DNA of 64,000 bases from Pelagibacterium limicola (GTDB lineage: Bacteria > Pseudomonadota > Alphaproteobacteria > Rhizobiales > Devosiaceae). Shown here in pieces: positions 1-64,000 of the stretch (position 1 is the stretch's first letter; each line of letters begins with the position of its first letter). The notes below the pieces were generated by a model. It did no database searches. It was given only the letters and a program-made list of their open reading frames with translations, and had not been told where the DNA came from. Location: assembly GCF_015694405.1 (NCBI RefSeq), contig NZ_JADQDB010000001.1, positions 1 through 64,000 on the forward strand, given 5' to 3'. Both the position numbers and the translations under genes were made by a program.

Positions 1-97
1 TTGGCCGGATCAAGATCAAGCTGCCCCTCGAACCACTCCTGGCGCTGTTTCAGGATGTCTGGCCGGTCTTGTTCGGATGCGTGGAGCGTCTTTTTTT
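1..97 (-). CDS. IS630 family transposase, second (-1) frame, partial
   Basis: In the -1 frame after the A8 run the coding strand reads KKTLHASEQDRPDIL and then a segment containing EWFEGQLDLDPA. This is the well-known linker before the first catalytic Asp of IS630 transposases. The frame is open to the window edge, so the catalytic domain is presumably encoded beyond position 1. The zero-frame heptamer A-AAA-AAA at the junction fits programmed -1 frameshifting. A broken gene caused by a one-base change is the alternative. Confidence 0.6.
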
Positions 98-436
98 TCG
101 AGTGATGGCGTGACGCACGAAGAAGCGCTGGATCGTGCCGAAACCGAAGCGGTGACCACGTGCGCTCAAAGCTTGCCGCAACTCCTCGATCGTAATGTCG
201 GGCGTCTCCTCAAGCAGCGATAGGATCAATGCCTTGCAGGCGTCGATGCGTCCAGATCGACGGTCACCTCCCAAGGCCTTGGGAAGAGGCGCTCCCTGAT
301 CACGCTCGCGCGCCCTCCAGCGGCTCACACTTGCCGCACTGACACCAAAGCGTTCAGCTGTCTGGCGATGGCTGAGCCCGCTGGCCACGGCGGCAAGAAC
401 ACGCGTCCGGAGATCGAGTGACAAAGCTTTCGACAT
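50..436 (-). CDS. IS630 family transposase, first reading frame (helix-turn-helix half)
   Basis: The frame begins with MSKALSLDLRTRV and contains a helix-turn-helix of the form SHRQTAERFGVSAASVSRW, typical of the DNA-binding half of IS630/Tc1-like transposases. The ATG at 436 is preferred to the one at 454 because family proteins usually begin at this MSKAL. The frame stops at 50, just after a run of eight A residues on the coding strand (positions 91-98). The catalytic DDE part is read in the -1 frame and runs off the window edge. It is therefore a two-frame transposase rather than a complete protein. Confidence 0.75.
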   Translation of the reverse strand: MSKALSLDLRTRVLAAVASGLSHRQTAERFGVSAASVSRWRARERDQGAPLPKALGGDRRSGRIDACKALILSLLEETPDITIEELRQALSARGHRFGFGTIQRFFVRHAITRKKRRSTHPNKTGQTS

Positions 437-526
437 GTCCGCCGGCCTCCTCACCCGGCAAACATGATGAATCAGAAACGCGTTGATTTGGGAACCCGCA
501 CCGATTCATTCAGCTCGGGTGACGCT

Positions 527-1495
527 CTAGGGATAAACCGCGATATGCAGATGATCCTGATGCAGGGCGTCGGTAAAACTGCGTCCACCCCGCCCGTCGA
601 GAGCCCAAGGACTTCCGATCTGGCGCACCTCTGGCTGTTGGTAGAGCCATTGCACGAATTGATGCACACGCGAGCCGGTTTGGCGTTGGTCGATGACCAG
701 ATCGGGACCCAGCCGGTAGATATCCACCGCCAGACCGCGTGAATGATCGCTCTGGCGAGCAGTGCCGAACACTTCCCACGGGTGGCCCGTTGAAAAAGTG
801 ACGACACCGAACCCGTCCCATTCGGCCATCCGCGCCAGCAGCGCCAGCAGTTTGGGCGAAACGAGCCCAGCATAGATGTCCCATCGCGCTGAATCCGGCA
901 GTTCGATCCGCGGATCGGCCAACACCGCCAGCGCTTCGGGAGACAGGTTAGCGGGCGGCGCCAACGGCTCGCCACCATTGGATTCCAGCGAGGCAACCTG
1001 CCAAATACCGCCCGTCCGGATCAGCCGGATATCGAGTGTGCGCCATTCCACGTGCACTCCCTCGGGCTCCGCCCACATCTGCTCGACCACGACCATTACC
1101 GACGCGCCGCCGGGCAGCAGGCCGCCCAGCTGCGGGTAGATTATGCGTCCGGTTGACCACGTCCCGGGCCGGTGGAGCGCGCCGGCAAAAGGCGCTGCCT
1201 CCGGCGGCAATCGCGCGGCGATGTCCTCGATGCCCTCGTGGGCCTCGTGTGTGATCAGCGACAGTGCGATGGAACTGGCGAGCTGCTTCGCAGCGGCCTC
1301 CGTTTCCTGCGGAGACAAAGGCTCAGCTCCTTGTTGATGCGGGACCAGCGGGACAACGTCGAGGGGTACCTCCTCCAGTGCCAGATTATCCTGGGCTATG
1401 CCCCGCCCGAGCGGAAAGGTGTTCTGGTGGGCCGATACGAGCGTGATTAGGCCCGAAAACAGGGCGGCCAGTGCGATCGGGTTCGGTATTCTCAT
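527..1495 (-). CDS. secreted M15-like (D,D-carboxypeptidase-type) domain protein
   Basis: The 322-residue product begins with a short positive stretch and a hydrophobic segment (IALAALFSGLITLVSA) that looks like a signal peptide. The C-terminal third has SDHSRGLAVDIYRLG and the terminal DHLHI. These resemble the HxxGxAxD and HxH zinc ligands of M15/VanY-type peptidases, so a role in peptidoglycan stem-peptide trimming in the periplasm is inferred. The middle has no domain I recognise. Its start lies inside the 3' end of the upstream acetyltransferase gene (about 110 bases of overlap), suggesting translational coupling. An extensin-like or non-catalytic relative remains possible. Confidence 0.55.
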   Translation of the reverse strand: MRIPNPIALAALFSGLITLVSAHQNTFPLGRGIAQDNLALEEVPLDVVPLVPHQQGAEPLSPQETEAAAKQLASSIALSLITHEAHEGIEDIAARLPPEAAPFAGALHRPGTWSTGRIIYPQLGGLLPGGASVMVVVEQMWAEPEGVHVEWRTLDIRLIRTGGIWQVASLESNGGEPLAPPANLSPEALAVLADPRIELPDSARWDIYAGLVSPKLLALLARMAEWDGFGVVTFSTGHPWEVFGTARQSDHSRGLAVDIYRLGPDLVIDQRQTGSRVHQFVQWLYQQPEVRQIGSPWALDGRGGRSFTDALHQDHLHIAVYP

Positions 1496-2141
1496 ATCTG
1501 GAGGCGTCTCCCAGTGTCAGCCTATACTCCCTCACCGGCACGCCATCCTGCCCTATCCTTTTTGCGGCCAGCCTGGCGCCAATGCGTTCAAAAAATGGCG
1601 TGCCCAAACCATCTTCCTCGGTCACCAGCAGTGCCGCTTGCGCTCCGTCCCGCCGCACCTGCTGGGCAAACGCCTTGACCAGCTTGCGCCCGACGCCCCT
1701 CTGCCTCACGTCCGGCGCAGTGACCACATGGCTGAGGACCGGAAGCGGCGCACCGCTTCCACCACGCGACTTGCTGGCCGGCGAAAGCCTCCGCATGATG
1801 GCGCGGGCGTAACGCGGACCACGCGTCGTCATAAACTTCAATGCAAGCATCGGGCGGCTCAGGAGCGCGGCCAATCCCGTCGCCCCGAGCTTCCAGCTCC
1901 GGTTGCGCACGACCCACCGATAATGAGCAGCATTGGAGGCCGTTCCGAACAGCACGCCGATAACCTCACCGCCTTCGCGCGCCACCAGGGCTACGCCATG
2001 GGGCGAGTGAATAAAGGTCTCATGGTAAAACCGCATGAACCGCTGGCCGAGCCGGGGAAACAGGCCCAGGCGGAGATGGTCGAGATGTAGCGCGACGCTC
2101 GCTTCGACGTCCTCGAGACGCAATTGCTCTATTCTAGTCAT
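1386..2141 (-). CDS. GNAT family N-acetyltransferase
   Basis: The ATG at 2141 (MTRIEQLRLEDVEASVALH) is chosen because family homology starts there; the longer open frame upstream is not convincing. The acetyl-CoA-binding region is VVTAPDVRQRGVGRKLVKAF, matching the (Q/R)xxGxG/A motif A, followed by ALLVTEEDGLGTPFFERIGA, the usual motif B with a FYxxxGF-like element. The acyl acceptor is unknown. After the conserved REYRL strand the protein continues for about 40 residues that overlap the start of the M15-like gene in another frame, and this tail has no recognisable domain. Confidence 0.7.
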   Translation of the reverse strand: MTRIEQLRLEDVEASVALHLDHLRLGLFPRLGQRFMRFYHETFIHSPHGVALVAREGGEVIGVLFGTASNAAHYRWVVRNRSWKLGATGLAALLSRPMLALKFMTTRGPRYARAIMRRLSPASKSRGGSGAPLPVLSHVVTAPDVRQRGVGRKLVKAFAQQVRRDGAQAALLVTEEDGLGTPFFERIGARLAAKRIGQDGVPVREYRLTLGDASRYENTEPDRTGRPVFGPNHARIGPPEHLSARAGHSPG

Positions 2142-2235
2142 GGCGCGATCCTGCCGGAGTGAAACCGTCAGGGTTCCAATGCACTGGCCGTCGACGCGTT
2201 CCCGGAAAAGACCAATTGCGCGTTGGACGAGAGGC

Positions 2236-3030
2236 TTACTCGCCCCTGCGCCTGCGTGTCGGATTGGGGCGCTCGTGCCGCCGGTCGAGCGCAGCAACGA
2301 CCCCGCGCAGCGTTCGCACCTCCTGGGCATTGAAGCTGGCTTTGGCGAACATGGAATGCATGTTGTCCATCATGCCCGGCCGCTTGTTGGGGGACTTGAA
2401 AAATCCCGCGCGGTCCAAGGCCTCGCCTAATTGCTCGACCAGCCCGATCACCTGGTCACGCGGCGCAGCCTCTCCCAGATCTTCCTCGATCGGCAGGGGT
2501 TCGCCGGACAGCGTAACCCGCCGCCATTCATAAGCCAGCACCAACACGGCTTGCGCGATATTGAGCGAAGCAAAGGCCGGTTCGACAGGCAGCGTCACGA
2601 TAGCGTCGGCGATGGCCACCTCTTCATTGGTCAGCCCCCATCGCTCCCGACCGAAAAGAACGCCCCCGTGCCGCCCTGCTCCGATATGTGCCGCCAGCTT
2701 TTCTGCGGCGGCATCTGGCCCAATGACCGGCTTGAACATTTCGCGACCACGCGCGGTCGTCGCAAGAACATAGGTAAGGTCGGCCACGGCTTCGGACAGC
2801 GTAGCGAAAACTTTCACGCGCTCGATCACATGATCGGCTTTGGAGGCCGCCGCCACCGCCTTTTCGTTCGGCCAGCCATCGCGCGGATTGACGAGCCGCA
2901 AGTCCCAAAGCCCGAAATTGGCCATCGCCCGCGCCGCCGCGCCAATATTCTCACCGAGCTGCGGCTCGACGAGAATGATTGCGGGCGTGGGACGAAAGAC
3001 AAACTGCTTTGACGTATCGGTTCCGGCCAT
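2236..3030 (-). CDS. trmJ: tRNA (cytidine/uridine-2'-O-)-methyltransferase TrmJ-type
   Basis: The 264-residue SpoU/SPOUT-class protein starts with the family signature PAIILVEPQLGENIGAAARA (motif 1, with the conserved N and R). It has GGVLFGRERWGLTNEE (motif 2, FGxExxGL) and VTLPVEPAFASLNIAQAVLVLAYE (motif 3, SLNxxxAv). These build the trefoil-knot SAM site. TrmJ methylates the 2'-OH of nucleotide 32 in tRNA anticodon loops. A C-terminal helical extension after about residue 180 matches the TrmJ length class. Substrate range (Cm32 only or also Um32) cannot be read from the sequence. Confidence 0.85.
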   Translation of the reverse strand: MAGTDTSKQFVFRPTPAIILVEPQLGENIGAAARAMANFGLWDLRLVNPRDGWPNEKAVAAASKADHVIERVKVFATLSEAVADLTYVLATTARGREMFKPVIGPDAAAEKLAAHIGAGRHGGVLFGRERWGLTNEEVAIADAIVTLPVEPAFASLNIAQAVLVLAYEWRRVTLSGEPLPIEEDLGEAAPRDQVIGLVEQLGEALDRAGFFKSPNKRPGMMDNMHSMFAKASFNAQEVRTLRGVVAALDRRHERPNPTRRRRGE

Positions 3031-3118
3031 CGGCTTCTCACTTGTGCCAGCGGGAATTACGCGGCCCTGTCGAGAGAATCAAGATTGCAGTCCGCGCCGG
3101 ACTGTGTAGCATTCGGCC

Positions 3119-3454
3119 ATGAACCATGCGCTCGATGAACTGGCCGGTCGCGTTCGCGATCATCTGTCGCTCAAAACTCCGCTCATCGAAAAGAAGATGT
3201 TTGGCGGTCTCTGCTTCATGGCCCGCGGCAACATGGTTGTGGGCGTCATGAAGGAAGGCACACTTCTTGCGCGCGTCGGCAAGGAGGGCATGGCCGCCGC
3301 TCTCTCCCGCCTGGGTTGCCACGAAATGGATATGCAGGGGCGCAAGATGTCCGGCTTTGTGGTCGTGGATGGCGATGTGATCGAGGACGAAGACGCGCTG
3401 GCCGACTGGCTCGACCGATGCCTTGCCTTCGCCGCAACGCTTCCGCCAAAATAG
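3119..3454 (+). CDS. TfoX N-terminal domain protein
   Basis: The 111-residue protein is a single TfoX/Sxy N-terminal-like domain: MFGGLCFMARGNMVVGV near residues 22-40 and the WL motif near the end (ADWLDRCLAFA). In gamma-proteobacteria the full TfoX controls competence, but stand-alone N domains in Alphaproteobacteria have no settled role. The start is an ATG 88 bases from the divergent trmJ start. The GFA-type gene starts five bases after its stop, so the two form a small operon. Confidence 0.75.
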   Translation: MNHALDELAGRVRDHLSLKTPLIEKKMFGGLCFMARGNMVVGVMKEGTLLARVGKEGMAAALSRLGCHEMDMQGRKMSGFVVVDGDVIEDEDALADWLDRCLAFAATLPPK

Positions 3455-3458
3455 CGCC

Positions 3459-3890
3459 ATGGAAAAACTCACGCTGACGGAAACGCCGACATGCGCCTGC
3501 GGCTCGGTCTCGGTCGCTGTCGACGGCCGCGCGCTCTCCATGCTGCTCTGCTCTTGCCGCGATTGCCGCAAGGCGACGGGCACGGGGCATTCGGGCTTCG
3601 TCATCATGCGCAGGGATGATGTGACCGTTTCCGGGGAAACCCGGCATTTCACCAAGATCGCGAATTCGGGATCCGAAATCTCGCGTCATTTCTGCCCGAT
3701 ATGCGGCACACCGGTTTACGGCGTGACCGCCCGCTCTCCTGCACTGATCCTCCTGCCCGTTGGGCTTTTTACCGAACCCGACTGGTTCGTGCCGACACAG
3801 GCCATCTTCTCGCGCAGCCATCTCGTCTGGGACGCTCTGCCCGAAGGCATCGCGCAATATGAGACTTATCGCCCCGGCGCCGAAGGCTGA
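3459..3890 (+). CDS. GFA (CENP-V/GFA-like) zinc protein
   Basis: The protein carries the GFA-family zinc ligands: CACGSV near residue 11, CSCRDCRKATGTGHS around residues 30-45, and HFCPICGTPVYG near 80. The fold is named for glutathione-dependent formaldehyde-activating enzyme, but most members have no verified activity. The ATG at 3459 directly follows the TfoX-domain gene stop and begins right before conserved sequence, so it is preferred to the overlapping start at 3423. A second GFA gene lies at 53145; the two share the same CPICGTPVY core but little else. Confidence 0.8.
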   Translation: MEKLTLTETPTCACGSVSVAVDGRALSMLLCSCRDCRKATGTGHSGFVIMRRDDVTVSGETRHFTKIANSGSEISRHFCPICGTPVYGVTARSPALILLPVGLFTEPDWFVPTQAIFSRSHLVWDALPEGIAQYETYRPGAEG

Positions 3891-4034
3891 TCTGGATCAA
3901 TGCGCCGATGGGTCGCGCCGTTATCGTTGTGCCCGTTCGCAATCTTGCGCAACATATCGGGCGATCGTCGGTTGTATTGAAAAACCGATCACCTATCTTC
4001 CCCCGTATTGAACAAAAAACAAAAAGGGATTCCC

Positions 4035-5153
4035 ATGCTTTACGTTGACACGCCCGCCTTGCAGGACTTCAAGACACTCAAGGCGGCGCGCGCCGATGCC
4101 TGTGTTTCGATTTATGTTCCCACCACGCCCCTCACGCAGGACGTAGACGCCTCGATCATTGAACTTGGCAATCTCATCAAGGATGCCATGAGCCAGCTCG
4201 AAGCCGCCGGGCTCGACAAGCGCCGCGCCGCCGCGCTGGGCGAACAGTTCGACGATCTGCTCGATGACGAGGATTTCTGGCGCACCCAAGCCCATACGCT
4301 GGCCGTGTTCGCCACCCCGGATTCGATCCGCACCTTCCGCCTCGCCAATCGCATCAAGCCACTGGTCGAAGTCGCCGACCGTTTCCACCTCAAGCCATTG
4401 CTGCGCGCCATCACCTTCCCGCATGACGCCTTCGTTCTGGCGCTATCGGAAAACGATGTTCGGCTTATCGAGATTTTCCCCGATCTCCCTGCACAATTGG
4501 TCAAGGTGCCCAACCTGCCAAAGGACGCCGCCAGCGCCCTCCACCGATCGACCATCAACGACCGCACGGCCAAGCGCCGCATTACCGGGTCGGAAGGCCA
4601 GAAAGTGCGGCTGACCCAATATGCGCGCCTGATCGATGCCGCATTGCGCCCTGTGCTTTCGGGCCGCGACATTCCGCTTATCCTTGCCGCCACCGAGCCT
4701 TTGGCCTCGATCTATCGCTCGATCAACAGCTATCCCAATCTTCTGCCCGACACCGTTACCGCATCCAATGACCGTTCGAGCGAGGGTGAAATCGCGGAAG
4801 CTGCCCGCCCAGTGCTTGACGGCGCCTATGCGGCCGAAGTGGAAAACTTCAAGCGCACCTACGAAAAACGTGCGGGCGACAGTCGCGCTACGACCGACAT
4901 CTCCGACGCCGCCCGCGCCGCCACCTTTGGCGCCATAGAAACCCTGTTGGTCGATATGGACGAAATCGTCCACGGCACGGTCGATGACGACAATGGCGCC
5001 GTTACCTTTGGCGAAGAAGGCCCGGATACCTATGGGGTGGTCGATGAAATCGCAGCCCGCGCCTTGAGCAGTGGCGCCAAGGTCCTTGCCGTCCGTCGGG
5101 ACGAAATCCCTCGCAAGGCCTCCCTCGCCGCCACCCTGCGCTACGCGCTGTAG
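4035..5153 (+). CDS. baeRF-type (bacterial archaeo-eukaryotic release-factor-like) protein
   Basis: The ATG at 4035 follows a good ribosome-binding site (AAAAAGGGA, 4021-4029); the TTG at 4008 is less likely. The 372-residue acidic protein begins MLYVDTPALQDFKTL and contains DACVSIYVPTTPLTQD and LALSENDVRLIEIF, which I recognise as the pattern of Hyphomicrobiales proteins assigned to the baeRF families (probably baeRF11). These are bacterial relatives of the eRF1/Pelota middle and C-terminal domains and are proposed to act on ribosomes or in stress. The assignment is from memory of the family and the function is unproven. It is monocistronic, with a strong terminator behind it. Confidence 0.6.
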   Translation: MLYVDTPALQDFKTLKAARADACVSIYVPTTPLTQDVDASIIELGNLIKDAMSQLEAAGLDKRRAAALGEQFDDLLDDEDFWRTQAHTLAVFATPDSIRTFRLANRIKPLVEVADRFHLKPLLRAITFPHDAFVLALSENDVRLIEIFPDLPAQLVKVPNLPKDAASALHRSTINDRTAKRRITGSEGQKVRLTQYARLIDAALRPVLSGRDIPLILAATEPLASIYRSINSYPNLLPDTVTASNDRSSEGEIAEAARPVLDGAYAAEVENFKRTYEKRAGDSRATTDISDAARAATFGAIETLLVDMDEIVHGTVDDDNGAVTFGEEGPDTYGVVDEIAARALSSGAKVLAVRRDEIPRKASLAATLRYAL

Positions 5154-5171
5154 GCGCCATCTGGCATTACT

Positions 5172-5218
5172 GGAGCACCTGATTTGATCAAATCAAAACA
5201 GGTGCTCCGCGTTTTTTT
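5172..5218 (+). terminator. intrinsic terminator after the baeRF-type gene
   Basis: A ten-base-pair stem GGAGCACCTG (5172-5181) / CAGGTGCTCC (5199-5208) is followed by GCG and seven T residues. The loop itself holds a perfect palindrome, ATTTGATCAAAT. The hairpin lies between convergent genes. Confidence 0.85.
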
Positions 5219-5266
5219 GTCGGCTTCCGAAGCGAATACGTCGTGCCCGCTTATTCTGGAACCGCC

Positions 5267-6547
5267 CTATAAGCGTCCCAAGATCAGCGACGCATTGACC
5301 CCACCGAACCCGAACGAGTTCGAGAGCACATAATCGACCTGCCGTTCCAGCGGTGCGTTCGCGATCATGGTGAACGCATCGGTGCCATCCATCGGATCGT
5401 CGAGATTGATCGTGGGCGGCAGCACGCCTTCGCGCAGCGCCATCACCGAATAAACAGCCTCGATCGCACCTGCCGCACCGAGCAGATGCCCGGTTGAGGC
5501 CTTTGTTGAGGAGAGGCCGATCTCCTTGCTCTTCATGCCGAACACCGCGGTCAACGCAGCAAGTTCAGCGGCATCGCCAACTTGCGTGGAGGTCGCATGC
5601 GCGTTGACATAACCGATGGCCTCGGGCTGCAGACCGGCCATCTCCAACGCATTGCGGACCGCGATCTGCGCGCCCGCACCATCGGGCGATCCGGCCGTGA
5701 GGTGATATGCGTCAGCCGAAGTGCCATAGCCGGCCAGCACTGCCAGAGGCATCGCCCCGCGCGCCCGGGCATGGCTCAGCTTCTCGATGACGAGCACTGC
5801 AGCACCTTCCGACAGCACAAAGCCCGAATGGCCATTATCGAACGGGCGGGACGCTTTTTCGGGATGATCGTTGCCTGACGAAGTGAGCGCACGCGAGGCG
5901 CCGAATCCCCCAATCGAGATCGGGTCCACCGAGCCTTCCGCACCCCCGACCACGGCAACCTCGGCCTCCCCGGTCAGGATAAGCCGCAACCCGTCGCCAA
6001 TCGCCTGTGCCGACGCCGCGCAGGCCGTGACCGGCGCACCGATCGGCCCCTTGAACCCGTATTGGATGGAAATCCATCCCGCCGCCAGGTTGGCGAGAAA
6101 CGACGGCACCGTGAAAGGCGAAAGCCGCTTCGGCCCCTTTTCGGCGATTATCCGGACCGCTTCGGCCATAACCGGGGACCCACCGACGCCAGTACCAATG
6201 ACGGTCGCCGTCTTTCGTTTGTCGCTCTCTGACTCAGGGCGCCAGCCCGCCTGATCCAGCGCTTGCGCGGCAGCGGCCAGCCCGTACTGGATGAAAAGGT
6301 CCATCTTCTTGATCTCTTTAGGATCGATCCAGTCACCCGGATCGAAGCCATGCGGATCGCTCGCCTTGTCGGGCACCAGCCCGGCAATGGTGCTGGCAAA
6401 CCCCGTGAGGTCGAACCGGTCGTTGACGACGATACCGCTTCGACCCGCGATCAATCGCTCCCAGTTCACGTCCACGCCGACACCCAACGGGGACACGGCC
6501 CCCATTCCGGTAATGACCACGGGATCGGACTCGCTTGGTCTGAGCAT
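5267..6547 (-). CDS. fabF: beta-ketoacyl-ACP synthase II (FabF-type)
   Basis: The 426-residue thiolase-fold condensing enzyme has the Cys-His-His triad of KAS I/II: C176 in VTACAASAQ, H317 in YVNAHATST and H354 in STKASTGHLLG. The opening VVITGMGAVSPLGVG is typical of FabF. It would extend acyl-ACP with malonyl-ACP. It stands beside a MarR regulator instead of acpP-fabG, so it is probably a second, regulated KAS rather than the housekeeping copy. Ribosome-binding site AAGGAG precedes the ATG at 6547. A GTGTAATTACAC palindrome lies just upstream of that site. Confidence 0.85.
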   Translation of the reverse strand: MLRPSESDPVVITGMGAVSPLGVGVDVNWERLIAGRSGIVVNDRFDLTGFASTIAGLVPDKASDPHGFDPGDWIDPKEIKKMDLFIQYGLAAAAQALDQAGWRPESESDKRKTATVIGTGVGGSPVMAEAVRIIAEKGPKRLSPFTVPSFLANLAAGWISIQYGFKGPIGAPVTACAASAQAIGDGLRLILTGEAEVAVVGGAEGSVDPISIGGFGASRALTSSGNDHPEKASRPFDNGHSGFVLSEGAAVLVIEKLSHARARGAMPLAVLAGYGTSADAYHLTAGSPDGAGAQIAVRNALEMAGLQPEAIGYVNAHATSTQVGDAAELAALTAVFGMKSKEIGLSSTKASTGHLLGAAGAIEAVYSVMALREGVLPPTINLDDPMDGTDAFTMIANAPLERQVDYVLSNSFGFGGVNASLILGRL

Positions 6548-6565
6548 TCTGTCACTCCTTGGATA

Positions 6566-6577
6566 GTGTAATTACAC
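6566..6577. promoter_or_regulatory. palindromic operator GTGTAATTACAC upstream of fabF
   Basis: A perfect 12-base palindrome lies 19 bases upstream of the fabF start and between marR and fabF. Its half-sites (GTGTA/TACAC) equal those of the palindrome in front of marR, so both are likely bound by that MarR protein. Confidence 0.6.
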
Positions 6578-6611
6578 GCCGAAAGTTGGACGATTTTGCG
6601 CTATCTTTGTC

Positions 6612-7028
6612 CTAGAGAGCTGCCAACCGCTTCAGCGCTGTCAGCAGGTCATCAAAAGTTTCCCCGTCGAGCAGCACGCGCAGTTCGGCCTGCGCCTTGC
6701 GCCACTCTGGCATCAACGAATGGATCAGCGACGCGCCGGCGTCGGCAAGCACGCACAACCGGCTGTTGGGCGTCTCCCCTCCCCGGCGCACAATGAGCCC
6801 CTTGGTTTCCAGCAGATCGAGATTGCGCGAGAGCGTCGTACGGTCCATCGCCAAAGCGCGCGCCATCTCGGTGATCGACCGATCAGGCTTCCGGGCTATG
6901 GTAGCGAGGATCGAGAATTGAGCGGCCGTTAGCCCGAACGGGCGCAACTTGCGATCATAGCGCCGTGTGACGGCCCGGGCCGCCATGCGCGTGTTGAGCA
7001 CAAGACAATCTTCCAGTTCGCGTTTCAT
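6612..7028 (-). CDS. MarR family transcriptional regulator
   Basis: The 138-residue winged-helix regulator has the MarR core LTAAQFSILATIARKP, the recognition helix region MARALAMDRTTLSRNLDLLETKGLIVRR and flanking dimerisation helices. It lies 64 bases upstream of fabF on the same strand. Matching palindromes before its own start and before fabF indicate that it controls itself and the synthase, probably in response to a small ligand such as a fatty acid derivative (inference). The gene is divergent from icd. Confidence 0.85.
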   Translation of the reverse strand: MKRELEDCLVLNTRMAARAVTRRYDRKLRPFGLTAAQFSILATIARKPDRSITEMARALAMDRTTLSRNLDLLETKGLIVRRGGETPNSRLCVLADAGASLIHSLMPEWRKAQAELRVLLDGETFDDLLTALKRLAAL

Positions 7029-7043
7029 GACGCATTTTATGGA

Positions 7044-7057
7044 CGTGTATATACACG
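7044..7057. promoter_or_regulatory. palindromic operator CGTGTATATACACG upstream of marR
   Basis: A perfect 14-base palindrome sits 16 bases upstream of the marR start codon in the 155-base gap before icd. It contains GTGTA-N2-TACAC, the same half-sites as the element before fabF, and fits autoregulation. Confidence 0.65.
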
Positions 7058-7183
7058 ACTGTCAATCCGTGCCGCCCCGGCACTCCCCCCTTCTTGCCAC
7101 GCGCTTTGCGCTTTCGCCTCATGATGCTATAGGGGCGCCGAGCCAGGGGTTTACCCTTTGTTTTAAAGAGCGCGGAGCGAATA

Positions 7184-8395
7184 ATGAGCAAGATCAAAGT
7201 CGCAAATCCGGTCGTCGACATCGACGGCGACGAGATGACCCGGATTATCTGGCAGGCCATCAAGGACAAGCTGATCCATCCCTACCTCGACATCGATCTT
7301 GAATATTACGACCTGTCGGTCGAGCACCGCGACGCCACCGACGATCAGGTGACGATCGATGCCGCCAACGCCATCAAGAAACACGGCGTGGGCGTGAAAT
7401 GCGCGACCATCACCCCCGACGAAGCTCGCGTCGAGGAATTCGGATTGAAGAAGATGTGGAAGTCGCCCAATGGCACGATCCGCAATATCCTTGGCGGCGT
7501 GATCTTCCGCGAGCCCATCATCTGCCGCAACGTTCCACGCCTCGTGCCCGGCTGGACCCAGCCCATCATCGTCGGCCGTCACGCTTTCGGCGACCAGTAC
7601 CGCGCCACCGATTTCAAATTCCCCGGCAAGGGCAAGCTCACCATAAAGTTCGTCGGCGAGGACGGCCAGGTGATCGAGCACGAAGTGTTCGACGCACCGG
7701 GCTCGGGCATTGCGATGGCCATGTACAACCTTGACGAATCCATCCGCGATTTCGCTCGCGCATCGCTCAACTACGGTCTCGTCCGCAACTATCCTGTGTA
7801 CCTCTCGACCAAGAACACCATTCTCAAGGCCTATGACGGGCGCTTCAAGGACATTTTCCAGGAAATCTACGAGACCGAGTTCGAAGCCCAGTTCAAGGAA
7901 AAGAAAATCTGGTACGAACACCGCCTGATTGACGACATGGTGGCCGCAAGCCTCAAGTGGTCTGGCGGCTATGTCTGGGCGTGCAAGAACTATGACGGCG
8001 ACGTGCAGTCCGACACCGTCGCGCAAGGTTACGGCTCGCTGGGCTTGATGACCTCGGTGCTGATGACCCCCGATGGAAAGACCGTCGAGGCCGAAGCCGC
8101 GCACGGCACCGTGACGCGCCACTTCCGCCAGCACCAGCAGGGCAAGGACACCTCGACCAATTCCACGGCCTCGATCTTCGCCTGGACCCGTGGCCTCGCC
8201 CACCGCGCCAAGCTCGATGACAACGCCGAACTCGCGAAGTTTTCCGCAACGCTCGAAAAAGTCGTGGTTGACACCATCGAAGCCGGCCAGATGACCAAGG
8301 ATCTCGCGCTGCTCGTTGGCCCTGACCAGCCCTGGCTCTCGACCATCGGCTTCCTCGATGCCATCGACGCCAATCTTCAGAAAGCCATGGCATAA
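7184..8395 (+). CDS. icd: NADP-dependent isocitrate dehydrogenase
   Basis: The 403-residue enzyme matches the eukaryote-like (type II) IDH group found in Hyphomicrobiales. It starts [23 protein letters not shown] and has the substrate-binding stretch around [13 protein letters not shown] and [13 protein letters not shown]. The metal-binding acidic residues lie in [15 protein letters not shown]-terminally it carries [16 protein letters not shown], the cofactor loop. It converts isocitrate to 2-oxoglutarate in the TCA cycle and supplies NADPH. Ribosome-binding site GCGGAGCG precedes the ATG. It is transcribed alone and followed by a clear terminator. Confidence 0.95.
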
Positions 8396-8420
8396 CACTC
8401 GCAGCTGGCGGCTAATATCA

Positions 8421-8447
8421 AAGGGACGGCATGGCCGTCCCTTTTTT
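8421..8447 (+). terminator. intrinsic terminator of icd
   Basis: A stem AAGGGACGGC (8421-8430) and GCCGTCCCTT (8434-8443) closed by the triloop ATG is followed by a T run. Confidence 0.9.
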
Positions 8448-8522
8448 CGTCTGTGATGCCCGCCGCAATTTTACCACCAAACTCTTCGATCAATGTTCGG
8501 ACCGATGCTCCGGAGTAATCGG

Positions 8523-9506
8523 ATGAAAGCTGTCCTGCTGCGCCTATTGGCCATTCTCGTCATCGTCGCGGGCGCAATCTGGATCTGGAACGCCTCCTGG
8601 CGCGTGCCGCCCTCGGAGAACCCGCAAATCCAACTCATCGCCCATCGCGGCGTGCATCACACCTTCGACCGCACCGGGCTGGAAAACGACACCTGCACCG
8701 CCGAACGCATTGCTCCGCCCGAACACGCATTGTTCGAGAACACGGTTCCCTCAATGCAAGCCGCATTCGCAGCCGGCGCCGACATTGTCGAAATCGACGT
8801 GCATCCGACAACGGACGGCCAATTTGCGATCTTTCACGACTGGACGCTCGATTGCCGCACCGACGGCGCCGGGGAAACCCGCGCGCATGACATGGCCTAT
8901 CTCAAAGCCCTCGACATCGGTTATGGCTACACCGCCGACGACGGGAAGTCCTTTCCCCTGCGCGGCAAGGGCGTCGGGCTCATGCCCTCGCTCGAGGACG
9001 TTCTTTCGGCAATGCCCGACCGGCGGTTTCTTATCAATTTCAAGTCCAACGAAGCTCGAGAGGGCGACATGCTCGCCATCCTCGTCGCCCAGCATCCCGA
9101 ATGGGCCGGCGCAGTGTGGGGCGCTTATGGAGGGGACGCGCCGACATTCCGGGCGAAAGCCTCGATGCCCAACCTCGCTGTCTGGTCGCGCCGCGGCCTT
9201 ATGGACTGCCTCCTCCAGTATATGGGCTATGGCTGGACGGGATTTGTTCCCTCTGCCTGCCGGGATACCTATGTCATGGTACCGATCAATCTAGCCCCTT
9301 GGCTTTGGGGCTGGCCGAAACTGTTCCAGAAACGCTTGGCTGAAGTGGGAAGCGAAATCATTCTGCTCGGCCCGTACGAATCCGGTGATCCCGGCACGGC
9401 CGGAATCGATGACCTCGAAACCCTGGCGCGCGTGCCGGCGGCATTTTCAGGCTATATCTGGACCAATCGTATCGAGCGCATCGGCCCGGCCATGAGCGAC
9501 CGGTAA
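8523..9506 (+). CDS. glycerophosphodiester phosphodiesterase family protein
   Basis: After an N-terminal membrane anchor (LLRLLAILVIVAGAIWIW) the protein shows the GDPD TIM-barrel motifs: IAHRG with the first catalytic His, ENT, and EIDVHPTTDGQFAIFHD with the metal-binding Glu/Asp and second His. It likely hydrolyses glycerophosphodiesters at the periplasmic face of the inner membrane. The ATG at 8523 has GGAG at good spacing; the ATG at 8493 does not. A large insertion between the HRG and the ENT motif (FDRTGLENDTCTAERI) is more usual in the membrane-bound members than in UgpQ. Confidence 0.75.
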   Translation: MKAVLLRLLAILVIVAGAIWIWNASWRVPPSENPQIQLIAHRGVHHTFDRTGLENDTCTAERIAPPEHALFENTVPSMQAAFAAGADIVEIDVHPTTDGQFAIFHDWTLDCRTDGAGETRAHDMAYLKALDIGYGYTADDGKSFPLRGKGVGLMPSLEDVLSAMPDRRFLINFKSNEAREGDMLAILVAQHPEWAGAVWGAYGGDAPTFRAKASMPNLAVWSRRGLMDCLLQYMGYGWTGFVPSACRDTYVMVPINLAPWLWGWPKLFQKRLAEVGSEIILLGPYESGDPGTAGIDDLETLARVPAAFSGYIWTNRIERIGPAMSDR

Positions 9507-9596
9507 ACTGTACGGCGTTTTACCCTCGACGCCTCCCACGAACCGGCCTATAGCTGGAAAGTTGCGTTCATCCTGCCCTGAGTTCGGTGCCTCCCC

Positions 9597-10508
9597 ATGT
9601 CTGTCGGCGTGCTTCTCGGCTTTATCGCCTATGGCAGCTATGCGTTTGGCGATGCGCTGATCAAAAGCTTTGGCGATTCCATGTCGGTATTCGAGATTGC
9701 GTTTTTCGTGACGCTTTTCTCGTTCGTGCCCGCGCTTGTCGTAAAGCCCCGTGGCGAACGCTGGCGCGAATCCTGGCGACTGCGACATCCAGTACTGACC
9801 CAGCTCCGCGGAATTCTGGGCATCTGCTCTATGATCCTCGTGACGATCGCCTTTACGACGATACCCCTGGCCGAAACATACGCTTTGGTCTTCTTGACAC
9901 CAATTCTGGTGACCATCCTGTCGGTATTCATCTTGCGCGAAAGCATGACACCGATGCGGTGGGCTCTCTTGGCCATCGGCTTTGCCGGCGTGATGCTTGT
10001 GGTTCGGCCTGGTTTTCGGGAGCTCGAGATCGGCCACTTCGCCGCTATCGGCGCCGCGGTCGCTGCGTCGTTCGGCGCAATTATCCTCAAGCGGATTTCA
10101 GCAAATGAGCGCCGCGTTTCCCTGCTTGGCGTCCTGTTGGTCTACGCCATGGTCTTTAATGGCATTGCCATGCTCCCGACCTTCCAGATGCCAACCCTCC
10201 ATCAGTTCGGAATATTCCTGCTCATCGGCATCTTCGGGGGCACGGGGCAACTCGTAATGATCGCGGCAACCCGCCGCGCCGCTGCCAACCAGATCGCGCC
10301 GACCCAGTACAGTCAGATCTTCTGGGCCATCCTGCTCGGCGGCATCTTCTATCAGGAATATCCCGATACGATCGCCATCATCGGTTTGATCATCGTTGTC
10401 GTCGCGGGCATCGGAACCCCGGGCGTCGAAGCTGCACGATCGATTCTTGGTGCGCGTCTCGCCCGCTTCGGCCGCAACAAGCTGCCAGACGAGAATGAGG
10501 ACAATTAG
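9597..10508 (+). CDS. EamA/DMT-family transporter
   Basis: The 303-residue protein consists of about ten hydrophobic helices in two EamA repeats, each ending with the typical [20 protein letters not shown] or [19 protein letters not shown] segment (an acidic residue followed by an extra helix). DMT proteins of this kind export or import small metabolites; the substrate cannot be told, though S-adenosylmethionine-uptake relatives have similar sequences. Its stop codon overlaps the alaS stop codon in convergent orientation, with no room for a terminator between them. Confidence 0.75.
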
Positions 10509-13165
10509 CTCGCCAAGGCGGTCCTGATCGCAGCCACGGCCTCGTCCGCCTTGCTGCCATCCGGTCCGCCGGCCTGCGCCATGTCGGGACGTCCGCCGCC
10601 GCCCTGGCCGCCAAGTGCCGCAGAACCAACACGCACCAGATCGACGGCGCTGACCTTGCCCGTAAGATCCTCGCTCACTCCGACCGCAATACCGGCCTTG
10701 CCGTCCTCCGTGGTCCCCACGATGACAACCACACCCGACCCGATCTGCTTCTTGCCTTGATCGACCAGCCCACGGAGGTCCTTGGGCTGCAGGCCCGCAA
10801 CGACGCGGCCCATGAAGGTCACCCCGTTCACGGACTCCGACGCCGATGCCTCGCCACCACTACCACCGCCCATTGCCAGCTTCTGGCGCGCTTCGGCCAG
10901 CTGGCGTTCGAGCTGCCGCCGCTCCTCGACCAAAGCCTCCACCCGTGCAAGGGCATCGCGCGGCGTGGCCTTGAGCGCTGCCGCAACAGCGCGCAACTGG
11001 GCGTCCTGCTCGGAGAGATAGCGCCGTGCGCCGTCCGCCGTCAGCGCCTCGACGCGCCGCACGCCGGCGGCAACGGAGGTTTCCTGCACGACGGTGACCA
11101 GCCCGATTTCACCGGTGCGCCGCACGTGAGTGCCCCCGCACAGCTCCATCGAATAGACCTTACCCGCCTTCTCGCCCTCGCTGGCGATACCCATCGAAAC
11201 GACACGCACCTCATCGCCATATTTCTCGCCGAACAACGCCATTGCGCCCGCAGCCACCGCGTCGTCGACCGCCATCAGCCGCGTTTCGACCGGTGCGTTC
11301 TGCAGCACCACGGCATTGGCTAATCGCTCCACTTCCACGAGTTCTTCTGGCGCGATCGGCTTGGTGTGCGAGAAATCGAATCGCAAGCGGTCCGGCCCCA
11401 CCATCGAGCCTTTCTGGGCGACGTGTGTGCCTAGGACCTGCCGCAACGCTTCATGCAGGAGATGAGTCGCCGAGTGATTGGCACGAATGGCCTGACGGCG
11501 CCGATGATCGACCTTCAGTGTCAACGGCACGCTGAGTTGGAGGACCCCGGAAACAACCTTCACGTTGTGCGCAAAAACGCCACCCGCGTGCTTGGTGGTG
11601 TCGAGAACCTCAATCTCGACGCCTTCGCCCGACATCGTGCCGGTATCCCCGATCTGCCCGCCGCTTTCGGCGTAGAAAGGCGTCTGGTTAAGAACGATGA
11701 AGCCTTCATCCCCGGCATTAAGCGCCTCGACTTGGGCGCCATCTTTGACGAGTGCAACGACAGCGCCGTCGCTTTCCTCGGCGTCATATCCCAGGAATTC
11801 CGTCGCCCCGACACTGTCCGCAACCGAGAACCACACGGCGCTGGTCGCCGCGTCGCCTGAGCCCGACCAGCTCTTTCGCGCCTCCGCCTTCTGGCGCGCC
11901 ATCGCAGCATCGAAACCGGATTGATCCACCCCAATCCCACGCGCGCGCAAGGCATCCTGCGTCAGATCGAGCGGAAACCCATAGGTATCGTAAAGCCGGA
12001 AAGCGGTCTCGCCAGCCAGTGTATCCCCTTCGGCAAGGCCGGACGTCTCCTCTTCAAGAATCTGAAGTCCGCGACCCAACGTCTTGAGAAAGCGCTCTTC
12101 TTCGAGACGGATTGTCTCCGCAATCATCGCTTCGCCGCGCACCAGCTCCGGATAGGCCTGACCCATTTCCCGCACCAGCATCGGGACGAGCTTGAAGATC
12201 GTGGGCTGGTTTGTGCCTAGCAGGGTGGCGTGACGCATCGCTCGGCGCATGATGCGGCGGAGCACATATCCGCGACCTTCATTGGAGGGCAGTACGCCGT
12301 CGGCCACCAGGAACGACATTGAGCGCAAATGGTCGGCGATCACGCGGTAGGATGCCACGGTCTCACGGGTCGGGGCCTTGCCCACGACTGACGCCGCAGT
12401 ATCGATGAGATGCCGGAAAAGGTCGGTTTCAAAGACGCTCTCGACCCCCTGCAGGATCGACGCCATACGCTCGAGGCCCATGCCCGTATCGATCGAGGGG
12501 CGCGGCAGCGCCAGCCGTTCGCCGTTGGGCTGCTGATCGTACTGCATGAAAACAAGGTTCCAGAATTCAAGGAACCGATCGCCATCCTCGTCTGGAGACC
12601 CCGGAGGTCCGCCCCAGATGTGCTCTCCGCGGTCGATAAAGATTTCCGAACACGGGCCGCATGGCCCCGTATCGCCCATGGACCAGAAGTTATCGGACGT
12701 CGGAATGCGAATGATCCGGTCGTCGGAAAATCCAGCAATCTTCTTCCAGTAGGAGGCAGCCTCGTCGTCGGTGTGATAGACGGTGACAAGCAGCTTGGAC
12801 GCATCGAGCCCAAACTCTTTGGTGACAAGATTCCAGGCCAGCTCGATCGCTGTTTCCTTGAAATAATCACCAAACGAGAAATTGCCGAGCATCTCGAAAA
12901 AGGTCAGGTGGCGCGCCGTATATCCCACATTGTCGAGGTCGTTATGCTTACCCCCGGCACGTACGCTCTTCTGCGAGGTCGTCGCGCGGGTATAGGGGCG
13001 CTTTTCAAGGCCGGTAAACACGTTCTTGAACTGCACCATTCCCGCATTGGTAAACATTAACGTCGGGTCGTTGCGCGGCACGAGCGGACTGGATGCCACC
13101 TTCTCGTGGCCGTTCTTGGCAAAATAGTCGAGAAAGGTGGATCGGATATCGTTTACGCTGGTCAT
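10505..13165 (-). CDS. alaS: alanyl-tRNA synthetase
   Basis: The 886-residue class II synthetase has the catalytic domain ([15 protein letters not shown], then [19 protein letters not shown], motif 1 to 3) in the first 450 residues. The editing domain has the zinc ligands in [12 protein letters not shown] (HxxxH) and ELCGGTHV (CxxxH). A C-terminal glycine-rich DHHA1 domain follows ([21 protein letters not shown]). The ATG at 13165 begins the standard N-terminus; an in-frame start at 13228 would add non-homologous residues. It charges tRNA-Ala. It lies downstream of recA on the same strand, separated by a terminator, a gene order common in Alphaproteobacteria. Confidence 0.95.
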
Positions 13166-13290
13166 CTCTAGCCCGGAAACCCCGTCTGCGCAGCATTGCG
13201 CCGCCCATAATTCGGCGTCGAGGCCCAAAAGCCTGACGTTTTCGCCAAGCCTTCTATCGCGCGGAGCCGGTCAGTGCAATGGCGCGCCGG

Positions 13291-13321
13291 AAACAAGAAA
13301 GGCGCCGGCTACCCGGCGCCT
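13291..13321 (-). terminator. intrinsic terminator of recA
   Basis: On the minus strand a stem GGCGCCGG / CCGGCGCC (13301-13308 with 13313-13320, extended by one A-T pair) with a four-base loop is followed by TTTCTTGTTT. It lies about 30 bases past the recA stop. Confidence 0.85.
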
Positions 13322-13352
13322 GGAGGCCATGCACGGCACTCGGAAAAACCGG

Positions 13353-14429
13353 TCAATCCTCGTCGCCACCGCCATCTGCATCATCGCCAGCTGCGATAAG
13401 TTCGGCGGCCAGAAGCCCGGCACTTTCCCTGATACCGGTTTCGATCTGCGCGGCAACCTCGGGATTGTCCTTGAGGAACTGGCGCGCATTTTCACGTCCC
13501 TGCCCCAACCGCTGGCTGTCATAGGAGAACCAGGCACCGGATTTGTCCACGATCCCCGACTTCACCCCCAGATCGAGCAACTCACCGGTCTTGGAAATAC
13601 CCTCGCCATACATGATGTCGAACTCGACCTGGCGGAACGGAGGGGCCAGCTTGTTCTTGACCACTTTCACCCGCGTCTGGTTGCCGATTGCTTCATCACG
13701 CTCCTTGATCGTGCCGATACGGCGAATGTCGAGGCGCACCGACGAATAGAACTTGAGCGCATTGCCGCCGGTGGTGGTTTCGGGCGACCCGAACATCACC
13801 CCGATCTTCATGCGGATCTGGTTGATGAAGATGACCATCGCCTTGGACTTCGAGATCGAAGCGGTAAGCTTGCGCATGGCCTGGCTCATGAGCCGGGCCT
13901 GCAAACCCGGCAGGGAATCGCCCATCTCACCTTCAAGCTCGGCGCGCGGCGTGAGAGCTGCAACAGAGTCGACGACCAGAACGTCAATGGCTCCCGAACG
14001 TACCAGCGTATCGGCAATTTCCAGCGCCTGTTCGCCCGCGTCGGGCTGCGAAATCAGAAGGTCGTCGACATTGACGCCCAGCTTGCGGGCATAAATGGGA
14101 TCGAGAGCATGTTCGGCATCGATAAACGCACAAATGCCACCTGCCTTCTGGGCTTCGGCCACCACATGCAACGCCAACGTCGTCTTGCCCGAACTTTCCG
14201 GCCCGAATACTTCGATGATACGCCCGCGCGGCAGGCCGCCGATCCCGAGCGCAATATCGAGTCCCAGCGATCCGGTAGAAACGGACTCGACCTGCACCGA
14301 GGCGTTCTCGCCCAGGCGCATAATCGACCCCTTGCCGAAGCTTCGCTCGATCTGCCCGAGGGCTGCCTCGAGAGCCTTGTTCTTGTCCATCGAACCTCCG
14401 TCAACCACGCGAAGCTGTGAAACCGCCAT
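13353..14429 (-). CDS. recA: recombinase RecA
   Basis: The 358-residue protein has the RecA core: Walker A GPESSGKT at residues 76-83, Walker B in [12 protein letters not shown], loop L1/L2 region with [15 protein letters not shown], and an acidic C-terminal tail. It forms ATP-dependent filaments on single-stranded DNA and triggers LexA self-cleavage. AAGGAGATAG precedes the ATG at 14429. Two degenerate SOS-box-like repeats stand upstream. It lies between alaS and cckA, all on the minus strand. Confidence 0.97.
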
Positions 14430-14509
14430 TTCTATCTCCTTATTTCACCTCTGCCCGGCGCGTGCAACGCGGTCGGCGTTCCTCAACAGGATATTCATGT
14501 TGCAGATTT

Positions 14510-14552
14510 GTTCCCATTTTATTCCCGTTATGTCAAGGGACAAAATGAGAAC
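14510..14552 (-). promoter_or_regulatory. candidate LexA (alphaproteobacterial SOS) boxes and -35 of recA
   Basis: Two sites fit GTTC-N7-GTTC or its complement with one mismatch each: GTTC-CCATTTT-ATTC at 14510-14524 and GGAC-AAAATGA-GAAC at 14538-14552. Between them the minus strand carries TTGACA, a good -35. No strong -10 is visible. Such placement is normal for LexA-repressed recA in this class, but the boxes are imperfect. Confidence 0.45.
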
Positions 14553-14678
14553 ATCGATTACAATGATGCCGAGTGAGCAGATTGGACGAAGGAGCGCCAC
14601 CGATTGTTATAAGCCTATGGGAGACAAGCCGCTCATCCGCCTGATTGGCGATAACCCCGGTCTGCGGCCTACAGGAAA

Positions 14679-17228
14679 CTAGTCCCCCTGCTCCCCGGCC
14701 TTTCGGCCGGTCAGCACTTCCTTGACCTTCGAGTTGATCTGGTCGAGGGAATATGGCTTGGGCAGGAATTCGACGCTCCTATCGTCCGCCAGCCCCTGCC
14801 GCACGCTCTCCTCGGCGTAGCCGGAAACAAAGATCACCTTGAGGCCCGGATACTTCTTGCGCACCTCGGTCAGGAGCGTCGGCCCATCCATCTCGGGCAT
14901 CACCACGTCCGAGATCATGAGATCGAGCTGGCCGTCGATCTCTTCTAACACTTCGAGCGCCTCTTCACCGGACGCCGCTTCGAAGACTTCGTAGCCGGTC
15001 ACGGCCAGCGCTCGCGCCGAAAAAGCCCGCACGCTTTCTTCGTCTTCGACGATCAGGATTCGCTCGTTCCCTGTCAGATCCTTGACCGGTGCCGCTACCT
15101 GCTTTGCAGCCACCTCGTCCGGGGCCGGGATGTGCCGGGGCAGGAAGATGCGGAAGGTCGTGCCCTTGCCCACTTCCGATTCAGGATAGATGAACCCGCC
15201 GGTCTGTTTGATGATACCATAGACCATCGAGAGCCCGAGCCCGGTTCCTTTGCCCAATTCCTTGGTGGAAAAAAACGGCTCGAAAATCTTTTCCATTACC
15301 TCAGGCGTCATGCCAGTGCCGGTATCCTCCACCTCGATCAGCACATAATCGGCGGCCGGCATCCCTCGATAAGAGAAGCTCGTTGCCTCGGCTTCGAGAA
15401 CGTTGCGCGTCCTGAGCGTGATCGCCCCTCCATTGGGCATGGCGTCACGCGCATTGACCACGAGATTGATGATGACCTGTTCAAGCTGCACCAGATCCGC
15501 CCGCACCGGCCACACGTCCGCAGCGTGCTCAACGTCGAGCGTCACCCTCTCCCCGATCAGGCGCTTCAACAGTACAGTGAGATCGTCCACATGCTGGGGA
15601 ATTTCCAGGATCTGCGGTCGCAGGGTCTGTCGACGAGAAAAGGCGAGGAGTTGCTTGACCAGCCCCGCTGCGCGGTTGGCGCTCTGCTTGATCGACATGA
15701 TGTCGGAGAATGAAGGATCGGACGGCCTGTGCTTGAGCAGCAGAAGTTCGGAAAAACCGATGATTGCGGTCAAAACGTTATTGAAATCGTGCGCCACTCC
15801 GCCTGCAAGCTGGCCGACCGCCTGCATCTTCATGCCCTGCGCGAATTGAGCCTCCAGCTGCCGCTGCTCGGTCATGTCGAGCGCGTAAAGGATCGCCGCC
15901 TCATCGCTTTCGCCACTCTGCTCGACTCCGGAGATGAACATGCGCACGCTGCGCGCTTCTTCTCCCGGTACCGTGGCATCCACATGATCGATCTCGGATT
16001 TATGGCCTTTAGCCGCATTGAGCGCCGCACGGAACTTTCCTGCGCCCTCCTCGTCGACCAGCGACCCGATATCTATACCCTCGATGCTGCGTTCGCCTGA
16101 AGTCAGCCCGAAAATCCGGGTGAACGGCGCATTGGTCCGCACCACCTTGCCATTGGCATCGAGCGCCGCGATGGCGATGGGCGTATTGTTGAAGAACCGC
16201 GAGAACTGCACCTGTGCGGCGCGCAGCGCCTCTTCGCCATCGAGCGCGCGGGAACGATCGAGCACCAGTGTCCGGGTTTCCCCCAGTTCCCCCTCAGCCA
16301 GCCGAGCCGCCCTGTGCAACAGCCGGACCGGCAGGCTGGTGCCGTCGCGACGCACGAGATCGAGATCGACGATCTCGGTGCGCACGGTGCCCTCCTGCCC
16401 GCCCCCGAGCAGCAATCCCGCCCCGTCGCCATGCACGATTTCGCTCAGATCCAGTTCGCCCGCCTCGAACGCTGCAAGATCGTAGCCAAGCCAATCGGCA
16501 AGCGTGGAGTTGATATACTGGATGCGTCCGCGCGCATTGGCCGAAAAGAAACCTGCGGGCGCATGGTCGAGGTAATCGATCACCTTCTGAAGATCGACGT
16601 AGAAGTTCTCCTGCGTCTCGCGATCGCGTGTAATGTCTTCGACCGTCCAGATGATTGGCCTGCGCCCGCCCCCATCGAACTCGGGCAGGTTGCGCACGCC
16701 GACACGGAGCCATTGCGCACCGCCGCCCGCACGCGGCAACCTGATGTCCTCAACGATCGCTCGCCCGTCACGCGCAGCACGGCTCAGCCGGTAAATCGCT
16801 TCGCTCGCCTCCGGATGTCCCGCAAGGAGGCGCGGCACACCAACCGGCACTCCCTTCGTTACGGCCCTGGACAGCTCGGCATAGCTGGCATTGGCGTAGG
16901 CAATCTTGCCGTCACGGTCTGTCACCAGCGCGCCATAAGGCAGGCTGTCGACGATGGCACGTGCAAGCGTGCGTTTCTCCTCCCCGCCCACGAAGCGGAA
17001 CAGTCCCGCTGCCAGTGCAAACAGGGAAAAAACGCCAATCACAGCAAGGATGCCCAGAAAGAGCAGCACCATGTCCGTGGGAGCGGCGTCCCCCAGCAAG
17101 GCAAAACCGGTTGCTATCGCGATAAACACGACGGAAAGCCCGACCACCCGCCAGAGCGCACCTGGCGATGCCGCCCGCGTCACCACGGGTTCAGGATAGT
17201 TATCCTCTCCGGCAGGAGCCACCGCCAT
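14679..17228 (-). CDS. cckA: cell-cycle hybrid histidine kinase CckA
   Basis: The 849-residue protein has two membrane helices (about residues 27-45 and 53-75), two or three PAS-like domains (from about 90 to 450), and a HisKA domain with phospho-acceptor H480 in [22 protein letters not shown], a CckA hallmark. An HATPase domain ([43 protein letters not shown]) and a C-terminal receiver with D774 in [12 protein letters not shown] follow. In Alphaproteobacteria CckA feeds ChpT, CtrA and CpdR and so sets cell-cycle and flagellar transcription. Its place directly beside flhB and the CtrA-like boxes in this window fits that role. Confidence 0.9.
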
Positions 17229-17357
17229 GTCGTTCTACCTCGCTGCACCGCCTTTTGGGGCGAATACCGAATCAGCTTCCGTATTGGTAGCAAACCGCGC
17301 TTCGCCTTGGGTAGTGCGTAAGCCCTTCCGCGCGTCGTTTGGCACGGTTTTCTCACG

Positions 17358-18437
17358 TTACGATGGTTTCCAGCCTGCCCGCTGCTTGAGGCGCATGACG
17401 TAACCGATTACCTGCGCCACCGCCTTGAACTGATCCTCGGGAATCCGTTCGCCAATCTCCGCGCCGGCATAGAGCGCACGCGCCAGCGGCGGGTTCTCGA
17501 CAATCGGCACATCATGGTCGTTCGCCAATGCCCGGATGCGCAGGGCCAGCGCGTCGACGCCCTTGGCAACAACCTCGGGTGCCGCCATTGAACGATCGTA
17601 CTTGAGCGCCACAGCATAGTGCGTCGGGTTGGTAATGACCACCGTAGCGTCGGGCACCGCCGCCATCATGCGCTTGCGGCTGCGTTCCAGGCGAATCTGT
17701 CGGATGCGGCCCTTCACATGCGGGTCGCCTTCCATCTGTTTGTATTCGTCCTTGACCTCCTTGACCGTCATCATCTGCCGCTTCCACCATTTGTGGCGCA
17801 CGTAGAGATAGTCGAGCAGCGCGATGATCGTGATCGTGATGATCGTGACGACGAAAATCTTGAGGCCGATTTCCTGAAACACACTCAGAACTAGAAGTGG
17901 ATCGGCCGCAATCATGGTGTCGAGCCGATCACGCTCCGGCCAGATGACAACGAACATCACCGCCGAGAACACGACGAGCTTGAACAACCCTTTGCCGAAA
18001 TTGACCAGCGCCTCGGTGGAAAAAAGGCGTTTGAAACCGGCGATAGGAGAAATCTTGGAGAACTTGGGCTTGATCGGATCGACGGAAAACACAAGCTGGT
18101 GCTGCACCATGTTCCCCGCGATACCGAACAAAGCCAGAAACGCCATCGGGATCAGGAGCACGCCCAATATGCTAGTCGCGATCGTATAAAAGAATTGACC
18201 GAACGCCGGGCCGCCAACCTCGAGATGGTAGGAGTGCTCCATCACGCCCTTGAGGCTGTTCATCACCGATCCGCTGGCCCATGGCGCAAAGAACGCAAAG
18301 ACCAGCGCGGATCCCGTGATCATGAACCAGGTGGTCACCTCCTGGCTCTTGACGACGTCCCCCTTCTTGTGGGCGTCCGTAAGCCGTTTATGGGAGGGAT
18401 CTTCTGTCTTCTCGCTCTGATCGGGCTGGTCGGACAT
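17358..18437 (-). CDS. flhB: flagellar type III secretion protein FlhB
   Basis: The 359-residue export-gate protein has four hydrophobic helices in the first 220 residues and the cytoplasmic autocleavage motif NPTH in VVITNPTHYAVALKYD. It switches export specificity from rod/hook to filament substrates after self-cleavage. The N-terminal region (EKTEDPSHKRLTDAHKKGDV) is typical of the family. It is the last gene of the flgB-flgC-fliE-fliQ-fliR-flhB operon on the minus strand; only a six-base gap separates it from fliR. Confidence 0.95.
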   Translation of the reverse strand: MSDQPDQSEKTEDPSHKRLTDAHKKGDVVKSQEVTTWFMITGSALVFAFFAPWASGSVMNSLKGVMEHSYHLEVGGPAFGQFFYTIATSILGVLLIPMAFLALFGIAGNMVQHQLVFSVDPIKPKFSKISPIAGFKRLFSTEALVNFGKGLFKLVVFSAVMFVVIWPERDRLDTMIAADPLLVLSVFQEIGLKIFVVTIITITIIALLDYLYVRHKWWKRQMMTVKEVKDEYKQMEGDPHVKGRIRQIRLERSRKRMMAAVPDATVVITNPTHYAVALKYDRSMAAPEVVAKGVDALALRIRALANDHDVPIVENPPLARALYAGAEIGERIPEDQFKAVAQVIGYVMRLKQRAGWKPS

Positions 18438-18443
18438 CGGTCC

Positions 18444-19208
18444 TCATATCCCCCCGATCAACGAGAAATGCCGCTCGATATGCGCCATGTACCAGGTCAT
18501 CATCAGAACCAGGAGCAGCGCGAAGAGCACTAGCCCGACAATGATATTGGCGGGCATCATCATGAAGAACACCTGAATTTGCGGCATCAGCCGTCCCAGA
18601 ATACCGAGCCCGAGATAGAAGACGAGCCCAAAGACGAGCAGCGGCGCAGCCATTTGCACGCCAGTGATGAAGCCCCCGGCAATGACCCGCGTCGCCGTCT
18701 CGGACGCATCCTCGAGCATCAGCGGCGCATCGGGAGGAAAGTAGGTGTAGCTTTGATAGATGCCCGCCAGCAGCATGTGATGCATGTCCGTGACAAAGAT
18801 CAGCACAATGCCCATGAACGCGAGGAAGTTGCCCACGATGGCCCCCTGCACGCCGCCCTGCGTCGGGTCGGCGGTCTGCGCCATTGAAAGCCCCATCTGA
18901 TAGGCGATGACAGCCCCGGCAACCTGTGCCGCGACCAGCACGAGCCTCGTCAGCCCGCCAAGAATAAAGCCCACGGCCAACTCGTGCCCCAGCATCGCCA
19001 GCAATCCAGCCAGGGTTGCCGGGACGGCACCGAGTTCCGGCGCAACAAGCGGATAAAGGACAACCGAAAACGCCAGCGCCGTTGTCAATCGCAACCGCGC
19101 CGGTATCGTGCGCTCACCGATCGCGGGCAACAGCATGAACATCGTGCCCACGCGCGCAAACAGCAAAAAGAAATAATATGCGACGTCAGGTCCCCACTGG
19201 ACGCTCAT
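18444..19208 (-). CDS. fliR: flagellar export gate protein FliR
   Basis: The 254-residue membrane protein has about six hydrophobic helices and typical FliR segments such as FLLFARVGTMFMLLPAIGE near the N-terminus and GFITGVQMAAPLLVFGLVFYLGLGILGRLMPQ in parts of the C-terminal half. With FliP and FliQ it forms the export channel. It follows fliQ by six bases and precedes flhB in the order seen in other alphaproteobacterial flagellar operons. Confidence 0.95.
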   Translation of the reverse strand: MSVQWGPDVAYYFFLLFARVGTMFMLLPAIGERTIPARLRLTTALAFSVVLYPLVAPELGAVPATLAGLLAMLGHELAVGFILGGLTRLVLVAAQVAGAVIAYQMGLSMAQTADPTQGGVQGAIVGNFLAFMGIVLIFVTDMHHMLLAGIYQSYTYFPPDAPLMLEDASETATRVIAGGFITGVQMAAPLLVFGLVFYLGLGILGRLMPQIQVFFMMMPANIIVGLVLFALLLVLMMTWYMAHIERHFSLIGGI

Positions 19209-19214
19209 CGCCCG

Positions 19215-19481
19215 CTATCCGCCCGTGATGATCAGGTCGACCACCCGGTTCATATACGCCGCCATGGTTGCACCCATGAAAGGCAGTGCAATGAGCATGG
19301 TAACGAAAATGGCGATGATCTTGGGCACGAAGACCAGCGTCATTTCCTGGATTTGCGTCAGGGCTTGGAACAGCGCAATGACCACCCCCACGCCCAGCCC
19401 GACCAGCATCATGGGCGCCGAAATCAGGATCAGCGTCCAGATCCCGTCGCGGGCGATATCAAGTGTGACGGCACCACTCAT
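19215..19481 (-). CDS. fliQ: flagellar export gate protein FliQ
   Basis: The ATG at 19481 with GGAG eight bases upstream gives an 88-residue protein, the usual FliQ length; an upstream start at 19511 would add ten residues with no counterpart. Two hydrophobic helices (WTLILISAPMMLVGLGVGVV and IIAIFVTMLIALPFMGATM) are visible. FliQ is a small subunit of the FliPQR export channel in the inner membrane. Confidence 0.92.
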   Translation of the reverse strand: MSGAVTLDIARDGIWTLILISAPMMLVGLGVGVVIALFQALTQIQEMTLVFVPKIIAIFVTMLIALPFMGATMAAYMNRVVDLIITGG

Positions 19482-19535
19482 GGGAAAGACTCCAACCGAA
19501 TCGGTGCTCAATCGTACACGGAGATGGTGTGCGCG

Positions 19536-19862
19536 CTAAATCGGCATCCGCATGATTTCCTCGTAAGCCGAAATCACCCGGTCGCGGATGGTGACCATGG
19601 TTTCCATCGCGATTTCGGTCTGCGCCAGAGCGGTAACCACATCGACGACGTTGGCCTTGCCATTGAGCATATCCATGCTCACCTGATCGGTGTGCCGACC
19701 GGCAGCCGCGACCGAATTGAGCTGTTCGGTCAGCATCGCGCCGAAATCCACACCGCCCTGAGCCGGCGAGGCGAGCCCTGCTGTCTTTCCCGAAGCCTGA
19801 TCGGAAATGAGGCGGGACACATTGCCGTACGCGGCGGTCGCTGCGTTAAATGGCGTCGACAT
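19536..19862 (-). CDS. fliE: flagellar hook-basal body complex protein FliE
   Basis: The 108-residue protein matches FliE in length and has the typical C-terminal half, including DQVSMDMLNGKANVVDVV, ALAQTEIAMETMVTIRDRVI and AYEEIMRMPI at the very end. FliE links the MS ring to the proximal rod. It sits between flgC (ten bases upstream) and fliQ. Confidence 0.93.
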   Translation of the reverse strand: MSTPFNAATAAYGNVSRLISDQASGKTAGLASPAQGGVDFGAMLTEQLNSVAAAGRHTDQVSMDMLNGKANVVDVVTALAQTEIAMETMVTIRDRVISAYEEIMRMPI

Positions 19863-19872
19863 TGGCTAGCTC

Positions 19873-20286
19873 CTAACCGCGCAGGATATCGAGTGTGCGG
19901 CCGAGCATCTGGCGCGACACGGTGACAACATTGAGATTGGCCTCATAGGTTCGCTGGGCCTCACGCATATCCATGGTCTCGATCAGCGTATTGATGTTGG
20001 GATACTTCACGTAACCGAATTCGTCAGCAGCCGGGTGGCCCGGTTCGTATCGGGAGATGAAGTCGGTCATGTCGTAAGACAGGCGCCCCACACGCACTTC
20101 GTGGGCATCCAGTTCCCTGTTGAGGACCGCGTGAAACGTGGGAATGCGGCGCCGGTACGGATCCTCATCCGGTGTCTTGCCGGCCGAATCCGCGTTTGCC
20201 ATGTTCTCGGCGATCACCCGCATCCGCGCCGTCTGGGCGTTAAGACCGCTTCCCGCGATCTTGATCGAAGTCATGAAGTCGTTCAT
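19873..20286 (-). CDS. flgC: flagellar proximal rod protein FlgC
   Basis: The 137-residue rod protein has the N-terminal rod/hook signature IAGSGLNAQTARMRVIAENMANADS and the C-terminal motif TYEANLNVVTVSRQMLGRTLDI, both typical of FlgC. It polymerises in the proximal rod after export through the flagellar type III system. It lies 14 bases downstream of flgB. Confidence 0.95.
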   Translation of the reverse strand: MNDFMTSIKIAGSGLNAQTARMRVIAENMANADSAGKTPDEDPYRRRIPTFHAVLNRELDAHEVRVGRLSYDMTDFISRYEPGHPAADEFGYVKYPNINTLIETMDMREAQRTYEANLNVVTVSRQMLGRTLDILRG

Positions 20287-20300
20287 GGAAATGCCCTAGC

Positions 20301-20705
20301 CTAACCCTGCTTGCCCAATGCGATGCGCACCAGCCTCATGGAACGCGAATAAAGTGTGGTCGCCGCCTGGTATTCCAGTTGGTTGGTGGTGACCTTCATC
20401 ATCTCTTCTTCGAGCGTCACCCCGTTCCCTTCGGGCATGATCTCGAAATTGTTCATCCGCATCGCACCGAACCGCGTCGCGTCCGAGCCGCCGACGGAAA
20501 AATGCTTGGCATTGGTCGTTCGCGTATTGACGGCCGCGTTGGGGCGTTGCACCAGTTTTTCATAGTTGAAGTGAGCAAGGTCGCGGCCGCGATAGCCGGG
20601 TGTTTCGGCATTCGCCACATTCTCCGCCAGCAATGTCTGGCGGGTCTGATGCCATTGCATCTTGTTCCGCAAGGCGGAAAAGATTGGCAGGTCGCCTATA
20701 CCCAT
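20301..20705 (-). CDS. flgB: flagellar proximal rod protein FlgB
   Basis: The product has the FlgB signature RNKMQWHQTRQTLLAENVANAETPGYRG and the C-terminal YQAATTLYSRSMRLVRIALG. I prefer the ATG at 20705 (MGIGDLPIFSAL) because other FlgB proteins begin at this point. Also, the 51 bases between it and the alternative ATG at 20756 contain a GGCAA-N3-TTGCC dyad with a CtrA-like box just beyond, i.e. they look regulatory. Neither start has a strong ribosome-binding site. It opens the minus-strand flagellar operon. Confidence 0.88.
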   Translation of the reverse strand: MGIGDLPIFSALRNKMQWHQTRQTLLAENVANAETPGYRGRDLAHFNYEKLVQRPNAAVNTRTTNAKHFSVGGSDATRFGAMRMNNFEIMPEGNGVTLEEEMMKVTTNQLEYQAATTLYSRSMRLVRIALGKQG

Positions 20706-20735
20706 CGTATCAAGACTCGCAGCCGGATCGAACTG

Positions 20736-20748
20736 GGCAAATCTTGCC
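20736..20748. promoter_or_regulatory. dyad GGCAA-N3-TTGCC upstream of flgB
   Basis: A perfect inverted repeat GGCAA-ATC-TTGCC, one of seven GGCA-N5-TGCC dyads found in flagellar intergenic regions of this window. The proposed binder is FlbD or another NtrC-type flagellar regulator. Confidence 0.45.
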
Positions 20749-20758
20749 TGTCTCATGG

Positions 20759-20773
20759 TTAACGAGGCGTTAA
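20759..20773. promoter_or_regulatory. CtrA-like box TTAA-N7-TTAA between flgB and fliO
   Basis: The sequence TTAACGAGGCGTTAA is an exact TTAA-N7-TTAA match to the CtrA recognition site known from Caulobacter and other Alphaproteobacteria. It lies 54 bases upstream of the preferred flgB start in the divergent flgB/fliO region. Confidence 0.6.
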
Positions 20774-20832
20774 TTTCATTTTCCCCATGTGCGGGAAAAC
20801 TTCATGTTTTGGCCTTTTCCTGCTCTATGCTA

Positions 20833-20845
20833 GGCAAACCTTGCC
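20833..20845. promoter_or_regulatory. dyad GGCAA-N3-TTGCC upstream of fliO
   Basis: A perfect inverted repeat GGCAA-ACC-TTGCC followed by CGG, 76 bases upstream of the fliO start. It belongs to the same motif set as the dyads near flgB, flgF, flgI and flgE. Confidence 0.45.
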
Positions 20846-20920
20846 CGGCGATTCAATTTCTCTGCTCAATGCAGCCGGGAGAAGCGGCTTTGGAATGTGT
20901 TCGTTTAAGGAGACGCGACA

Positions 20921-21529
20921 GTGGGATTTCTGACCAGCCTGTTCGGCGGCGAAACCAACTATGTCACGATGATCGTTGCGCTGGCCATCGTGCTAGCGCT
21001 GATCGTTTTGGCTGTATGGCTCATAAAGGTGATGGGACAGGCCACCCGGACGATCGGTCGCGGACGGCAAAGGCGCCTCTCGATCGTCGATAGCATCCCC
21101 ATTGACCAGAAACGCCAGGCCATCATTATCCGGCGCGACGGCGTCGAACACCTGATCGTCATCGGCGGCACCAACGATCTCGTCGTCGAAACCGGCTTCG
21201 AAGCCCCTGCCCTGACGACTCCAGTCCGGCCCGGACGCCGGATGATCCCTACAAGCGCATCCGAAGCCGAAACGCCGCCTGCCAACGTCTCTCGCCTCGA
21301 AAATACCTCCTCCACGAGCAAGCCCAAATCGCTGCGCCATACCGGCCTCTTGCGGGCCACTGACGGACAAGGCGGCGAACTTCCCGGTGGAAAGCGCGCG
21401 ACGGCGGGTGCTCCCGCAATCGACTCAGCTACAAACGGTATGAGCGACGATCGCGAACCTGCGCTCGAAACCGTAGCTGAATCGGGGGAAAACGATAACG
21501 CCGACAAGAACAAAGGAAGGCGAACCTGA
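20921..21529 (+). CDS. fliO: flagellar biosynthetic protein FliO
   Basis: Start is a GTG with AAGGAGA (20907-20913) in front. The 202-residue protein has one membrane helix (MIVALAIVLALIVLAVWLI) followed by the FliO domain RQRRLSIVDSIPIDQKRQAIIIRRDGVEHLIVIGG. A long, probably disordered C-terminal tail of about 100 residues is rich in Ser, Thr and Glu. FliO assists assembly of the FliP ring. It precedes fliP by 34 bases and is divergent from flgB. Confidence 0.85.
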   Translation: MGFLTSLFGGETNYVTMIVALAIVLALIVLAVWLIKVMGQATRTIGRGRQRRLSIVDSIPIDQKRQAIIIRRDGVEHLIVIGGTNDLVVETGFEAPALTTPVRPGRRMIPTSASEAETPPANVSRLENTSSTSKPKSLRHTGLLRATDGQGGELPGGKRATAGAPAIDSATNGMSDDREPALETVAESGENDNADKNKGRRT

Positions 21530-21563
21530 TCTTCTGCGCGGGCTTCCCAGCCGCGGGAGGCTT

Positions 21564-22292
21564 TTGCGCGCGGTAATTGCGGCGACCGTGCTAGTTGCGG
21601 CACTGGTTCCGGCGGCGGCCTTCGGTCAGGACATCAGCATCGATTTCGGTGACGATACGACCCTCACCGAGCGCGCCATCCAGTTGATTGCGCTCATCAC
21701 CGTCCTGGCCTTGGCGCCCTCGATTCTCGTGATGGTCACCAGTTTCACACGCATCGTCGTCGTGCTGTCGCTCCTGCGCACGGCGATCGGCCTGCAAACT
21801 GCGCCGCCCAACTCCGTCATGGTCTCGCTGGCGCTATTTCTCACCGCTTTCATCATGGCCCCGACGCTGCAGGCAAGCTACGACCAGGGAATAGCACCGC
21901 TCATTGCGGGAAATGTAGAGATTGCGGAAGGCGCCGAACTGGCAGCCGGCCCGTTCCACGAATTCATGCGGACACATGTCCGCGACCGCGATGTGATGCT
22001 GTTCCTCGATCTCACCGAAACACCGCCACCCGACACACCTGAAGAACTCGAACTGCGTATCCTCATCCCCGCTTTCATGATTTCGGAGTTGAGGCGCGCC
22101 TTCGAGATCGGCTTCCTGCTCTTCCTGCCCTTCGTCGTCATCGACATGGTGGTGGCATCGGTGCTTATGAGCATGGGCATGATGATGCTCCCGCCCGTCA
22201 TCATCTCGCTGCCCTTCAAGCTGATCTTCTTCGTGCTGGTCGACGGCTGGTACCTCGTCGTCGGGTCCCTGCTCCGAAGTTTTATGGGTTAG
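21564..22292 (+). CDS. fliP: flagellar export gate protein FliP
   Basis: The 242-residue protein has a cleavable-looking signal (MRAVIAATVLVAALVPAAAFG) and the FliP family blocks ILVMVTSFTRIVVVLSLLR, ALFLTAFIMAPT and LVDGWYLVVGSLLRSF. It forms the core of the export channel. The start is a TTG with GGGAGG close in front (three-base spacing, unusually short); a GTG at 21588 is an alternative but would shorten the signal peptide. It ends convergently against the large TPR gene, overlapping its stop by four bases. Confidence 0.93.
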   Translation: MRAVIAATVLVAALVPAAAFGQDISIDFGDDTTLTERAIQLIALITVLALAPSILVMVTSFTRIVVVLSLLRTAIGLQTAPPNSVMVSLALFLTAFIMAPTLQASYDQGIAPLIAGNVEIAEGAELAAGPFHEFMRTHVRDRDVMLFLDLTETPPPDTPEELELRILIPAFMISELRRAFEIGFLLFLPFVVIDMVVASVLMSMGMMMLPPVIISLPFKLIFFVLVDGWYLVVGSLLRSFMG

Positions 22293-25200
22293 CTGATCCC
22301 GTCCTGCCGGGTGGCCCGGAAGGGTGTTATGGCACCTTCCGAGGTATAGATTTCGCGATAGGCATTGAGGAAGGCGTTGAGGGAATCCACCGCTGCGATC
22401 TGTCGCGCAATTTGCCGGAATTCGCTGGCCGAGGTGTCGATCGCGTCCGTGACGAACGAGAACATAGGCCATTCCGGCGCCCGGGACATGAGGTCCGAAT
22501 ACCGGTTTCGGAGACGCGAGAGCCCAATCTGATCGTTGGCCATGAGGTAACCGACAGCCGCCTTGACGATATTGGTACGCGCGATCGGGCTGAGCGTGCC
22601 CTTGTCGAGATCCACGGCGTAAAGCCTCTCAATGGTTTCCGCCGCTTCGCGATAGCGTTTCGCGCGCCAATAGGCGTCTACGCGCAAAAGGTCGATGTCT
22701 CGCCCGGCCATGCCGGCCAGCATATCGAGCGCAAGATCGAACCGGCCCACATCAAGCAATGCTCGCGCCTCGAGAACACGTCGTTGGCGCTCGAGCGCTG
22801 GGGGCAGGCCCGAAAGACGCGTGCGGTATAGAGCTTCGAGCGCCTTGGCGGGCTCGCGATTGGCGATGTGTATGATTGCAAGATCGGCCGCCACCTGCGA
22901 ACGCGCAGCGCCTTGCAGACGATTGTTAACCTGGTAGTCGAGGAGTTCAGCTGCTTGATTGAGGAGGTCGACCCTGATCAGGCGATGCGCCAGGTTGCGG
23001 ATCATCTGGTCGCCCTGTGTCCCGGCAGGCGTCAACTGCCGGAAATCGTAGTAGATGCTCAAGGCCTCGATAGCGTCGAGTGCATCGGCTCGTCCATCGA
23101 TATAAAGCGCCTGGAATTCGACCTGGGCGCGTTCCATGAGGCGCGACAGGACATCCGAATTCCGGTGGCTGTCCGAAACCAGCCGGGTCGTCGAGAATGC
23201 GTCGCGGTAATTACCGTTGCGATACTGCAGGTCCGTGAGCTTTTCGATTATGGCAAGCTCGGTGGAATCACCGCGCCAGATGACTGACTGGACGGCCAAA
23301 GTGTCAGCGGCACGCGCCACATCGAGCCGACCCAGTTCATCGAGAAGCGAAATCGTGCGCAGAACCGCCTGGGATGTCGTGGGGCGGCGATCCGCGGCAA
23401 TGACCCGCCCATAGCTCTCCAACGCTTCGGGATACCGCCCGTTGAGTTCGTCGAGCATACCGCTCAATAAGTCGAACTCGGAAATCTGGTCCGGCCCCAT
23501 GGCTGAGAGATCGATCTGCTGTAGGAAGCGCGTTGCCAGCGCGATATCTTCCCGCTCCACCGCGGCCCTGATACCGGCGAGCAGATAGCGGCTCCGAATC
23601 CAGTTTGGCTGGTTGGAAGCGAGCAGTTCCGAACCAAGGGCCTCCATTCGGGCGCCTTCCCAATCCCCCAGCTGGGCGCGGGCGATGGTGCGCCAGAACC
23701 GAGCCTCCGAGCTCTCGGCGAGGGCCTCTGTTCCCAACAGCGAGACGGCCTCTCTGGCTCTCCCGGCCACCGCGTTCGCTGCACCTTCGACAATGCGGAT
23801 CGCCGATTCGAGGTCTGGCTGGCGCAAGCTTGCTCGCAAGGTCGAAAGTACGCCCAGAGATTCAAACGCGAGATTGTTCGCCAGATAGAATGTTGCCAGG
23901 TCGAGCCGGGCCCGGTCGAGATCGCGTCCTTCGGCGCTCAGCGTGCGCCCGACCAACTCTATCCGCCGTTGCTGCAAGTCGGCGGGGTTGGCGGCAATAT
24001 GGACGCCGAGATCGACCAGATTCTGGGCATCGATCCCCGACGCCGCGAGCCGTATCGGCTGCTCGGCGGAAAGCGTGAGTCCAGCCTCGGCCGCCACAAC
24101 CGCCCGGTTGCCTTCGACCCTTACCGACACACCGTCGTGGTTGGGCCGGAATACAAGCCCGTGCACGGTGCGTGGCGCTGAGAAATCGACATAATGGAGA
24201 TCCCGAACGATGCCGCGCGCAGGAGGAAACGCGGTAACGACCTCAAGCGTATCGCCCACGTTCGGATCGCGCAGCGTATGGACACGCCCGGGCTGCCCCA
24301 CGTCGGCGAAGACTTCAAATAGTCCACCTGCTCCCTGCCGCCGCTCGAGCATGATGGGCTGGGTGGCGCTGATGAGCACGTCACCGAGCGACAATACCCA
24401 CGCCCGGCCTTCCGAGCCCATTGTGGCCAATCGGTCTTGGCTGAGTTCCAGGCGGACGACCTTGGACCCCTCGAAACCTTCGACGGCAAAATCCGATACC
24501 AGGGCGTCCAACGAACCGCTGGAATACTCGTCCATGGGTGGGGCGATTTCGGCGGGCGTGTCGAAGACCAGCCATAGTGTGTCGCCGCGCCGGAACACCG
24601 CCGCTGGCGTTTCTCGGTGGAAGGGGAATACCACTCGCACGGTCGAACCCACCGTCGTCACAAAGGGCACGACAGTGTCGGGCTCTTCCCCGGAGGCGGC
24701 AATTGCACCGTCGGGGTCCGAGCTGTCGGAATGCGCAGCTTCTGCGGTGCCGCTACCCTCCACCCCTGCTGAAGCCCGAGCCAGCGCTTCAGGATCGATT
24801 GCTTCCACGAACACGCCCGCAAGATCGATATCGAGAATGAAGCGCGTGGCGCTATCCTCGTAAAAGCGCATCCGTGTGCCTTGCTCAACGTTCAGGGTAA
24901 CGGTGGTGCCGCCGAGACTGACCGTATTCTCCACCGCGAGCAACTGCTCGGGCATATCGGAGATGATTTCGTAGAGATCGATTCCCACGGGCCAGTCGAA
25001 GGTAATGCTGGCGCTGTCTTCCTCGCGGGCGTAGCTTGCACGCGTCCCCACATTCCAATTGAACATGATCCGCCAGAAGGTCGGATGGCGACCCACGCGG
25101 ACCACGGCGGCGGGATTATATTCGGCCGCCAGTTCGGCCCGACGGCGCTCTTCGGCCAATCTGGCTGCATCTTCAGCCCGCCGGGCGAGCCGCGCCACGG

Positions 25201-25642
25201 TTTCCGGCGGCAAGCTCGGGGGCAGCCCCACCCAGTTGGGCGGAAGCAGATCGATGAAAAGCTGCTCGCCGGCATCGATGGTATTGAGCTGCATGGGCCC
25301 GCGCAGGCCCATACGAATCCCGGTCATGTCCGGATCGAAGCGCGCAACCGAAATGACATCGTCCAGTGCACGCGCAATCTCCGGCAGAACACCCGCGAGG
25401 CGGACACCGAATTGGATGACCAGCACGCCGTTTTCGATGGAAACTTCGTGCTCTGGCAGGGACAGCCGGTCCTGGAAGGTAACGATGATGCGGCCGTAGT
25501 TCTCGTGCCGCTGCACCTCCACCGTGACGCGATCCTGAGCCGTGGCAGGGAAAGCCAGCGCAAGGCACGCAAAAAACGCCAGCGCGATTGCCCGCGCGGC
25601 GTTAATGAGATCGCTTCCCGCTCGTCTGGTGGTACAAAGCAT
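22289..25642 (-). CDS. large periplasmic TPR protein of the flagellar cluster (AMIN-like N-terminus)
   Basis: The 1117-residue product has a signal peptide (AIALAFFACLALAFPATAQ then DRVTVEV). A beta-rich N-terminal third contains GRIIVTFQDRLSLPEH, RIMFNWNVGTRASY and RFILDIDLAG, which resembles repeated AMIN-like modules. A Ser/Asp/Gly linker sits near residue 300. The C-terminal half (from about 600) is helical, Ala/Leu/Arg-rich and TPR-like (RYPEALESYGRVIAADRRPTTSQAVLRTI). I do not recognise a named family. It follows motE by 70 bases at the end of the fliL-fliM-motE operon, so a periplasmic role in motility is inferred. MotC, the known client of MotE, is not seen. Confidence 0.7.
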   Translation of the reverse strand: MLCTTRRAGSDLINAARAIALAFFACLALAFPATAQDRVTVEVQRHENYGRIIVTFQDRLSLPEHEVSIENGVLVIQFGVRLAGVLPEIARALDDVISVARFDPDMTGIRMGLRGPMQLNTIDAGEQLFIDLLPPNWVGLPPSLPPETVARLARRAEDAARLAEERRRAELAAEYNPAAVVRVGRHPTFWRIMFNWNVGTRASYAREEDSASITFDWPVGIDLYEIISDMPEQLLAVENTVSLGGTTVTLNVEQGTRMRFYEDSATRFILDIDLAGVFVEAIDPEALARASAGVEGSGTAEAAHSDSSDPDGAIAASGEEPDTVVPFVTTVGSTVRVVFPFHRETPAAVFRRGDTLWLVFDTPAEIAPPMDEYSSGSLDALVSDFAVEGFEGSKVVRLELSQDRLATMGSEGRAWVLSLGDVLISATQPIMLERRQGAGGLFEVFADVGQPGRVHTLRDPNVGDTLEVVTAFPPARGIVRDLHYVDFSAPRTVHGLVFRPNHDGVSVRVEGNRAVVAAEAGLTLSAEQPIRLAASGIDAQNLVDLGVHIAANPADLQQRRIELVGRTLSAEGRDLDRARLDLATFYLANNLAFESLGVLSTLRASLRQPDLESAIRIVEGAANAVAGRAREAVSLLGTEALAESSEARFWRTIARAQLGDWEGARMEALGSELLASNQPNWIRSRYLLAGIRAAVEREDIALATRFLQQIDLSAMGPDQISEFDLLSGMLDELNGRYPEALESYGRVIAADRRPTTSQAVLRTISLLDELGRLDVARAADTLAVQSVIWRGDSTELAIIEKLTDLQYRNGNYRDAFSTTRLVSDSHRNSDVLSRLMERAQVEFQALYIDGRADALDAIEALSIYYDFRQLTPAGTQGDQMIRNLAHRLIRVDLLNQAAELLDYQVNNRLQGAARSQVAADLAIIHIANREPAKALEALYRTRLSGLPPALERQRRVLEARALLDVGRFDLALDMLAGMAGRDIDLLRVDAYWRAKRYREAAETIERLYAVDLDKGTLSPIARTNIVKAAVGYLMANDQIGLSRLRNRYSDLMSRAPEWPMFSFVTDAIDTSASEFRQIARQIAAVDSLNAFLNAYREIYTSEGAITPFRATRQDGIS

Positions 25643-25712
25643 TCTGCCTGCCGCCGTTCAATTTTGGCAGCCTAGCGGCGAGCGTTTAAGATGCCCTTAC
25701 CTTGGCACGCTT

Positions 25713-26453
25713 TTACTGCCCTACAATTTGCGGCAAATGAGCAAAGCCACCCTGGGCCGCTTCGGGCTGCGCGCTTTCGCCTTCCGCCGCCATAAGCACG
25801 GTCAAACCCTGCGCTTTCGCGGGATGCATCTTGGCCATGATCGGACCGAGTTTACGCGGATTCATGCTTCGGCTCACCTGGAGCAGCACGCTCGTCTCGA
25901 GATCGTTGAAGATGGTTGCTGCATCGGAGGGGCGCATGGACTCGTACATGGCCACAAGGCCAGCGAACTGTCCGGCATTGCGGGCCTCCTGCTCATCCAT
26001 CGCCGCGTTTATGCGCGCCTCGAGGGCCATCAGTTCGGCCATCCGCTCTTCGAGCCTCAGTTCGGCGGCTTCGACAACAGCCAGTCGCATGTCGAGTTCC
26101 TCGGCGAGGGCATCGAGCTCGGCGCGCCGGGCCGCAAGCCTTTCAAGGATCAGCCGTTCTGTGTCATCCTCGACGAGCGCGACCGGTCTTCCTGCGCCTT
26201 GGGAATCGAACTGCAAGGTCGGAACTGCGTCACCCTCGGCTGGAGCCGGTGTATTTTCAAACAGCGCGCGTGCCGCCACATCGGCAGCGGCAAGATTGGC
26301 TTCGTCCGAGGCCGGCGTCCCATGTTCGCTCGCTGTGACACCTGAAATTCCAGTGAGGATATACCCTTCGCCAAACACGAGACCGCTCACCTTGAGAACC
26401 AGGAGAGCCGACGCGGCCAGTATCACGATGGGCAACAGCCTCATGGTTTTCAC
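25713..26453 (-). CDS. motE: MotE-like flagellar motor chaperone (MgtE-N fold)
   Basis: The 246-residue protein has an N-terminal membrane segment (LPIVILAASALLVLKVSGLV), a long Ala/Glu/Arg coiled coil (ERLAARRAELDALAEELDMR and LRLEERMAELMALEARI), and the C-terminal MgtE-N-like block YESMRPSDAATIFNDLETSVLLQVSRSMNPRKLGPIMAKM. This is the architecture of rhizobial MotE, a periplasmic chaperone for the motor protein MotC. Its start overlaps the stop of the DUF6468 gene by four bases (ATGA), so the two are translationally coupled. Confidence 0.8.
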   Translation of the reverse strand: MKTMRLLPIVILAASALLVLKVSGLVFGEGYILTGISGVTASEHGTPASDEANLAAADVAARALFENTPAPAEGDAVPTLQFDSQGAGRPVALVEDDTERLILERLAARRAELDALAEELDMRLAVVEAAELRLEERMAELMALEARINAAMDEQEARNAGQFAGLVAMYESMRPSDAATIFNDLETSVLLQVSRSMNPRKLGPIMAKMHPAKAQGLTVLMAAEGESAQPEAAQGGFAHLPQIVGQ

Positions 26454-26869
26454 GCCGCGCTGCTCCGGCGCCGCTGGTGCTCGGTCAGGGCCTTGAGCGC
26501 AGTCGACGCTTTTGCCGCCTGGTCCCCGCCCTGCTGGCTGCGGGCGGCCTGCGTAATCCGTGTGATCCGGTCCATTACCGCTTGTCCCGCATTGACGTGG
26601 TTAGCCAATTCGATGGCGAAACGCTCGGCCTCGTTGAGACGCTGATTGAGTGTTTCGTCAGCCTCCACCGCGGTTTCTTTCAGCCCCCTGATCGCCGCAT
26701 TGGCCATGGTTGTGGCCTGGACAAGATCGGCGGTCATCTGCTGAAGCGCCAGGCGGTCGGCTTGCAGGCTCGCGATCCTGCGGTTGAGCAGGATGCAGTA
26801 GCCAATGGTGGTCGCGAGCAGCACGGCAACGGTACCCTCGATTATCAGCCCTAACGAAAGTCCCGTCAT
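26450..26869 (-). CDS. DUF6468 flagellar protein
   Basis: The ATG at 26869 overlaps the fliM stop (ATGA), which decides the start against a longer frame reaching 27010. The 139-residue protein has one N-terminal membrane helix (LSLGLIIEGTVAVLLATTIGYCILLNRRI) followed by a helical, Ala/Gln-rich cytoplasmic region with coiled-coil character. It matches the DUF6468 proteins that lie between fliM and motE in many Hyphomicrobiales; their function is unknown. Confidence 0.75.
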   Translation of the reverse strand: MTGLSLGLIIEGTVAVLLATTIGYCILLNRRIASLQADRLALQQMTADLVQATTMANAAIRGLKETAVEADETLNQRLNEAERFAIELANHVNAGQAVMDRITRITQAARSQQGGDQAAKASTALKALTEHQRRRSSAA

Positions 26870-27957
26870 GACTTGCCCTCCGCTTGTTCGTCCATCGCCT
26901 CGAAAGCCGCCATCGTGACCTTTGGCGGATAAAGTGGGCGTATCACCCTCACAGAAACATTGTTGCCGATGTGCCCCATGACTGCCTTGGTCAGATCGAC
27001 CGTTCCGCATCGTAGCGTGACAGGATCGGCGGGCGTCATGTCGAATGTGATTGTGTCCCCCGGCGAGAGGCTCAGGATGCGCGAGAGCGGCAGCTCCATC
27101 TCATGTAGAACGGCAGAAATCTCCGTGTCCGCAGCATGGATTTCCGTCGCGAGATGTCCTTCCCATATTGGATCGCGTCCGAACTTCTCACCCATATACA
27201 TCTGGAGCAATTGCTCACGGATGGGCTCGATCGTGGCATAGGGCAGCATGATTTCGATCTTGCCGCCACGGTCGTCCATGTCGATACGCAACTCGACAAG
27301 GATGGCCGCATTCCCGGGCCGCGAGATCGCTGCAAATCGGGGATTGGTTTCCATCCGGTCAAGCTTGAAGGTCACTTGCGTCAAGGGCTCGAACGCCTTG
27401 CGCATGTCTTCCAGCACATGCTCTATCATGCGCCGCGCCAAGGCCAGTTCGATAGTCGTATAGGGACGCCCCTCGATACGGATTACGCTCGACCCTCTTC
27501 GACCGCCCAAGAGCACATCGATCATCGAATAAATAAGGCTGGAATCGACCGTCAGAAGGCCGAAATTGTCCCACTCTTCAGCCTTGATCACCGAAAGAAT
27601 GGCCGGCAGCGGGATAGAATTGAGATAGTCCCCGAACCGCACCGAGGAGATGGAATCCAAGGATACTTCCACATTGTCGGAGGTGAAATTTCTGAGCGTG
27701 GTCGTCGCCAATCGCACCAGGCGGTCGAAAGCGATCTCGAGCATCGGCAGGCGCTCGTAGCTGACCAGCGCCGAATTGATGAGCGCGCGGACCCCTGTGA
27801 GCTCGACGTTGGCGCCCACGCTGGCATCAAAGCCCAGAAGTGAATCGATCTCGTCCTGGTTGAGTACGCGATCGACACCCTCCACGCCCTGCTCTGCCTC
27901 GAGCATGGCCGCCCAATCGTCGCTCAATCCGCCAAGGCTTTGTTCGGGGTCCGCCAT
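26866..27957 (-). CDS. fliM: flagellar motor switch protein FliM
   Basis: The 363-residue protein contains the CheY-P-binding motif VLNQDEIDSLLGF, the middle domain with YSMIDVLLGGRRG, and the C-terminal SpoA domain ending in VRVIRPLYPPKVTMAAF. FliM forms the C-ring and reverses or modulates rotation on CheY-P binding. The CheY-binding motif is at residues 31-43 rather than at the very N-terminus as in enteric FliM, so about 30 acidic residues precede it. It follows fliL by two bases. Confidence 0.95.
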   Translation of the reverse strand: MADPEQSLGGLSDDWAAMLEAEQGVEGVDRVLNQDEIDSLLGFDASVGANVELTGVRALINSALVSYERLPMLEIAFDRLVRLATTTLRNFTSDNVEVSLDSISSVRFGDYLNSIPLPAILSVIKAEEWDNFGLLTVDSSLIYSMIDVLLGGRRGSSVIRIEGRPYTTIELALARRMIEHVLEDMRKAFEPLTQVTFKLDRMETNPRFAAISRPGNAAILVELRIDMDDRGGKIEIMLPYATIEPIREQLLQMYMGEKFGRDPIWEGHLATEIHAADTEISAVLHEMELPLSRILSLSPGDTITFDMTPADPVTLRCGTVDLTKAVMGHIGNNVSVRVIRPLYPPKVTMAAFEAMDEQAEGKS

Positions 27958-27959
27958 AC

Positions 27960-28457
27960 CTATTGCACCAGAATCTCTTTAAAGAGGATGTTGTCGACCG
28001 TCGCCGGATATACGGCCAGATTGATGCGGCGGTGCAGTTCTTCCTTGAGGCGATAGACTCCCGCCGAACCTTCGAGATCGGACCGGCGCAATTCTCGCAG
28101 GTAAACCTGAAATGCATCCAGCACACGCGGCAGCCGGGGCTCGATCATGGACATCATTGCCTCGTCCCTAACTTCCAGAGCAATCCAAATGCGCAGGAAT
28201 TCGGGGTTGCCTCCTCCGGTGCTGAGATTGACGGTGATAACCGGCAGCTCGAAGAAATGCGGTTCGCGCGCATCGGCTGCGGCGTGCTGATCCGTATCGG
28301 ACCCTGTGCCCACCAAGAACCAGGCACCGGCGGCCCCAGCAAGGATCAGCGCCGCAAGGATTGCGCCGCCGATGATGATCAGCCTACGGCGACCGGACTT
28401 CGCACCAGCGCCGTCCTCGGCGCTCCCGTCAACTTCGCTATCTGCAACGTCGCTCAT
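27960..28457 (-). CDS. fliL: flagellar basal body-associated protein FliL
   Basis: The 165-residue protein has a cytoplasmic acidic leader, one membrane helix (LIIIGGAILAALILAGAAGAWFLV), and the FliL domain with FFELPVITVNLST near residue 70 and the C-terminal NILFKEILVQ. FliL stabilises the stator around the motor. It is the first gene of the fliL-fliM-DUF6468-motE operon, divergent from flgF. Confidence 0.93.
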   Translation of the reverse strand: MSDVADSEVDGSAEDGAGAKSGRRRLIIIGGAILAALILAGAAGAWFLVGTGSDTDQHAAADAREPHFFELPVITVNLSTGGGNPEFLRIWIALEVRDEAMMSMIEPRLPRVLDAFQVYLRELRRSDLEGSAGVYRLKEELHRRINLAVYPATVDNILFKEILVQ

Positions 28458-28520
28458 GGATTGGTTCCGAATCCTCCAAAGGCCCGGATTTCCCGGCCAA
28501 TCCAGCTAATCCCCGCAAGG

Positions 28521-28535
28521 TTAATGAATGGTTAC
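28521..28535. promoter_or_regulatory. degenerate CtrA-like site upstream of fliL
   Basis: TTAA-TGAATGG-TTAC fits TTAA-N7-TTAA with one mismatch and lies 64 bases upstream of the fliL start. Weak on its own, but fliLM is CtrA-dependent in Caulobacter. Confidence 0.3.
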
Positions 28536-28550
28536 CAACCGGGCCCGCGC

Positions 28551-28577
28551 GGCAGAAATTACCCGGCAAGTTTTGCC
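28551..28577. promoter_or_regulatory. tandem GGCA-N5-TGCC dyads between fliL and flgF
   Basis: A perfect dyad GGCAA-GTT-TTGCC (28565-28577) is preceded by a one-mismatch copy GGCAG-AAA-TTACC (28551-28563). They stand about 80-100 bases upstream of the flgF sigma-54-like promoter, a typical enhancer distance. Confidence 0.5.
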
Positions 28578-28653
28578 TCACTGTTAAGGATAACCTACTG
28601 TAAACGACTTCTTTGCGTAAAATAATATGTTGTTTTAATTAATGTTTTCAGTT

Positions 28654-28669
28654 TGGCACGGCGCGTGCA
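28654..28669 (+). promoter_or_regulatory. sigma-54-like promoter of flgF operon
   Basis: TGGCACG-GCGC-GTGCA matches the -24/-12 consensus TGGCACG-N4-TTGCA except for one base, with the invariant GG and GC at the right distance. It overlaps the upstream alternative flgF start (28670), which supports the start at 28733. Confidence 0.65.
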
Positions 28670-28732
28670 ATGCCCTTTGCGGACGATCCGCTTGGGGAAG
28701 TGGGTCTCCGGTTAAAACGGGGAAACGCGCTA

Positions 28733-29476
28733 ATGATTCAGAACGCGCAACTAATCGGCCTCTCGCGCCAAATGGCACTTCAACGCCAGATGGACGTGCT
28801 GGCCAACAACATGGCCAACATCAATTCGACCGGCTTCAAGGCGGAAGCAATCCTCTTTGAGGAATATATCATGCCTGTGGCCGCGGACCGGACGTTCCCT
28901 CGCGGCGACCAGCCCCTTTCCTATGTGCAGGATTGGGCGACGATGCATGATTTCGCCCCCGGCTCCATCGTCCAGACCGGCAACCCCTTGGACATTGCAC
29001 TGTCGGGCGAAGGCTTCTTTGCCGTACAGACCCCGCAGGGCGAACGCTGGACGCGCAACGGCGTCTTTGAACTTAACTCCAGCGGCCTCCTCGTTACTCA
29101 GAACGGCTATCCGGTCCTCTCGAGCACCGGCAACCCGATACGTTTCGAGGCGGAAGAAATCGATATCACCATTTCGGCCAATGGAACGATCACATCGAGC
29201 GCAGGCAACAAGGGCATACTCCGCATCGTCGAATTCGCGAATGCGCAGGAACTGACCCGCACCGGCGACACGATGTTCGAGGGCGGCACGCCTCGGGAAG
29301 CGCAGTCCACGGCGGTTATCCAGGGCGCAACGGAACGCTCCAACGTTTCCGGCATCGCGGAGATGACCGAAATGATCCGGGTTACCCGCGCCTATACGTC
29401 TCTCGCCGACCTGATGAACAAGCAGGACGAACTCCGCCGCACCGCAATCCAGCGTCTTGGCGACGCGCAAGCCTGA
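28733..29476 (+). CDS. flgF: flagellar rod protein FlgF
   Basis: The ATG at 28733 gives the standard N-terminus MIQNAQLIGLSRQMALQRQ, followed by MDVLANNMANINSTGFKAE, the rod/hook signature. The C-terminal GIAEMTEMIRVTRAYTSLADLMNKQDELRRTAI is the matching helix. FlgF is a proximal rod component. The product is 247 residues. It is followed 11 bases later by flgG, then flgA and flgH, one operon from the sigma-54-like promoter. Confidence 0.93.
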   Translation: MIQNAQLIGLSRQMALQRQMDVLANNMANINSTGFKAEAILFEEYIMPVAADRTFPRGDQPLSYVQDWATMHDFAPGSIVQTGNPLDIALSGEGFFAVQTPQGERWTRNGVFELNSSGLLVTQNGYPVLSSTGNPIRFEAEEIDITISANGTITSSAGNKGILRIVEFANAQELTRTGDTMFEGGTPREAQSTAVIQGATERSNVSGIAEMTEMIRVTRAYTSLADLMNKQDELRRTAIQRLGDAQA

Positions 29477-29487
29477 GGAAACAAGCG

Positions 29488-30273
29488 ATGAAAGCCCTCT
29501 ACATTGCCTCGACCGGCATGTCCGCCCAGGAACGCAACGTCGAAGTAATCTCCAACAATATCGCCAACATGCGGACCACTGGCTACAAGCGCCAGCGCGC
29601 CGAATTCCAGGACCTGCTTTATCAGGCCTACCGCCGGGCGGGCTCCGCAACATCGGACTCGGGCACACAGGTCCCTGTCGGGATCGAGATCGGCTCGGGC
29701 GTCAAGCTCGCCGCGACGGCCCGTGTCATGACGCAAGGCAACGTGGTGCCCACCGAAAAGGAACTCGATATCGCCATACGGGGCGAAGGGTTCTTCGTCG
29801 TCGCCCTGCCCGACGGCCGCACCGCCTATACCCGCGACGGCACGTTCGAGCGCGACTCTACCGGCCTCCTTGTCAACGTGGACGGGTTCCAGATCGAACC
29901 CGGCATCATCATCCCGAGCGAAGCCACGGCCGTATCGATCAGCCGGGACGGAATGGTTGAGGCCTATCTCAACAACGACAGCATTCCAGTGCAGCTCGGC
30001 CAGATCCAAATGGCGCGTTTCGTCAACAAGGGTGGGCTGGAATCGATCGGGGACAACCTGTTTCTCGAAACACCCGCCAGCGGCGACGCCCAGATCGGCT
30101 TTCCGGGGTCCCAAGGCATGGGAGCGCTTCTTCAAGGTTATCTTGAAAATGCCAACGTCAACGCCGTCACCGAAATGGCCGACCTCATCGCCGCACAGCG
30201 CGCTTACGAAATGAACGCCCGCGTCATATCGGGCGCAGACCAGATGATGCAGGCCACAGCCCAGCTTCGCTGA
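29488..30273 (+). CDS. flgG: flagellar distal rod protein FlgG
   Basis: The 261-residue protein begins MKALYIASTGMSAQERNVEV and carries ISNNIANMRTTGYKRQRAEFQDLLYQ, the FlgG signature. It ends with the NVNAVTEMADLIAAQRAYEMNARV and MMQATAQLR helix pattern. FlgG makes the distal rod that passes through the P and L rings. It lies between flgF and flgA. Confidence 0.96.
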   Translation: MKALYIASTGMSAQERNVEVISNNIANMRTTGYKRQRAEFQDLLYQAYRRAGSATSDSGTQVPVGIEIGSGVKLAATARVMTQGNVVPTEKELDIAIRGEGFFVVALPDGRTAYTRDGTFERDSTGLLVNVDGFQIEPGIIIPSEATAVSISRDGMVEAYLNNDSIPVQLGQIQMARFVNKGGLESIGDNLFLETPASGDAQIGFPGSQGMGALLQGYLENANVNAVTEMADLIAAQRAYEMNARVISGADQMMQATAQLR

Positions 30274-30296
30274 CGATTGAAAGGAGGGTTTGAGTG

Positions 30297-31250
30297 ATGT
30301 TTACCGCACGGATGAAGCGAACCGCCCTGACGCTGGCCTTTGCCATGCTCGCGCACGCCGCGCACGCAATGCCCATTCTTCGAGGCGACGTTACTATCGA
30401 ATCCGCGCTGGTGACCGTTGGTGACGTGTTCGAGAATGCCGGCCTGCAGGCCGAAACCGCCATCTTTCGCGCACCAGTGCCCGGCACGAGCGGCGTCGTG
30501 ACGATCGACCAGATCAGGTCGGCGGTAAAGCCCCTGGGCATCGATACCTTCGAAACGGCCGGCCTCGACCGCATCCGCGTGACCCGTCCTGGGATCGCGA
30601 TCGATCTGCCGCTGATCTCGGGCTTGATTGAAGCCGATCTGCTGGGCCGCGGCATCCTTAACGGGGCCATGAACATGCAGATAGCGCTCGATGCGCCCCT
30701 TCCCGTGCTCACTGCGGCTGCCACCGAAGCCCCGGCCTCGCTGGTTATCCTGCGCTATATGCCAGGCTCATCGACTTTTTCTGCCCGCTTTCAGGTGTCT
30801 GGGCACGATACTCCTCTCGACGTGTCGGGCCAGATCCAGATCATGATCGAAGCTCCGCATCTGGCGCGCACGCTGCCCGCAGGATCGATCCTCGGCGCGA
30901 ACGATATCGAAATGCGACTGGTACCTCTCACCTATGCCGAAAATGCCGGGCTTGTCAGGGTCGACGATATAGTCGGCAAGCAACTCCAGCGCCAGACTCG
31001 CGCCGGCGTCCTGATCCGGCCCAACGATCTCGCCGCGCCTGAACTCGTCTCACGCAACGACATGGTCACCGTCATCTACCGCCAAGGGCCTCTCACGCTG
31101 ACTGCGCGGGGCAAGGCACTCAATGCGGCGAGCATGTCAGAACCGGTGAGCGTACTCAATCCGATGACCCGCAAGGTGTTGCATGGCGTTGCCATCGATA
31201 CCGGCGTCGTCCTGATTTCAAGCGGCAACCAGCAGATTGCCGGTCTCTAG
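30297..31250 (+). CDS. flgA: flagellar P-ring chaperone FlgA
   Basis: AAGGAGG (30281-30287) precedes tandem GTG-ATG codons at 30294/30297; the ATG is taken. The product (317 residues) has a signal peptide (ALTLAFAMLAHAAHA) and a C-terminal SAF domain with ARTLPAGSILGANDIE and GKQLQRQTRAGVLIRPNDL. FlgA helps FlgI assemble into the P ring in the periplasm. It is longer than enteric FlgA because of an N-terminal domain, as in other Alphaproteobacteria. Confidence 0.92.
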   Translation: MFTARMKRTALTLAFAMLAHAAHAMPILRGDVTIESALVTVGDVFENAGLQAETAIFRAPVPGTSGVVTIDQIRSAVKPLGIDTFETAGLDRIRVTRPGIAIDLPLISGLIEADLLGRGILNGAMNMQIALDAPLPVLTAAATEAPASLVILRYMPGSSTFSARFQVSGHDTPLDVSGQIQIMIEAPHLARTLPAGSILGANDIEMRLVPLTYAENAGLVRVDDIVGKQLQRQTRAGVLIRPNDLAAPELVSRNDMVTVIYRQGPLTLTARGKALNAASMSEPVSVLNPMTRKVLHGVAIDTGVVLISSGNQQIAGL

Positions 31251-31300
31251 GAACTTATCTTACCGCGATTGGGGAATCGCGGCATCAACGGGGAAACCAA

Positions 31301-32038
31301 ATGAACACCTTTCTCAAGATCATGACCGGGCTTGCACTCGTATCGACGCTCGCAGCCTGCAACACCACCGACCGGCTCGCCAATGTCGGAAAAGCGCCGG
31401 CCCTGTCGCCGATTGTCGATCCGACCGTCACCGCCGGCTATCGGCCGGTTGCAATGCCGATGCCAGTGGCCGAGCCTGCGGTCTATCAGGCAAACTCGCT
31501 GTTCCGCTCCGATGCCCGGGGCTTCTTCAAGGATCAGCGCGCCTCCAAGATCGGCGATATCCTGACGGTGCATGTCGTCATCGACGACCGCGCCCAGATC
31601 GGGAACACGACCTCCTCGTCCCGGACGTCGAGCAACACAGCGGGCCTTTCGGGGGTTATGGGCTCGATTTTCAATTCCGTCGCGCCCGATGTCTCGGCAG
31701 ACGCAGCGCTGGGTACCAACTCGGGCATCAACCATGCCGGCAACGGTTCGGTGAACCGTTCCGAGCGGGTAACCACGCAAGTCGCTGCTGTCGTCGTCCA
31801 GGTCTTGCCCAACGGCAATCTTGTCATCGAGGGCCGCCAGGAGGTTCGCGTGAACTTCGAAGTCCGCGATCTGATCGTGGCTGGCATCGTCAGGCCCGAG
31901 GATATCGGCTCTGACAATACCATCCCCTCTACCAAGATCGCCGAAGCCCGCATCGGTTATGGCGGCCGCGGACAAATCACCGACGTCCAGCAGCCCCGTT
32001 ACGGGCAACAGGTCCTCGACGCGATCCTACCGTTCTAG
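31301..32038 (+). CDS. flgH: flagellar L-ring protein FlgH
   Basis: The 245-residue lipoprotein has a lipobox (STLAAC, Cys near residue 20) and FlgH blocks SLFRSDARGFFKDQRASKIGDILTV and LPNGNLVIEGRQEVRVNFE. The end LDAILPF is the usual C-terminus. It forms the outer-membrane L ring. It closes the flgF-flgG-flgA-flgH operon; a strong hairpin follows. Confidence 0.95.
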   Translation: MNTFLKIMTGLALVSTLAACNTTDRLANVGKAPALSPIVDPTVTAGYRPVAMPMPVAEPAVYQANSLFRSDARGFFKDQRASKIGDILTVHVVIDDRAQIGNTTSSSRTSSNTAGLSGVMGSIFNSVAPDVSADAALGTNSGINHAGNGSVNRSERVTTQVAAVVVQVLPNGNLVIEGRQEVRVNFEVRDLIVAGIVRPEDIGSDNTIPSTKIAEARIGYGGRGQITDVQQPRYGQQVLDAILPF

Positions 32039-32141
32039 GCAACAACGGGCCATTGGCGCCCACATTCCCCAAGGCCGCCTGCCTTCCCCAAAATCTGGCA
32101 GGCGCCCTTTCCGGCCCCTCTTCCCCGTGGGACCGGACAAC

Positions 32142-32178
32142 AGGGGCGCGGCATTCCCCGCCGCGCCCCTATTTATTT
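32142..32178 (+). terminator. intrinsic terminator of the flgFGAH operon
   Basis: An eleven-pair stem, AGGGGCGCGGC (32142-32152) with GCCGCGCCCCT (32160-32170), is followed by ATTTATTT. It abuts the stop codon of the convergent sigma-factor gene. Confidence 0.8.
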
Positions 32179-33411
32179 GAGTTCGGCAATACGCCGTGTG
32201 AGAAACCTTCGTTCCGGCTCCTGACGACATAGCGCCAACGCATCCGCATAGGCGCTCCTGGCAGCGCCGTTATCTCCCAGCCGCCAGAGCATATCGGCGC
32301 GCGCCGCGTGGATCAGGTGATAATCATCGAGCCGGCCCGACGCGAGAAGCGCATTGATGAGCGTCAGCCCCTCTCCCGGCCCGCGCGCCATGCCGATTGC
32401 CACAGCGCGGTTGAGTTCGACCACGGGAGAAGGCGCTGCACGCAACAGCACATCGTAAAGTGCCACGATCTGCGCCCAATCTGTATCTTCCGGCCGCGCC
32501 GCGTCTGCGTGCAGAGCGGCGATCGCGGCCTGCAGCGTATAAGGCCCGATCTGCCGCGTCGCGAACGCCTGCTCAACCAATCCGCTTCCCTCCTCGATGA
32601 GATCGCGCCGCCAAAGGCTTCTGTCCTGATCGGCGAGCAGGACGATCTCGCCTTCCGGCGACAGGCGCGCCGTCCGGCGCGATTCGTGGATGAGCATCAG
32701 ACCCAAAAGCCCAAGCGCCTCTGCGTCCGGCAGCAAAGAAACCAGAAGCCGAGCCAGCCGGATGGCTTCGTTGGAGAGTTCTGTGCGTATCGCGCTTTCG
32801 CCGGCAGTCGCAGAATAACCCTCGTTGAAAACCAGGTAGATGACCCGCAACACCGCATCGAGCCTTTCAGGCAACGCATCCCATGCGGGCACCTCGTAGG
32901 CCAGTCCCAACTCCCGGATCCGCGCCTTGGCCCGCACGATCCGCTGCGCAAGTGTCGCGGGACGCACAAGAAAGGCGCGCGCGATCTCCTCGGTCGTCAA
33001 CCCACATACCTCGCGCAGCGTGAGCGCGGTCTGCGCTTCGGGCGCGAGCGCCGGATGGCAGCACACAAAGATCAGCCGCAACTGGTCATCGGCAACCTCG
33101 TCGGGTTCGACACCTGCCTTCGCCGCGGCGTCCTCCTCGATCTGGCGGATAAGTTCGGGCTCAAAGCTGCCGAACGTCTTGCGCCGCCGCAATTTGTCAA
33201 TGGCCCGAAACCTGCCGGTGGAGATCAGCCATGCAGAGGGATTGTCCGGCACACCATCCCGCGACCAACGATCTGCAGCGGCCAGAAATGCATCATGAAG
33301 TGCTTCTTCAGCGAGGTCGAAGTCGCGCAGCAATCGCACAAGCGTCGCCAACACCCTGCGCGAATGTTCGCGCCATGCAGTGTCCACTGCGCTTTGGCCG
33401 GATATAGTCAC
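32173..33411 (-). CDS. ECF42-type RNA polymerase sigma factor with TPR-like C-terminus
   Basis: The 412-residue protein has sigma region 2 (FDLAEEALHDAFLAAADRW, GVPDNPSAWLISTGRFRAIDKLRRR), region 4 (LTLREVCGLTTEEIARAFLVRPATLAQRI), and a long C-terminal extension with DUF6596/TPR character (FNEGYSATAG, ALGLLGLMLIHESRR, HAARADMLWRLGDNGAARSAYADALAL). This length and tail define the ECF42 group, which is normally encoded beside DGPF/YciI proteins, as here. No anti-sigma gene is present; the C-terminal extension is thought to control activity. It is coupled to the upstream YciI gene, with start and stop touching at 33411. Confidence 0.85.
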   Translation of the reverse strand: MTISGQSAVDTAWREHSRRVLATLVRLLRDFDLAEEALHDAFLAAADRWSRDGVPDNPSAWLISTGRFRAIDKLRRRKTFGSFEPELIRQIEEDAAAKAGVEPDEVADDQLRLIFVCCHPALAPEAQTALTLREVCGLTTEEIARAFLVRPATLAQRIVRAKARIRELGLAYEVPAWDALPERLDAVLRVIYLVFNEGYSATAGESAIRTELSNEAIRLARLLVSLLPDAEALGLLGLMLIHESRRTARLSPEGEIVLLADQDRSLWRRDLIEEGSGLVEQAFATRQIGPYTLQAAIAALHADAARPEDTDWAQIVALYDVLLRAAPSPVVELNRAVAIGMARGPGEGLTLINALLASGRLDDYHLIHAARADMLWRLGDNGAARSAYADALALCRQEPERRFLTRRIAELK

Positions 33412-33767
33412 TAAGGTCTCGGAATGAGATATTCGGGCCTGATTTCCACCGCCCCGATCTTAGCAATGGGGATGCCCTTGGCGATTTCGATGGCGTGGTC
33501 CATGTCCCTTGCTTCAACGAGAACAAAGCCGGCCACCTGCTCGCGAGTTTCAATATAAGGCCCGTCGCTAACGACCGCTTCGCCTTTGCGCACCCGGACC
33601 GTGCGTGCCGTATCCGGTCCTTGCAGGGCCTGGGCCATAATCAGCGAGCCATCGCGAAACAAATAAGTGTCGTAATCGAGCGACGCCGCGCCAAGCGCCT
33701 GCCAATCGGCATCTGTCATGGTTTTCGTCACTTCGGAATCGAGCAGAACAAGACACATGAACTTCAT
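33411..33767 (-). CDS. YciI family protein with DGPF motif (first copy)
   Basis: The 118-residue alpha-beta barrel protein begins MKFMCLVLLDSEV and has the motif VVSDGPYIETREQVAGFVLVEARDMDHAIEIAKGIP (DGP-F/Y region). Such DGPF proteins are the standard neighbours and targets of ECF42 sigma factors. Their biochemical function is unknown. Its start overlaps the upstream YciI gene by four bases and its end touches the sigma gene. Confidence 0.8.
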   Translation of the reverse strand: MKFMCLVLLDSEVTKTMTDADWQALGAASLDYDTYLFRDGSLIMAQALQGPDTARTVRVRKGEAVVSDGPYIETREQVAGFVLVEARDMDHAIEIAKGIPIAKIGAVEIRPEYLIPRP

Positions 33768-34126
33768 GACGGAATCCTTTCGAGGACCTTGAGGGGCCGA
33801 ACTTCCACGGACCCCATTGTAGCCAGTGGCATACGCCCCGCCACACGGATTGCTTCATTGAGATCGCGGGCCTCGATGACGAAAAAACCTGAAAGATGTT
33901 CCTTGGTCTCCATGAACGGGCCATCGGTCGTTGACAATGCTCCGTCCCATTTGCGCACCGTCACCGCCTCGGAGGGCAATTGCAACGCCTCGGATACTAC
34001 ATAGTGCCCGCCCGCAATCAGTTCCTCGTCGAAATCGAGCATGCCATTGGTAAAGCCATCCCGTTCGGCCTGCGTCATTGGCTCGAATTTGGTCTCGTCC
34101 AGATAGATCATCAGCATATAGCGCAT
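33764..34126 (-). CDS. YciI family protein with DGPF motif (second copy)
   Basis: The ATG at 34126 lies six bases after GAGGAGGT, better spaced than the ATG at 34132. The 120-residue protein (MRYMLMIYLDETKFEPM) contains STTDGPFMETKEHLSGFFVIEARDLNEAIRVAGRMP, the DGPF signature. It is the first gene of a three-gene operon (YciI, YciI, sigma). A TGTCGA-N17-CGTC element lies upstream. Confidence 0.8.
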   Translation of the reverse strand: MRYMLMIYLDETKFEPMTQAERDGFTNGMLDFDEELIAGGHYVVSEALQLPSEAVTVRKWDGALSTTDGPFMETKEHLSGFFVIEARDLNEAIRVAGRMPLATMGSVEVRPLKVLERIPS

Positions 34127-34165
34127 GGGCATACCTCCTCGCTGCGCAGATTGAACCGGCATATG

Positions 34166-34192
34166 GACGAATGAAAGCCGCCAGGATCGACA
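34166..34192 (-). promoter_or_regulatory. candidate ECF42 promoter TGTCGA-N17-CGTC
   Basis: On the minus strand TGTCGA (34187-34192) is followed after 17 bases by CGTC (34166-34169), upstream of the first YciI gene. As I recall, ECF42 factors use a TGTCGA -35 element, so autoregulation of the operon is likely. Confidence 0.5.
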
Positions 34193-34272
34193 GCAGCACA
34201 ATATTTTCTGTCCGTGTCGATTTCATTTTTCCTCGTTCGGCTATCCGGCAAACACCTTTGCAGGAGCCCCAA

Positions 34273-34485
34273 ATGTTAGACCCCATGTTCGCCGCCCATG
34301 TCCAACAGATGCGCGCCCATGCCGACCGTCAGCGAAGAAGGCAGGTTGAACCCAACCCGCTCTCGCGCCGGCGCCTGATCGTCATCGGAGCAGGTGCGGT
34401 CGCTTCGGCAATCGTAGGATTATCGGCCTACAGACCCGCCGCGCCGCGAACGGGGATGACCACACGGCACACGCCTTCCATTTGA
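34273..34485 (+). CDS. small single-helix membrane protein, unknown
   Basis: A 70-residue frame opens with ATG after AGGAG at seven-base spacing. It has an Arg/Gln-rich cytoplasmic head (QQMRAHADRQRRRQVEPN) and one membrane helix (RLIVIGAGAVASAIVGLSAY), then a short polar tail. I know no family. A TGTCGA element on the plus strand 53 bases upstream (34215-34220) resembles the ECF42 -35 motif, so it may belong to the same regulon. It could also be a chance frame. Confidence 0.45.
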   Translation: MLDPMFAAHVQQMRAHADRQRRRQVEPNPLSRRRLIVIGAGAVASAIVGLSAYRPAAPRTGMTTRHTPSI

Positions 34486-34535
34486 GGGATGGCGGCGCTA
34501 TGGGTGGACAGACACCGATCCGGAGCATGATGTGA

Positions 34536-36029
34536 ATGTCCTACGCCAAACTCGATGCCCTTGGCCGCAAGCTCGAAGCCATCGACCACGCCATCGCCAT
34601 CCTCTCCGCCGACGAGGCAACCAATATGCCCGTCGGGGGTGGCGAAAAGCGTGCCGAGGCGGTAGCGCATCTCTCGGGAATACGGCACGAGACCTTTACC
34701 GCTCCGGACGTCGCGGACTGGATCGAGGCAGCCAAAGCCGAAGACCTCTCGCTTGACGACCAGCTTTCCCTGCGCGAGTTCGTCCGAGTCCATACCAACG
34801 CAACCTGCCTGCCCTCCGATTTTGTCCGCCGACAGACCGAATCCAATATGCGCTCGGAGCAGCTCTGGCGCGATCTGCGCATCAAGAACGACTGGGCAGG
34901 TTTTGCCCCTGCGTTGGAAAATGTCGTGGCGCTGGCGCGCGAGGAAGCCGCCATGCGCGCCGACGCCCTTGGCCTCGCGCCCTATGACGCCATGATGGAG
35001 CAATACGACCCCGGCAATCGCGCCGCCGATATTGCCCCCATCTTCGAAGACCTTAAAGCCTTCCTTGTCGATTTCGTGCCGGCCGCGCTCGAAGCGCAGG
35101 ACAAGCAGCGCGTCGCGCGCCCGCAAAAATCGTTGAAGGGCACATACCCCATCGAAATGCAGCGTGAACTGGGACTATCGATGATGGCAGCGCTGGGCTT
35201 CGACTTCACCCATGGCCGGCTCGATGTCTCTCATCACCCATTCTGCGGCGGCGTGCCGACTGATGTGCGGATGACGACCCGCTACCGGACCGACGAGTTC
35301 CTCTCATCGCTTATGGGTGTGCTTCACGAAACCGGCCATGCGCTCTACGAACAGGGCCTGCCGCGCGAGCTCGGCCACCTTCCCGTTGGCCATGCCCGTG
35401 GCATGGCCATCCATGAAAGCCAGTCCTTGTTCGTCGAGCAGCAGATCGCCCGGTCGCCGGAATTCTGGCAATGGGCCATGCCGGTCGTCCGCGAACATCT
35501 CGGCGCGGATGTGCTCGAGGGCTGGACGGTCGAGGACGTGATTGGGGAGGTCAACACCGTTGAGCGGGGGTTCATCCGCGTCGATGCCGACGAGACCACT
35601 TATCCACTTCATGTCATCCTGCGCTTTGAGATCGAAAAGGCATTGATCGAAGGTGAACTGTCGGTGCGCGATATTCCGGAAGTCTGGGACGCGAAGATGA
35701 CCGCCTATCTGGGCCATTCCACAAAGGACAACTACCGCGACGGTCCCATGCAGGATGTCCATTGGCCCGCCGGCGCCTTCGGCTATTTCCCCAGCTACAC
35801 GCTGGGAGCCATGATCGCTGCACAGCAATGGGCGGTGATCGAAAAGGCGATCCCCGATGTTCGCAATCATGTTGCCGCTGGCCACTTCGATGCCCTCAAC
35901 GCCTGGCGCCGTGAGAACATCTGGTCCCTCGCCTCGCGCCATTCCACCCCGGAGATTCTCGAGAAAGCGACGGGAGAACCCCTCAACCCGGCCCACTTCA
36001 TGGCGCATTTGAAGGCACGGTATCTCTGA
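34536..36029 (+). CDS. M32 family carboxypeptidase
   Basis: The 497-residue zinc metallocarboxypeptidase (thermostable carboxypeptidase 1 family) has the active-site motif HETGH in LMGVLHETGHALYEQGLP, followed by AIHESQSLFVEQQIARSPEFW with the third zinc ligand Glu. It also has the family blocks HPFCGGVPTDVRMTTRY, GFIRVDADETTYPLHVILRFEIEKALI and DVHWPAGAFGYFPSYTLGAM. It removes C-terminal residues from peptides in the cytoplasm. Monocistronic; not linked to the flagellar genes around it. Confidence 0.93.
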   Translation: MSYAKLDALGRKLEAIDHAIAILSADEATNMPVGGGEKRAEAVAHLSGIRHETFTAPDVADWIEAAKAEDLSLDDQLSLREFVRVHTNATCLPSDFVRRQTESNMRSEQLWRDLRIKNDWAGFAPALENVVALAREEAAMRADALGLAPYDAMMEQYDPGNRAADIAPIFEDLKAFLVDFVPAALEAQDKQRVARPQKSLKGTYPIEMQRELGLSMMAALGFDFTHGRLDVSHHPFCGGVPTDVRMTTRYRTDEFLSSLMGVLHETGHALYEQGLPRELGHLPVGHARGMAIHESQSLFVEQQIARSPEFWQWAMPVVREHLGADVLEGWTVEDVIGEVNTVERGFIRVDADETTYPLHVILRFEIEKALIEGELSVRDIPEVWDAKMTAYLGHSTKDNYRDGPMQDVHWPAGAFGYFPSYTLGAMIAAQQWAVIEKAIPDVRNHVAAGHFDALNAWRRENIWSLASRHSTPEILEKATGEPLNPAHFMAHLKARYL

Positions 36030-36152
36030 GCGCCTCGCTGGTCGGGGGGACTTATACAGTGCTGGCGCCGGAAAGGTCATCGAGGTCTTTACCCCCAGGC
36101 TTCCGAACGGCATCATGACACCGTTCCGTCGATTCATGGCCACAATGACAAC

Positions 36153-38546
36153 ATGTCCTCAGCATCCCTTAAGCGCGACGCCCGAAGAACTTTCAAACCC
36201 CTTAGCGCCGTGTTAATGGCCGCAACCCTCTCGGCCTGCGGTGGAGGCGGCGGCGGCGGCGGTGGCGTTCCGGCCAGTTGGGTTACGGTTTCGGTCGCCC
36301 ACACGTTTGATAGCGCGGCAGCCGAAACCATCAGAATCTCTCCGGAATTCCAGAATGTCGACAGAGATATAACGATCGGGGGGACAACCTATCGGGCTCA
36401 TCCGTATGAACTAATTCGGCTCCACATCGCACGATCCGGGGGTTTGTCGGGTAACGGCATGCTGGTTGCGGTCGTAGACGATGGTTTCCGCGTGTCCCAT
36501 GAGGTCTTCACAGGCAAAACAATAGTCGCTTACGGAGACATATCCGTAATCCCGGGCGCCTATGGCGACCATGGCACACATGTCGCATCTCTAATCGCTG
36601 CCAATGAGTCCACCGGGGATATTATGGGTGTGGCGCCTAACGCCTCGCTACACTTGACGAGCTATCTCGATAATTCCAAGTCGGCGATGGATCTCTCCAA
36701 AATCCGCTTGGCGACACTGGATGCCAGATCACGACAAGCGGTTGCCCAAAACAATTCCTGGGGCGTATTGAGGACGGGAGGAGGCGAGTTGCTGCTGGCC
36801 GATGTGCAAGCCCATATCGGTGGCTCCTCCGGGACGACCGCAGCTATAGCCTCAGCCTTCAATCACTTTTCGGGAGGCGGGGCTGCTGCCTGGCAGCAAT
36901 ACTTTACCGCTCTCGACGCATTCCAAGACCGGGGGGTCGTCGTATGGGCGCTTTCCAATAACAGCGCGCTTTCCGATGCGGATGCTTCTGGCGCCCTACC
37001 GGTGTTGCTGCCCTATCTACAGGACGCTTGGATTGCTGTCGGCAACGGCGCGTTCAATCTGAACGCCAATCTGCAAATCACCGCTGCCAGACGAATTTCG
37101 GCGCCGTGCGGACAGGCCGCAACTTTCTGCCTTTTTGCCGACGGGACGACCGTTGCTGCAGAAAGCCTGGCCGATGACGACTATTGGTATGGAACGGGCA
37201 CGTCCTATGCCGCACCGCAGGTGTCCGGAGCGATCGCACTCGTTGCGGAGGCCTTTCCCAATCTCTCGCCCAATGAATGGCAGAAGCGACTTCTCGCATC
37301 GGCCTATTCCAACTTTGCCGGTTTCAACGCTACCGGAACGCACAATTTCGGGAACGGCGTGGCTAAGTCCTATTCCAACGAATGGGGTATGGGCGTACTC
37401 GATGTCGCTGCCGCGCTCAGCCCTATCGGCACCGTCTCCCTGCTCAACGGTCGCAGCGTCCAAGCCGCCGAGCGCCACGATCTCGATGGCTCGTTTCTGC
37501 GTGGCAACGCGGCGTTCGGCGACGGCCTCTCCCGGCTGATGACCGGCAACGATCTCGCGGTCTTCGACGCCCTCAATGGCGATTTCTATATCGATGCTGG
37601 CACGTTTGCGCCCACTGCCAAGTCCAGCACACGGGAATCCGCCGCCCTACCCAGGATTGGCATATTCAACGAACGGGCAACCAATGGGCTGGCCGCCTTC
37701 GGTTTCGACGAAACGAGCCAGGAATTGCACTTCGAGGACCTCGGCTACACATTCGGATTTTCCGTGCTCGACGGACACACTTACCTTCAGAACGCGCTCG
37801 GGTTGGGAAGTGAGAACGTCAATAATGCATCGGTGCTTGGCTTGGCGACTTCGACCACCGCCGCCTATGGCCGGTACGATATGGGGTTTGCGAAATTCGA
37901 GCATTATGGCTTCGCGGGCGCCCACGCGTCTGACCCCAATGGTGCGATGGTCGGCGCCGGGGCCGCGCTGGCTTTCGATTTTGACGCACTGGACGTCCGG
38001 ATAGGCGTATCCCAGTCTGCCGAGCAGGGTGCATTCCTGGGCATGACGGGCTCTGGGCCATTTTCCACGCCGGAAAGCTCCGCCCTTTCCGCCTTCACGC
38101 TGGCGACCAGCCTCGATATCACGCCCCAGTTGGCGCTGTTCGGGGGGTTGGAATACGGCGTGGCGTTCGGGACCGCCGGATCCGGTTATGCAACAGCCAT
38201 CGATCCCGTTGGTTTTTCGGGCTTTCAAGTCGGCCTGCGTGCGAGCGACGTCTTTGCCAGCGACGACCGCCTGACATTCACCCTGTCCCAGCCTCTGCGC
38301 GCCGAAAGCGGCACGATTTCGATGGATATCCCGGTAGGGCGCTCGCGTGACGGCACACTCAACTACCAGACAGTTTCAGGCGAGGTCGCCCCGTCCGGGC
38401 GGCAGCTCGATCTGGGCCTCTCGTACCTCTTCAGGCCTTCCCTCGCCGCCGAACTGGAAATGGGCTTCGTCTACAGTATCGATGCAGGGCACCGCGCAGG
38501 CAACGAGGCAGCAGCGATTGCCGCCGCCTACAAGCGGAAGTTCTGA
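36153..38546 (+). CDS. lipoprotein S8 subtilase with C-terminal beta-barrel-like domain
   Basis: The 797-residue protein has a signal with lipobox LSAC at residues 26-29, so Cys29 would be acylated, directly followed by nine glycines. The S8 catalytic triad is in VAVVDDGFRVSH (Asp), DHGTHVASL (His) and YGTGTSYAAPQVSGAIALVAE (Ser). From about residue 440 the chain becomes beta-rich with alternating hydrophobics and ends in AAAYKRKF, a terminal Phe as in outer-membrane barrels and autotransporters. Surface exposure or self-export is inferred. A lipobox plus barrel is unusual; it may be an outer-membrane lipoprotein with a non-barrel beta domain. Confidence 0.75.
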   Translation: MSSASLKRDARRTFKPLSAVLMAATLSACGGGGGGGGGVPASWVTVSVAHTFDSAAAETIRISPEFQNVDRDITIGGTTYRAHPYELIRLHIARSGGLSGNGMLVAVVDDGFRVSHEVFTGKTIVAYGDISVIPGAYGDHGTHVASLIAANESTGDIMGVAPNASLHLTSYLDNSKSAMDLSKIRLATLDARSRQAVAQNNSWGVLRTGGGELLLADVQAHIGGSSGTTAAIASAFNHFSGGGAAAWQQYFTALDAFQDRGVVVWALSNNSALSDADASGALPVLLPYLQDAWIAVGNGAFNLNANLQITAARRISAPCGQAATFCLFADGTTVAAESLADDDYWYGTGTSYAAPQVSGAIALVAEAFPNLSPNEWQKRLLASAYSNFAGFNATGTHNFGNGVAKSYSNEWGMGVLDVAAALSPIGTVSLLNGRSVQAAERHDLDGSFLRGNAAFGDGLSRLMTGNDLAVFDALNGDFYIDAGTFAPTAKSSTRESAALPRIGIFNERATNGLAAFGFDETSQELHFEDLGYTFGFSVLDGHTYLQNALGLGSENVNNASVLGLATSTTAAYGRYDMGFAKFEHYGFAGAHASDPNGAMVGAGAALAFDFDALDVRIGVSQSAEQGAFLGMTGSGPFSTPESSALSAFTLATSLDITPQLALFGGLEYGVAFGTAGSGYATAIDPVGFSGFQVGLRASDVFASDDRLTFTLSQPLRAESGTISMDIPVGRSRDGTLNYQTVSGEVAPSGRQLDLGLSYLFRPSLAAELEMGFVYSIDAGHRAGNEAAAIAAAYKRKF

Positions 38547-38550
38547 AAAC

Positions 38551-38579
38551 AAAAGGCCCGCCATTGAAGCGGGCCTTGG
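38551..38579 (-). terminator. terminator between dksA and the S8 subtilase gene
   Basis: Stem AAGGCCCGC (38553-38561) with GCGGGCCTT (38569-38577), seven-base loop. Read on the minus strand it is followed by TTGTTTTC, so it serves dksA; on the plus strand it has no T run but may also serve the subtilase gene. Confidence 0.75.
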
Positions 38580-38601
38580 AAATTCCGTTGAAGCAAAGCG
38601 A

Positions 38602-39021
38602 TCAATCGTCGCGATAAACCTTCTCGCGCCGCTCATGCATCTCCTGCGCCTCAAGGCTCAGGGTAGCGATGGGACGGGCATCAAGGCGGGCGATACCTAT
38701 GGGTTCGCCAGTTTCCTCGCAATAACCGTAGGTGCCGTCATCGATGCGCTTGAGGGCTGCATCGATCTTGGCAATCAGCTTGCGCTGGCGGTCACGGGTG
38801 CGCAACTCCAGCGCACGATCGCTCTCCGATGACGCACGGTCGGCCATATCGGGATGGTTGGTGTTCTCTTCCTGCAGGTTCTCGAGCGTCTCGCGGCTTT
38901 CGCGCAATATCTCGTTCTTCCAGTCCTCCAGCTTGCGCCGGAAATAGTCCCGCTGCCGCGGGTTCATGAATTCCTCGTCCTCGGAAGGACGGTAGTCTTC
39001 AGCAAGGGCATCAACCGACAT
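38602..39021 (-). CDS. dksA: RNA polymerase-binding transcription factor DksA
   Basis: The ATG at 39021 is preceded by GGGAGTGAG and gives 139 residues. The coiled-coil tip motif DxxDxA is present as D58-MA-D61-R-A63, and the globular part has DDGTYGYCEETGEPIGIARLDARPIATLSLEAQE. Only one of the four zinc-finger cysteines remains (C101), as in known single-cysteine alphaproteobacterial DksA proteins. It binds the RNA polymerase secondary channel with ppGpp. It lies downstream of fliX on the same strand. Confidence 0.92.
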   Translation of the reverse strand: MSVDALAEDYRPSEDEEFMNPRQRDYFRRKLEDWKNEILRESRETLENLQEENTNHPDMADRASSESDRALELRTRDRQRKLIAKIDAALKRIDDGTYGYCEETGEPIGIARLDARPIATLSLEAQEMHERREKVYRDD

Positions 39022-39136
39022 CGATAGACTCACTCCCCGAACCGCAGGTCGCCGCCTATATAGGTTCAACCTAAAATTGGAGCAACATCCTTTTGCCCTC
39101 ATCCCTAATGCGTGACCGCCCTGTGCGGCGAACGGG

Positions 39137-39556
39137 TCACAGAGGGGGATATCTGCCGAGCTTGGCCAGTTCCACCCGAACGCGCAATTCAATGTCGGCA
39201 ACAAGAGCCTCAAGCTCGGGCTCGATCGCGCCCTTGGCTTGTCCCAGAAGCGCGACAGCACGGTTCAAACGCCCCTCGTTAACTCGCCCTCCCAGAAGAT
39301 CGGCGCGAATTTCCTCCAGCGCATCGAGCAGAAGGTTGGCACGTTTGACCGCCTTGCGCCTGCCTGTCGTCGCATCGTCCACGGCCTGCAGGGCCAAAAG
39401 TGCATCTATCCCGGTGGAAGCTGCGGTCATCGAGGTCTGTTGAGCGCGCGCTTGCGTGGCTGGCGCTTCGGGTCTGAAGGCCTCCCCGCTCCGGCTCGCA
39501 TGGCCGGTACCCCGGCCCACGCCGGGTATGATCCGCCCAGTACCGTCGATGCGCAT
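39137..39556 (-). CDS. fliX: flagellar assembly regulator FliX
   Basis: The 139-residue protein has a disordered N-terminal half and a conserved helical C-terminal half (TGIDALLALQAVDD, AVKRANLLLDALEEIRADLLGG, LVADIELRVRVELAKLGRY) that I recognise as FliX. In Caulobacter FliX binds the sigma-54 activator FlbD and couples flagellar transcription to assembly, and it is divergent from flgI exactly as here. A perfect CtrA-like box lies 61 bases upstream. Confidence 0.85.
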   Translation of the reverse strand: MRIDGTGRIIPGVGRGTGHASRSGEAFRPEAPATQARAQQTSMTAASTGIDALLALQAVDDATTGRRKAVKRANLLLDALEEIRADLLGGRVNEGRLNRAVALLGQAKGAIEPELEALVADIELRVRVELAKLGRYPPL

Positions 39557-39595
39557 ATATCCGTTCCGCCCGACATGGTTAATCGTTTTCTAACC

Positions 39596-39608
39596 GGCAG
39601 ATTTTGCC
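39596..39608. promoter_or_regulatory. GGCA-N5-TGCC dyad, fliX/flgI region (site 1)
   Basis: GGCAG-ATT-TTGCC between fliX and flgI, part of the recurrent flagellar dyad set; about 120 bases upstream of the flgI sigma-54-like promoter. Confidence 0.4.
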
Positions 39609-39616
39609 CATGCCCG

Positions 39617-39632
39617 TTAATTTTACCTTAAC
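39617..39632. promoter_or_regulatory. CtrA-like box TTAA-N7-TTAAC upstream of fliX
   Basis: TTAATTTTACCTTAAC is an exact match to TTAA-N7-TTAAC, 61 bases upstream of fliX and between two GGCA-N5-TGCC dyads. A second near match, TTAA-N7-CTAA, is at 39579-39593. Confidence 0.65.
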
Positions 39633-39637
39633 GAACC

Positions 39638-39650
39638 GGCAATCCCTGCC
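39638..39650. promoter_or_regulatory. GGCA-N5-TGCC dyad, fliX/flgI region (site 2)
   Basis: CCGGCAATCCCTGCCGG is a dyad with six-base arms around GGCA-N5-TGCC, about 80 bases upstream of the flgI sigma-54-like promoter. Confidence 0.5.
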
Positions 39651-39727
39651 GGGTGACGGGGCCAGGAGTTCTAGGAGACCCGCCGGCACTCTATAAATTT
39701 CAATCACTTAGAACACGTTACCCGAAT

Positions 39728-39743
39728 TGGCACGCTTTTCGCT
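39728..39743 (+). promoter_or_regulatory. sigma-54-like promoter of flgI operon
   Basis: TGGCACG-CTTT-TCGCT matches TGGCACG-N4-TTGCT with one mismatch and correct GG/GC spacing. It lies 70 bases before the flgI start. Confidence 0.65.
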
Positions 39744-39812
39744 ATTTCCCAGGCAGAAGGCCCGCCCTCCGCCTGGGGAGGCAGTTGGCGGGACAAGGAA
39801 TCGGGGAATACG

Positions 39813-40937
39813 ATGCAGCGCAGTTTCATCAGGACAACAATCGCCTGGCTCGTTGCCATAGCGGTCGGTATCGCGCCGCTGGGGGCCGCCTACGCCGCGC
39901 CTGCGCGGATCAAGGATATCGTCAGCATTGAGGGCATTCGCGACAACCAGCTCGTGGGCTACGGGCTGGTTGTGGGCCTTAACGGCACGGGCGACAGCCT
40001 CAACAACTCGCCCTTCACGCGCCAGAGCCTCGTCGCGATGCTCGAGCGGATGGGGGTGAATACTCGCGGCGAAAACTTGCGCACAGCCAACGTGGCCGCC
40101 GTCATGATTACCGCCAACCTGCCCGCCTTCGCCGCGCAGGGCAACCGCATCGACGTCAACGTATCAGCACTCGGCGACTCCACCAGCCTTCAGGGCGGCA
40201 CCCTCCTCGTTACGCCGCTGCTCGGCGCCGATGGGGAAGTATACGCAATCGCCCAAGGCCCGGTCATCATCAATGGCTTTACCGCCGCCGGCGATGCGGC
40301 AACGGTTGTGTCCGGCGTACCGACGACTGGGAGCATTTCTTCGGGTGCTTTGATCGAACGTGAAATCAGCTTCTCGCTCGGCGCCCAGCACTCGCTGCGT
40401 CTTTCACTCCGGAATCCGGACCTGACCACCTCACGGCGCATCGCCCTGGCGATCAACAATCTCATCGGCGTGCCCGTTGCCATTCCATCGGACCCGGCAA
40501 CCGTACGCCTCACCCTCCCCCAAAACTTCAACGGAAATATCGTCGATCTCCTGACTGACATCGAGCAGCTGGTAATCCAGACCGATCAGGCAGCCCGTAT
40601 CATCATCAACGAGAACTCCGGCATCATCGTTATCGGCAAGGACGTGCGCGTCTCGACAGTCGCCATTGCCCATCAAAGCCTGACGATTACCGTTTCGGAA
40701 AATCCCACAATCGTTCAGCCCGAGCCCTTCAGCTTCGGTGAGACAGCCGTCGAACCGCGCACGCAAATCGATGTCCTCACGACGGAAAGTCAGCTTGCCG
40801 TGGTGCCGGAATCGATTTCGCTCCAGCAGCTCGTCGATGGTCTCAATGCCTTGGGCATCAGCCCGCGGGATCTCATCGCCATTCTCCAGGCGATCAAGGC
40901 CTCCGGCGCCCTGCAGGCGGAAATCGAGGTGATCTGA
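39813..40937 (+). CDS. flgI: flagellar P-ring protein FlgI
   Basis: The 374-residue protein has a signal peptide (IAWLVAIAVGIAPLGAAYA), the block RIKDIVSIEGIRDNQLVGYGLVVGLNGTGDS that is near-invariant in FlgI, and the typical C-terminal SLQQLVDGLNALGISPRDLIAILQAIKASGALQAEIEVI in the last 40 residues. It forms the periplasmic P ring around the rod. It is the first gene of flgI, a CheL/FlgJ-like gene and a FlbY-like gene. Confidence 0.96.
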   Translation: MQRSFIRTTIAWLVAIAVGIAPLGAAYAAPARIKDIVSIEGIRDNQLVGYGLVVGLNGTGDSLNNSPFTRQSLVAMLERMGVNTRGENLRTANVAAVMITANLPAFAAQGNRIDVNVSALGDSTSLQGGTLLVTPLLGADGEVYAIAQGPVIINGFTAAGDAATVVSGVPTTGSISSGALIEREISFSLGAQHSLRLSLRNPDLTTSRRIALAINNLIGVPVAIPSDPATVRLTLPQNFNGNIVDLLTDIEQLVIQTDQAARIIINENSGIIVIGKDVRVSTVAIAHQSLTITVSENPTIVQPEPFSFGETAVEPRTQIDVLTTESQLAVVPESISLQQLVDGLNALGISPRDLIAILQAIKASGALQAEIEVI

Positions 40938-41269
40938 TGTCGATTTCCACCAGCTACAGCCTGCCGACCGCAGCCAATCCGGGTCGGGCGATCGATCGAC
41001 TTAAGGAAAAAGCCGTCGAACTCGAAGGCGTGTTTCTTAACACCCTCGTCGCCGAAATGTTCAAGGGTCTGGAAACCGACTCGATGTTCGGCGGCGGTCA
41101 CGCCGAAGAAACCTGGCGCGGCATGATGGCCGAACAGTACGCAGACCTCATGGCCAAGGCCGGAGGCATCGGGCTCGCCGACCAAATGGTCACCGCCCTT
41201 ATCGAGCAGCAGCATTACGACCCCGCGCCAGTCTTCCGCGCGAGCGCAATAGGAGCCTACGAAAAATGA
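40937..41269 (+). CDS. rod-binding protein (CheL / FlgJ N-domain type)
   Basis: The 110-residue protein corresponds to the rod-binding N-terminal domain of FlgJ without a muramidase domain: KAVELEGVFLNTLVAEMFKGLE, MFGGGHAEETWRGMMAEQYADLMAKAGGIGLADQMV. In Caulobacter the equivalent gene next to flgI is cheL. It likely chaperones or caps rod subunits in the periplasm. Its ATG overlaps the flgI stop. Confidence 0.85.
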   Translation: MSISTSYSLPTAANPGRAIDRLKEKAVELEGVFLNTLVAEMFKGLETDSMFGGGHAEETWRGMMAEQYADLMAKAGGIGLADQMVTALIEQQHYDPAPVFRASAIGAYEK

Positions 41270-41733
41270 CAGCCGCTGAACGCCTGGCCGCCCTCGAAGA
41301 GCTCGATGCGGCAACGCTTTGCGACCGCGCCGAAACCGCTCTTGCAGTTCTCGTCGAGATCATGAACCGCGAGACCACCCTCCTGCGCGCCGGCCATATG
41401 CGCGAGGCGGCCGAACTGACTGCCGACAAGACGAAGCTCGCACAGGATTACGTGACCATTGCCCGTGCCGTGCAGCGGGTTGCCGAACGCCTCAAGGCCG
41501 AAGCCCCATTGAGAGTCGATGCGCTGCGCCGCGGCCATGAAGCCCTGGCAACTCAGATGGCCGAGAATCTCCGCGTCCTCGCGACGGCACGCAATGTGAC
41601 GGAAAACCTGCTCGCCGATGTGGCCCGTCAGGTCAGTGCCGGCCAGCAACCCAAGACGTATTCCGCCCCCAACGCTCCTGCCCGTAAACCCGAAGAGCCG
41701 CTCAGGGGCATTTCCATCGATCGCGCGCTCTAG
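41266..41733 (+). CDS. FlbY/FlgN-like flagellar protein
   Basis: The 155-residue, mostly helical protein (LVEIMNRETTLLRAGHMREAAELTADKTKLAQDY, LRVDALRRGHEALATQMAEN) has the arrangement of FlgN-type export chaperones and occupies the place of Caulobacter flbY. A role as chaperone for hook-associated proteins is inferred. It overlaps the previous gene by four bases (ATGA). Confidence 0.7.
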   Translation: MTAAERLAALEELDAATLCDRAETALAVLVEIMNRETTLLRAGHMREAAELTADKTKLAQDYVTIARAVQRVAERLKAEAPLRVDALRRGHEALATQMAENLRVLATARNVTENLLADVARQVSAGQQPKTYSAPNAPARKPEEPLRGISIDRAL

Positions 41734-41754
41734 CGCGGGCCCGACTGTCTCATT

Positions 41755-41769
41755 TTAAGACAATTTTAT
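41755..41769. promoter_or_regulatory. degenerate CtrA-like site downstream of the flgI operon
   Basis: TTAA-GACAATT-TTAT matches TTAA-N7-TTAA with one mismatch, in the gap before the small protein at 41853. Weak evidence. Confidence 0.25.
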
Positions 41770-41800
41770 CGACCGTTATAACGATAGCCCAACCCTTGCC

Positions 41801-41827
41801 GGCATAAACTGCCCGGTAGCTTTTGCC
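41801..41827. promoter_or_regulatory. tandem GGCA-N5-TGCC dyads before the flagellin region
   Basis: GGCAT-AAA-CTGCC (41801-41813) is followed after one base by GGTAG-CTT-TTGCC (41815-41827, one mismatch). They share the phase and pattern of the dyads before flgF. No matching sigma-54 promoter was found downstream. Confidence 0.4.
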
Positions 41828-41852
41828 GGCCAGGTAAGGAACTTCGTTAACG

Positions 41853-42203
41853 GTGGTTGGACAAATTACCCTGATGCAAGGCCCGCTCGGTGTCGCGTCC
41901 AGCGCACGCCGCGCGCAATCGCGTCCGGAGTCGGAAGCCATCGAGTCGGCATCGGAGTCGCGAGGGGCCAGTCTTGGCCAGACCCCGCCACGCTCGCCTG
42001 CCCCGCACCGGGATGGCGATAAAAAATTGCAGCCAGCTCAGGCTGTTAGCGCTTCCGTTTCGTCCCGAACGCTTTTCGAAGCCAGCCGGCTCGCATCTCT
42101 GCTACCGCAGGAAAAGGTGTCAACCGGCCCGGCTGCCAGAAATACGCGGAACGACTGGCAGCCTCCCTATTCTCCCTTCCATCTGCGCGACCGCTCTATC
42201 TGA
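41853..42203 (+). CDS. small low-complexity protein upstream of flagellin, unknown
   Basis: A GTG-started frame of 116 residues lies between the flgI operon and the flagellin gene; AAGGAA stands some 12 bases before it and an ATG at 41874 is an alternative start. The product is rich in Ser, Arg, Ala and Pro with no membrane helix; only LFEASRLASLLPQEK looks ordered. It belongs to no family I know. Its position after flagellar dyads suggests a flagellar accessory or secreted protein, but it may not be a real gene. Confidence 0.45.
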   Translation: MVGQITLMQGPLGVASSARRAQSRPESEAIESASESRGASLGQTPPRSPAPHRDGDKKLQPAQAVSASVSSRTLFEASRLASLLPQEKVSTGPAARNTRNDWQPPYSPFHLRDRSI

Positions 42204-42277
42204 ACGAAATCATTAATTTCGTGTCCCCAAGATAGATTCTGTTAACCATTCGGTAGCACCTCGTGAGTCACTTTTGG

Positions 42278-42292
42278 TTAACGGCTCGTTAG
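42278..42292. promoter_or_regulatory. degenerate CtrA-like site upstream of flagellin
   Basis: TTAA-CGGCTCG-TTAG matches TTAA-N7-TTAA with one mismatch, 33 bases upstream of the flagellin start. No sigma-54 promoter was found in this gap. Confidence 0.3.
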
Positions 42293-42324
42293 CGGGCTGA
42301 TTCTGCAAAATTGTCAGCGAGACG

Positions 42325-44211
42325 ATGGCCATGACCGACGTTACCCTTTCGAAAGCCGTACGCGCGAACCTCCTGCACCTGCAAAATACGGCCAAGATGA
42401 TGGATCGTACACAGGAGCGCCTCGCGACCGGCCTCAAGGTCAATTCGGCGCTCGACAATCCTACCAACTTCTTTACGGCCTCGGCGTTGAAAGCCCGCTC
42501 CAAGGATCTGGACCTGCTCATGGACGCCATTTCGAATGGCGTGCAGACGTTGCAGGCTGCCGACAAAGGCATTTCTGCCATATCCAAGCTGGTTGAAGCG
42601 GCACAAGCGACGGCCCGTCAGGCTCTTCAGACGACACCAACCGTTCAGCAACCGGTGCGTCAAGCTGGATCCGTTACGACCGTCAACCTCAGCGCCCTGA
42701 CGATCGCCGGCGCTCAGCCGGCGCAGCCGGCGACCATTGCGACGGCCAATCTGACCGGATTTACAGCTGCGGCGGCCCAGCCTCCAGGACCGGCTGAGGG
42801 AACCGTTGACTTAGGTGCAGCCGGCAATGCCACAGCGATGACCAACGGCTTTGCCGATGGCACCACCCTGTCCTTTACCGACGGCACCGACACCTACACC
42901 ATCTATTTCCACGACAACGATTCTGGCGCAGTAACGCCGCCCGAAATCGGCATCGATGTCAGCGGCGGCAAGGACATCGATACGGTCCTTAGTGAAATTC
43001 AAGCGGCAATCGCCGGAAATGCCGACGGATTCAATGATTTCACGATCGCCATGAGCGGCACCGATGTCGTGTTTTCAATGGGCACCAATCTGGATGACAC
43101 GCTGACCGTTGCCGGCACCTCCGGCGCCGCTACGGCAATGGCAGGGGCATACGCGCCCGATCCCGGTGCCCCCGCGACCACCGGCAGCTTCACCATCAAC
43201 GGCCATACCGTGACCATCGCCCCGGGCGACGGCCTTACGGAGGTTATGGCCGCGTTCCAAGCGGCCGAAGCGGCTAGCGGCGGCACAACGGCCTTTACGG
43301 TCTCCGAGTCTGGTGGCGTCATCACCGTTGAAGCGGTGGGCACCAACTCACTGGTCATAGCCGGCGATAACACGGCGGTAAACGCAGTTGGATTGTCTTC
43401 AGGCACGGTGAACCAGACGCCTGCGGTAGCGAGCCAGGCCGGAACAATCACCATAAACGGGGTCGACGTTGCCATCGACGTTGGCGACCAGGCAGGCGAT
43501 ATTCTGGCCAAACTTCAGGCCGCCGCCGCTACCAGCGCCGGCACCAATCAGTTCACCGTGACCGGCAACGGTGGTTTCATCACCATTGAGGGTGTCGGTA
43601 GCAATTCCGTTCAGATCGGGGGCACCGCCGCAACGCTCCAAGCCACCGGCCTGACTGCCGGCAACCACTTGGGCGCCCCAACCGGAACGACGGTCGAAGT
43701 GGTCAATCCCAAGCGCCGGGAAATGGTTACCCAATACAACGAACTGCTCCAGCAGATTTCGGATATGACCAAGGACGCCTCTTTCAATGGGGTGAACCTC
43801 ATAAACGGCGACAATCTCGAGGTCCTGTTCAATGAAGACGGGACGTCGAGGCTGGTCATTCAGGGTGTGGCCTTCGATGCCCTTAACCTGAACTTGCTTG
43901 AACTACCCGCGGACGGGTTTGACGCCACGGTCGATATCGAGTCGACTCTCTCGACACTCAAGGACGCCTTGGGCACGTTGCGCACCCAGGCCTCCCGCTT
44001 CGGCGCCAACCTTACGGTGGTCGAGGCGCGGCAGAATTTCACCAAGCAGATGATCAACACACTGGAATCCGGCGCGGCCAACCTAACGCTCGCCGACACC
44101 AACGAAGAAGCCGCCAACATGTTGGCTCTCCAGACGCGTCAGCAATTGTCCCAGACCGCACTCTCGCTTGCCAGCCAGGCGGATCAATCGGTGCTGCGAC
44201 TGTTCGGCTAG
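42325..44211 (+). CDS. flagellin, long form with internal repeats
   Basis: The 628-residue protein has conserved flagellin ends: the N-terminal LLHLQNTAKMMDRTQERLATGLKVNSALDNP with SISNGVQTL-like DAISNGVQTLQAADKGI, and the C-terminal NLTLADTNEEAANMLALQTRQQLSQTALSLASQADQSVLRLF in its last 45 residues. The centre (about residues 110-450) is an inserted, Gly/Ala/Thr-rich beta region holding at least two hook-IN-like repeats. It builds the filament. At roughly twice the length of rhizobial flagellins it would give a thick or decorated filament. flbT and flaF follow. A second ATG at 42331 is possible. Confidence 0.92.
   Translation: MAMTDVTLSKAVRANLLHLQNTAKMMDRTQERLATGLKVNSALDNPTNFFTASALKARSKDLDLLMDAISNGVQTLQAADKGISAISKLVEAAQATARQALQTTPTVQQPVRQAGSVTTVNLSALTIAGAQPAQPATIATANLTGFTAAAAQPPGPAEGTVDLGAAGNATAMTNGFADGTTLSFTDGTDTYTIYFHDNDSGAVTPPEIGIDVSGGKDIDTVLSEIQAAIAGNADGFNDFTIAMSGTDVVFSMGTNLDDTLTVAGTSGAATAMAGAYAPDPGAPATTGSFTINGHTVTIAPGDGLTEVMAAFQAAEAASGGTTAFTVSESGGVITVEAVGTNSLVIAGDNTAVNAVGLSSGTVNQTPAVASQAGTITINGVDVAIDVGDQAGDILAKLQAAAATSAGTNQFTVTGNGGFITIEGVGSNSVQIGGTAATLQATGLTAGNHLGAPTGTTVEVVNPKRREMVTQYNELLQQISDMTKDASFNGVNLINGDNLEVLFNEDGTSRLVIQGVAFDALNLNLLELPADGFDATVDIESTLSTLKDALGTLRTQASRFGANLTVVEARQNFTKQMINTLESGAANLTLADTNEEAANMLALQTRQQLSQTALSLASQADQSVLRLFG
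43180..43660 (+). repeat. two internal repeats in the flagellin central domain
   Basis: Two copies of about 75-85 residues align. The first has TGSFTINGHTVTIAPGDG, LTEVMAAFQAAEAASGGTTAF and GVITVEAVGTNSLVIAGDN. The second has AGTITINGVDVAIDVGDQ, AGDILAKLQAAAATSAGTNQF and GFITIEGVGSNSVQIGGTA. The pattern resembles the flagellin hook-IN motif. A third, more diverged copy may precede them around residues 150-270. Confidence 0.7.
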
Positions 44212-44239
44212 ATCGTCCGCCGCCGGGGGAAAGCGAAAA

Positions 44240-44668
44240 ATGGCACTCAAGGTCGAGCTCAAGCCTGGCGAAAAGCTGCTCCTGGGCACCTGCGTCGTCA
44301 CCAACGGAGACCAGCGCACCAAGCTGTTCATCGAGGGCAAGGCGCCGATCCTTCGCGAGAAGGATATCCTCACGCCCGACACCGCCGACACTCCGGCCAA
44401 GGCCATCTATCTGGCCATTCAGATCATGTATGTCGAAGGCTCTGTCGAAAAGCTCCAGAAGAGCTACTTCGAGATGGTCAACGATGTCGTCCGTGCCGCA
44501 CCCTCGACGCTTCCCCTTATTGATCAGATAAACAATGAAATCTTAACCGGCGATTTATACAAAGCCCTTAGGGTTGCAAAAAAGCTAATCGAATATGAGG
44601 GGGAACTTCTCTCAAATGCAGCAGCACGGAGCACAGGCGTATCAACAGACGGCCCAGAAGACGGTTAA
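44240..44668 (+). CDS. flbT: flagellin-mRNA regulator FlbT
   Basis: The ATG at 44240 gives 142 residues beginning MALKVELKPGEKLLLGTCVV, the standard FlbT start. Other family blocks are ILREKDILTPDTADTPAKAIYLAIQIMY and LIDQINNEILTGDLYKALRVAKKLIEYEGELL in the second half. FlbT binds flagellin mRNA leaders and controls their translation or decay. It lies 28 bases behind the flagellin gene and overlaps flaF. Confidence 0.92.
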   Translation: MALKVELKPGEKLLLGTCVVTNGDQRTKLFIEGKAPILREKDILTPDTADTPAKAIYLAIQIMYVEGSVEKLQKSYFEMVNDVVRAAPSTLPLIDQINNEILTGDLYKALRVAKKLIEYEGELLSNAAARSTGVSTDGPEDG

Positions 44669-44981
44669 TCCGCGCGATCTGGAAGCCAATCTCCTTGCCA
44701 AAAGTGCCGTCCAGCTCCAACGCATTCGCGACAATTGGGAAGACCAATCGGGGGACCTCGATAAGGCTCTGACCTATAACCGCAAGCTCTGGAGCATTTT
44801 CCTGCAGACCGTTACGCGGGAGGAAAATCCCCTTCCCCAGCCCATCAAGCAGAACATCGCCAATCTCGGCCTTTTCGTGATGAAGCACACGGTCGCCGTT
44901 CTGGCCCGCCCCGAGCCCGAAAAACTCGACACGCTGATCCTGATCAACAAGGAAATTGCGGCCGGCCTGCGGTCCAAATAG
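44616..44981 (+). CDS. flaF: flagellin assembly/biosynthesis protein FlaF
   Basis: The 121-residue protein has the FlaF core NPRDLEANLLAKSAVQLQRI and LTYNRKLWSIFLQTVTREENPLPQPIKQNIANLGLFVMKHT (spread over residues 20-95). FlaF promotes flagellin synthesis and works with FlbT. The ATG at 44616, with GGGGGA ten bases upstream, is preferred to the ATG at 44595. Either way the gene begins inside the flbT 3' end, indicating translational coupling. Confidence 0.88.
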   Translation: MQQHGAQAYQQTAQKTVNPRDLEANLLAKSAVQLQRIRDNWEDQSGDLDKALTYNRKLWSIFLQTVTREENPLPQPIKQNIANLGLFVMKHTVAVLARPEPEKLDTLILINKEIAAGLRSK

Positions 44982-44984
44982 ACC

Positions 44985-45007
44985 GAGCGAACGGCGGACG
45001 TTCGTTC
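44985..45007. terminator. hairpin between convergent flaF and flgL
   Basis: GAGCGAACG (44985-44993) and CGTTCGTTC (44999-45007) can form a nine-pair stem with one G-T pair and a five-base loop, just after the flaF stop. No T run follows, so termination there is uncertain. Confidence 0.35.
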
Positions 45008-45027
45008 CGAGCGGTCCGGTTCTGCTA

Positions 45028-46491
45028 TTACCTCAGGTAATTCACGAGCGTAAGCTGGCTCACCATCGAGGTGACCTGATAGCTGGCTTCGAGGCGTGTG
45101 CGCAGCGTCAGCATCTGCATCGCAACCTCTTCAACGGGCGCCGTCTCGATAGCCGAAAGCATCGTCTTGAGTTCGGCATCGTACTGGGAATGCCGCGCCT
45201 TGACCGTATTGAGCGTGTTGGCCGCAAGGCCGAGTTCCATGGTGATGACCTGAATCGAACCCGGCTGCGCGTTGTTGACATTAGCTAAGCGCGCACGCTG
45301 GAGTCCGACCAGCCCATCGTAAATCCCAGCATTGGTTTCATCGATCGGCGTGAGCTGGCTGACAGCGAACACTGCGAGCCCTTTCATCAGCTCGACAATG
45401 CCGTTTTCGTTGGCCTGGACGCCATAGCTTACCTTCGTCGATTCATCGATGTCGGCGGAAACGGTCTGTCGCGGGTTGCCGTTGGCCCCGACATCCTGAC
45501 CGTTATACCACTGCATCGCTTGGGGGTGCTGGGACTCCCCGCGCTTTGTGAAGAACTGGTCGGCAGCGGCATAGGTGGAAGCTGCAGTCAATTTTGTGCT
45601 GGTCAGCTTGTCCAGCCTGTTGCCGAGCGCAGCAGAAAAATTCGTTGCCGTCGCATTTTCATCAGCGCCAATAAGGAACGTTCCTGCCGGCGGAGGGACT
45701 TCCGTCGTCGCCTTTAGCGTGATCGTCTCATGGCGGTTGCGATCGTCGGGATAGCTGACGATCAAGGTGACTTCCTGCCCCGCAACCGGCTGTGAGCCGA
45801 ACTGCACATCGACTCGTTGTGCACCATCCGGGTCCAGCGGATCCATAGGGTCAAGTGTGACGGTAATCCCCGGATTTGTCGACGAGCCGCCCACGAGCTT
45901 GAAACCGTAATCGTGGTCGCCGTCTTCCACGAGCGAAACCGTGTCGCCAGCGACAATCCGGTCCAGCCTGCCAGTGTTGGCGAGATCCTCGCCATGCCGC
46001 GCCTGCACAAAGGGCACGAAACCGTTCGGCCCGTGCATGATCTGGTCGAAGCTCGCCACCGGCTTGCGGTCCGAGGCGTTCCCACCGAAAATGTACTGCC
46101 CCATGATATCGGTGTTGAGCGTATCGATCACTTCCTTGAGCAGCGTCGAAGCCTGGCTCTGGGCGTTAGCGAGGTTGATCCCGTTCGTACCATAGGCACC
46201 GGGCACTGCGAGCCCGCGCGCACTGCCCGCAATCTCGTCGAGGCGCTGCATGGACTTGGTATAGAAAGAAAGTCGGGTCTCGACCGTCTGGATGTTGGCC
46301 TGGAAGCCGGCAATTCGTCCCAGCCGCGCCCGAATATTGAGGTCGTGAACGCGGTCCGAACCGATTTCGGCCAGCGTATTGTGACGCTTGCCGGTCGCAA
46401 GTTGCATCTGGAGGCTCTCCATCTGCTTTTGCATATTGTTGATCGTCTTGATCGTCGTCGAAACCGGGTAAAGCGCTTTGTTCACAATCAT
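45028..46491 (-). CDS. flgL: hook-filament junction protein FlgL
   Basis: The 487-residue flagellin-fold protein has TTIKTINNMQKQMESLQMQLATGKRHNTLAEIG at the N-terminus and, at the C-terminus, APVEEVAMQMLTLRTRLEASYQVTSMVSQLTLVNYL within the last 40 residues, the FlgL pattern. The centre is a variable domain. FlgL joins the hook to the filament. It lies 13 bases after flgK and ends convergently with flaF. Confidence 0.88.
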   Translation of the reverse strand: MIVNKALYPVSTTIKTINNMQKQMESLQMQLATGKRHNTLAEIGSDRVHDLNIRARLGRIAGFQANIQTVETRLSFYTKSMQRLDEIAGSARGLAVPGAYGTNGINLANAQSQASTLLKEVIDTLNTDIMGQYIFGGNASDRKPVASFDQIMHGPNGFVPFVQARHGEDLANTGRLDRIVAGDTVSLVEDGDHDYGFKLVGGSSTNPGITVTLDPMDPLDPDGAQRVDVQFGSQPVAGQEVTLIVSYPDDRNRHETITLKATTEVPPPAGTFLIGADENATATNFSAALGNRLDKLTSTKLTAASTYAAADQFFTKRGESQHPQAMQWYNGQDVGANGNPRQTVSADIDESTKVSYGVQANENGIVELMKGLAVFAVSQLTPIDETNAGIYDGLVGLQRARLANVNNAQPGSIQVITMELGLAANTLNTVKARHSQYDAELKTMLSAIETAPVEEVAMQMLTLRTRLEASYQVTSMVSQLTLVNYLR

Positions 46492-46504
46492 GCCAGTTGG
46501 CCTC

Positions 46505-48349
46505 TTACATCCGCATCAGGGCGTCGATCAGTTCCTGGACGACCGAAACCACTCTGGCGCTTGCTGAATAGGTATTTTGCAGCTGCATCAGCCGTGCCAT
46601 TTCCTCGTCAACGTTGACGCCATACTCCGCCGACATCCGTTGAGTCAGCGTATCGAGCGTAAACTGGACGGCAGCGTACTGGCTCTCTGCTCTGGCCACC
46701 ACATTGCCCTGATGGTTGATCATCTGGCCGATCATTTCGCCGACCTTACCGGACAGACGTACGCCGCCATCGGAAATGGACGTCATTTTTTCAGAGGTGA
46801 ACTGCATCGACTTGAGGCTGTCGAGCAGGAAGCGAGGCCGTGTAGGATCGCCGAGTGACACATCCACATCATATTGGACGAGCAGGTTGGGGTTACTGAC
46901 AAGCGCGGAATTGACCTGGATCCGGCTCGCAAAACCGATCTTCTGGTCGGTCCCATCAAGGCTGTTGCTGAAGGGCACTCCATAGGCGTCTACGAACAGG
47001 TTCAGCGCAGCGTTGCCGCTTTGATTGCCCGACGCTGTAACAAAGGATGTCATGGCCGCTATTGAGGAGTTGGTTCCCCCGTCGTCCATCATGCGCAGGA
47101 CGCCACCACCCTCGTCGGTGAAGGTCACGTCAGGGCCCAGCGCAGTGTTGAGCGCGGTCGCGGCCGCCCCCAGATCACTGAGATCCACGCCAATGACCCG
47201 CTCACCCCGGGCGTTGGGCGAAGGCGGCACGGTTCCGTCTTCAGTATGGATTAGCCGCACAGTGTGCGTTCCACTGGAGTCGGTATAGTTCAGGAGCACC
47301 GAGTTACCGGGGCGGATATTGTTGAGATCGAGCTCAAAACCCGCCGGATCGCCAGGATTTGTGGCCGGCACACTCGTACCCGCCGTCGTCACGGTATTGA
47401 GCGCCAAGGCCAATCCGGCGGCGATTTCGTCGAGCTGATCCTGCATGTTGACCAGCGTCGTATCGCGCAACTCCATCAGCCCGGCGATCTTGCCGGAAGA
47501 AAGGAGCCGTTGCGCGCCCAGATCGATTTCAAGGCCCGATGGCGTGCGAAGTTTGAGCGCCCCCACGCTGCTCTGCGCCGGATCGGTGCTGAACTGCGAC
47601 GTGGCCGATAGCGCGCCTCCAGTCGAAAAGGTGAATTCGGACGGCATCACGTCGAGAATGCCCACGCCCGATTCGGTCATGAGCGAAACCGTGCCATCAG
47701 ACCTGTAGCTCACGCGGACGTCGATGTTCTCGGCGACCATCGCCACCAGCCGGTCGCGCTCATCCATCAGTGAGAGCCGTGCCGCCTGGTCCTGGGACAG
47801 ATCAAGGATACGGATGTTGACGTCGGCAAGCGCCTTGAGGTTGCGGTTGAGATCGGAAACCGCGTTCGTGATCTGGGATTCGGTCTCGCGCCGCATCTCC
47901 TGCACGGCGCCGCTCAGGAGGTTGAGCTGCTCTACCAGGTGCTGCGCGGTGTTGAGCACGCCGGCCCGTGTCGTTACGTCGTTGGGATTGGTCGCCAGAG
48001 CCTGAAGCGCGTTTTCGAACCCGGTATAAAGCGTATCGAGGGAGTTCGCGCTTCCCGGTTTGCCGATATGCATCTGCAAACGGTCTAGAAACGATGCGCG
48101 CGCCGAATGAAATCCCGTGTTTGAAACCGCAACGAGGTGCTGCTTTTCCAGCGCCTCGTTGAAGGCGCGAGTGAGTTCCGCCGTGCGTACCTGTGCGCTG
48201 GTGCCATACGCCGTTTCGGTGATGACAAGGGACTGTCTGTGGTAACCAGGCGTACCCTGGTTGGCCACATTGCGTGAAAGTACATCGATCCCGCGCTGGC
48301 TTGCATTCATGCCGCCAAGAGCGTTTGAAAGTGTCGAACTTAGTCCCAC
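46505..48349 (-). CDS. flgK: flagellar hook-associated protein FlgK
   Basis: The 614-residue protein begins MGLSSTLSNALGGMNASQRG with IDVLSRNVANQGTPGYHRQ, the rod/hook signature, and has FLDRLQMHIGKPGSANSLDTLYTGFENALQALATNP in its first 110 residues. It ends EMARLMQLQNTYSASARVVSVVQELIDALM. It is the first hook-filament junction protein. It lies 34 bases after flgE and before flgL. Confidence 0.93.
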   Translation of the reverse strand: MGLSSTLSNALGGMNASQRGIDVLSRNVANQGTPGYHRQSLVITETAYGTSAQVRTAELTRAFNEALEKQHLVAVSNTGFHSARASFLDRLQMHIGKPGSANSLDTLYTGFENALQALATNPNDVTTRAGVLNTAQHLVEQLNLLSGAVQEMRRETESQITNAVSDLNRNLKALADVNIRILDLSQDQAARLSLMDERDRLVAMVAENIDVRVSYRSDGTVSLMTESGVGILDVMPSEFTFSTGGALSATSQFSTDPAQSSVGALKLRTPSGLEIDLGAQRLLSSGKIAGLMELRDTTLVNMQDQLDEIAAGLALALNTVTTAGTSVPATNPGDPAGFELDLNNIRPGNSVLLNYTDSSGTHTVRLIHTEDGTVPPSPNARGERVIGVDLSDLGAAATALNTALGPDVTFTDEGGGVLRMMDDGGTNSSIAAMTSFVTASGNQSGNAALNLFVDAYGVPFSNSLDGTDQKIGFASRIQVNSALVSNPNLLVQYDVDVSLGDPTRPRFLLDSLKSMQFTSEKMTSISDGGVRLSGKVGEMIGQMINHQGNVVARAESQYAAVQFTLDTLTQRMSAEYGVNVDEEMARLMQLQNTYSASARVVSVVQELIDALMRM

Positions 48350-48383
48350 GTCCGTCTCTCCAGTTTAAGACGTTCTGTCGCAA

Positions 48384-49973
48384 CTAGCGGATCATATTCA
48401 GGGCTTCCTGCAGCATCTTGTCGGACGTTGACACGATGCGAGTGCCGGCAGCGTAAGCCTGCTGGGTTACGATCAGCTTAGTAAACTCGTCCGAAATGTC
48501 AGTATTAGAGGATTCCAGAGCACCGCCGGAAATCCCGCCGTCGATCGAAAGGATTGCCTCGCCCGATTGCGCGGTCGCCGCATAGACGCCGCCATCCATG
48601 CGCTTGAGCATGTTCTGTGCATTAAAATTGGCGGTAATGATCTGGTAGAGCTCGATCTGCTCGCCGTTCGAATAGGTGGCCACCACGCGTCCTGCGTCGT
48701 TGATGGCGACCGACATGAATGAGCCCGCGGCATAACCGTTCTGGCTGAGCTGGGTTACCGAGGCGCGACCGTTGGCGTTGCTGAACTGGGTGATCCCGCC
48801 TATGCCGAAATCCAGCATCACATTCCCGACCGTAGTACCGTTCACGGTCAGGTTCGGGAGGTTGAGTTGCACGACATCGCCAGCAGCAACAGGGTTGCCG
48901 CCCAATGTAGCAAGCGCGCCGGCAGCGTTGAACCCGAACTCGCCTCCTGGGACCGTCACCCACTGCTGGGGGTTGCTCTGAGACATGTAATAGAGCTGCC
49001 AGGTGTTCGGATTTTCCGACAGCATACCCCAGCGCATCTGAACGTTCACCGACGCGCCATTGGGGGTATAGACGGTAATCGCCCCGCCCTCTACAGTCTG
49101 ATTGAGAAACTCGGGCACGCCTTGGGTCGTGACACCTGGAAGCTGACCTGAACCTGCAATGGTCAGGCCCGTTTGCACGTCGTTGGCGACGATCTGGATA
49201 TTGCCGCCAGCAAGCGAGGCCGTCGCGTTGATATTGGCATTACCGTTGATCCAGTCGATGAGCTCCTGCACGGTCGTGCCGTCGACACCCTCGGTAAATG
49301 TCTGCACTCCTTGTCCGGTATTGATCGTAAAGGTCTCACCTGCAGAAAAATCCGTGAAAGCGGTCAGCAAATCGCCGCCGGCGATGCCGCCCGTATTGGT
49401 TCCTGTCTGCGCCGGCGCATAGAGCAGCCCGACGGCCGGCACGGCCGGGAGGTTCAATTGGTACTGGACCCGGGTTGTCGAACGCGCAGGGATAAGCCCG
49501 TTGCCGATCTTGATCATTTCGGGGACCGAGCCCGCAACGTTCCCTGTCTCGGCATCGATCGGCACGCCGCGCAGATAATAACCGGCGCCATTCATGAGAT
49601 ACCCCTCGCGGTCCATCTCGAAGTCGCCGCGCCGCGTATAGAAGTTGGCATCGCCAAACACTGCCTGCCCATCCGTCGTTCCGGTTTTCTGCGAAACGAT
49701 GAAGAAGCCCGAGCCGTTGAGCGCGATATGTGTTCCCGTGGGCGAGGTGATGATATCGCCACGCACATCGTTGGTTGAGCGTGAGTAGGCCAGAACCGCG
49801 CCCGGCACCTGCCGCCCAACTGCCGCATCAGGAATGAGGTCGATAAACCCGGTTTCCATCCGCTTGTAGCCCGTGGTCTGGGAGTTGGCGATGTTGCCCG
49901 AGATGTTCTCGAGCGCAAATGCCTGGGCTCGCATCCCCGTCACGGCCGTCGCCAAAGCACCATAAATACCCAT
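48384..49973 (-). CDS. flgE: flagellar hook protein FlgE
   Basis: The ATG at 49973 has GGAG six bases upstream and gives the normal N-terminus MGIYGALATAVTGMRAQAFA, then LENISGNIANSQTTGYKR. The longer frame to 50120 would run through the sigma-54-like promoter. The 529-residue product has the FlgE middle domains and ends SNTDISDEFTKLIVTQQAYAAGTRIVSTSDKMLQEALNMIR over its last 41 residues. It makes the hook. It opens the flgE-flgK-flgL operon. Confidence 0.92.
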   Translation of the reverse strand: MGIYGALATAVTGMRAQAFALENISGNIANSQTTGYKRMETGFIDLIPDAAVGRQVPGAVLAYSRSTNDVRGDIITSPTGTHIALNGSGFFIVSQKTGTTDGQAVFGDANFYTRRGDFEMDREGYLMNGAGYYLRGVPIDAETGNVAGSVPEMIKIGNGLIPARSTTRVQYQLNLPAVPAVGLLYAPAQTGTNTGGIAGGDLLTAFTDFSAGETFTINTGQGVQTFTEGVDGTTVQELIDWINGNANINATASLAGGNIQIVANDVQTGLTIAGSGQLPGVTTQGVPEFLNQTVEGGAITVYTPNGASVNVQMRWGMLSENPNTWQLYYMSQSNPQQWVTVPGGEFGFNAAGALATLGGNPVAAGDVVQLNLPNLTVNGTTVGNVMLDFGIGGITQFSNANGRASVTQLSQNGYAAGSFMSVAINDAGRVVATYSNGEQIELYQIITANFNAQNMLKRMDGGVYAATAQSGEAILSIDGGISGGALESSNTDISDEFTKLIVTQQAYAAGTRIVSTSDKMLQEALNMIR

Positions 49974-50023
49974 TTTACTCTCCGTATTGCCGGCGCCAGT
50001 GCGCACATATTCACAAAACACGA

Positions 50024-50039
50024 AGCAAGCCGGATGCCA
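50024..50039 (-). promoter_or_regulatory. sigma-54-like promoter of flgE operon
   Basis: On the minus strand TGGCATC-CGGC-TTGCT fits TGGCACG-N4-TTGCT with two mismatches outside the invariant GG and GC. It lies 51 bases upstream of the flgE start, with a GGCA-N5-TGCC dyad about 90 bases further upstream. Confidence 0.6.
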
Positions 50040-50126
50040 GACTCTCAACTGATTGAATTTCCTAGACTTTAGAACGGACATGCCGTCCATCAGCATGCCC
50101 AGCCCGGAATCTTTCTCCACTATCCC

Positions 50127-50139
50127 GGCAATTTCTGCC
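50127..50139. promoter_or_regulatory. GGCA-N5-TGCC dyad upstream of flgE
   Basis: CCCGGCAATTTCTGCCCGG carries the recurrent flagellar dyad, at enhancer-like distance from the flgE sigma-54-like promoter. Confidence 0.5.
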
Positions 50140-50210
50140 CGGCCTCATCGCTTGTTTGCGCCCCGGCAATGGTCTAAACGGCTGCTCTTGAACGAATTAC
50201 CGGGTCTGCC

Positions 50211-51071
50211 ATGCACTTCGCGAACGCCGCAGAATTCAGAGCCCTTCCTCGCAAGGCCGTGACCGTCTTCGGCATGGCGGGCGTCGGCAAGACACGGCTG
50301 GGCAACCTGTTGCGCAAGGCGGACTGGTTCCACTTCTCGGTGGATTTCCGCATAGGCACGCGGCATATGGGCGAGTTCATCGTGGACAACTTCAAGCGCG
50401 AGGCAATGAAGGTTCCCTTCCTTGCCGAACTCCTGCGCTCGGATTCGATCTACATTTCATCCAACATTACGTTCGATAACCTCGAGCCGCTCTCGACCTA
50501 TCTCGGCACGCCCGGCGATCCCCAAAAGGGTGGCCTGCCTTTCGCCGAATACCAGCGCCGGCAGGAGCAGCACCGGATGGCGGAGGTCTACTCCCTGCTT
50601 GACGTTCCGTATTTTATCGAGCGCGCCAAGGACCTTTACGGTTACGACGATTTCCTGTGCGACACAGGCGGCTCGCTGATCGAGGTCCTCGATCCGCACA
50701 ACCCCGAGGACGCGGTGGTCAAGGCGCTGCGGGAAAACACCGTACTCGTCTATCTCAAGGGCAGCGAGGGCGACGCCCAGCGCCTCGTCGACCGCTTCCG
50801 GGCAGCCCCCAAGCCGATGTATTACCCGCCGGCCTTCCTCATCGAGAAATGGGATGAGTTCAAGCGCTTGAATGACGTTCGGCATGACGATGATGTCGAC
50901 CCCGACGCGTTCGCCGTCTGGGGCTTCGAGGCGCTCCTACGCGACCGCCTGCCGCGGTATCAGGCCTTGGCCGATAATTTCGGCTACGAAATTGACGCGG
51001 AGGACCTCGCGATGGTCCGCGACAAGAATGACTTCATGGAACTCATGTGCAGGGCAATCGATGCCCGCTGA
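50211..51071 (+). CDS. P-loop ATPase/kinase-like protein, unknown
   Basis: The 286-residue protein has a Walker A motif VFGMAGVGKTRLG near residue 20 and a kinase-like strand YDDFLCDTGGSLIEVLD near residue 145, in place of a classical Walker B. The fold is probably that of nucleotide or shikimate kinases. It is a conserved protein of Hyphomicrobiales without a known function. metA starts 31 bases downstream on the same strand, so the two may be cotranscribed. The ribosome-binding site is weak. Confidence 0.65.
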   Translation: MHFANAAEFRALPRKAVTVFGMAGVGKTRLGNLLRKADWFHFSVDFRIGTRHMGEFIVDNFKREAMKVPFLAELLRSDSIYISSNITFDNLEPLSTYLGTPGDPQKGGLPFAEYQRRQEQHRMAEVYSLLDVPYFIERAKDLYGYDDFLCDTGGSLIEVLDPHNPEDAVVKALRENTVLVYLKGSEGDAQRLVDRFRAAPKPMYYPPAFLIEKWDEFKRLNDVRHDDDVDPDAFAVWGFEALLRDRLPRYQALADNFGYEIDAEDLAMVRDKNDFMELMCRAIDAR

Positions 51072-51102
51072 CCCGCATGACATTCCAATGAGGACGTAAA
51101 AA

Positions 51103-52014
51103 ATGCCCATCCGCATCCCCGATCAGCTCCCAGCCCGCAGGACTCTCGAAGCTGAAGGCGTGGTCGTCATGGACCAAACGCGCTCGATCCGGCAGGACAT
51201 CCGTCCGCTGCAGATCGGGCTCTTGAACCTGATGCCCAACAAGGAACGTACCGAAACCCAGTTCGCGCGTCTCATCGGCGCAACACCTCTACAGGTCGAC
51301 CTGACGCTGGTGCGCATCACCGATCATGCATCGAAAAATACGCCCCAGAAGTATCTCGAGACATTCTACCAGACCTGGGAAACCGTCAGGCAACGCAAGT
51401 TCGATGGGTTCGTGGTGACCGGCGCCCCGGTTGCTCACATCCCCTTCGAGGACGTGCGTTACTGGCCCGAAATGCTTGAGATCATGGATTGGACGCAGAC
51501 CAATGTGCATCACACAATGTTCATCTGCTGGGGCGCGCAGGCCGCGCTCCACCATTTCCACGATGTAAAACGCTACCGCATGGACAAAAAGGCATTTGGT
51601 GTCTTCCGCCATCGGATCGTCAATCCATCGCCCCTGCTCCGCGGCCTGTCGGACAGTCCAATGATCCCCGTCTCGCGCTACAACGATATCGACCGCGCCT
51701 CGATTGGTCCGGATCTGGAGGTCCTGATCGACAGCGAGGAGATCGGCGTCTGCATGCTTGGCGACAAGAAGCTCCGCGCGGCCTATATGCTCAACCATCT
51801 CGAATACGACAACCGTTCCCTGGTCGACGAATACGAACGGGACGTCAAAGCCGGCCTCGATCCCGCTCTGCCGGTAAACCTCTTTCCGGACGGCGATACG
51901 ACGATCGACCCTGAAAACCGCTGGCGCAGCCACGCGCACCTGATGTTTCAGAACTGGATCAACGAGATCTATCAGTCCACGCCTTATGATCTGGAAAAGA
52001 TCGGGACGGAATAA
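51103..52014 (+). CDS. metA: homoserine O-acyltransferase MetA (MetAS family)
   Basis: The 303-residue protein starts [20 protein letters not shown] and has catalytic C142 in [14 protein letters not shown], and H232 with E234 in YMLNHLEYD. It acylates homoserine in the first step of methionine synthesis. Position 111, where Gly (succinyl-CoA) or Glu (acetyl-CoA) marks the acyl donor in studied enzymes, is Ala here ([13 protein letters not shown]), so the donor cannot be called. No SAM riboswitch was seen in the short gap upstream. Confidence 0.93.
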
Positions 52015-52022
52015 CAGCCATC

Positions 52023-52049
52023 AAGAGGAGCGAGGACTTCGCTCCTCTT
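52023..52049 (+). terminator. hairpin after metA
   Basis: AAGAGGAGCGA (52023-52033) pairs fully with TCGCTCCTCTT (52039-52049) around a five-base loop, eight bases after the metA stop. Only two T residues end the stem, so it is a weak-T terminator or an mRNA-stabilising hairpin. Confidence 0.55.
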
Positions 52050-52298
52050 GCCCATAGCAAGGGATTAGCTGCGAGCCGCTCCCCTCCACGCTTCCGTTGA
52101 GCCCTTCGCAAGAGCCCAGCACTTGGTTCCGATTTTGGGCCACATTGGTCGCCGTTCCTTCGCGCGTGTCTTGAACAATTTGGAACGGGGCTGAAAGAGC
52201 AAAGCAATCCGGTTGCGGAGTCGGCCTTCCATAAGACTGTGGAAAATCACGTGAATTTCTGACGCGCGCCTCTACAAAATCCCAGTGCATTTTCCATC
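52050..52298. other. intergenic stretch between metA and arsR-type gene
   Basis: From the metA stop to the next start there are about 330 bases. Apart from the metA hairpin at its left end and the promoter-operator at its right end I see no gene, RNA or repeat in it; codon pattern and start sites for an ORF are lacking. Confidence 0.5.
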
Positions 52299-52328
52299 TT
52301 GATATGCAGGCAAATACCTGCCTATTAT
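52299..52328 (+). promoter_or_regulatory. promoter with operator dyad for the ArsR-SRPBCC-GFA operon
   Basis: TTGATA (52299-52304), an 18-base spacer and TATTAT (52323-52328) form a good housekeeping promoter. The spacer holds the dyad GCAGG-CAAATA-CCTGC (52306-52321), the right place for autorepression by the ArsR-type regulator. Confidence 0.65.
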
Positions 52329-52351
52329 CGCTGCAGACAGAAATGAGACCG

Positions 52352-52672
52352 ATGGACGACGACAAGGTATTCAAGGCGCTGGGCGACCCAACGCGCAGGA
52401 AACTGCTCGATCTGCTCTATGAGAACAATGGGCAAACGCTCAACCAGCTGATCGATGGGCTGGCGATGACGCGGCAATCCGCGACACAGCACCTTGACAT
52501 CCTTCAAGCCGCCAACCTCATCACAACCGTCAAACGCGGCCGGGAAAAACTGCATTTCATCAACCCGGTCCCGCTTCACGATGTTTACGAGCGATGGGTT
52601 CGCAAGTTCGAGCTCCAGCGCCTGACCATGTTGTACGAGCTCAAGAAGGAGCTCGAAGGAGATAATGAATGA
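52352..52672 (+). CDS. ArsR-family transcriptional regulator
   Basis: The winged-helix protein begins MDDDKVFKALGDPTRRKLLDLL and has the recognition region GLAMTRQSATQHLDILQAANLITTVKRGREK. No metal-binding CxC is present, so it is not a metal sensor of the ArsR type; it belongs to the group paired with SRPBCC/AHSA1 proteins. Start 52352 is preferred because the family begins there; ATG at 52343 is possible. It overlaps the SRPBCC gene by four bases. Confidence 0.85.
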   Translation: MDDDKVFKALGDPTRRKLLDLLYENNGQTLNQLIDGLAMTRQSATQHLDILQAANLITTVKRGREKLHFINPVPLHDVYERWVRKFELQRLTMLYELKKELEGDNE

Positions 52673-53148
52673 CAGCCGAACGTACCAGTTTTGTTTATGT
52701 CACATACATCGCCTCGACGCCGGAAAGGGTATTCGAGGCCATCACCCGGCCCGAGATCGCGAGACAGTATTGGGGTCACGGCAACGTGTCGGACTGGCAG
52801 CCCGGCGCCAAATGGGAGCACGTGCGGGACAACGAGACGCAATCGGTAGAACTGGTCGGTGAAGTTATCGAGCATACCCCGCCCACCCGCCTCGTCCTGA
52901 CATGGGCCAATGCCTCGGAGGCCCATGATCCCGCGATGTTCAGCCGGGTGACCTTCACCATCGATGAATATGCCGACATGGTGCGCCTGACCGTGAACCA
53001 CGACGAAATTTTGGTCGGTAGCCGCATGGAAAACGGCATGCGTCGAGGCTGGCCGATCGTCCTTTCCAGCCTCAAATCCTTCCTGGAAACCGGAAAGGGT
53101 CTCGACATCTTTGCCAAGCCCAAAACAGCGCAAGAGGTATCAAGATGA
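52669..53148 (+). CDS. SRPBCC (AHSA1-like) domain protein
   Basis: The 159-residue START-like protein shows the AHSA1 pattern: FVYVTYIASTPERVFEAITRPEIARQYWG at the N-terminus, WQPGAKWEHV, and MRRGWPIVLSSLKSFLETG at the end. Members bind hydrophobic ligands; the physiological ligand is unknown. It is coupled by ATGA overlaps to the ArsR gene upstream and the GFA gene downstream. Confidence 0.85.
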   Translation: MTAERTSFVYVTYIASTPERVFEAITRPEIARQYWGHGNVSDWQPGAKWEHVRDNETQSVELVGEVIEHTPPTRLVLTWANASEAHDPAMFSRVTFTIDEYADMVRLTVNHDEILVGSRMENGMRRGWPIVLSSLKSFLETGKGLDIFAKPKTAQEVSR

Positions 53149-53564
53149 ACAAGATAACCTATACGGGCGGCTGCGCTTGCGGTGCAATTCGCTACGGCGC
53201 GAGCACCGAACCGGTTTCCCAGAACCACTGCCAGTGCCTTGACTGCCAGAAGCGGAGCGGTACCGGCCACGGCTCCTATCTCAGCTTTATGCAGCCCGCA
53301 GCAGATTTGGTGACCGGACAGTCCTCACAATGGACCGTCACCGCTGACAGCGGAAACGACAAGACCCATCACTTCTGCCCGATCTGCGGCACCCCGGTTT
53401 ACCTGACATTTGCGGCGATGCCCGACCTGACGGCGATCCATGCCACCAGTCTCGATGACCCCCGCATGTTCGAGCCACAAGCCGTAACCTACGCCTTCCG
53501 TGGCCATCCTTGGGATGTGCTCGACGGCGCTATCCCCAAATTCGAGAAGATGCCATCGGCATGA
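53145..53564 (+). CDS. GFA (CENP-V/GFA-like) zinc protein
   Basis: The 139-residue protein has zinc ligands in CACGAI near residue 10, HCQCLDCQKRSGTGHGSY around 27-44 and HFCPICGTPVYL near 76. Its activity is unknown. It completes the ArsR-SRPBCC-GFA operon, an arrangement that hints at handling of a small aldehyde or hydrophobic compound (inference). Confidence 0.85.
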   Translation: MNKITYTGGCACGAIRYGASTEPVSQNHCQCLDCQKRSGTGHGSYLSFMQPAADLVTGQSSQWTVTADSGNDKTHHFCPICGTPVYLTFAAMPDLTAIHATSLDDPRMFEPQAVTYAFRGHPWDVLDGAIPKFEKMPSA

Positions 53565-53650
53565 CGTAATGGCGGGAGCACCGGCAGGGGCCCCTTCACA
53601 TTCCCCGTTCCGCAACCTACCTTCGTTCAGCACGCGGAGACTAAAAGCTT

Positions 53651-55108
53651 TTGCCCGATTTGCCGACAAGGATGACCGACGAATTGGGCATTGCCCTCGG
53701 CAACCTCGCCGACGCCGCATCGGGCACGGTAACCCCCACCCTGCGCATTGGCGTGACGGGCCTTTCCCGGGCTGGCAAAACCATCTTCATCACTGCCTTC
53801 ATCCATAACCTCCTGACGGGGGCCCGCCTGCCAGGCTTTGCGCCGATGGCCGAAGGCCGATTGATCGGCGCGCAGCTCGCCGAACATCCCGACAGCGCGA
53901 CGCCGCGCTTTGCCTACGAAGCCCACCTTAAGGCACTCACCGGCGCACAACCGCATTGGCCCGATAGCACGCGCCGAATTTCCCAGCTCCGGCTTACCCT
54001 GCGCTACCAGTCCAACAACTGGCTCTGGAGCCGGTTCGGCATATCGACGCTCAACCTCGATCTCGTGGACTACCCCGGCGAATGGCTGCTGGATTTGCCC
54101 TTACTGACCCGATCCTACGCCCAATGGAGCGAAGAAGCCCTTTCGCTGGCGAACCGTCCGGCCCGCGATCCCGTGGCAAGGCCCTACCTCGATCTGGTCA
54201 CTGCTACCGATCCCGGCGTCGAGGCCACCGATGCAGCAGCCGAGAGCCTGGCCGCTGCCTACACGCAATATTTGCGCGATTCCAAGTCCGATACCCAGGC
54301 GCTCTCGACTCTGCCGCCGGGTCGCTTCCTGATGCCCGGGGACCTCGAGGGCTCCCCTGCGCTCACTTTTGCGCCCCTTCCACCGCCCGCTGCCACGCCG
54401 CGCTCATCGAGCCTTTACGCCATGCTCGAGCGCCGCTACGAAGCCTATAAGGCGGTCGTCGTCCGCCCCTTTTTCCGAGACCACTTCGCCCGGCTCGACC
54501 GCCAGATCGTCGTGGTGGATGCACTCCGCGCGCTGAATGCCGGACCCGAAGCGGTTGCCGATCTCGAAATGGCGCTGACCTCGGTCCTCGCCTGTTTTCG
54601 TCAGGGCGCCTCGAACCCTATCTCGCGCCTCTTCACCCGGCGGATCGACAGGATCCTTTTTGCTGCGACCAAGGCAGATCTCCTGCACCATACCTCGCAC
54701 CCGCGCCTCGAAGCGATCCTCAATCGCCTTGTGGCCAGCGCCGCGCGGCGCGCCAAGTTCGCAGGCGCAGAGGCCCGCTCACTGGCAATCGCGGCTATAC
54801 GCGCCACGCGCGAAGGCACGGTCAAGCATAACGGGGAAACGCTGGACACCATCATCGGGACCCCGGAAGAAGGTCAGCGCCTGGGCGGAACGGTTTATGA
54901 CGGCAAGACAGAAATCGCCTTGTTTCCCGGAGACTTGCCGCAAAGTCCGGACTCACTGTTCAAAACGGTTGAATCTACACCTCAACTCAACTTCCTGCGT
55001 TTCCTCCCGCCCGCGGCATACGAGGTATCGCAAACCGGAGATCCCGTTCTGCCCAACATTCGGCTCGACCGCGCGCTCGACTATCTGATCGGAGACCGCA
55101 TGCAATGA
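53651..55108 (+). CDS. ycjX: YcjX family GTP-binding protein
   Basis: The 485-residue protein has a P-loop RIGVTGLSRAGKTIFITAFIHNLL near residue 32-55 and the DUF463 blocks LDLVDYPGEWLLDLPLL, VVRPFFRDHFARLDRQIVVVDAL and RIDRILFAATKADLLHH (the NKxD-like TKAD). YcjX-type proteins are stress-linked GTPases of unknown substrate. The TTG at 53651 has GGAGA ten bases upstream; an ATG at 53672 is possible. It overlaps ycjF by four bases. Confidence 0.9.
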   Translation: MPDLPTRMTDELGIALGNLADAASGTVTPTLRIGVTGLSRAGKTIFITAFIHNLLTGARLPGFAPMAEGRLIGAQLAEHPDSATPRFAYEAHLKALTGAQPHWPDSTRRISQLRLTLRYQSNNWLWSRFGISTLNLDLVDYPGEWLLDLPLLTRSYAQWSEEALSLANRPARDPVARPYLDLVTATDPGVEATDAAAESLAAAYTQYLRDSKSDTQALSTLPPGRFLMPGDLEGSPALTFAPLPPPAATPRSSSLYAMLERRYEAYKAVVVRPFFRDHFARLDRQIVVVDALRALNAGPEAVADLEMALTSVLACFRQGASNPISRLFTRRIDRILFAATKADLLHHTSHPRLEAILNRLVASAARRAKFAGAEARSLAIAAIRATREGTVKHNGETLDTIIGTPEEGQRLGGTVYDGKTEIALFPGDLPQSPDSLFKTVESTPQLNFLRFLPPAAYEVSQTGDPVLPNIRLDRALDYLIGDRMQ

Positions 55109-56133
55109 GAGAGCCTCGTGCCATGCCCACCCGTCCGCCGGCGGAAGGCCCTGCCCCAGTCCGCGCACCGCGCGCCTTTGCCAGCGAAGCGGCAGAGCTG
55201 GAGGCCGATGTCTTTGCCGGGCTAGGCGAACTCACGCCTGAGGCCGCTTCCCTACCCAGACGCAAAGGCCGCCGATGGCGCGCCCTTGCGCTTTGGGCCG
55301 GAGGTACACTCGTCTCCCTCGGACTAGCCCTCGCCGCCGAACGGTTGATCCGCGATCTCTTCGCCCGCTATGAATGGCTCGGCTGGATTGGGCTCGCTGC
55401 TCTTGCGCTCTTCGTCCTTGCCCTCGCTGTCCTGGCCGCCCGCGAAGTGCTCGGACTATTGCGCCTGCGTACCCTCGATAAACTTCGTGCCCGCGGCGTA
55501 GTGGCCCTTGAGGGTGATAACCTGCCCCACGCCCGAAAAATCACCGACGAGTTGCTTGTAATTTATGCGGATCGAGCTGATCTCGCCCGCGCGCGCGCCG
55601 AACTCGTCGCGGACGCCAAAACCATTCTTGACGGCGCCGAACTCGTTCGCATCACCGAGCGTGCGCTCATGGCGCCTCTCGACGCCCGCGCCCGCGTACT
55701 GACAGCCGCCAGCGCCCGGAGGGTAGCGTTGGTCACCGCGGTGTCTCCACGCGCGCTTATCGACATAGCATTTGTCGTTTTCGAGAGCTTTCGACTGGCC
55801 CGCAACCTTGCCGATCTTTATGGCGCCCGCCCGGGCCTCTTCGGTTTCATGCGCTTGATCTCGACAATTCTTGCGCACCTTGCCGTCACCGGTGGATTGG
55901 TATTGACCGATGGTGTGATAGAACAGTTGCTCGGACAGGGCCTTGCGACAAAACTCTCGGCCAGGTTGGGCGAAGGCGTGGTCAACGGCCTGATGACCGT
56001 CCGCGTAGGCATCGCCGCCATCCGCGTCGTCCGCCCCCTGCCTTTCTCCGTGCAGAAATCGCCAGCCGTGTCGGACTTTATCGGCGAATTGACAAGGCTG
56101 GACACCGCAAAAAGCAAAGCGGACAGAATGTAA
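55105..56133 (+). CDS. ycjF: YcjF family membrane protein (DUF697)
   Basis: The 342-residue protein has a Pro/Ala-rich head, two close membrane helices (ALALWAGGTLVSLGLALAAE and IGLAALALFVLALAVLAARE) and a C-terminal DUF697 region with ARRVALVTAVSPRALIDIAFVVFESFRLARNLADLYG inside residues 200-240. It matches the YcjF/TIGR01620 family, always next to ycjX. Function unknown; coupled translation with ycjX (ATGA). Confidence 0.88.
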   Translation: MREPRAMPTRPPAEGPAPVRAPRAFASEAAELEADVFAGLGELTPEAASLPRRKGRRWRALALWAGGTLVSLGLALAAERLIRDLFARYEWLGWIGLAALALFVLALAVLAAREVLGLLRLRTLDKLRARGVVALEGDNLPHARKITDELLVIYADRADLARARAELVADAKTILDGAELVRITERALMAPLDARARVLTAASARRVALVTAVSPRALIDIAFVVFESFRLARNLADLYGARPGLFGFMRLISTILAHLAVTGGLVLTDGVIEQLLGQGLATKLSARLGEGVVNGLMTVRVGIAAIRVVRPLPFSVQKSPAVSDFIGELTRLDTAKSKADRM

Positions 56134-56167
56134 GTTCTGCCCGCTTCCCGATCAAATGCAGCAGCGT

Positions 56168-56548
56168 TTAATCGTTGGTGATGTCGTCGATCTCGTCGTC
56201 CTCACCATCATCCGCAGAGTCGTCAGTTCCTGGTGCTGTGGTCACGGTTGGCGTCAACCCCGGCACGGGACCATCAATCAATCCAGCATCAATACACTGC
56301 TGGACGGTGATCGTGGTAAGCTCGACGCCTGTCCGCTGGTTGGCGAGTTCATCGAGTTGAACGGTCGCCTCATTGGGTGAAGCCGCCGTGCTCGCGGCTG
56401 TGGCCAGCGCTTCGCAATGCGTCTGAACGTCCAGCATGTCCTCATCCCGGACCTCCTGATCGCCGACCATTACCTGCGCGGCAGCAGCACCGGTAAGCGC
56501 CAGCCCAAAGGCAAGAGCGATGGGGGAAACAAGAGCAAATTTACGCAT
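56168..56548 (-). CDS. small secreted two-cysteine protein, paralogue 1
   Basis: The 126-residue product has a signal peptide (KFALVSPIALAFGLALTGAAAA) and a mature part with two cysteines, in VQTHCEAL and VQQCIDAGLID, ending in an acidic Asp/Glu tail. The signal is nearly identical to that of the gene at 56769. No family is recognised. A ribosome-binding site AAAGGAG precedes the ATG. Confidence 0.75.
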   Translation of the reverse strand: MRKFALVSPIALAFGLALTGAAAAQVMVGDQEVRDEDMLDVQTHCEALATAASTAASPNEATVQLDELANQRTGVELTTITVQQCIDAGLIDGPVPGLTPTVTTAPGTDDSADDGEDDEIDDITND

Positions 56549-56598
56549 GATGTGGTACTCCTTTTTTGCGGTTATTTCGGCCCGACACCGTGTGTTGG

Positions 56599-56662
56599 CC
56601 GATATTGGATGCCCGCCCGGCAGTTACCGCCGCTCCTATGAATATGAAGAAACCGATATCGG
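56599..56662. promoter_or_regulatory. repeated CCGATATYGG elements upstream of the first secreted paralogue
   Basis: A perfect palindrome CCGATATCGG (56653-56662) and a one-mismatch copy CCGATATTGG (56599-56608) lie 54 bases apart in the 220-base gap between the paralogues. They may be operator sites; no regulator is indicated. Confidence 0.3.
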
Positions 56663-56721
56663 CGGAGCGACTTGCCGATCGGACTTATAAGCTGCCCCCA
56701 GTCCAGGGAGCGCTTTAAAAT

Positions 56722-56754
56722 CCCCCGCCTCCGAGGAAGCGGGGGCGTTTTTTG
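56722..56754. terminator. bidirectional hairpin between the secreted paralogues
   Basis: CCCCCGC (56722-56728) pairs with GCGGGGG (56739-56745) around a ten-base loop. T runs lie on both sides (six on the plus strand, four on the minus strand), so it can end transcription of the minus-strand gene at 56769. Confidence 0.75.
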
Positions 56755-56768
56755 GAGCCGTGGCCAGA

Positions 56769-57050
56769 TTAGCTGACAAGACCCGCAGCGCGGCAATCTT
56801 CAAGAGTGATCGCGTCGAAATCGACATTGCCCGTAATGACGGGGTGGCCGCTGTCGTTATCGTCAGCGTCCGTTTCCTCCATACCAGCCGTCACCTCATC
56901 TGCAACCAGCTGATCGCAGTGTTCCTGCACTGCCGACCAATCGGCGTCGGTAACGTCCTGTGTGCCGATCATGTTCTGCGCGGCGGCAGCGCCTGTCAGG
57001 GCAAGGCCAAGGGCGAGAGCGACGGGGGAAACAAGAGCAAATTTTGGCAT
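56769..57050 (-). CDS. small secreted two-cysteine protein, paralogue 2
   Basis: The 93-residue product has a signal peptide (KFALVSPVALALGLALTGAAAA) and an acidic mature part with cysteines in VQEHCDQLV and LEDCRAAGLVS, aligned with those of the paralogue at 56168. The spacer between the cysteines differs in length, while the first 35 codons are almost the same. Function unknown. Ribosome-binding site AAAGGGAG. Confidence 0.75.
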   Translation of the reverse strand: MPKFALVSPVALALGLALTGAAAAQNMIGTQDVTDADWSAVQEHCDQLVADEVTAGMEETDADDNDSGHPVITGNVDFDAITLEDCRAAGLVS

Positions 57051-57174
57051 GGGAACTCCCTTTCTCGAGAATTTTTACCAGTCAGCACCATTGTGCTAGC
57101 CGGATAACTCGATTCCCGTCGGGGGGTTGCTGCCACACTTAAGGTATTTTTGGGGCGAGAAAAAGGTAACGCGA

Positions 57175-57789
57175 CTATTGCTTGATGACAATGTAAGCGG
57201 CGGCACTCGCCATCGCCCCGGCGGCCCCGCGGTTCAGGACCTTGAGCGCCCGCGGATTGCGCAGGAAGTCGCGCGCCTTGGCAGCCAGGGCAATATAGGG
57301 AACGACGACCACATAGAGTACCACGATCGTCGCCAGCACGAGCCAAAGGTAACGCTCGAACGTCACCTCGTTCAGTTTGACCACCGTGGGAAGAAGCGCC
57401 ATGTAAAAAATGATCGTCTTGGGGTTGCCTAGCGTGACGGAAAAGCCGCCAAACAGCGAGGCCCAGAACCCGTTCCCTTTGCGCGCTTCGACTTTGTCAG
57501 GGTCAATTCCGGCTCGCCAGAAATTCCAGGCGAGCCATATGAGATAAGCGGCGCCGAGAATTTTAATGAGGACGAATATCCCGGAAAACGCTGCCGCGAC
57601 CGCGGCCAGTCCAAGAACGGCCAGCGTCAGGTAAAACAGATCCCCCAGGACAAGCCCCGTCGCAAAATAAGTCGCTGGACGGAAACCCGAGCCCAGTGCC
57701 TTGCCAACGCAGGCGGCGATACCCGGGCCAGGAATGGCTGCAGCGATCGCCAACGCGATCGCATAAGGGAGTAATTCGACAATGGACAT
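57175..57789 (-). CDS. LysE family amino-acid exporter
   Basis: The 204-residue membrane protein has about six helices and the LysE/RhtB blocks IPGPGIAACVGKALGSGFRPA near residue 20, KILGAAYLIWLAWNFWRAG near 75 and FSVTLGNPKTIIFYMALLP near 115. It should export an amino acid or homoserine derivative. It lies downstream of the sulfur operon on the same strand with an 88-base gap, so a shared role such as cysteine or thiol export is possible but unproven. Confidence 0.85.
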   Translation of the reverse strand: MSIVELLPYAIALAIAAAIPGPGIAACVGKALGSGFRPATYFATGLVLGDLFYLTLAVLGLAAVAAAFSGIFVLIKILGAAYLIWLAWNFWRAGIDPDKVEARKGNGFWASLFGGFSVTLGNPKTIIFYMALLPTVVKLNEVTFERYLWLVLATIVVLYVVVVPYIALAAKARDFLRNPRALKVLNRGAAGAMASAAAYIVIKQ

Positions 57790-57877
57790 GGCGGGAAACG
57801 ACAGCGCTTAATGAACGCTGATAGGTAGAGCACACGGCAGATGCCGACGCAACTATGCTGCGCTGCCGGTTGTCCCG

Positions 57878-58206
57878 TTAAGCTGCTTCTTCCTGCGCAG
57901 CTGAATCGGCGAGCGTAACCTTGAGCCCGTTAAGATCCTCGCTCATCAGAATCTGGCAAGAAAGCCTCGAGTTGGTTCGCACGTCGGGAACGGTATCGAG
58001 CATGTCTTCTTCTTCGGCCGTGGGCGGATTTAGCCGTTCTTCCCATTCAGGATCAACGAACACGTGACATGTCGCACAGGCGCATGAGCCGCCGCACTCG
58101 GCCTTGATGTTGAGCCCCCAGTCCCGGATCACCTCCATCACGCGCCAGCCCTCGAGTGCCTCGAGTTCGTGAACGGTTCCGTTCTGATCAGTTACGATGA
58201 TGTGCA

Positions 58207-58207
<1 letters not shown>
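57878..58207 (-). CDS. [2Fe-2S] ferredoxin
   Basis: The 109-residue protein has cluster ligands in ECGGSCACATCHVFV (CxxxxxCxxC) and a fourth Cys in SRLSCQILM, in the adrenodoxin-like spacing. Its ATG overlaps the stop of the ferredoxin reductase gene (TGATG). With the reductase it is a likely electron donor to the siroheme sulfite reductase and possibly the APS/PAPS reductase encoded upstream. Confidence 0.9.
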
Positions 58208-59298
<1,091 letters not shown>

Positions 59299-60585
59299 TC
59301 AAGTATAGTTCGCGTTGCGCCGCAGAAAGGGCCGCGTGCCGACCGGCACTTCGCGGCTGGCGCCGACCGGTTGATAGTAAAGGCGCACCTCGGCCAGTGC
59401 ATCGGCTTCGATGGCTTTGCGCGTCGCAATATTGGTGACGACGAAAGCGTTGATCCCACACCGCCGCATGAAAGGAATCTGGTCCGTCAGCACGTCGCCA
59501 ATGGCCCGTAATTCGCCTTCATAGCCGTACCGCTCACGCAACAGGCGCGCGCTCGAATAGCCGCGACCGTCGCCAAACGCCGGGAAATTGATGGCGACGG
59601 AGGAAAACCGCGACAGATCGTCCGCTACCTCTTCGACCTTCTCTCCCGGATCGACCTGCAACCCGATGGGGTGGGGACTGGCAAGAAACGCTTCGCGATG
59701 CTCGATGAATACGCTCACCGGAACATGCGTGTAGCGCACGCTCGAGGCTTCGTCCCCTTCCGCCCAGGAGCGCCAGGGGTCGGCCTTGAATTCCCCGTCC
59801 TTGAACAGGGTCAGTTGAGATTGGCTCACCGGCTTAGCGATGCTCCCATTGAAATCGAAATGGATGCCACATTCCTGCTTGTTGAGCCCGCGCCACCGGC
59901 CGGCGCGCGGGTCTTCGCCGTCGGCCACCGCGCTTGTGCAAGGCGCGCACCCGATGGATTTGTAGCCCTCTTGATAGAGCGGATGATCGGGGAGGTCGTA
60001 TCTGGCCTTGTAGGCTTCGATATCTTCGTTGCTGAAATAGGCAAGCGGATTGACCTTGATGCGATCATCGCTCGTCAGCTCGAAATGGGGCAGCACACCG
60101 CGCTCAGCGGTCTGGAACCGCTTGCGTCCCGTCACCCAACCGCCAAAGCCAGCGAGCACTTTTTCGAGCGGCTCGGTCTTGCGAATATGGCAGCAAGAGT
60201 CCGGATCGGTTTCCCACAACACGCCATCGGGATCGAAACGCTTGAGATCGGCCGAGTCCGGATGCAGCGCGATGACGTTGGCGAGTCCGAGCCGCGACTT
60301 GAGCGTCTGGACATAATCGAGCGTCTCGGCGAAATGCTTTCCCGTTTCAAGGAAATAGACCGGGAGGTTCGGATCGACCTGGGAGACCAAATGCAAAAGC
60401 ACCGCAGAGTCGGCGCCAAAGGACGACACCATAGCGATATCGCCCGGCAATAGGTCGTCGACGGCCTGCCGCAGTACGCCCTCGGCATCCATCTCGTCGA
60501 ACATGCCGTTGAGCGCAATGATCCCGAGCTGACGCAGCTTGTCGTGCTTCGGCTCCGCCGAAACGATAGGGCTAGCCATTGCCAT
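59299..60585 (-). CDS. cysH: fused adenylyl-sulfate reductase (CysH) and DUF934 protein
   Basis: AAGGAGG six bases before the ATG at 60585 sets the start; the gene overlaps cysI by 14 bases. Residues 1-250 are CysH: P-loop-like SSFGADSAVLLHL, C131-C132 in DSCCHIRKTEPL, C213-xx-C216 in IGCAPCTSA and the catalytic C239 in QECGIH. The four extra cysteines indicate a [4Fe-4S] cluster, so APS is the likely substrate. Residues 255-428 are DUF934 (VSVFIEHREAFLASPHPIGLQVDPGEKVEEV, FGDGRGYSSARLLRERYGYEGELRAIGDVLTDQI inside it), a protein usually encoded separately beside cysH. Here the two are one reading frame. Confidence 0.88.
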   Translation of the reverse strand: MAMASPIVSAEPKHDKLRQLGIIALNGMFDEMDAEGVLRQAVDDLLPGDIAMVSSFGADSAVLLHLVSQVDPNLPVYFLETGKHFAETLDYVQTLKSRLGLANVIALHPDSADLKRFDPDGVLWETDPDSCCHIRKTEPLEKVLAGFGGWVTGRKRFQTAERGVLPHFELTSDDRIKVNPLAYFSNEDIEAYKARYDLPDHPLYQEGYKSIGCAPCTSAVADGEDPRAGRWRGLNKQECGIHFDFNGSIAKPVSQSQLTLFKDGEFKADPWRSWAEGDEASSVRYTHVPVSVFIEHREAFLASPHPIGLQVDPGEKVEEVADDLSRFSSVAINFPAFGDGRGYSSARLLRERYGYEGELRAIGDVLTDQIPFMRRCGINAFVVTNIATRKAIEADALAEVRLYYQPVGASREVPVGTRPFLRRNANYT

Positions 60586-62230
60586 AGAGCGCCTCCTTGA
60601 ACGGGGCATCGCCAAGCCGACGATAGGCCGCGATGAACGTCTCGTCGGCGCTTTCGCGCTTTTCGATATAGGCATCGACCAGCTTCTCGATTGCGTCCGG
60701 CACGTCCTCGGCAACGAAACCCGGGCCAAGAATCTTGCCCACCGCCGCGTCCTCGCTCCCGTCACCGCCAACGGTGATCTGGTAAAGCTCGGTGCCCTTC
60801 TTTTCGACACCCAGAATGCCGATATGGCCGACATGGTGATGGCCGCAGGCATTGATGCAGCCCGAAATCTTGATCTTGAGCTTGCCGATTTCCTTTTGGC
60901 GCTCGGGCGAGGCAAATCGCTGCGAAATATCCTGCGCAATCGGGATCGACCGTGCATTGGCCAGCGCGCAATAATCGAGCCCCGGGCAGGTGATCATGTC
61001 GGTGATCTCTCCTGCGTTGGCGTCCGCCAGTTCGGCCTCAACCAGCGCGTCATAGACGGCCCGAAGATCCGTCAGCGCTACATGCGGCAGTACGAGGTTC
61101 TGTTCGTGGGAGACCCGCAACTCATCGAATGAGTATTTTTCCGCAAGATCCGCGACCACATCCATCTGGTCAGCCGTGGCGTCGCCGGGCGCCCCGCCGA
61201 TAGGCTTGAGCGAGATCGTCACCGACGTATAGCCCTGCCGCGCATGCGGGAAGGTATTGTTCTCGAGGAACCGCCCATAGGCAGAATCGATAATCTTTTC
61301 ACGTTCGATGTCGATATCGACCACGCCAATGTCTTTGTATGCAGGCTGGGCGAAATAGGTGTTGATGCGGTCCAGTTCCTCCTGCGGCAGCGTCAACACG
61401 CCTCCGCGGATATGGGCGAACTCTTCCTCGACCTGGCCCTTGATGTTCTCGAGCCCTTCTTCATGGACGAGGATCTTGATACGCGCCTTGTACTTGTTGT
61501 CACGACGCCCGTAGCGATTGTAGACCCGCAGGATTGATTCCAGATACGCCAGCAGGTGCTCGTGCGGCACGAAACCGTTGATGAGCTTGGCGATCATCGG
61601 CGTGCGCCCAAGCCCGCCGCCGACATATACGGCCCAACCGATTTCGCCCGACCCATTGGTCTGCGCCATCAGCCCGATATCATGGAACTTGACCGCGGCC
61701 CGGTCGTTCGGTGCGCCGGTAATGGCGATCTTGAACTTGCGCGGCAGGAAGGTGAATTCGGGATGCAGGCTCGACCACTGCCGGATGATCTCCGCCACAG
61801 GCCGCGGATCGATGATCTCGTCGGCCGCCGCGCCGGCGAACTGGTCCGTCGTCACATTGCGAATGCAGTTCCCCGAGGTCTGGATCGCATGCATCTCGAC
61901 GCTCGCCAGATCGGCAAGGATCGCAGGCACGTCGCGCAGCTTCGGCCAGTTGTACTGAATGTTCTGCCGCGTGGTGAAATGCCCGTAGCCCCGGTCATAC
62001 TTTCGCGCGATATGCGCAAGCATTCTCATCTGACGCGAATTAAGCGTGCCATAGGGCACTGCCACCCGCAGCATGTATGCGTGAAGTTGAAGATAAAGCC
62101 CGTTCATCAGCCTGAGCGGCCGGAACTGGTCTTCGGTCAACTCGCCGGAAATGCGTCGCCGGACCTGGTCGGAAAACTGCGCTACCCGTTCATTGACGAA
62201 GGCAGCGTCAAACTCGTCATATCGATACAT
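60572..62230 (-). CDS. cysI: assimilatory sulfite reductase, ferredoxin-type hemoprotein
   Basis: The ATG at 62230 (MYRYDEFDAAF) follows GAGGA; the 552-residue protein has two nitrite/sulfite reductase ferredoxin-like halves (MRMLAHIARKYDRGYGHFTTRQNIQYNW) and the siroheme/[4Fe-4S] ligands in TCPGLDYCALA and SGCINACGHHHVGHIG. It reduces sulfite to sulfide. Nitrite reductases have the same fold; the neighbouring cysH, cysG and DUF2849 decide for sulfite. It starts within the 3' end of the DUF2849 gene (14-base overlap). Confidence 0.92.
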   Translation of the reverse strand: MYRYDEFDAAFVNERVAQFSDQVRRRISGELTEDQFRPLRLMNGLYLQLHAYMLRVAVPYGTLNSRQMRMLAHIARKYDRGYGHFTTRQNIQYNWPKLRDVPAILADLASVEMHAIQTSGNCIRNVTTDQFAGAAADEIIDPRPVAEIIRQWSSLHPEFTFLPRKFKIAITGAPNDRAAVKFHDIGLMAQTNGSGEIGWAVYVGGGLGRTPMIAKLINGFVPHEHLLAYLESILRVYNRYGRRDNKYKARIKILVHEEGLENIKGQVEEEFAHIRGGVLTLPQEELDRINTYFAQPAYKDIGVVDIDIEREKIIDSAYGRFLENNTFPHARQGYTSVTISLKPIGGAPGDATADQMDVVADLAEKYSFDELRVSHEQNLVLPHVALTDLRAVYDALVEAELADANAGEITDMITCPGLDYCALANARSIPIAQDISQRFASPERQKEIGKLKIKISGCINACGHHHVGHIGILGVEKKGTELYQITVGGDGSEDAAVGKILGPGFVAEDVPDAIEKLVDAYIEKRESADETFIAAYRRLGDAPFKEALYGNG

Positions 62231-62525
62231 GGCTGTCCTCATCGAGATGCTGGCGGTCGAAGCGTGGTGCCGTCGGCCCCTCGGCGCGAATGCGCTCGCG
62301 GATACGATGCGGATAGACGAGGCCGCCCCTCACCTCGACATCCTCGATCTCGAGGCTGATGACCCGGCCAGTTGCCTTTGTCGCGGCCAGCGCAGCATCG
62401 AGTGCTTCGGACTCGTCCTTGGCAAACACCCGCGCGATTTGCAGGTCTTCAACCCAGTTGCCATGCCCGTCCAGATAGACGGTAGCCCCGGAGAGCAATT
62501 CGTTTCCTGTGAGGATTTTCGACAT
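62217..62525 (-). CDS. DUF2849 protein of the sulfite reduction operon
   Basis: The 102-residue protein (SGATVYLDGHGNWVEDLQIARVFAKDESEALDAALAA in its first half) matches DUF2849, a small family found next to cysI and cysG in Alphaproteobacteria. Function unknown; probably an assembly or electron-transfer partner of the sulfite reductase. Seven bases separate it from cysG. Confidence 0.85.
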   Translation of the reverse strand: MSKILTGNELLSGATVYLDGHGNWVEDLQIARVFAKDESEALDAALAATKATGRVISLEIEDVEVRGGLVYPHRIRERIRAEGPTAPRFDRQHLDEDSHVSI

Positions 62526-62532
62526 CTTTTTC

Positions 62533-63990
62533 TTACGCTACTTTGAATTCCGGGGGCGCAAGCTTCTCAGCTTCGGCCCAATTGCCATGCGTCACTGCAT
62601 CGCCGATGAAAATGATCGCGGGCCCCTCAGCGAACGTCACTGAGTTTGCAGCCAGCCCGTCGAGCGTTCCTGAATAAAGCACCCGGTCCGGTCGTCCCGC
62701 ATTCACGACGACCCCGACCGGCGTCGCCTTATCCAGCCCGCGGTCCACGAGATCGGCCGCTACCTGCGACGCAACCGACTTGCCCATGTAAAGCCCGAGC
62801 GTCAGCCCCGAAGCGGCAAGCGATGCCCAGTGGTTGAGGTCGTCATTGCCCGCACCGTGCGCCGTGGCGAAAACGAATCCCGAGGAAACCTTGCGCAACG
62901 TCACCGGAGTCGATGTATCAGCAGCAGCCGCAAGCGCTGCCGTAACCCCGGGCACGATCGCATAGTCGATCCCCGCCTTCCGCAACGCGGTGATTTCTTC
63001 TCCCGCGCGACCGAAAACCATAGGGTCTCCCGACTTGAGCCGGGCGACGCGCTTGCCCTCTCGGGCCAGGCGAATGACCAATGTGTTGATCTGCGCCTGC
63101 GAGAAAGAGTGAAGTCCTTTGGCCTTGCCGACGGCAATGCGCTCGGCATCCCGCCGACCCATTTCTATCACGGCGGCAGGAACCAGCCCGTCATGAACGA
63201 TGACATCTGCTTCCTGCAGTAGCCGTTGCGCGCGCAGGGTCAAAAGGTCCTCTGCGCCAGGCCCGGCGCCAATCAGCCACACAACGCCCTGCCCTTGTCC
63301 GTCCGCAGTGTGCGCTTCGAGCAGTGCATCTGCCATTTGCGCGCCTTGCCCGGCAGCGATCGCCTTCTCGATTGCAGGTGATGTCACCAGCGCCTCATAA
63401 TAACGCCGCCGCGCCGCACCATCAGAAAATGCGGCAGTGACCTTCTCGCGCATCGCACCGGCCAGTCTCGCCAAATCGCCGAGCCCGGGCGAAAGCAACG
63501 CCTCGATCCGAGCGCGGATCAGGCGAGCGAGCACCGGCGCGTCGCCTTCCGAGGAAATGGCAATGGATATTGGAGCACGGTCGATGATCGCGGGCGTGAA
63601 AAAATCGCAATGCTCTGGAACGTCGACCTCGTTGACAGGAATCCCGGCGGCCTTGGCCAGCCCTCGCGCCCTCGCGCCTTCATGTCCGTGATCGGCAACG
63701 AAGACCAGCGCTGCATTCTCGAAATCGGAAGCCTCTACGCCGCGCTCGACCAGCGTCACATCCAGTCCTGTAAAATTCGCCTCGAACGCATCCGCAAACA
63801 GAACGACCTCTGCACTCGTCTTCACCGCTAGACGCGCCTTGGCCAGCGCTTCGTCGTCGCCGCCGACGATGACGATCCGCCGTCCTGCAACGCGGTAGGA
63901 AATCGGGAATGTATCGAGCCGGGCCAAAGTCAGTTCGTCTCCAGGCGATCCAATAGCGTAATTTTCGGGGGTTCCTTCGGAAGGGATCAT
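62533..63990 (-). CDS. cysG: siroheme synthase CysG
   Basis: The 485-residue fusion has an N-terminal precorrin-2 dehydrogenase/ferrochelatase part (ISYRVAGRRIVIVGGDDEALAKARL, VPEHCDFFTPAIIDRAPISIAISSEGDAP) and a C-terminal uroporphyrinogen-III methyltransferase (VWLIGAGPGAEDLLTLRAQRLLQEADVIVHD, RLKSGDPMVFGRAGEE, PGVTAALAAAA). It supplies the siroheme for the sulfite reductase and is the first gene of the operon in the window. The ATG at 63990 is close to the window edge, so an upstream promoter is not visible. The N-terminal 25 residues before the dehydrogenase domain are poorly conserved. Confidence 0.92.
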   Translation of the reverse strand: MIPSEGTPENYAIGSPGDELTLARLDTFPISYRVAGRRIVIVGGDDEALAKARLAVKTSAEVVLFADAFEANFTGLDVTLVERGVEASDFENAALVFVADHGHEGARARGLAKAAGIPVNEVDVPEHCDFFTPAIIDRAPISIAISSEGDAPVLARLIRARIEALLSPGLGDLARLAGAMREKVTAAFSDGAARRRYYEALVTSPAIEKAIAAGQGAQMADALLEAHTADGQGQGVVWLIGAGPGAEDLLTLRAQRLLQEADVIVHDGLVPAAVIEMGRRDAERIAVGKAKGLHSFSQAQINTLVIRLAREGKRVARLKSGDPMVFGRAGEEITALRKAGIDYAIVPGVTAALAAAADTSTPVTLRKVSSGFVFATAHGAGNDDLNHWASLAASGLTLGLYMGKSVASQVAADLVDRGLDKATPVGVVVNAGRPDRVLYSGTLDGLAANSVTFAEGPAIIFIGDAVTHGNWAEAEKLAPPEFKVA

Positions 63991-64000
63991 CGCAATCCTA

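Follow-up and report, generated by a model that had tools for sequence, protein, structure and literature searches.

The window analysed here, a stretch of 64,000 nucleotides from Pelagibacterium limicola, carries the dyad GGCA-N5-TGCC in five flagellar intergenic regions: flgB/fliO, fliL-fliM/flgF, fliX/flgI, the region in front of a small gene, and the region in front of flgE-flgK-flgL (Table 1). All seven exact copies and both one-mismatch copies listed in an earlier note on this DNA are present, and the tandem pairs described there are likewise found twice, each with a 14-bp offset. The location of several dyads upstream of sigma-54-like promoters was also confirmed; the distances for flgF, flgI and flgE, taken from the dyad centre to the first base of the -24 element, are included in the table. 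The start of fliX and the call of the small gene were set by homology and not by the gene caller.

Table 1. Predicted regulatory elements and adjoining genes in the five dyad-bearing flagellar regions of the window
Feature	Position	Strand	Match	Remark
Dyad	20736..20748		exact	flgB side of the flgB/fliO divergent region
CtrA-like box TTAA-N7-TTAA	20759..20773		exact	between the flgB/fliO dyads
Dyad	20833..20845		exact	before fliO-fliP
CtrA-like box	28521..28535		one mismatch	fliL-fliM/flgF region
Dyad	28551..28563		one mismatch	14-bp offset from the 28565 dyad
Dyad	28565..28577		exact	fliL-fliM / flgF-flgG-flgA-flgH divergent region
Sigma-54-like -24/-12 promoter of flgF	28654..28669	+	11/12 consensus positions	83 bp from dyad centre
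fliX (PF10768)	39137..39556	-		FlbD partner
CtrA-like box, second	39579..39593		one mismatch	fliX/flgI region
Dyad	39596..39608		exact	40 bp before fliX; 126 bp from flgI promoter
CtrA-like box	39617..39631		exact	between the fliX/flgI dyads
Dyad	39638..39650		exact	84 bp from flgI promoter
Sigma-54-like promoter of flgI	39728..39743	+	11/12	
CtrA-like box	41755..41769		one mismatch	41801 region
Dyad	41801..41813		exact	paired with 41815; before the small gene at 41853
Dyad	41815..41827		one mismatch	14-bp offset from 41801
Small gene	41853..42203	+		116 aa, GTG start; directly behind the 41801/41815 pair
Sigma-54-like promoter of flgE	50024..50039	-	10/12	94 bp from dyad centre
Dyad	50127..50139		exact	before flgE-flgK-flgL

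The dyad at 20736 sits inside the longest open reading frame of flgB (start 20756). It is probably located upstream of the gene, because the FlgB homology starts only at residue 24-28 and the gene caller places the start at 20705. Neither the flgB/fliO region nor the 41801 region contains a sigma-54-like site scoring at least 10/12. The offset pair in front of flgF (97/83 bp from the promoter) also occurs in named relatives, and both members of the 41801/41815 pair are exact matches in L186, L187 and L189, as is one of the two in L188. The small gene behind the latter pair was also aligned with relatives, and its comparison with L186 gives 36, 34 and 66 mismatches at the three codon positions, of 117 each; a broad search found the 116-aa protein in 1 of 121 genomes, its own. 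The pair as the driver of a promoter of the flagellin gene (42325) was considered and rejected, since the small conserved gene, starting 25 bp after the pair, intervenes, and neither the window nor three of four relatives have a sigma-54-like site of at least 9 between the pair and the flagellin gene (one site of 9 in L188).

The window contains 11 exact dyads in total; the four beyond the seven already listed (18918, 34895, 51053 and 62815) fall within called coding sequence. The earlier estimate of about one chance occurrence per 65 kb proved too low: 100 dinucleotide shuffles of the window gave a mean of 2.1 and a maximum of 8, never reaching 11, and the genome mean is about 3.5 per 64 kb (191 copies in 3,472,577 bp, against 87 of the reversed control pattern). 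With one mismatch allowed, the enrichment of the whole window is mild (61 versus 44). The copies are concentrated in particular places far more strongly than chance predicts, with seven in the 1,102 bp of the five flagellar intergenic regions and none in the remaining 6,504 bp of called intergenic DNA of the window. An exact dyad is present in seven of nine flagellar upstream regions inspected. These seven were not a blind draw, as five came from the earlier note and two (fliK and fliF) came with the stretch carrying flbD; together they span 1,554 bp and hold 10 dyads where 0.085 would be expected. Among 4,096 dyads GGCA-N5-TGCC ranks first there, occurring in 7/7 regions (next-best dyad, 2/7), and for the fliK and fliF regions, both outside the earlier set, P is about 2.5e-6. 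CtrA-like boxes accompany the dyads in five of the seven regions and are missing from flgE and fliK, the two pure class III ones. The upstream gaps of flagellin (42325) and flaF contain no exact dyad, the flagellin gene having a CtrA-like box with no exact dyad nearby, and none was found at L297, a MotA/ExbB-family match taken as motA.

A whole-genome count, proposed earlier as a test, thus gave a divided answer: the dyads are concentrated before flagellar operons, but they are common in coding sequence and some lie in non-flagellar intergenic DNA. Places are given for 50 of the 191 genomic copies; outside the window, contigs C1 and C3 have 34 sites, all of which were read, and 27 of them are coding and 7 non-flagellar intergenic. 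Because of these copies the dyad alone defines no regulon, and it is genomic position, not the motif by itself, that gives it specificity. The idea of an FlbD-type regulon stands insofar as flbD is present and the dyad tracks the FlbD-type flagellum, but not as a set defined by the motif. A composite of the dyad with a -24/-12 core at 68-98 bp is found six times in the 3.47 Mb genome (reversed control, 0), and four of these hits are flgF, flgI, flgE and fliK. In 31 genomes of the family it occurs 140 times versus 8 for the control, tandem pairs counting twice. With this composite, FlbD class III targets can be defined in a compact form that is open to testing and transferable to unstudied Alphaproteobacteria.

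Both genes that the earlier note had proposed to look for, flbD and rpoN, are present. FlbD scores 826.9 bits on model NF050807 (cut-off 750), and the best other enhancer-binding protein reaches 332.5 bits in a comparison covering FlbD and five further activators; the genome holds nine near-full-length sigma-54 activator domains and three weak partial matches. On contig C9 (fliF at 26202, fliG at 27842, flbD at 29911, flhA at 31278) flbD is located downstream of fliF and fliG and adjoins flhA. The protein carries GAFTGA, and its receiver domain, as read by eye at the N-terminus, is without the acidic pair and the lysine of a working receiver. RpoN is identified by PF04552 (4.6e-67). FliX matches PF10768 (2.1e-34) above the Pfam cut-off, whereas the best NCBIfam FliX model, with a cut-off of 153, gives 94.1 bits; the FliX alignment omits L065 and L072 (loci cut) as well as L056, L063, L064, L067 and L068. 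No second-type fliF was found in this genome, the sole fliF match being the FlbD-type query itself.

Across genomes, in which the nearest named kin among the matches listed is Pelagibacterium, the fliF matches fall into two score classes, with 113 listed rows at 1.5e-121 and better versus 37 between 9e-77 and 8e-62. An exact dyad stands upstream of fliF in 47 of 70 FlbD-type cases (shuffles 0.98) versus 2 of 37 for the other type (shuffles 0.88). The 70 consist of 30 returned loci and 40 hand-picked down the list of 113, 23 of them being without an exact dyad and two of the 47 hits falling past the match start; of the 37, seven come from genomes that also carry an FlbD-type fliF. The DNA upstream of fliF thereby distinguishes the two fliF types found in this order. 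Of the named loci (the best 80 of 532 confirmed), 73 contain a dyad in the fliX-flgI region. For further members of the class the proportion is 18/29 in a first set, several of whose loci end at contig ends, and 26/40 in a second set hand-picked down the list, leaving 11/29 and 14/40 without an exact copy. Among the same best 80 of 532, a CtrA-like box follows 19-23 bp after the dyad in 44 loci, and a full dyad-CtrA box-dyad array is found in 14, Pelagibacterium included. A conserved IHF bend was considered and is unsupported, given the rarity of strict-consensus IHF-like sites in fliX-flgI regions (7/80 of those named loci and 5/40 class loci) and in the window (0/5 regions).

The distance between dyad and promoter was compared across genomes for flgI and flgF, the named loci offering no usable flgE upstream, and distances of 40-170 bp were kept. 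At flgI the distances are helically phased (R 0.70, p about 3e-6, n=26 family-unique distances; controls, p 0.59 and 0.71), with Rayleigh p values that ignore remaining relatedness. A separate phasing set at flgI, compiled from the named loci and the first class set, leaves aside the far dyad of L226, the second of the promoter hits in both L206 and L242, and L289, a duplicate of L288; records naming no genus were given labels assigned in the analysis. Between the named Hyphomicrobiales loci and the remaining members of the class, the preferred flgI phase is shifted by about 2.5 bp of a 10.5-bp period, and for this reason the pooled R falls to 0.46 (0.59 at 10.85 bp). Phasing at flgF is weak (R 0.24 at 10.5 bp, n=72), and the 14-bp-offset pairs there place one member out of phase. 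We lean, with some reserve, towards the view that a flagellar enhancer of Alphaproteobacteria obeys a helical-face rule, by which the distance of the FlbD dyad from the sigma-54 promoter of flgI may range between about 50 and about 160 bp, but mainly in whole-turn steps, DNA being gained or lost in turns. In the same reading, the dyad-CtrA box-dyad array of some fliX/flgI regions, with about two turns per step, would serve as the off-switch of an early gene, that of FlbD's partner, and as the on-switch of a late gene.

It is highly probable, judging from sequence and placement, that the dyads are FlbD sites through which class III promoters of the sigma-54 kind would be activated and class II promoters of the CtrA type probably repressed. 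The presence of flbD, fliX and rpoN, the concentration before flagellar operons and the difference between the two fliF classes all support the earlier reading of the dyads as FlbD sites. FlbD would act as a sigma-54 enhancer-binding protein, its activity being set by FliX, and its C-terminal helix-turn-helix would contact the dyads. At the class III promoters of flgF, flgI, flgE and fliK, the bound protein would loop over 60-150 bp to the RNA polymerase-sigma-54 complex at -24/-12, presumably best with dyad and promoter on the same helix face. The putative class II promoters are those of fliF-flbD, fliX, flgB and fliO, perhaps also of fliL and of the small gene at 41853; on these sides a CtrA-like box is found close to the dyads, and no sigma-54 site was detected. 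There FlbD most likely acts as a repressor, also of its own operon and of its partner fliX, as the layout and the Caulobacter model suggest. The fliX/flgI region would then work as one switch, shutting the early gene and opening the late one as soon as FliX signals that the base has been assembled.

The strongest competitor of the FlbD reading is binding of the dyads by another regulator accompanying this flagellar type, either a different enhancer-binding protein or a cell-cycle factor. The many other sigma-54 activator domains of the genome, the CtrA-like boxes near the dyads in five of seven regions and the dyads at non-flagellar intergenic places are compatible with it. We nevertheless regard it as improbable: within one order the dyad accompanies the FlbD-type fliF, while upstream of the other type its frequency is close to that in shuffles; it lies at enhancer distance from sigma-54 promoters and is helically phased at flgI; and FlbD, encoded in the flagellar operon, is alone among the six scored activators in passing the FlbD model. 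The sites of NtrC, moreover, differ from the dyad.

The dyads could also be degenerate sigma-54 promoters or RNA hairpins instead of protein sites, as GGCA...TGC partly resembles TGGCAC-N5-TTGC, yet the spacing from GG to GC is two bases out, and distinct -24/-12 elements stand 60-150 bp away. The spacer letters vary, and the stems, located in upstream DNA, have just 4 bp; very little weight is left to this explanation. A build-up of a short palindrome by chance or base composition draws on the excess of genomic copies over the reversed control, but it is refuted by the conservation of the dyad across genomes, namely its orthologous placement in the named fliX-flgI loci, and the density and first rank in the seven flagellar regions likewise make it next to impossible.

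The type of system, FlbD-FliX of Caulobacter, is already known. In Caulobacter flbD lies in the fliF operon and the ftr sites are found near -100; the GGCA-N5-TGCC dyads presumably resemble these FlbD-bound sites. The second fliF type, which we take to be the VisNR/Rem type, belongs to flagella of the same order as the FlbD-type, but forms a separate score class with few dyads upstream (2/37). With Caulobacter crescentus the present genome shares RpoN, FliX and an FlbD orthologue that has GAFTGA and a divergent receiver and is encoded in the fliF operon. Two papers describe FlbD roles in Caulobacter at middle genes with sigma-54 promoters and at the early gene fliF (PMC3930126, PMC3096577), and the receiver as divergent, with phosphorylation residues missing (PMC3096577); sites before sigma-54 middle genes and before the early fliF are common to both organisms. 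In contrast to Caulobacter, the present genome belongs to a different order, its flagellin gene has a CtrA-like box without a nearby exact dyad, and tandem pairs with a 14-bp offset occur. The earlier suggestion that FlbD control is unusual in Hyphomicrobiales did not hold, because 112 of 199 sampled genomes carry both genes (flbD 115, fliX 117) and a study of Bradyrhizobium exists. FlbD-FliX are reported to be class II regulators in Bradyrhizobium diazoefficiens, a member of the same order with the same pair (Dardis et al. 2021), and with this precedent the pair in Hyphomicrobiales is not new. At fliX-flgI of the Bradyrhizobium loci L262 and L265, a dyad is accompanied by a sigma-54-like site. 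The helical spacing rule, seen at flgI in many bacteria, is perhaps new as a detail, and together with the CtrA-dyad layouts it turns the question of how a single protein can act as both activator and repressor in a Caulobacter-type hierarchy into spacing experiments.

Ten exact GGCA-N5-TGCC dyads have been identified in seven flagellar intergenic regions (1,554 bp), against 0.085 expected from the genome mean, which bears out the enrichment anticipated in the earlier note, where the dyads were likened to the Caulobacter ftr sites bound by FlbD. The dyad is present in all seven regions, and the runner-up among 4,096 dyads in two of the seven. Five regions, in the window, had been picked for the motif by the earlier reader, whose seven exact dyads and two one-mismatch copies were all recovered. 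The two regions on contig C9 were not so picked, and both carry a dyad (P ~2.5e-6); the 20 kb surrounding flbD contain three dyads, each before a flagellar operon. The exact dyad is absent from the upstream gaps of the flagellin at 42325 and of flaF, and the flagellar tally is therefore 7/9.

Flagellar gene sets, dyads and accompanying features (window positions, or contig:position in the same genome)
Feature	Location	Remarks
flgB, flgC, fliE, fliQ, fliR, flhB; opposite side fliO-fliP	window	basis: protein models
fliL-fliM facing flgF-flgG-flgA-flgH	window	basis: protein models
fliX facing flgI, rod-binding gene, weak FlgN-like gene	window	basis: protein models
Flagellin; flaF	window	basis: protein models
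flgE, flgK, flagellin-N gene (assumed flgL)	window	basis: protein models
Gene of ~1,100-residue protein	window 22289-25642 (-)	TPR matches weak only
FlbB-collar-like gene	window 25713-26453 (-)	weak match, periplasmic flagellar collar protein FlbB (NF047368, 5.7e-8, 32.8 bits; cut-off 110)
Small gene	window 41853-42203 (+)	116 aa, GTG start
CtrA-like box of flagellin	window 42278-42292	~33 bp before start
Dyad	C9:22455	before fliK-flgD
Dyads	C9:26070 and 26133	before fliF-fliG...flbD-flhA
flbD	C9:29911	456 residues
Non-flagellar intergenic dyads (n=7)	C3:158573, 256383, 335549, 356023, 384454, 547852; C1:81873	

The window contains 11 exact dyads versus 2.1 in shuffles (maximum 8 over 100 shuffles), the four additional to those of the earlier note lying in called coding sequence, and the whole genome 191, the reversed control pattern giving 87. 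Of the 34 dyads outside the window on the fully listed contigs C1 and C3, 27 are coding and 7 intergenic; the motif alone therefore has no specificity. Of the genome-wide expectation, the density before flagellar operons stood, whereas most C1 and C3 dyads outside the window proved to be coding. The seven intergenic dyads, remote from flagellar clusters, are possibly additional FlbD sites or chance occurrences.

Both flbD and rpoN, which the earlier note proposed to look for, are encoded in the genome together with FliX. FlbD reaches 826.9 bits on the NCBIfam FlbD model (cut-off 750) and possesses GAFTGA; by eye, the acidic pair and lysine of a working receiver are absent. Among 199 sampled genomes of the order, FliX occurs in 117 and FlbD in 115 (105 above cut-off and 10 lower or partial rows admitted on a score gap): both in 112, FliX only in 5, FlbD only in 3, neither in 79. 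The closest among the named loci (the best 80 of 532 confirmed loci) belong to Pelagibacterium, then Devosia, the P. sediminicola FliX being 79% identical; this places the genome most likely within Pelagibacterium or near it in the Devosiaceae.

In Hyphomicrobiales, fliF splits into two score classes. Within 500 bases upstream, ending just within fliF, the exact dyad precedes 47 of 70 FlbD-type genes (shuffles 0.98, maximum 3), where it leads all 4,096 dyads in frequency; for the other fliF type the figure is 2 of 37 (shuffles 0.88). Genomes G035, G119, G143, G149, G175, G180 and G196 carry both types; there, the dyad could serve to allot promoters between a cell's two flagella. At fliX-flgI, the dyad is found in 73 of the best 80 of 532 loci, in 23/30 loci of the order (own genome counted; two of the misses truncated by contig ends), and in 18/29 and 26/40 of two sets of other class members. 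It ranks first of 4,096 in both ranked sets (the 80 and the 40), TTAA-N7-TTAA ranking second and third, respectively. In the same best 80 of 532, a CtrA-like box with at most one mismatch occurs in 58 and lies 19-23 bp past a dyad in 44; a second dyad follows 40-46 bp further in 16, and the dyad-box-dyad array is complete in 14.

The regions form three promoter groups: (i) CtrA-like box and dyad (flgB/fliO, fliF, small gene); (ii) box, dyad and sigma-54 element (fliL/flgF and fliX/flgI, each divergent); (iii) dyad and sigma-54 element (flgE, fliK). Elements of the -24/-12 type, matching the consensus at 10 or more of 12 positions, precede flgF, flgI, flgE and fliK, and none at this threshold was found in the flgB/fliO, fliF or 41801 regions. 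CtrA-like boxes (TTAA-N7-TTAA, at most one mismatch) occur in 5/7 regions, flgE and fliK being without. The reversed control has no match in the genome, and the composite pattern, a dyad followed after 68-98 bp by TGGCA-N8-GC, has six: flgF, flgI, flgE, fliK, a site on C7 and one that begins at the 20736 dyad and reaches into the coding sequence of flgB. It matches in 30 of 31 family genomes, with 140 matches versus 8 for the control, counted genome-wide at any position with tandem pairs entering twice.

The small gene, behind the 41801 region, is flanked by a flgN-like gene and flagellin, and directly follows a conserved 14-bp-offset dyad pair. Its product is kept in loci of four relatives (35-47% identity, C-terminal LRDR motif), has no Pfam match at E 1 and did not turn up in 120 further Hyphomicrobiales genomes. 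Elsewhere in the flagellar cluster, the ~1,100-residue protein is encoded between fliP and the FlbB-collar-like and DUF6468 genes, and the FlbB-collar-like gene adjoins the downstream side of the DUF6468 gene and fliM.

In this genome, the -24 element begins 83 bp from the dyad centre at flgF, 84 and 126 at flgI, 94 at flgE and 104 at fliK. In the best 80 of 532 loci, flgI distances group near 61, 72, 83, 95, 104, 116, 127, 136, 148 and 158 bp; with each distance entered a single time per genus, a period of 10.5 bp gives R 0.60 (n=60). The first class set gave R 0.62 (p ~1.6e-4, n=23), and the second, gathered only after the phasing idea arose, R 0.71 (p ~2e-7, n=30), with 0.70 for family-unique distances (p ~3e-6, n=26) and 0.71 for a single distance per family (p ~3e-4, n=16). 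Controls were flat (fliX start to promoter, p 0.59; fliX start to dyad, p 0.71), and the best-fit period is 10.5-10.85 bp. Against flgI phasing speak the preferred phases at 10.5 bp, 358 degrees in named Hyphomicrobiales vs 273 in other class members (~2.5 bp apart), and the lowered R of all 144 pooled distances (0.46 at 10.5 bp, 0.59 at 10.85 bp). The flgF distances (n=72), for which R is 0.24 at a 10.5-bp period, likewise speak against phasing; flgF pairs are either 14-bp-offset (97/83 bp), one member thereby being out of phase, or spaced at ~91-95/60-65 bp.

Established here are the sequence elements, the genes and the conservation of both. FlbD would bind the dyads: at class III promoters it would reach sigma-54 polymerase by looping, and at those of CtrA type it would repress, FliX probably acting as its switch. 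Enhancer phasing as such is known in other sigma-54 systems, and FlbD-FliX has reportedly been published for a member of Hyphomicrobiales, Bradyrhizobium. The kind of system is already known, the phasing and the CtrA-dyad layouts being details for which no description has been met so far; no report of FlbD-site spacing or phasing was found in the literature searched, whose coverage leaves older FlbD papers outside. Caulobacter FlbD acts via ftr sites, activating later genes and repressing fliF (PMC3096577, PMC3930126). The three promoter groups agree with the Caulobacter class II/class III split. The flagellin gene here, with its CtrA-like box and no sigma-54-like site scoring at least 9 in the upstream gap, differs from the RpoN-dependent flagellins of Caulobacter.
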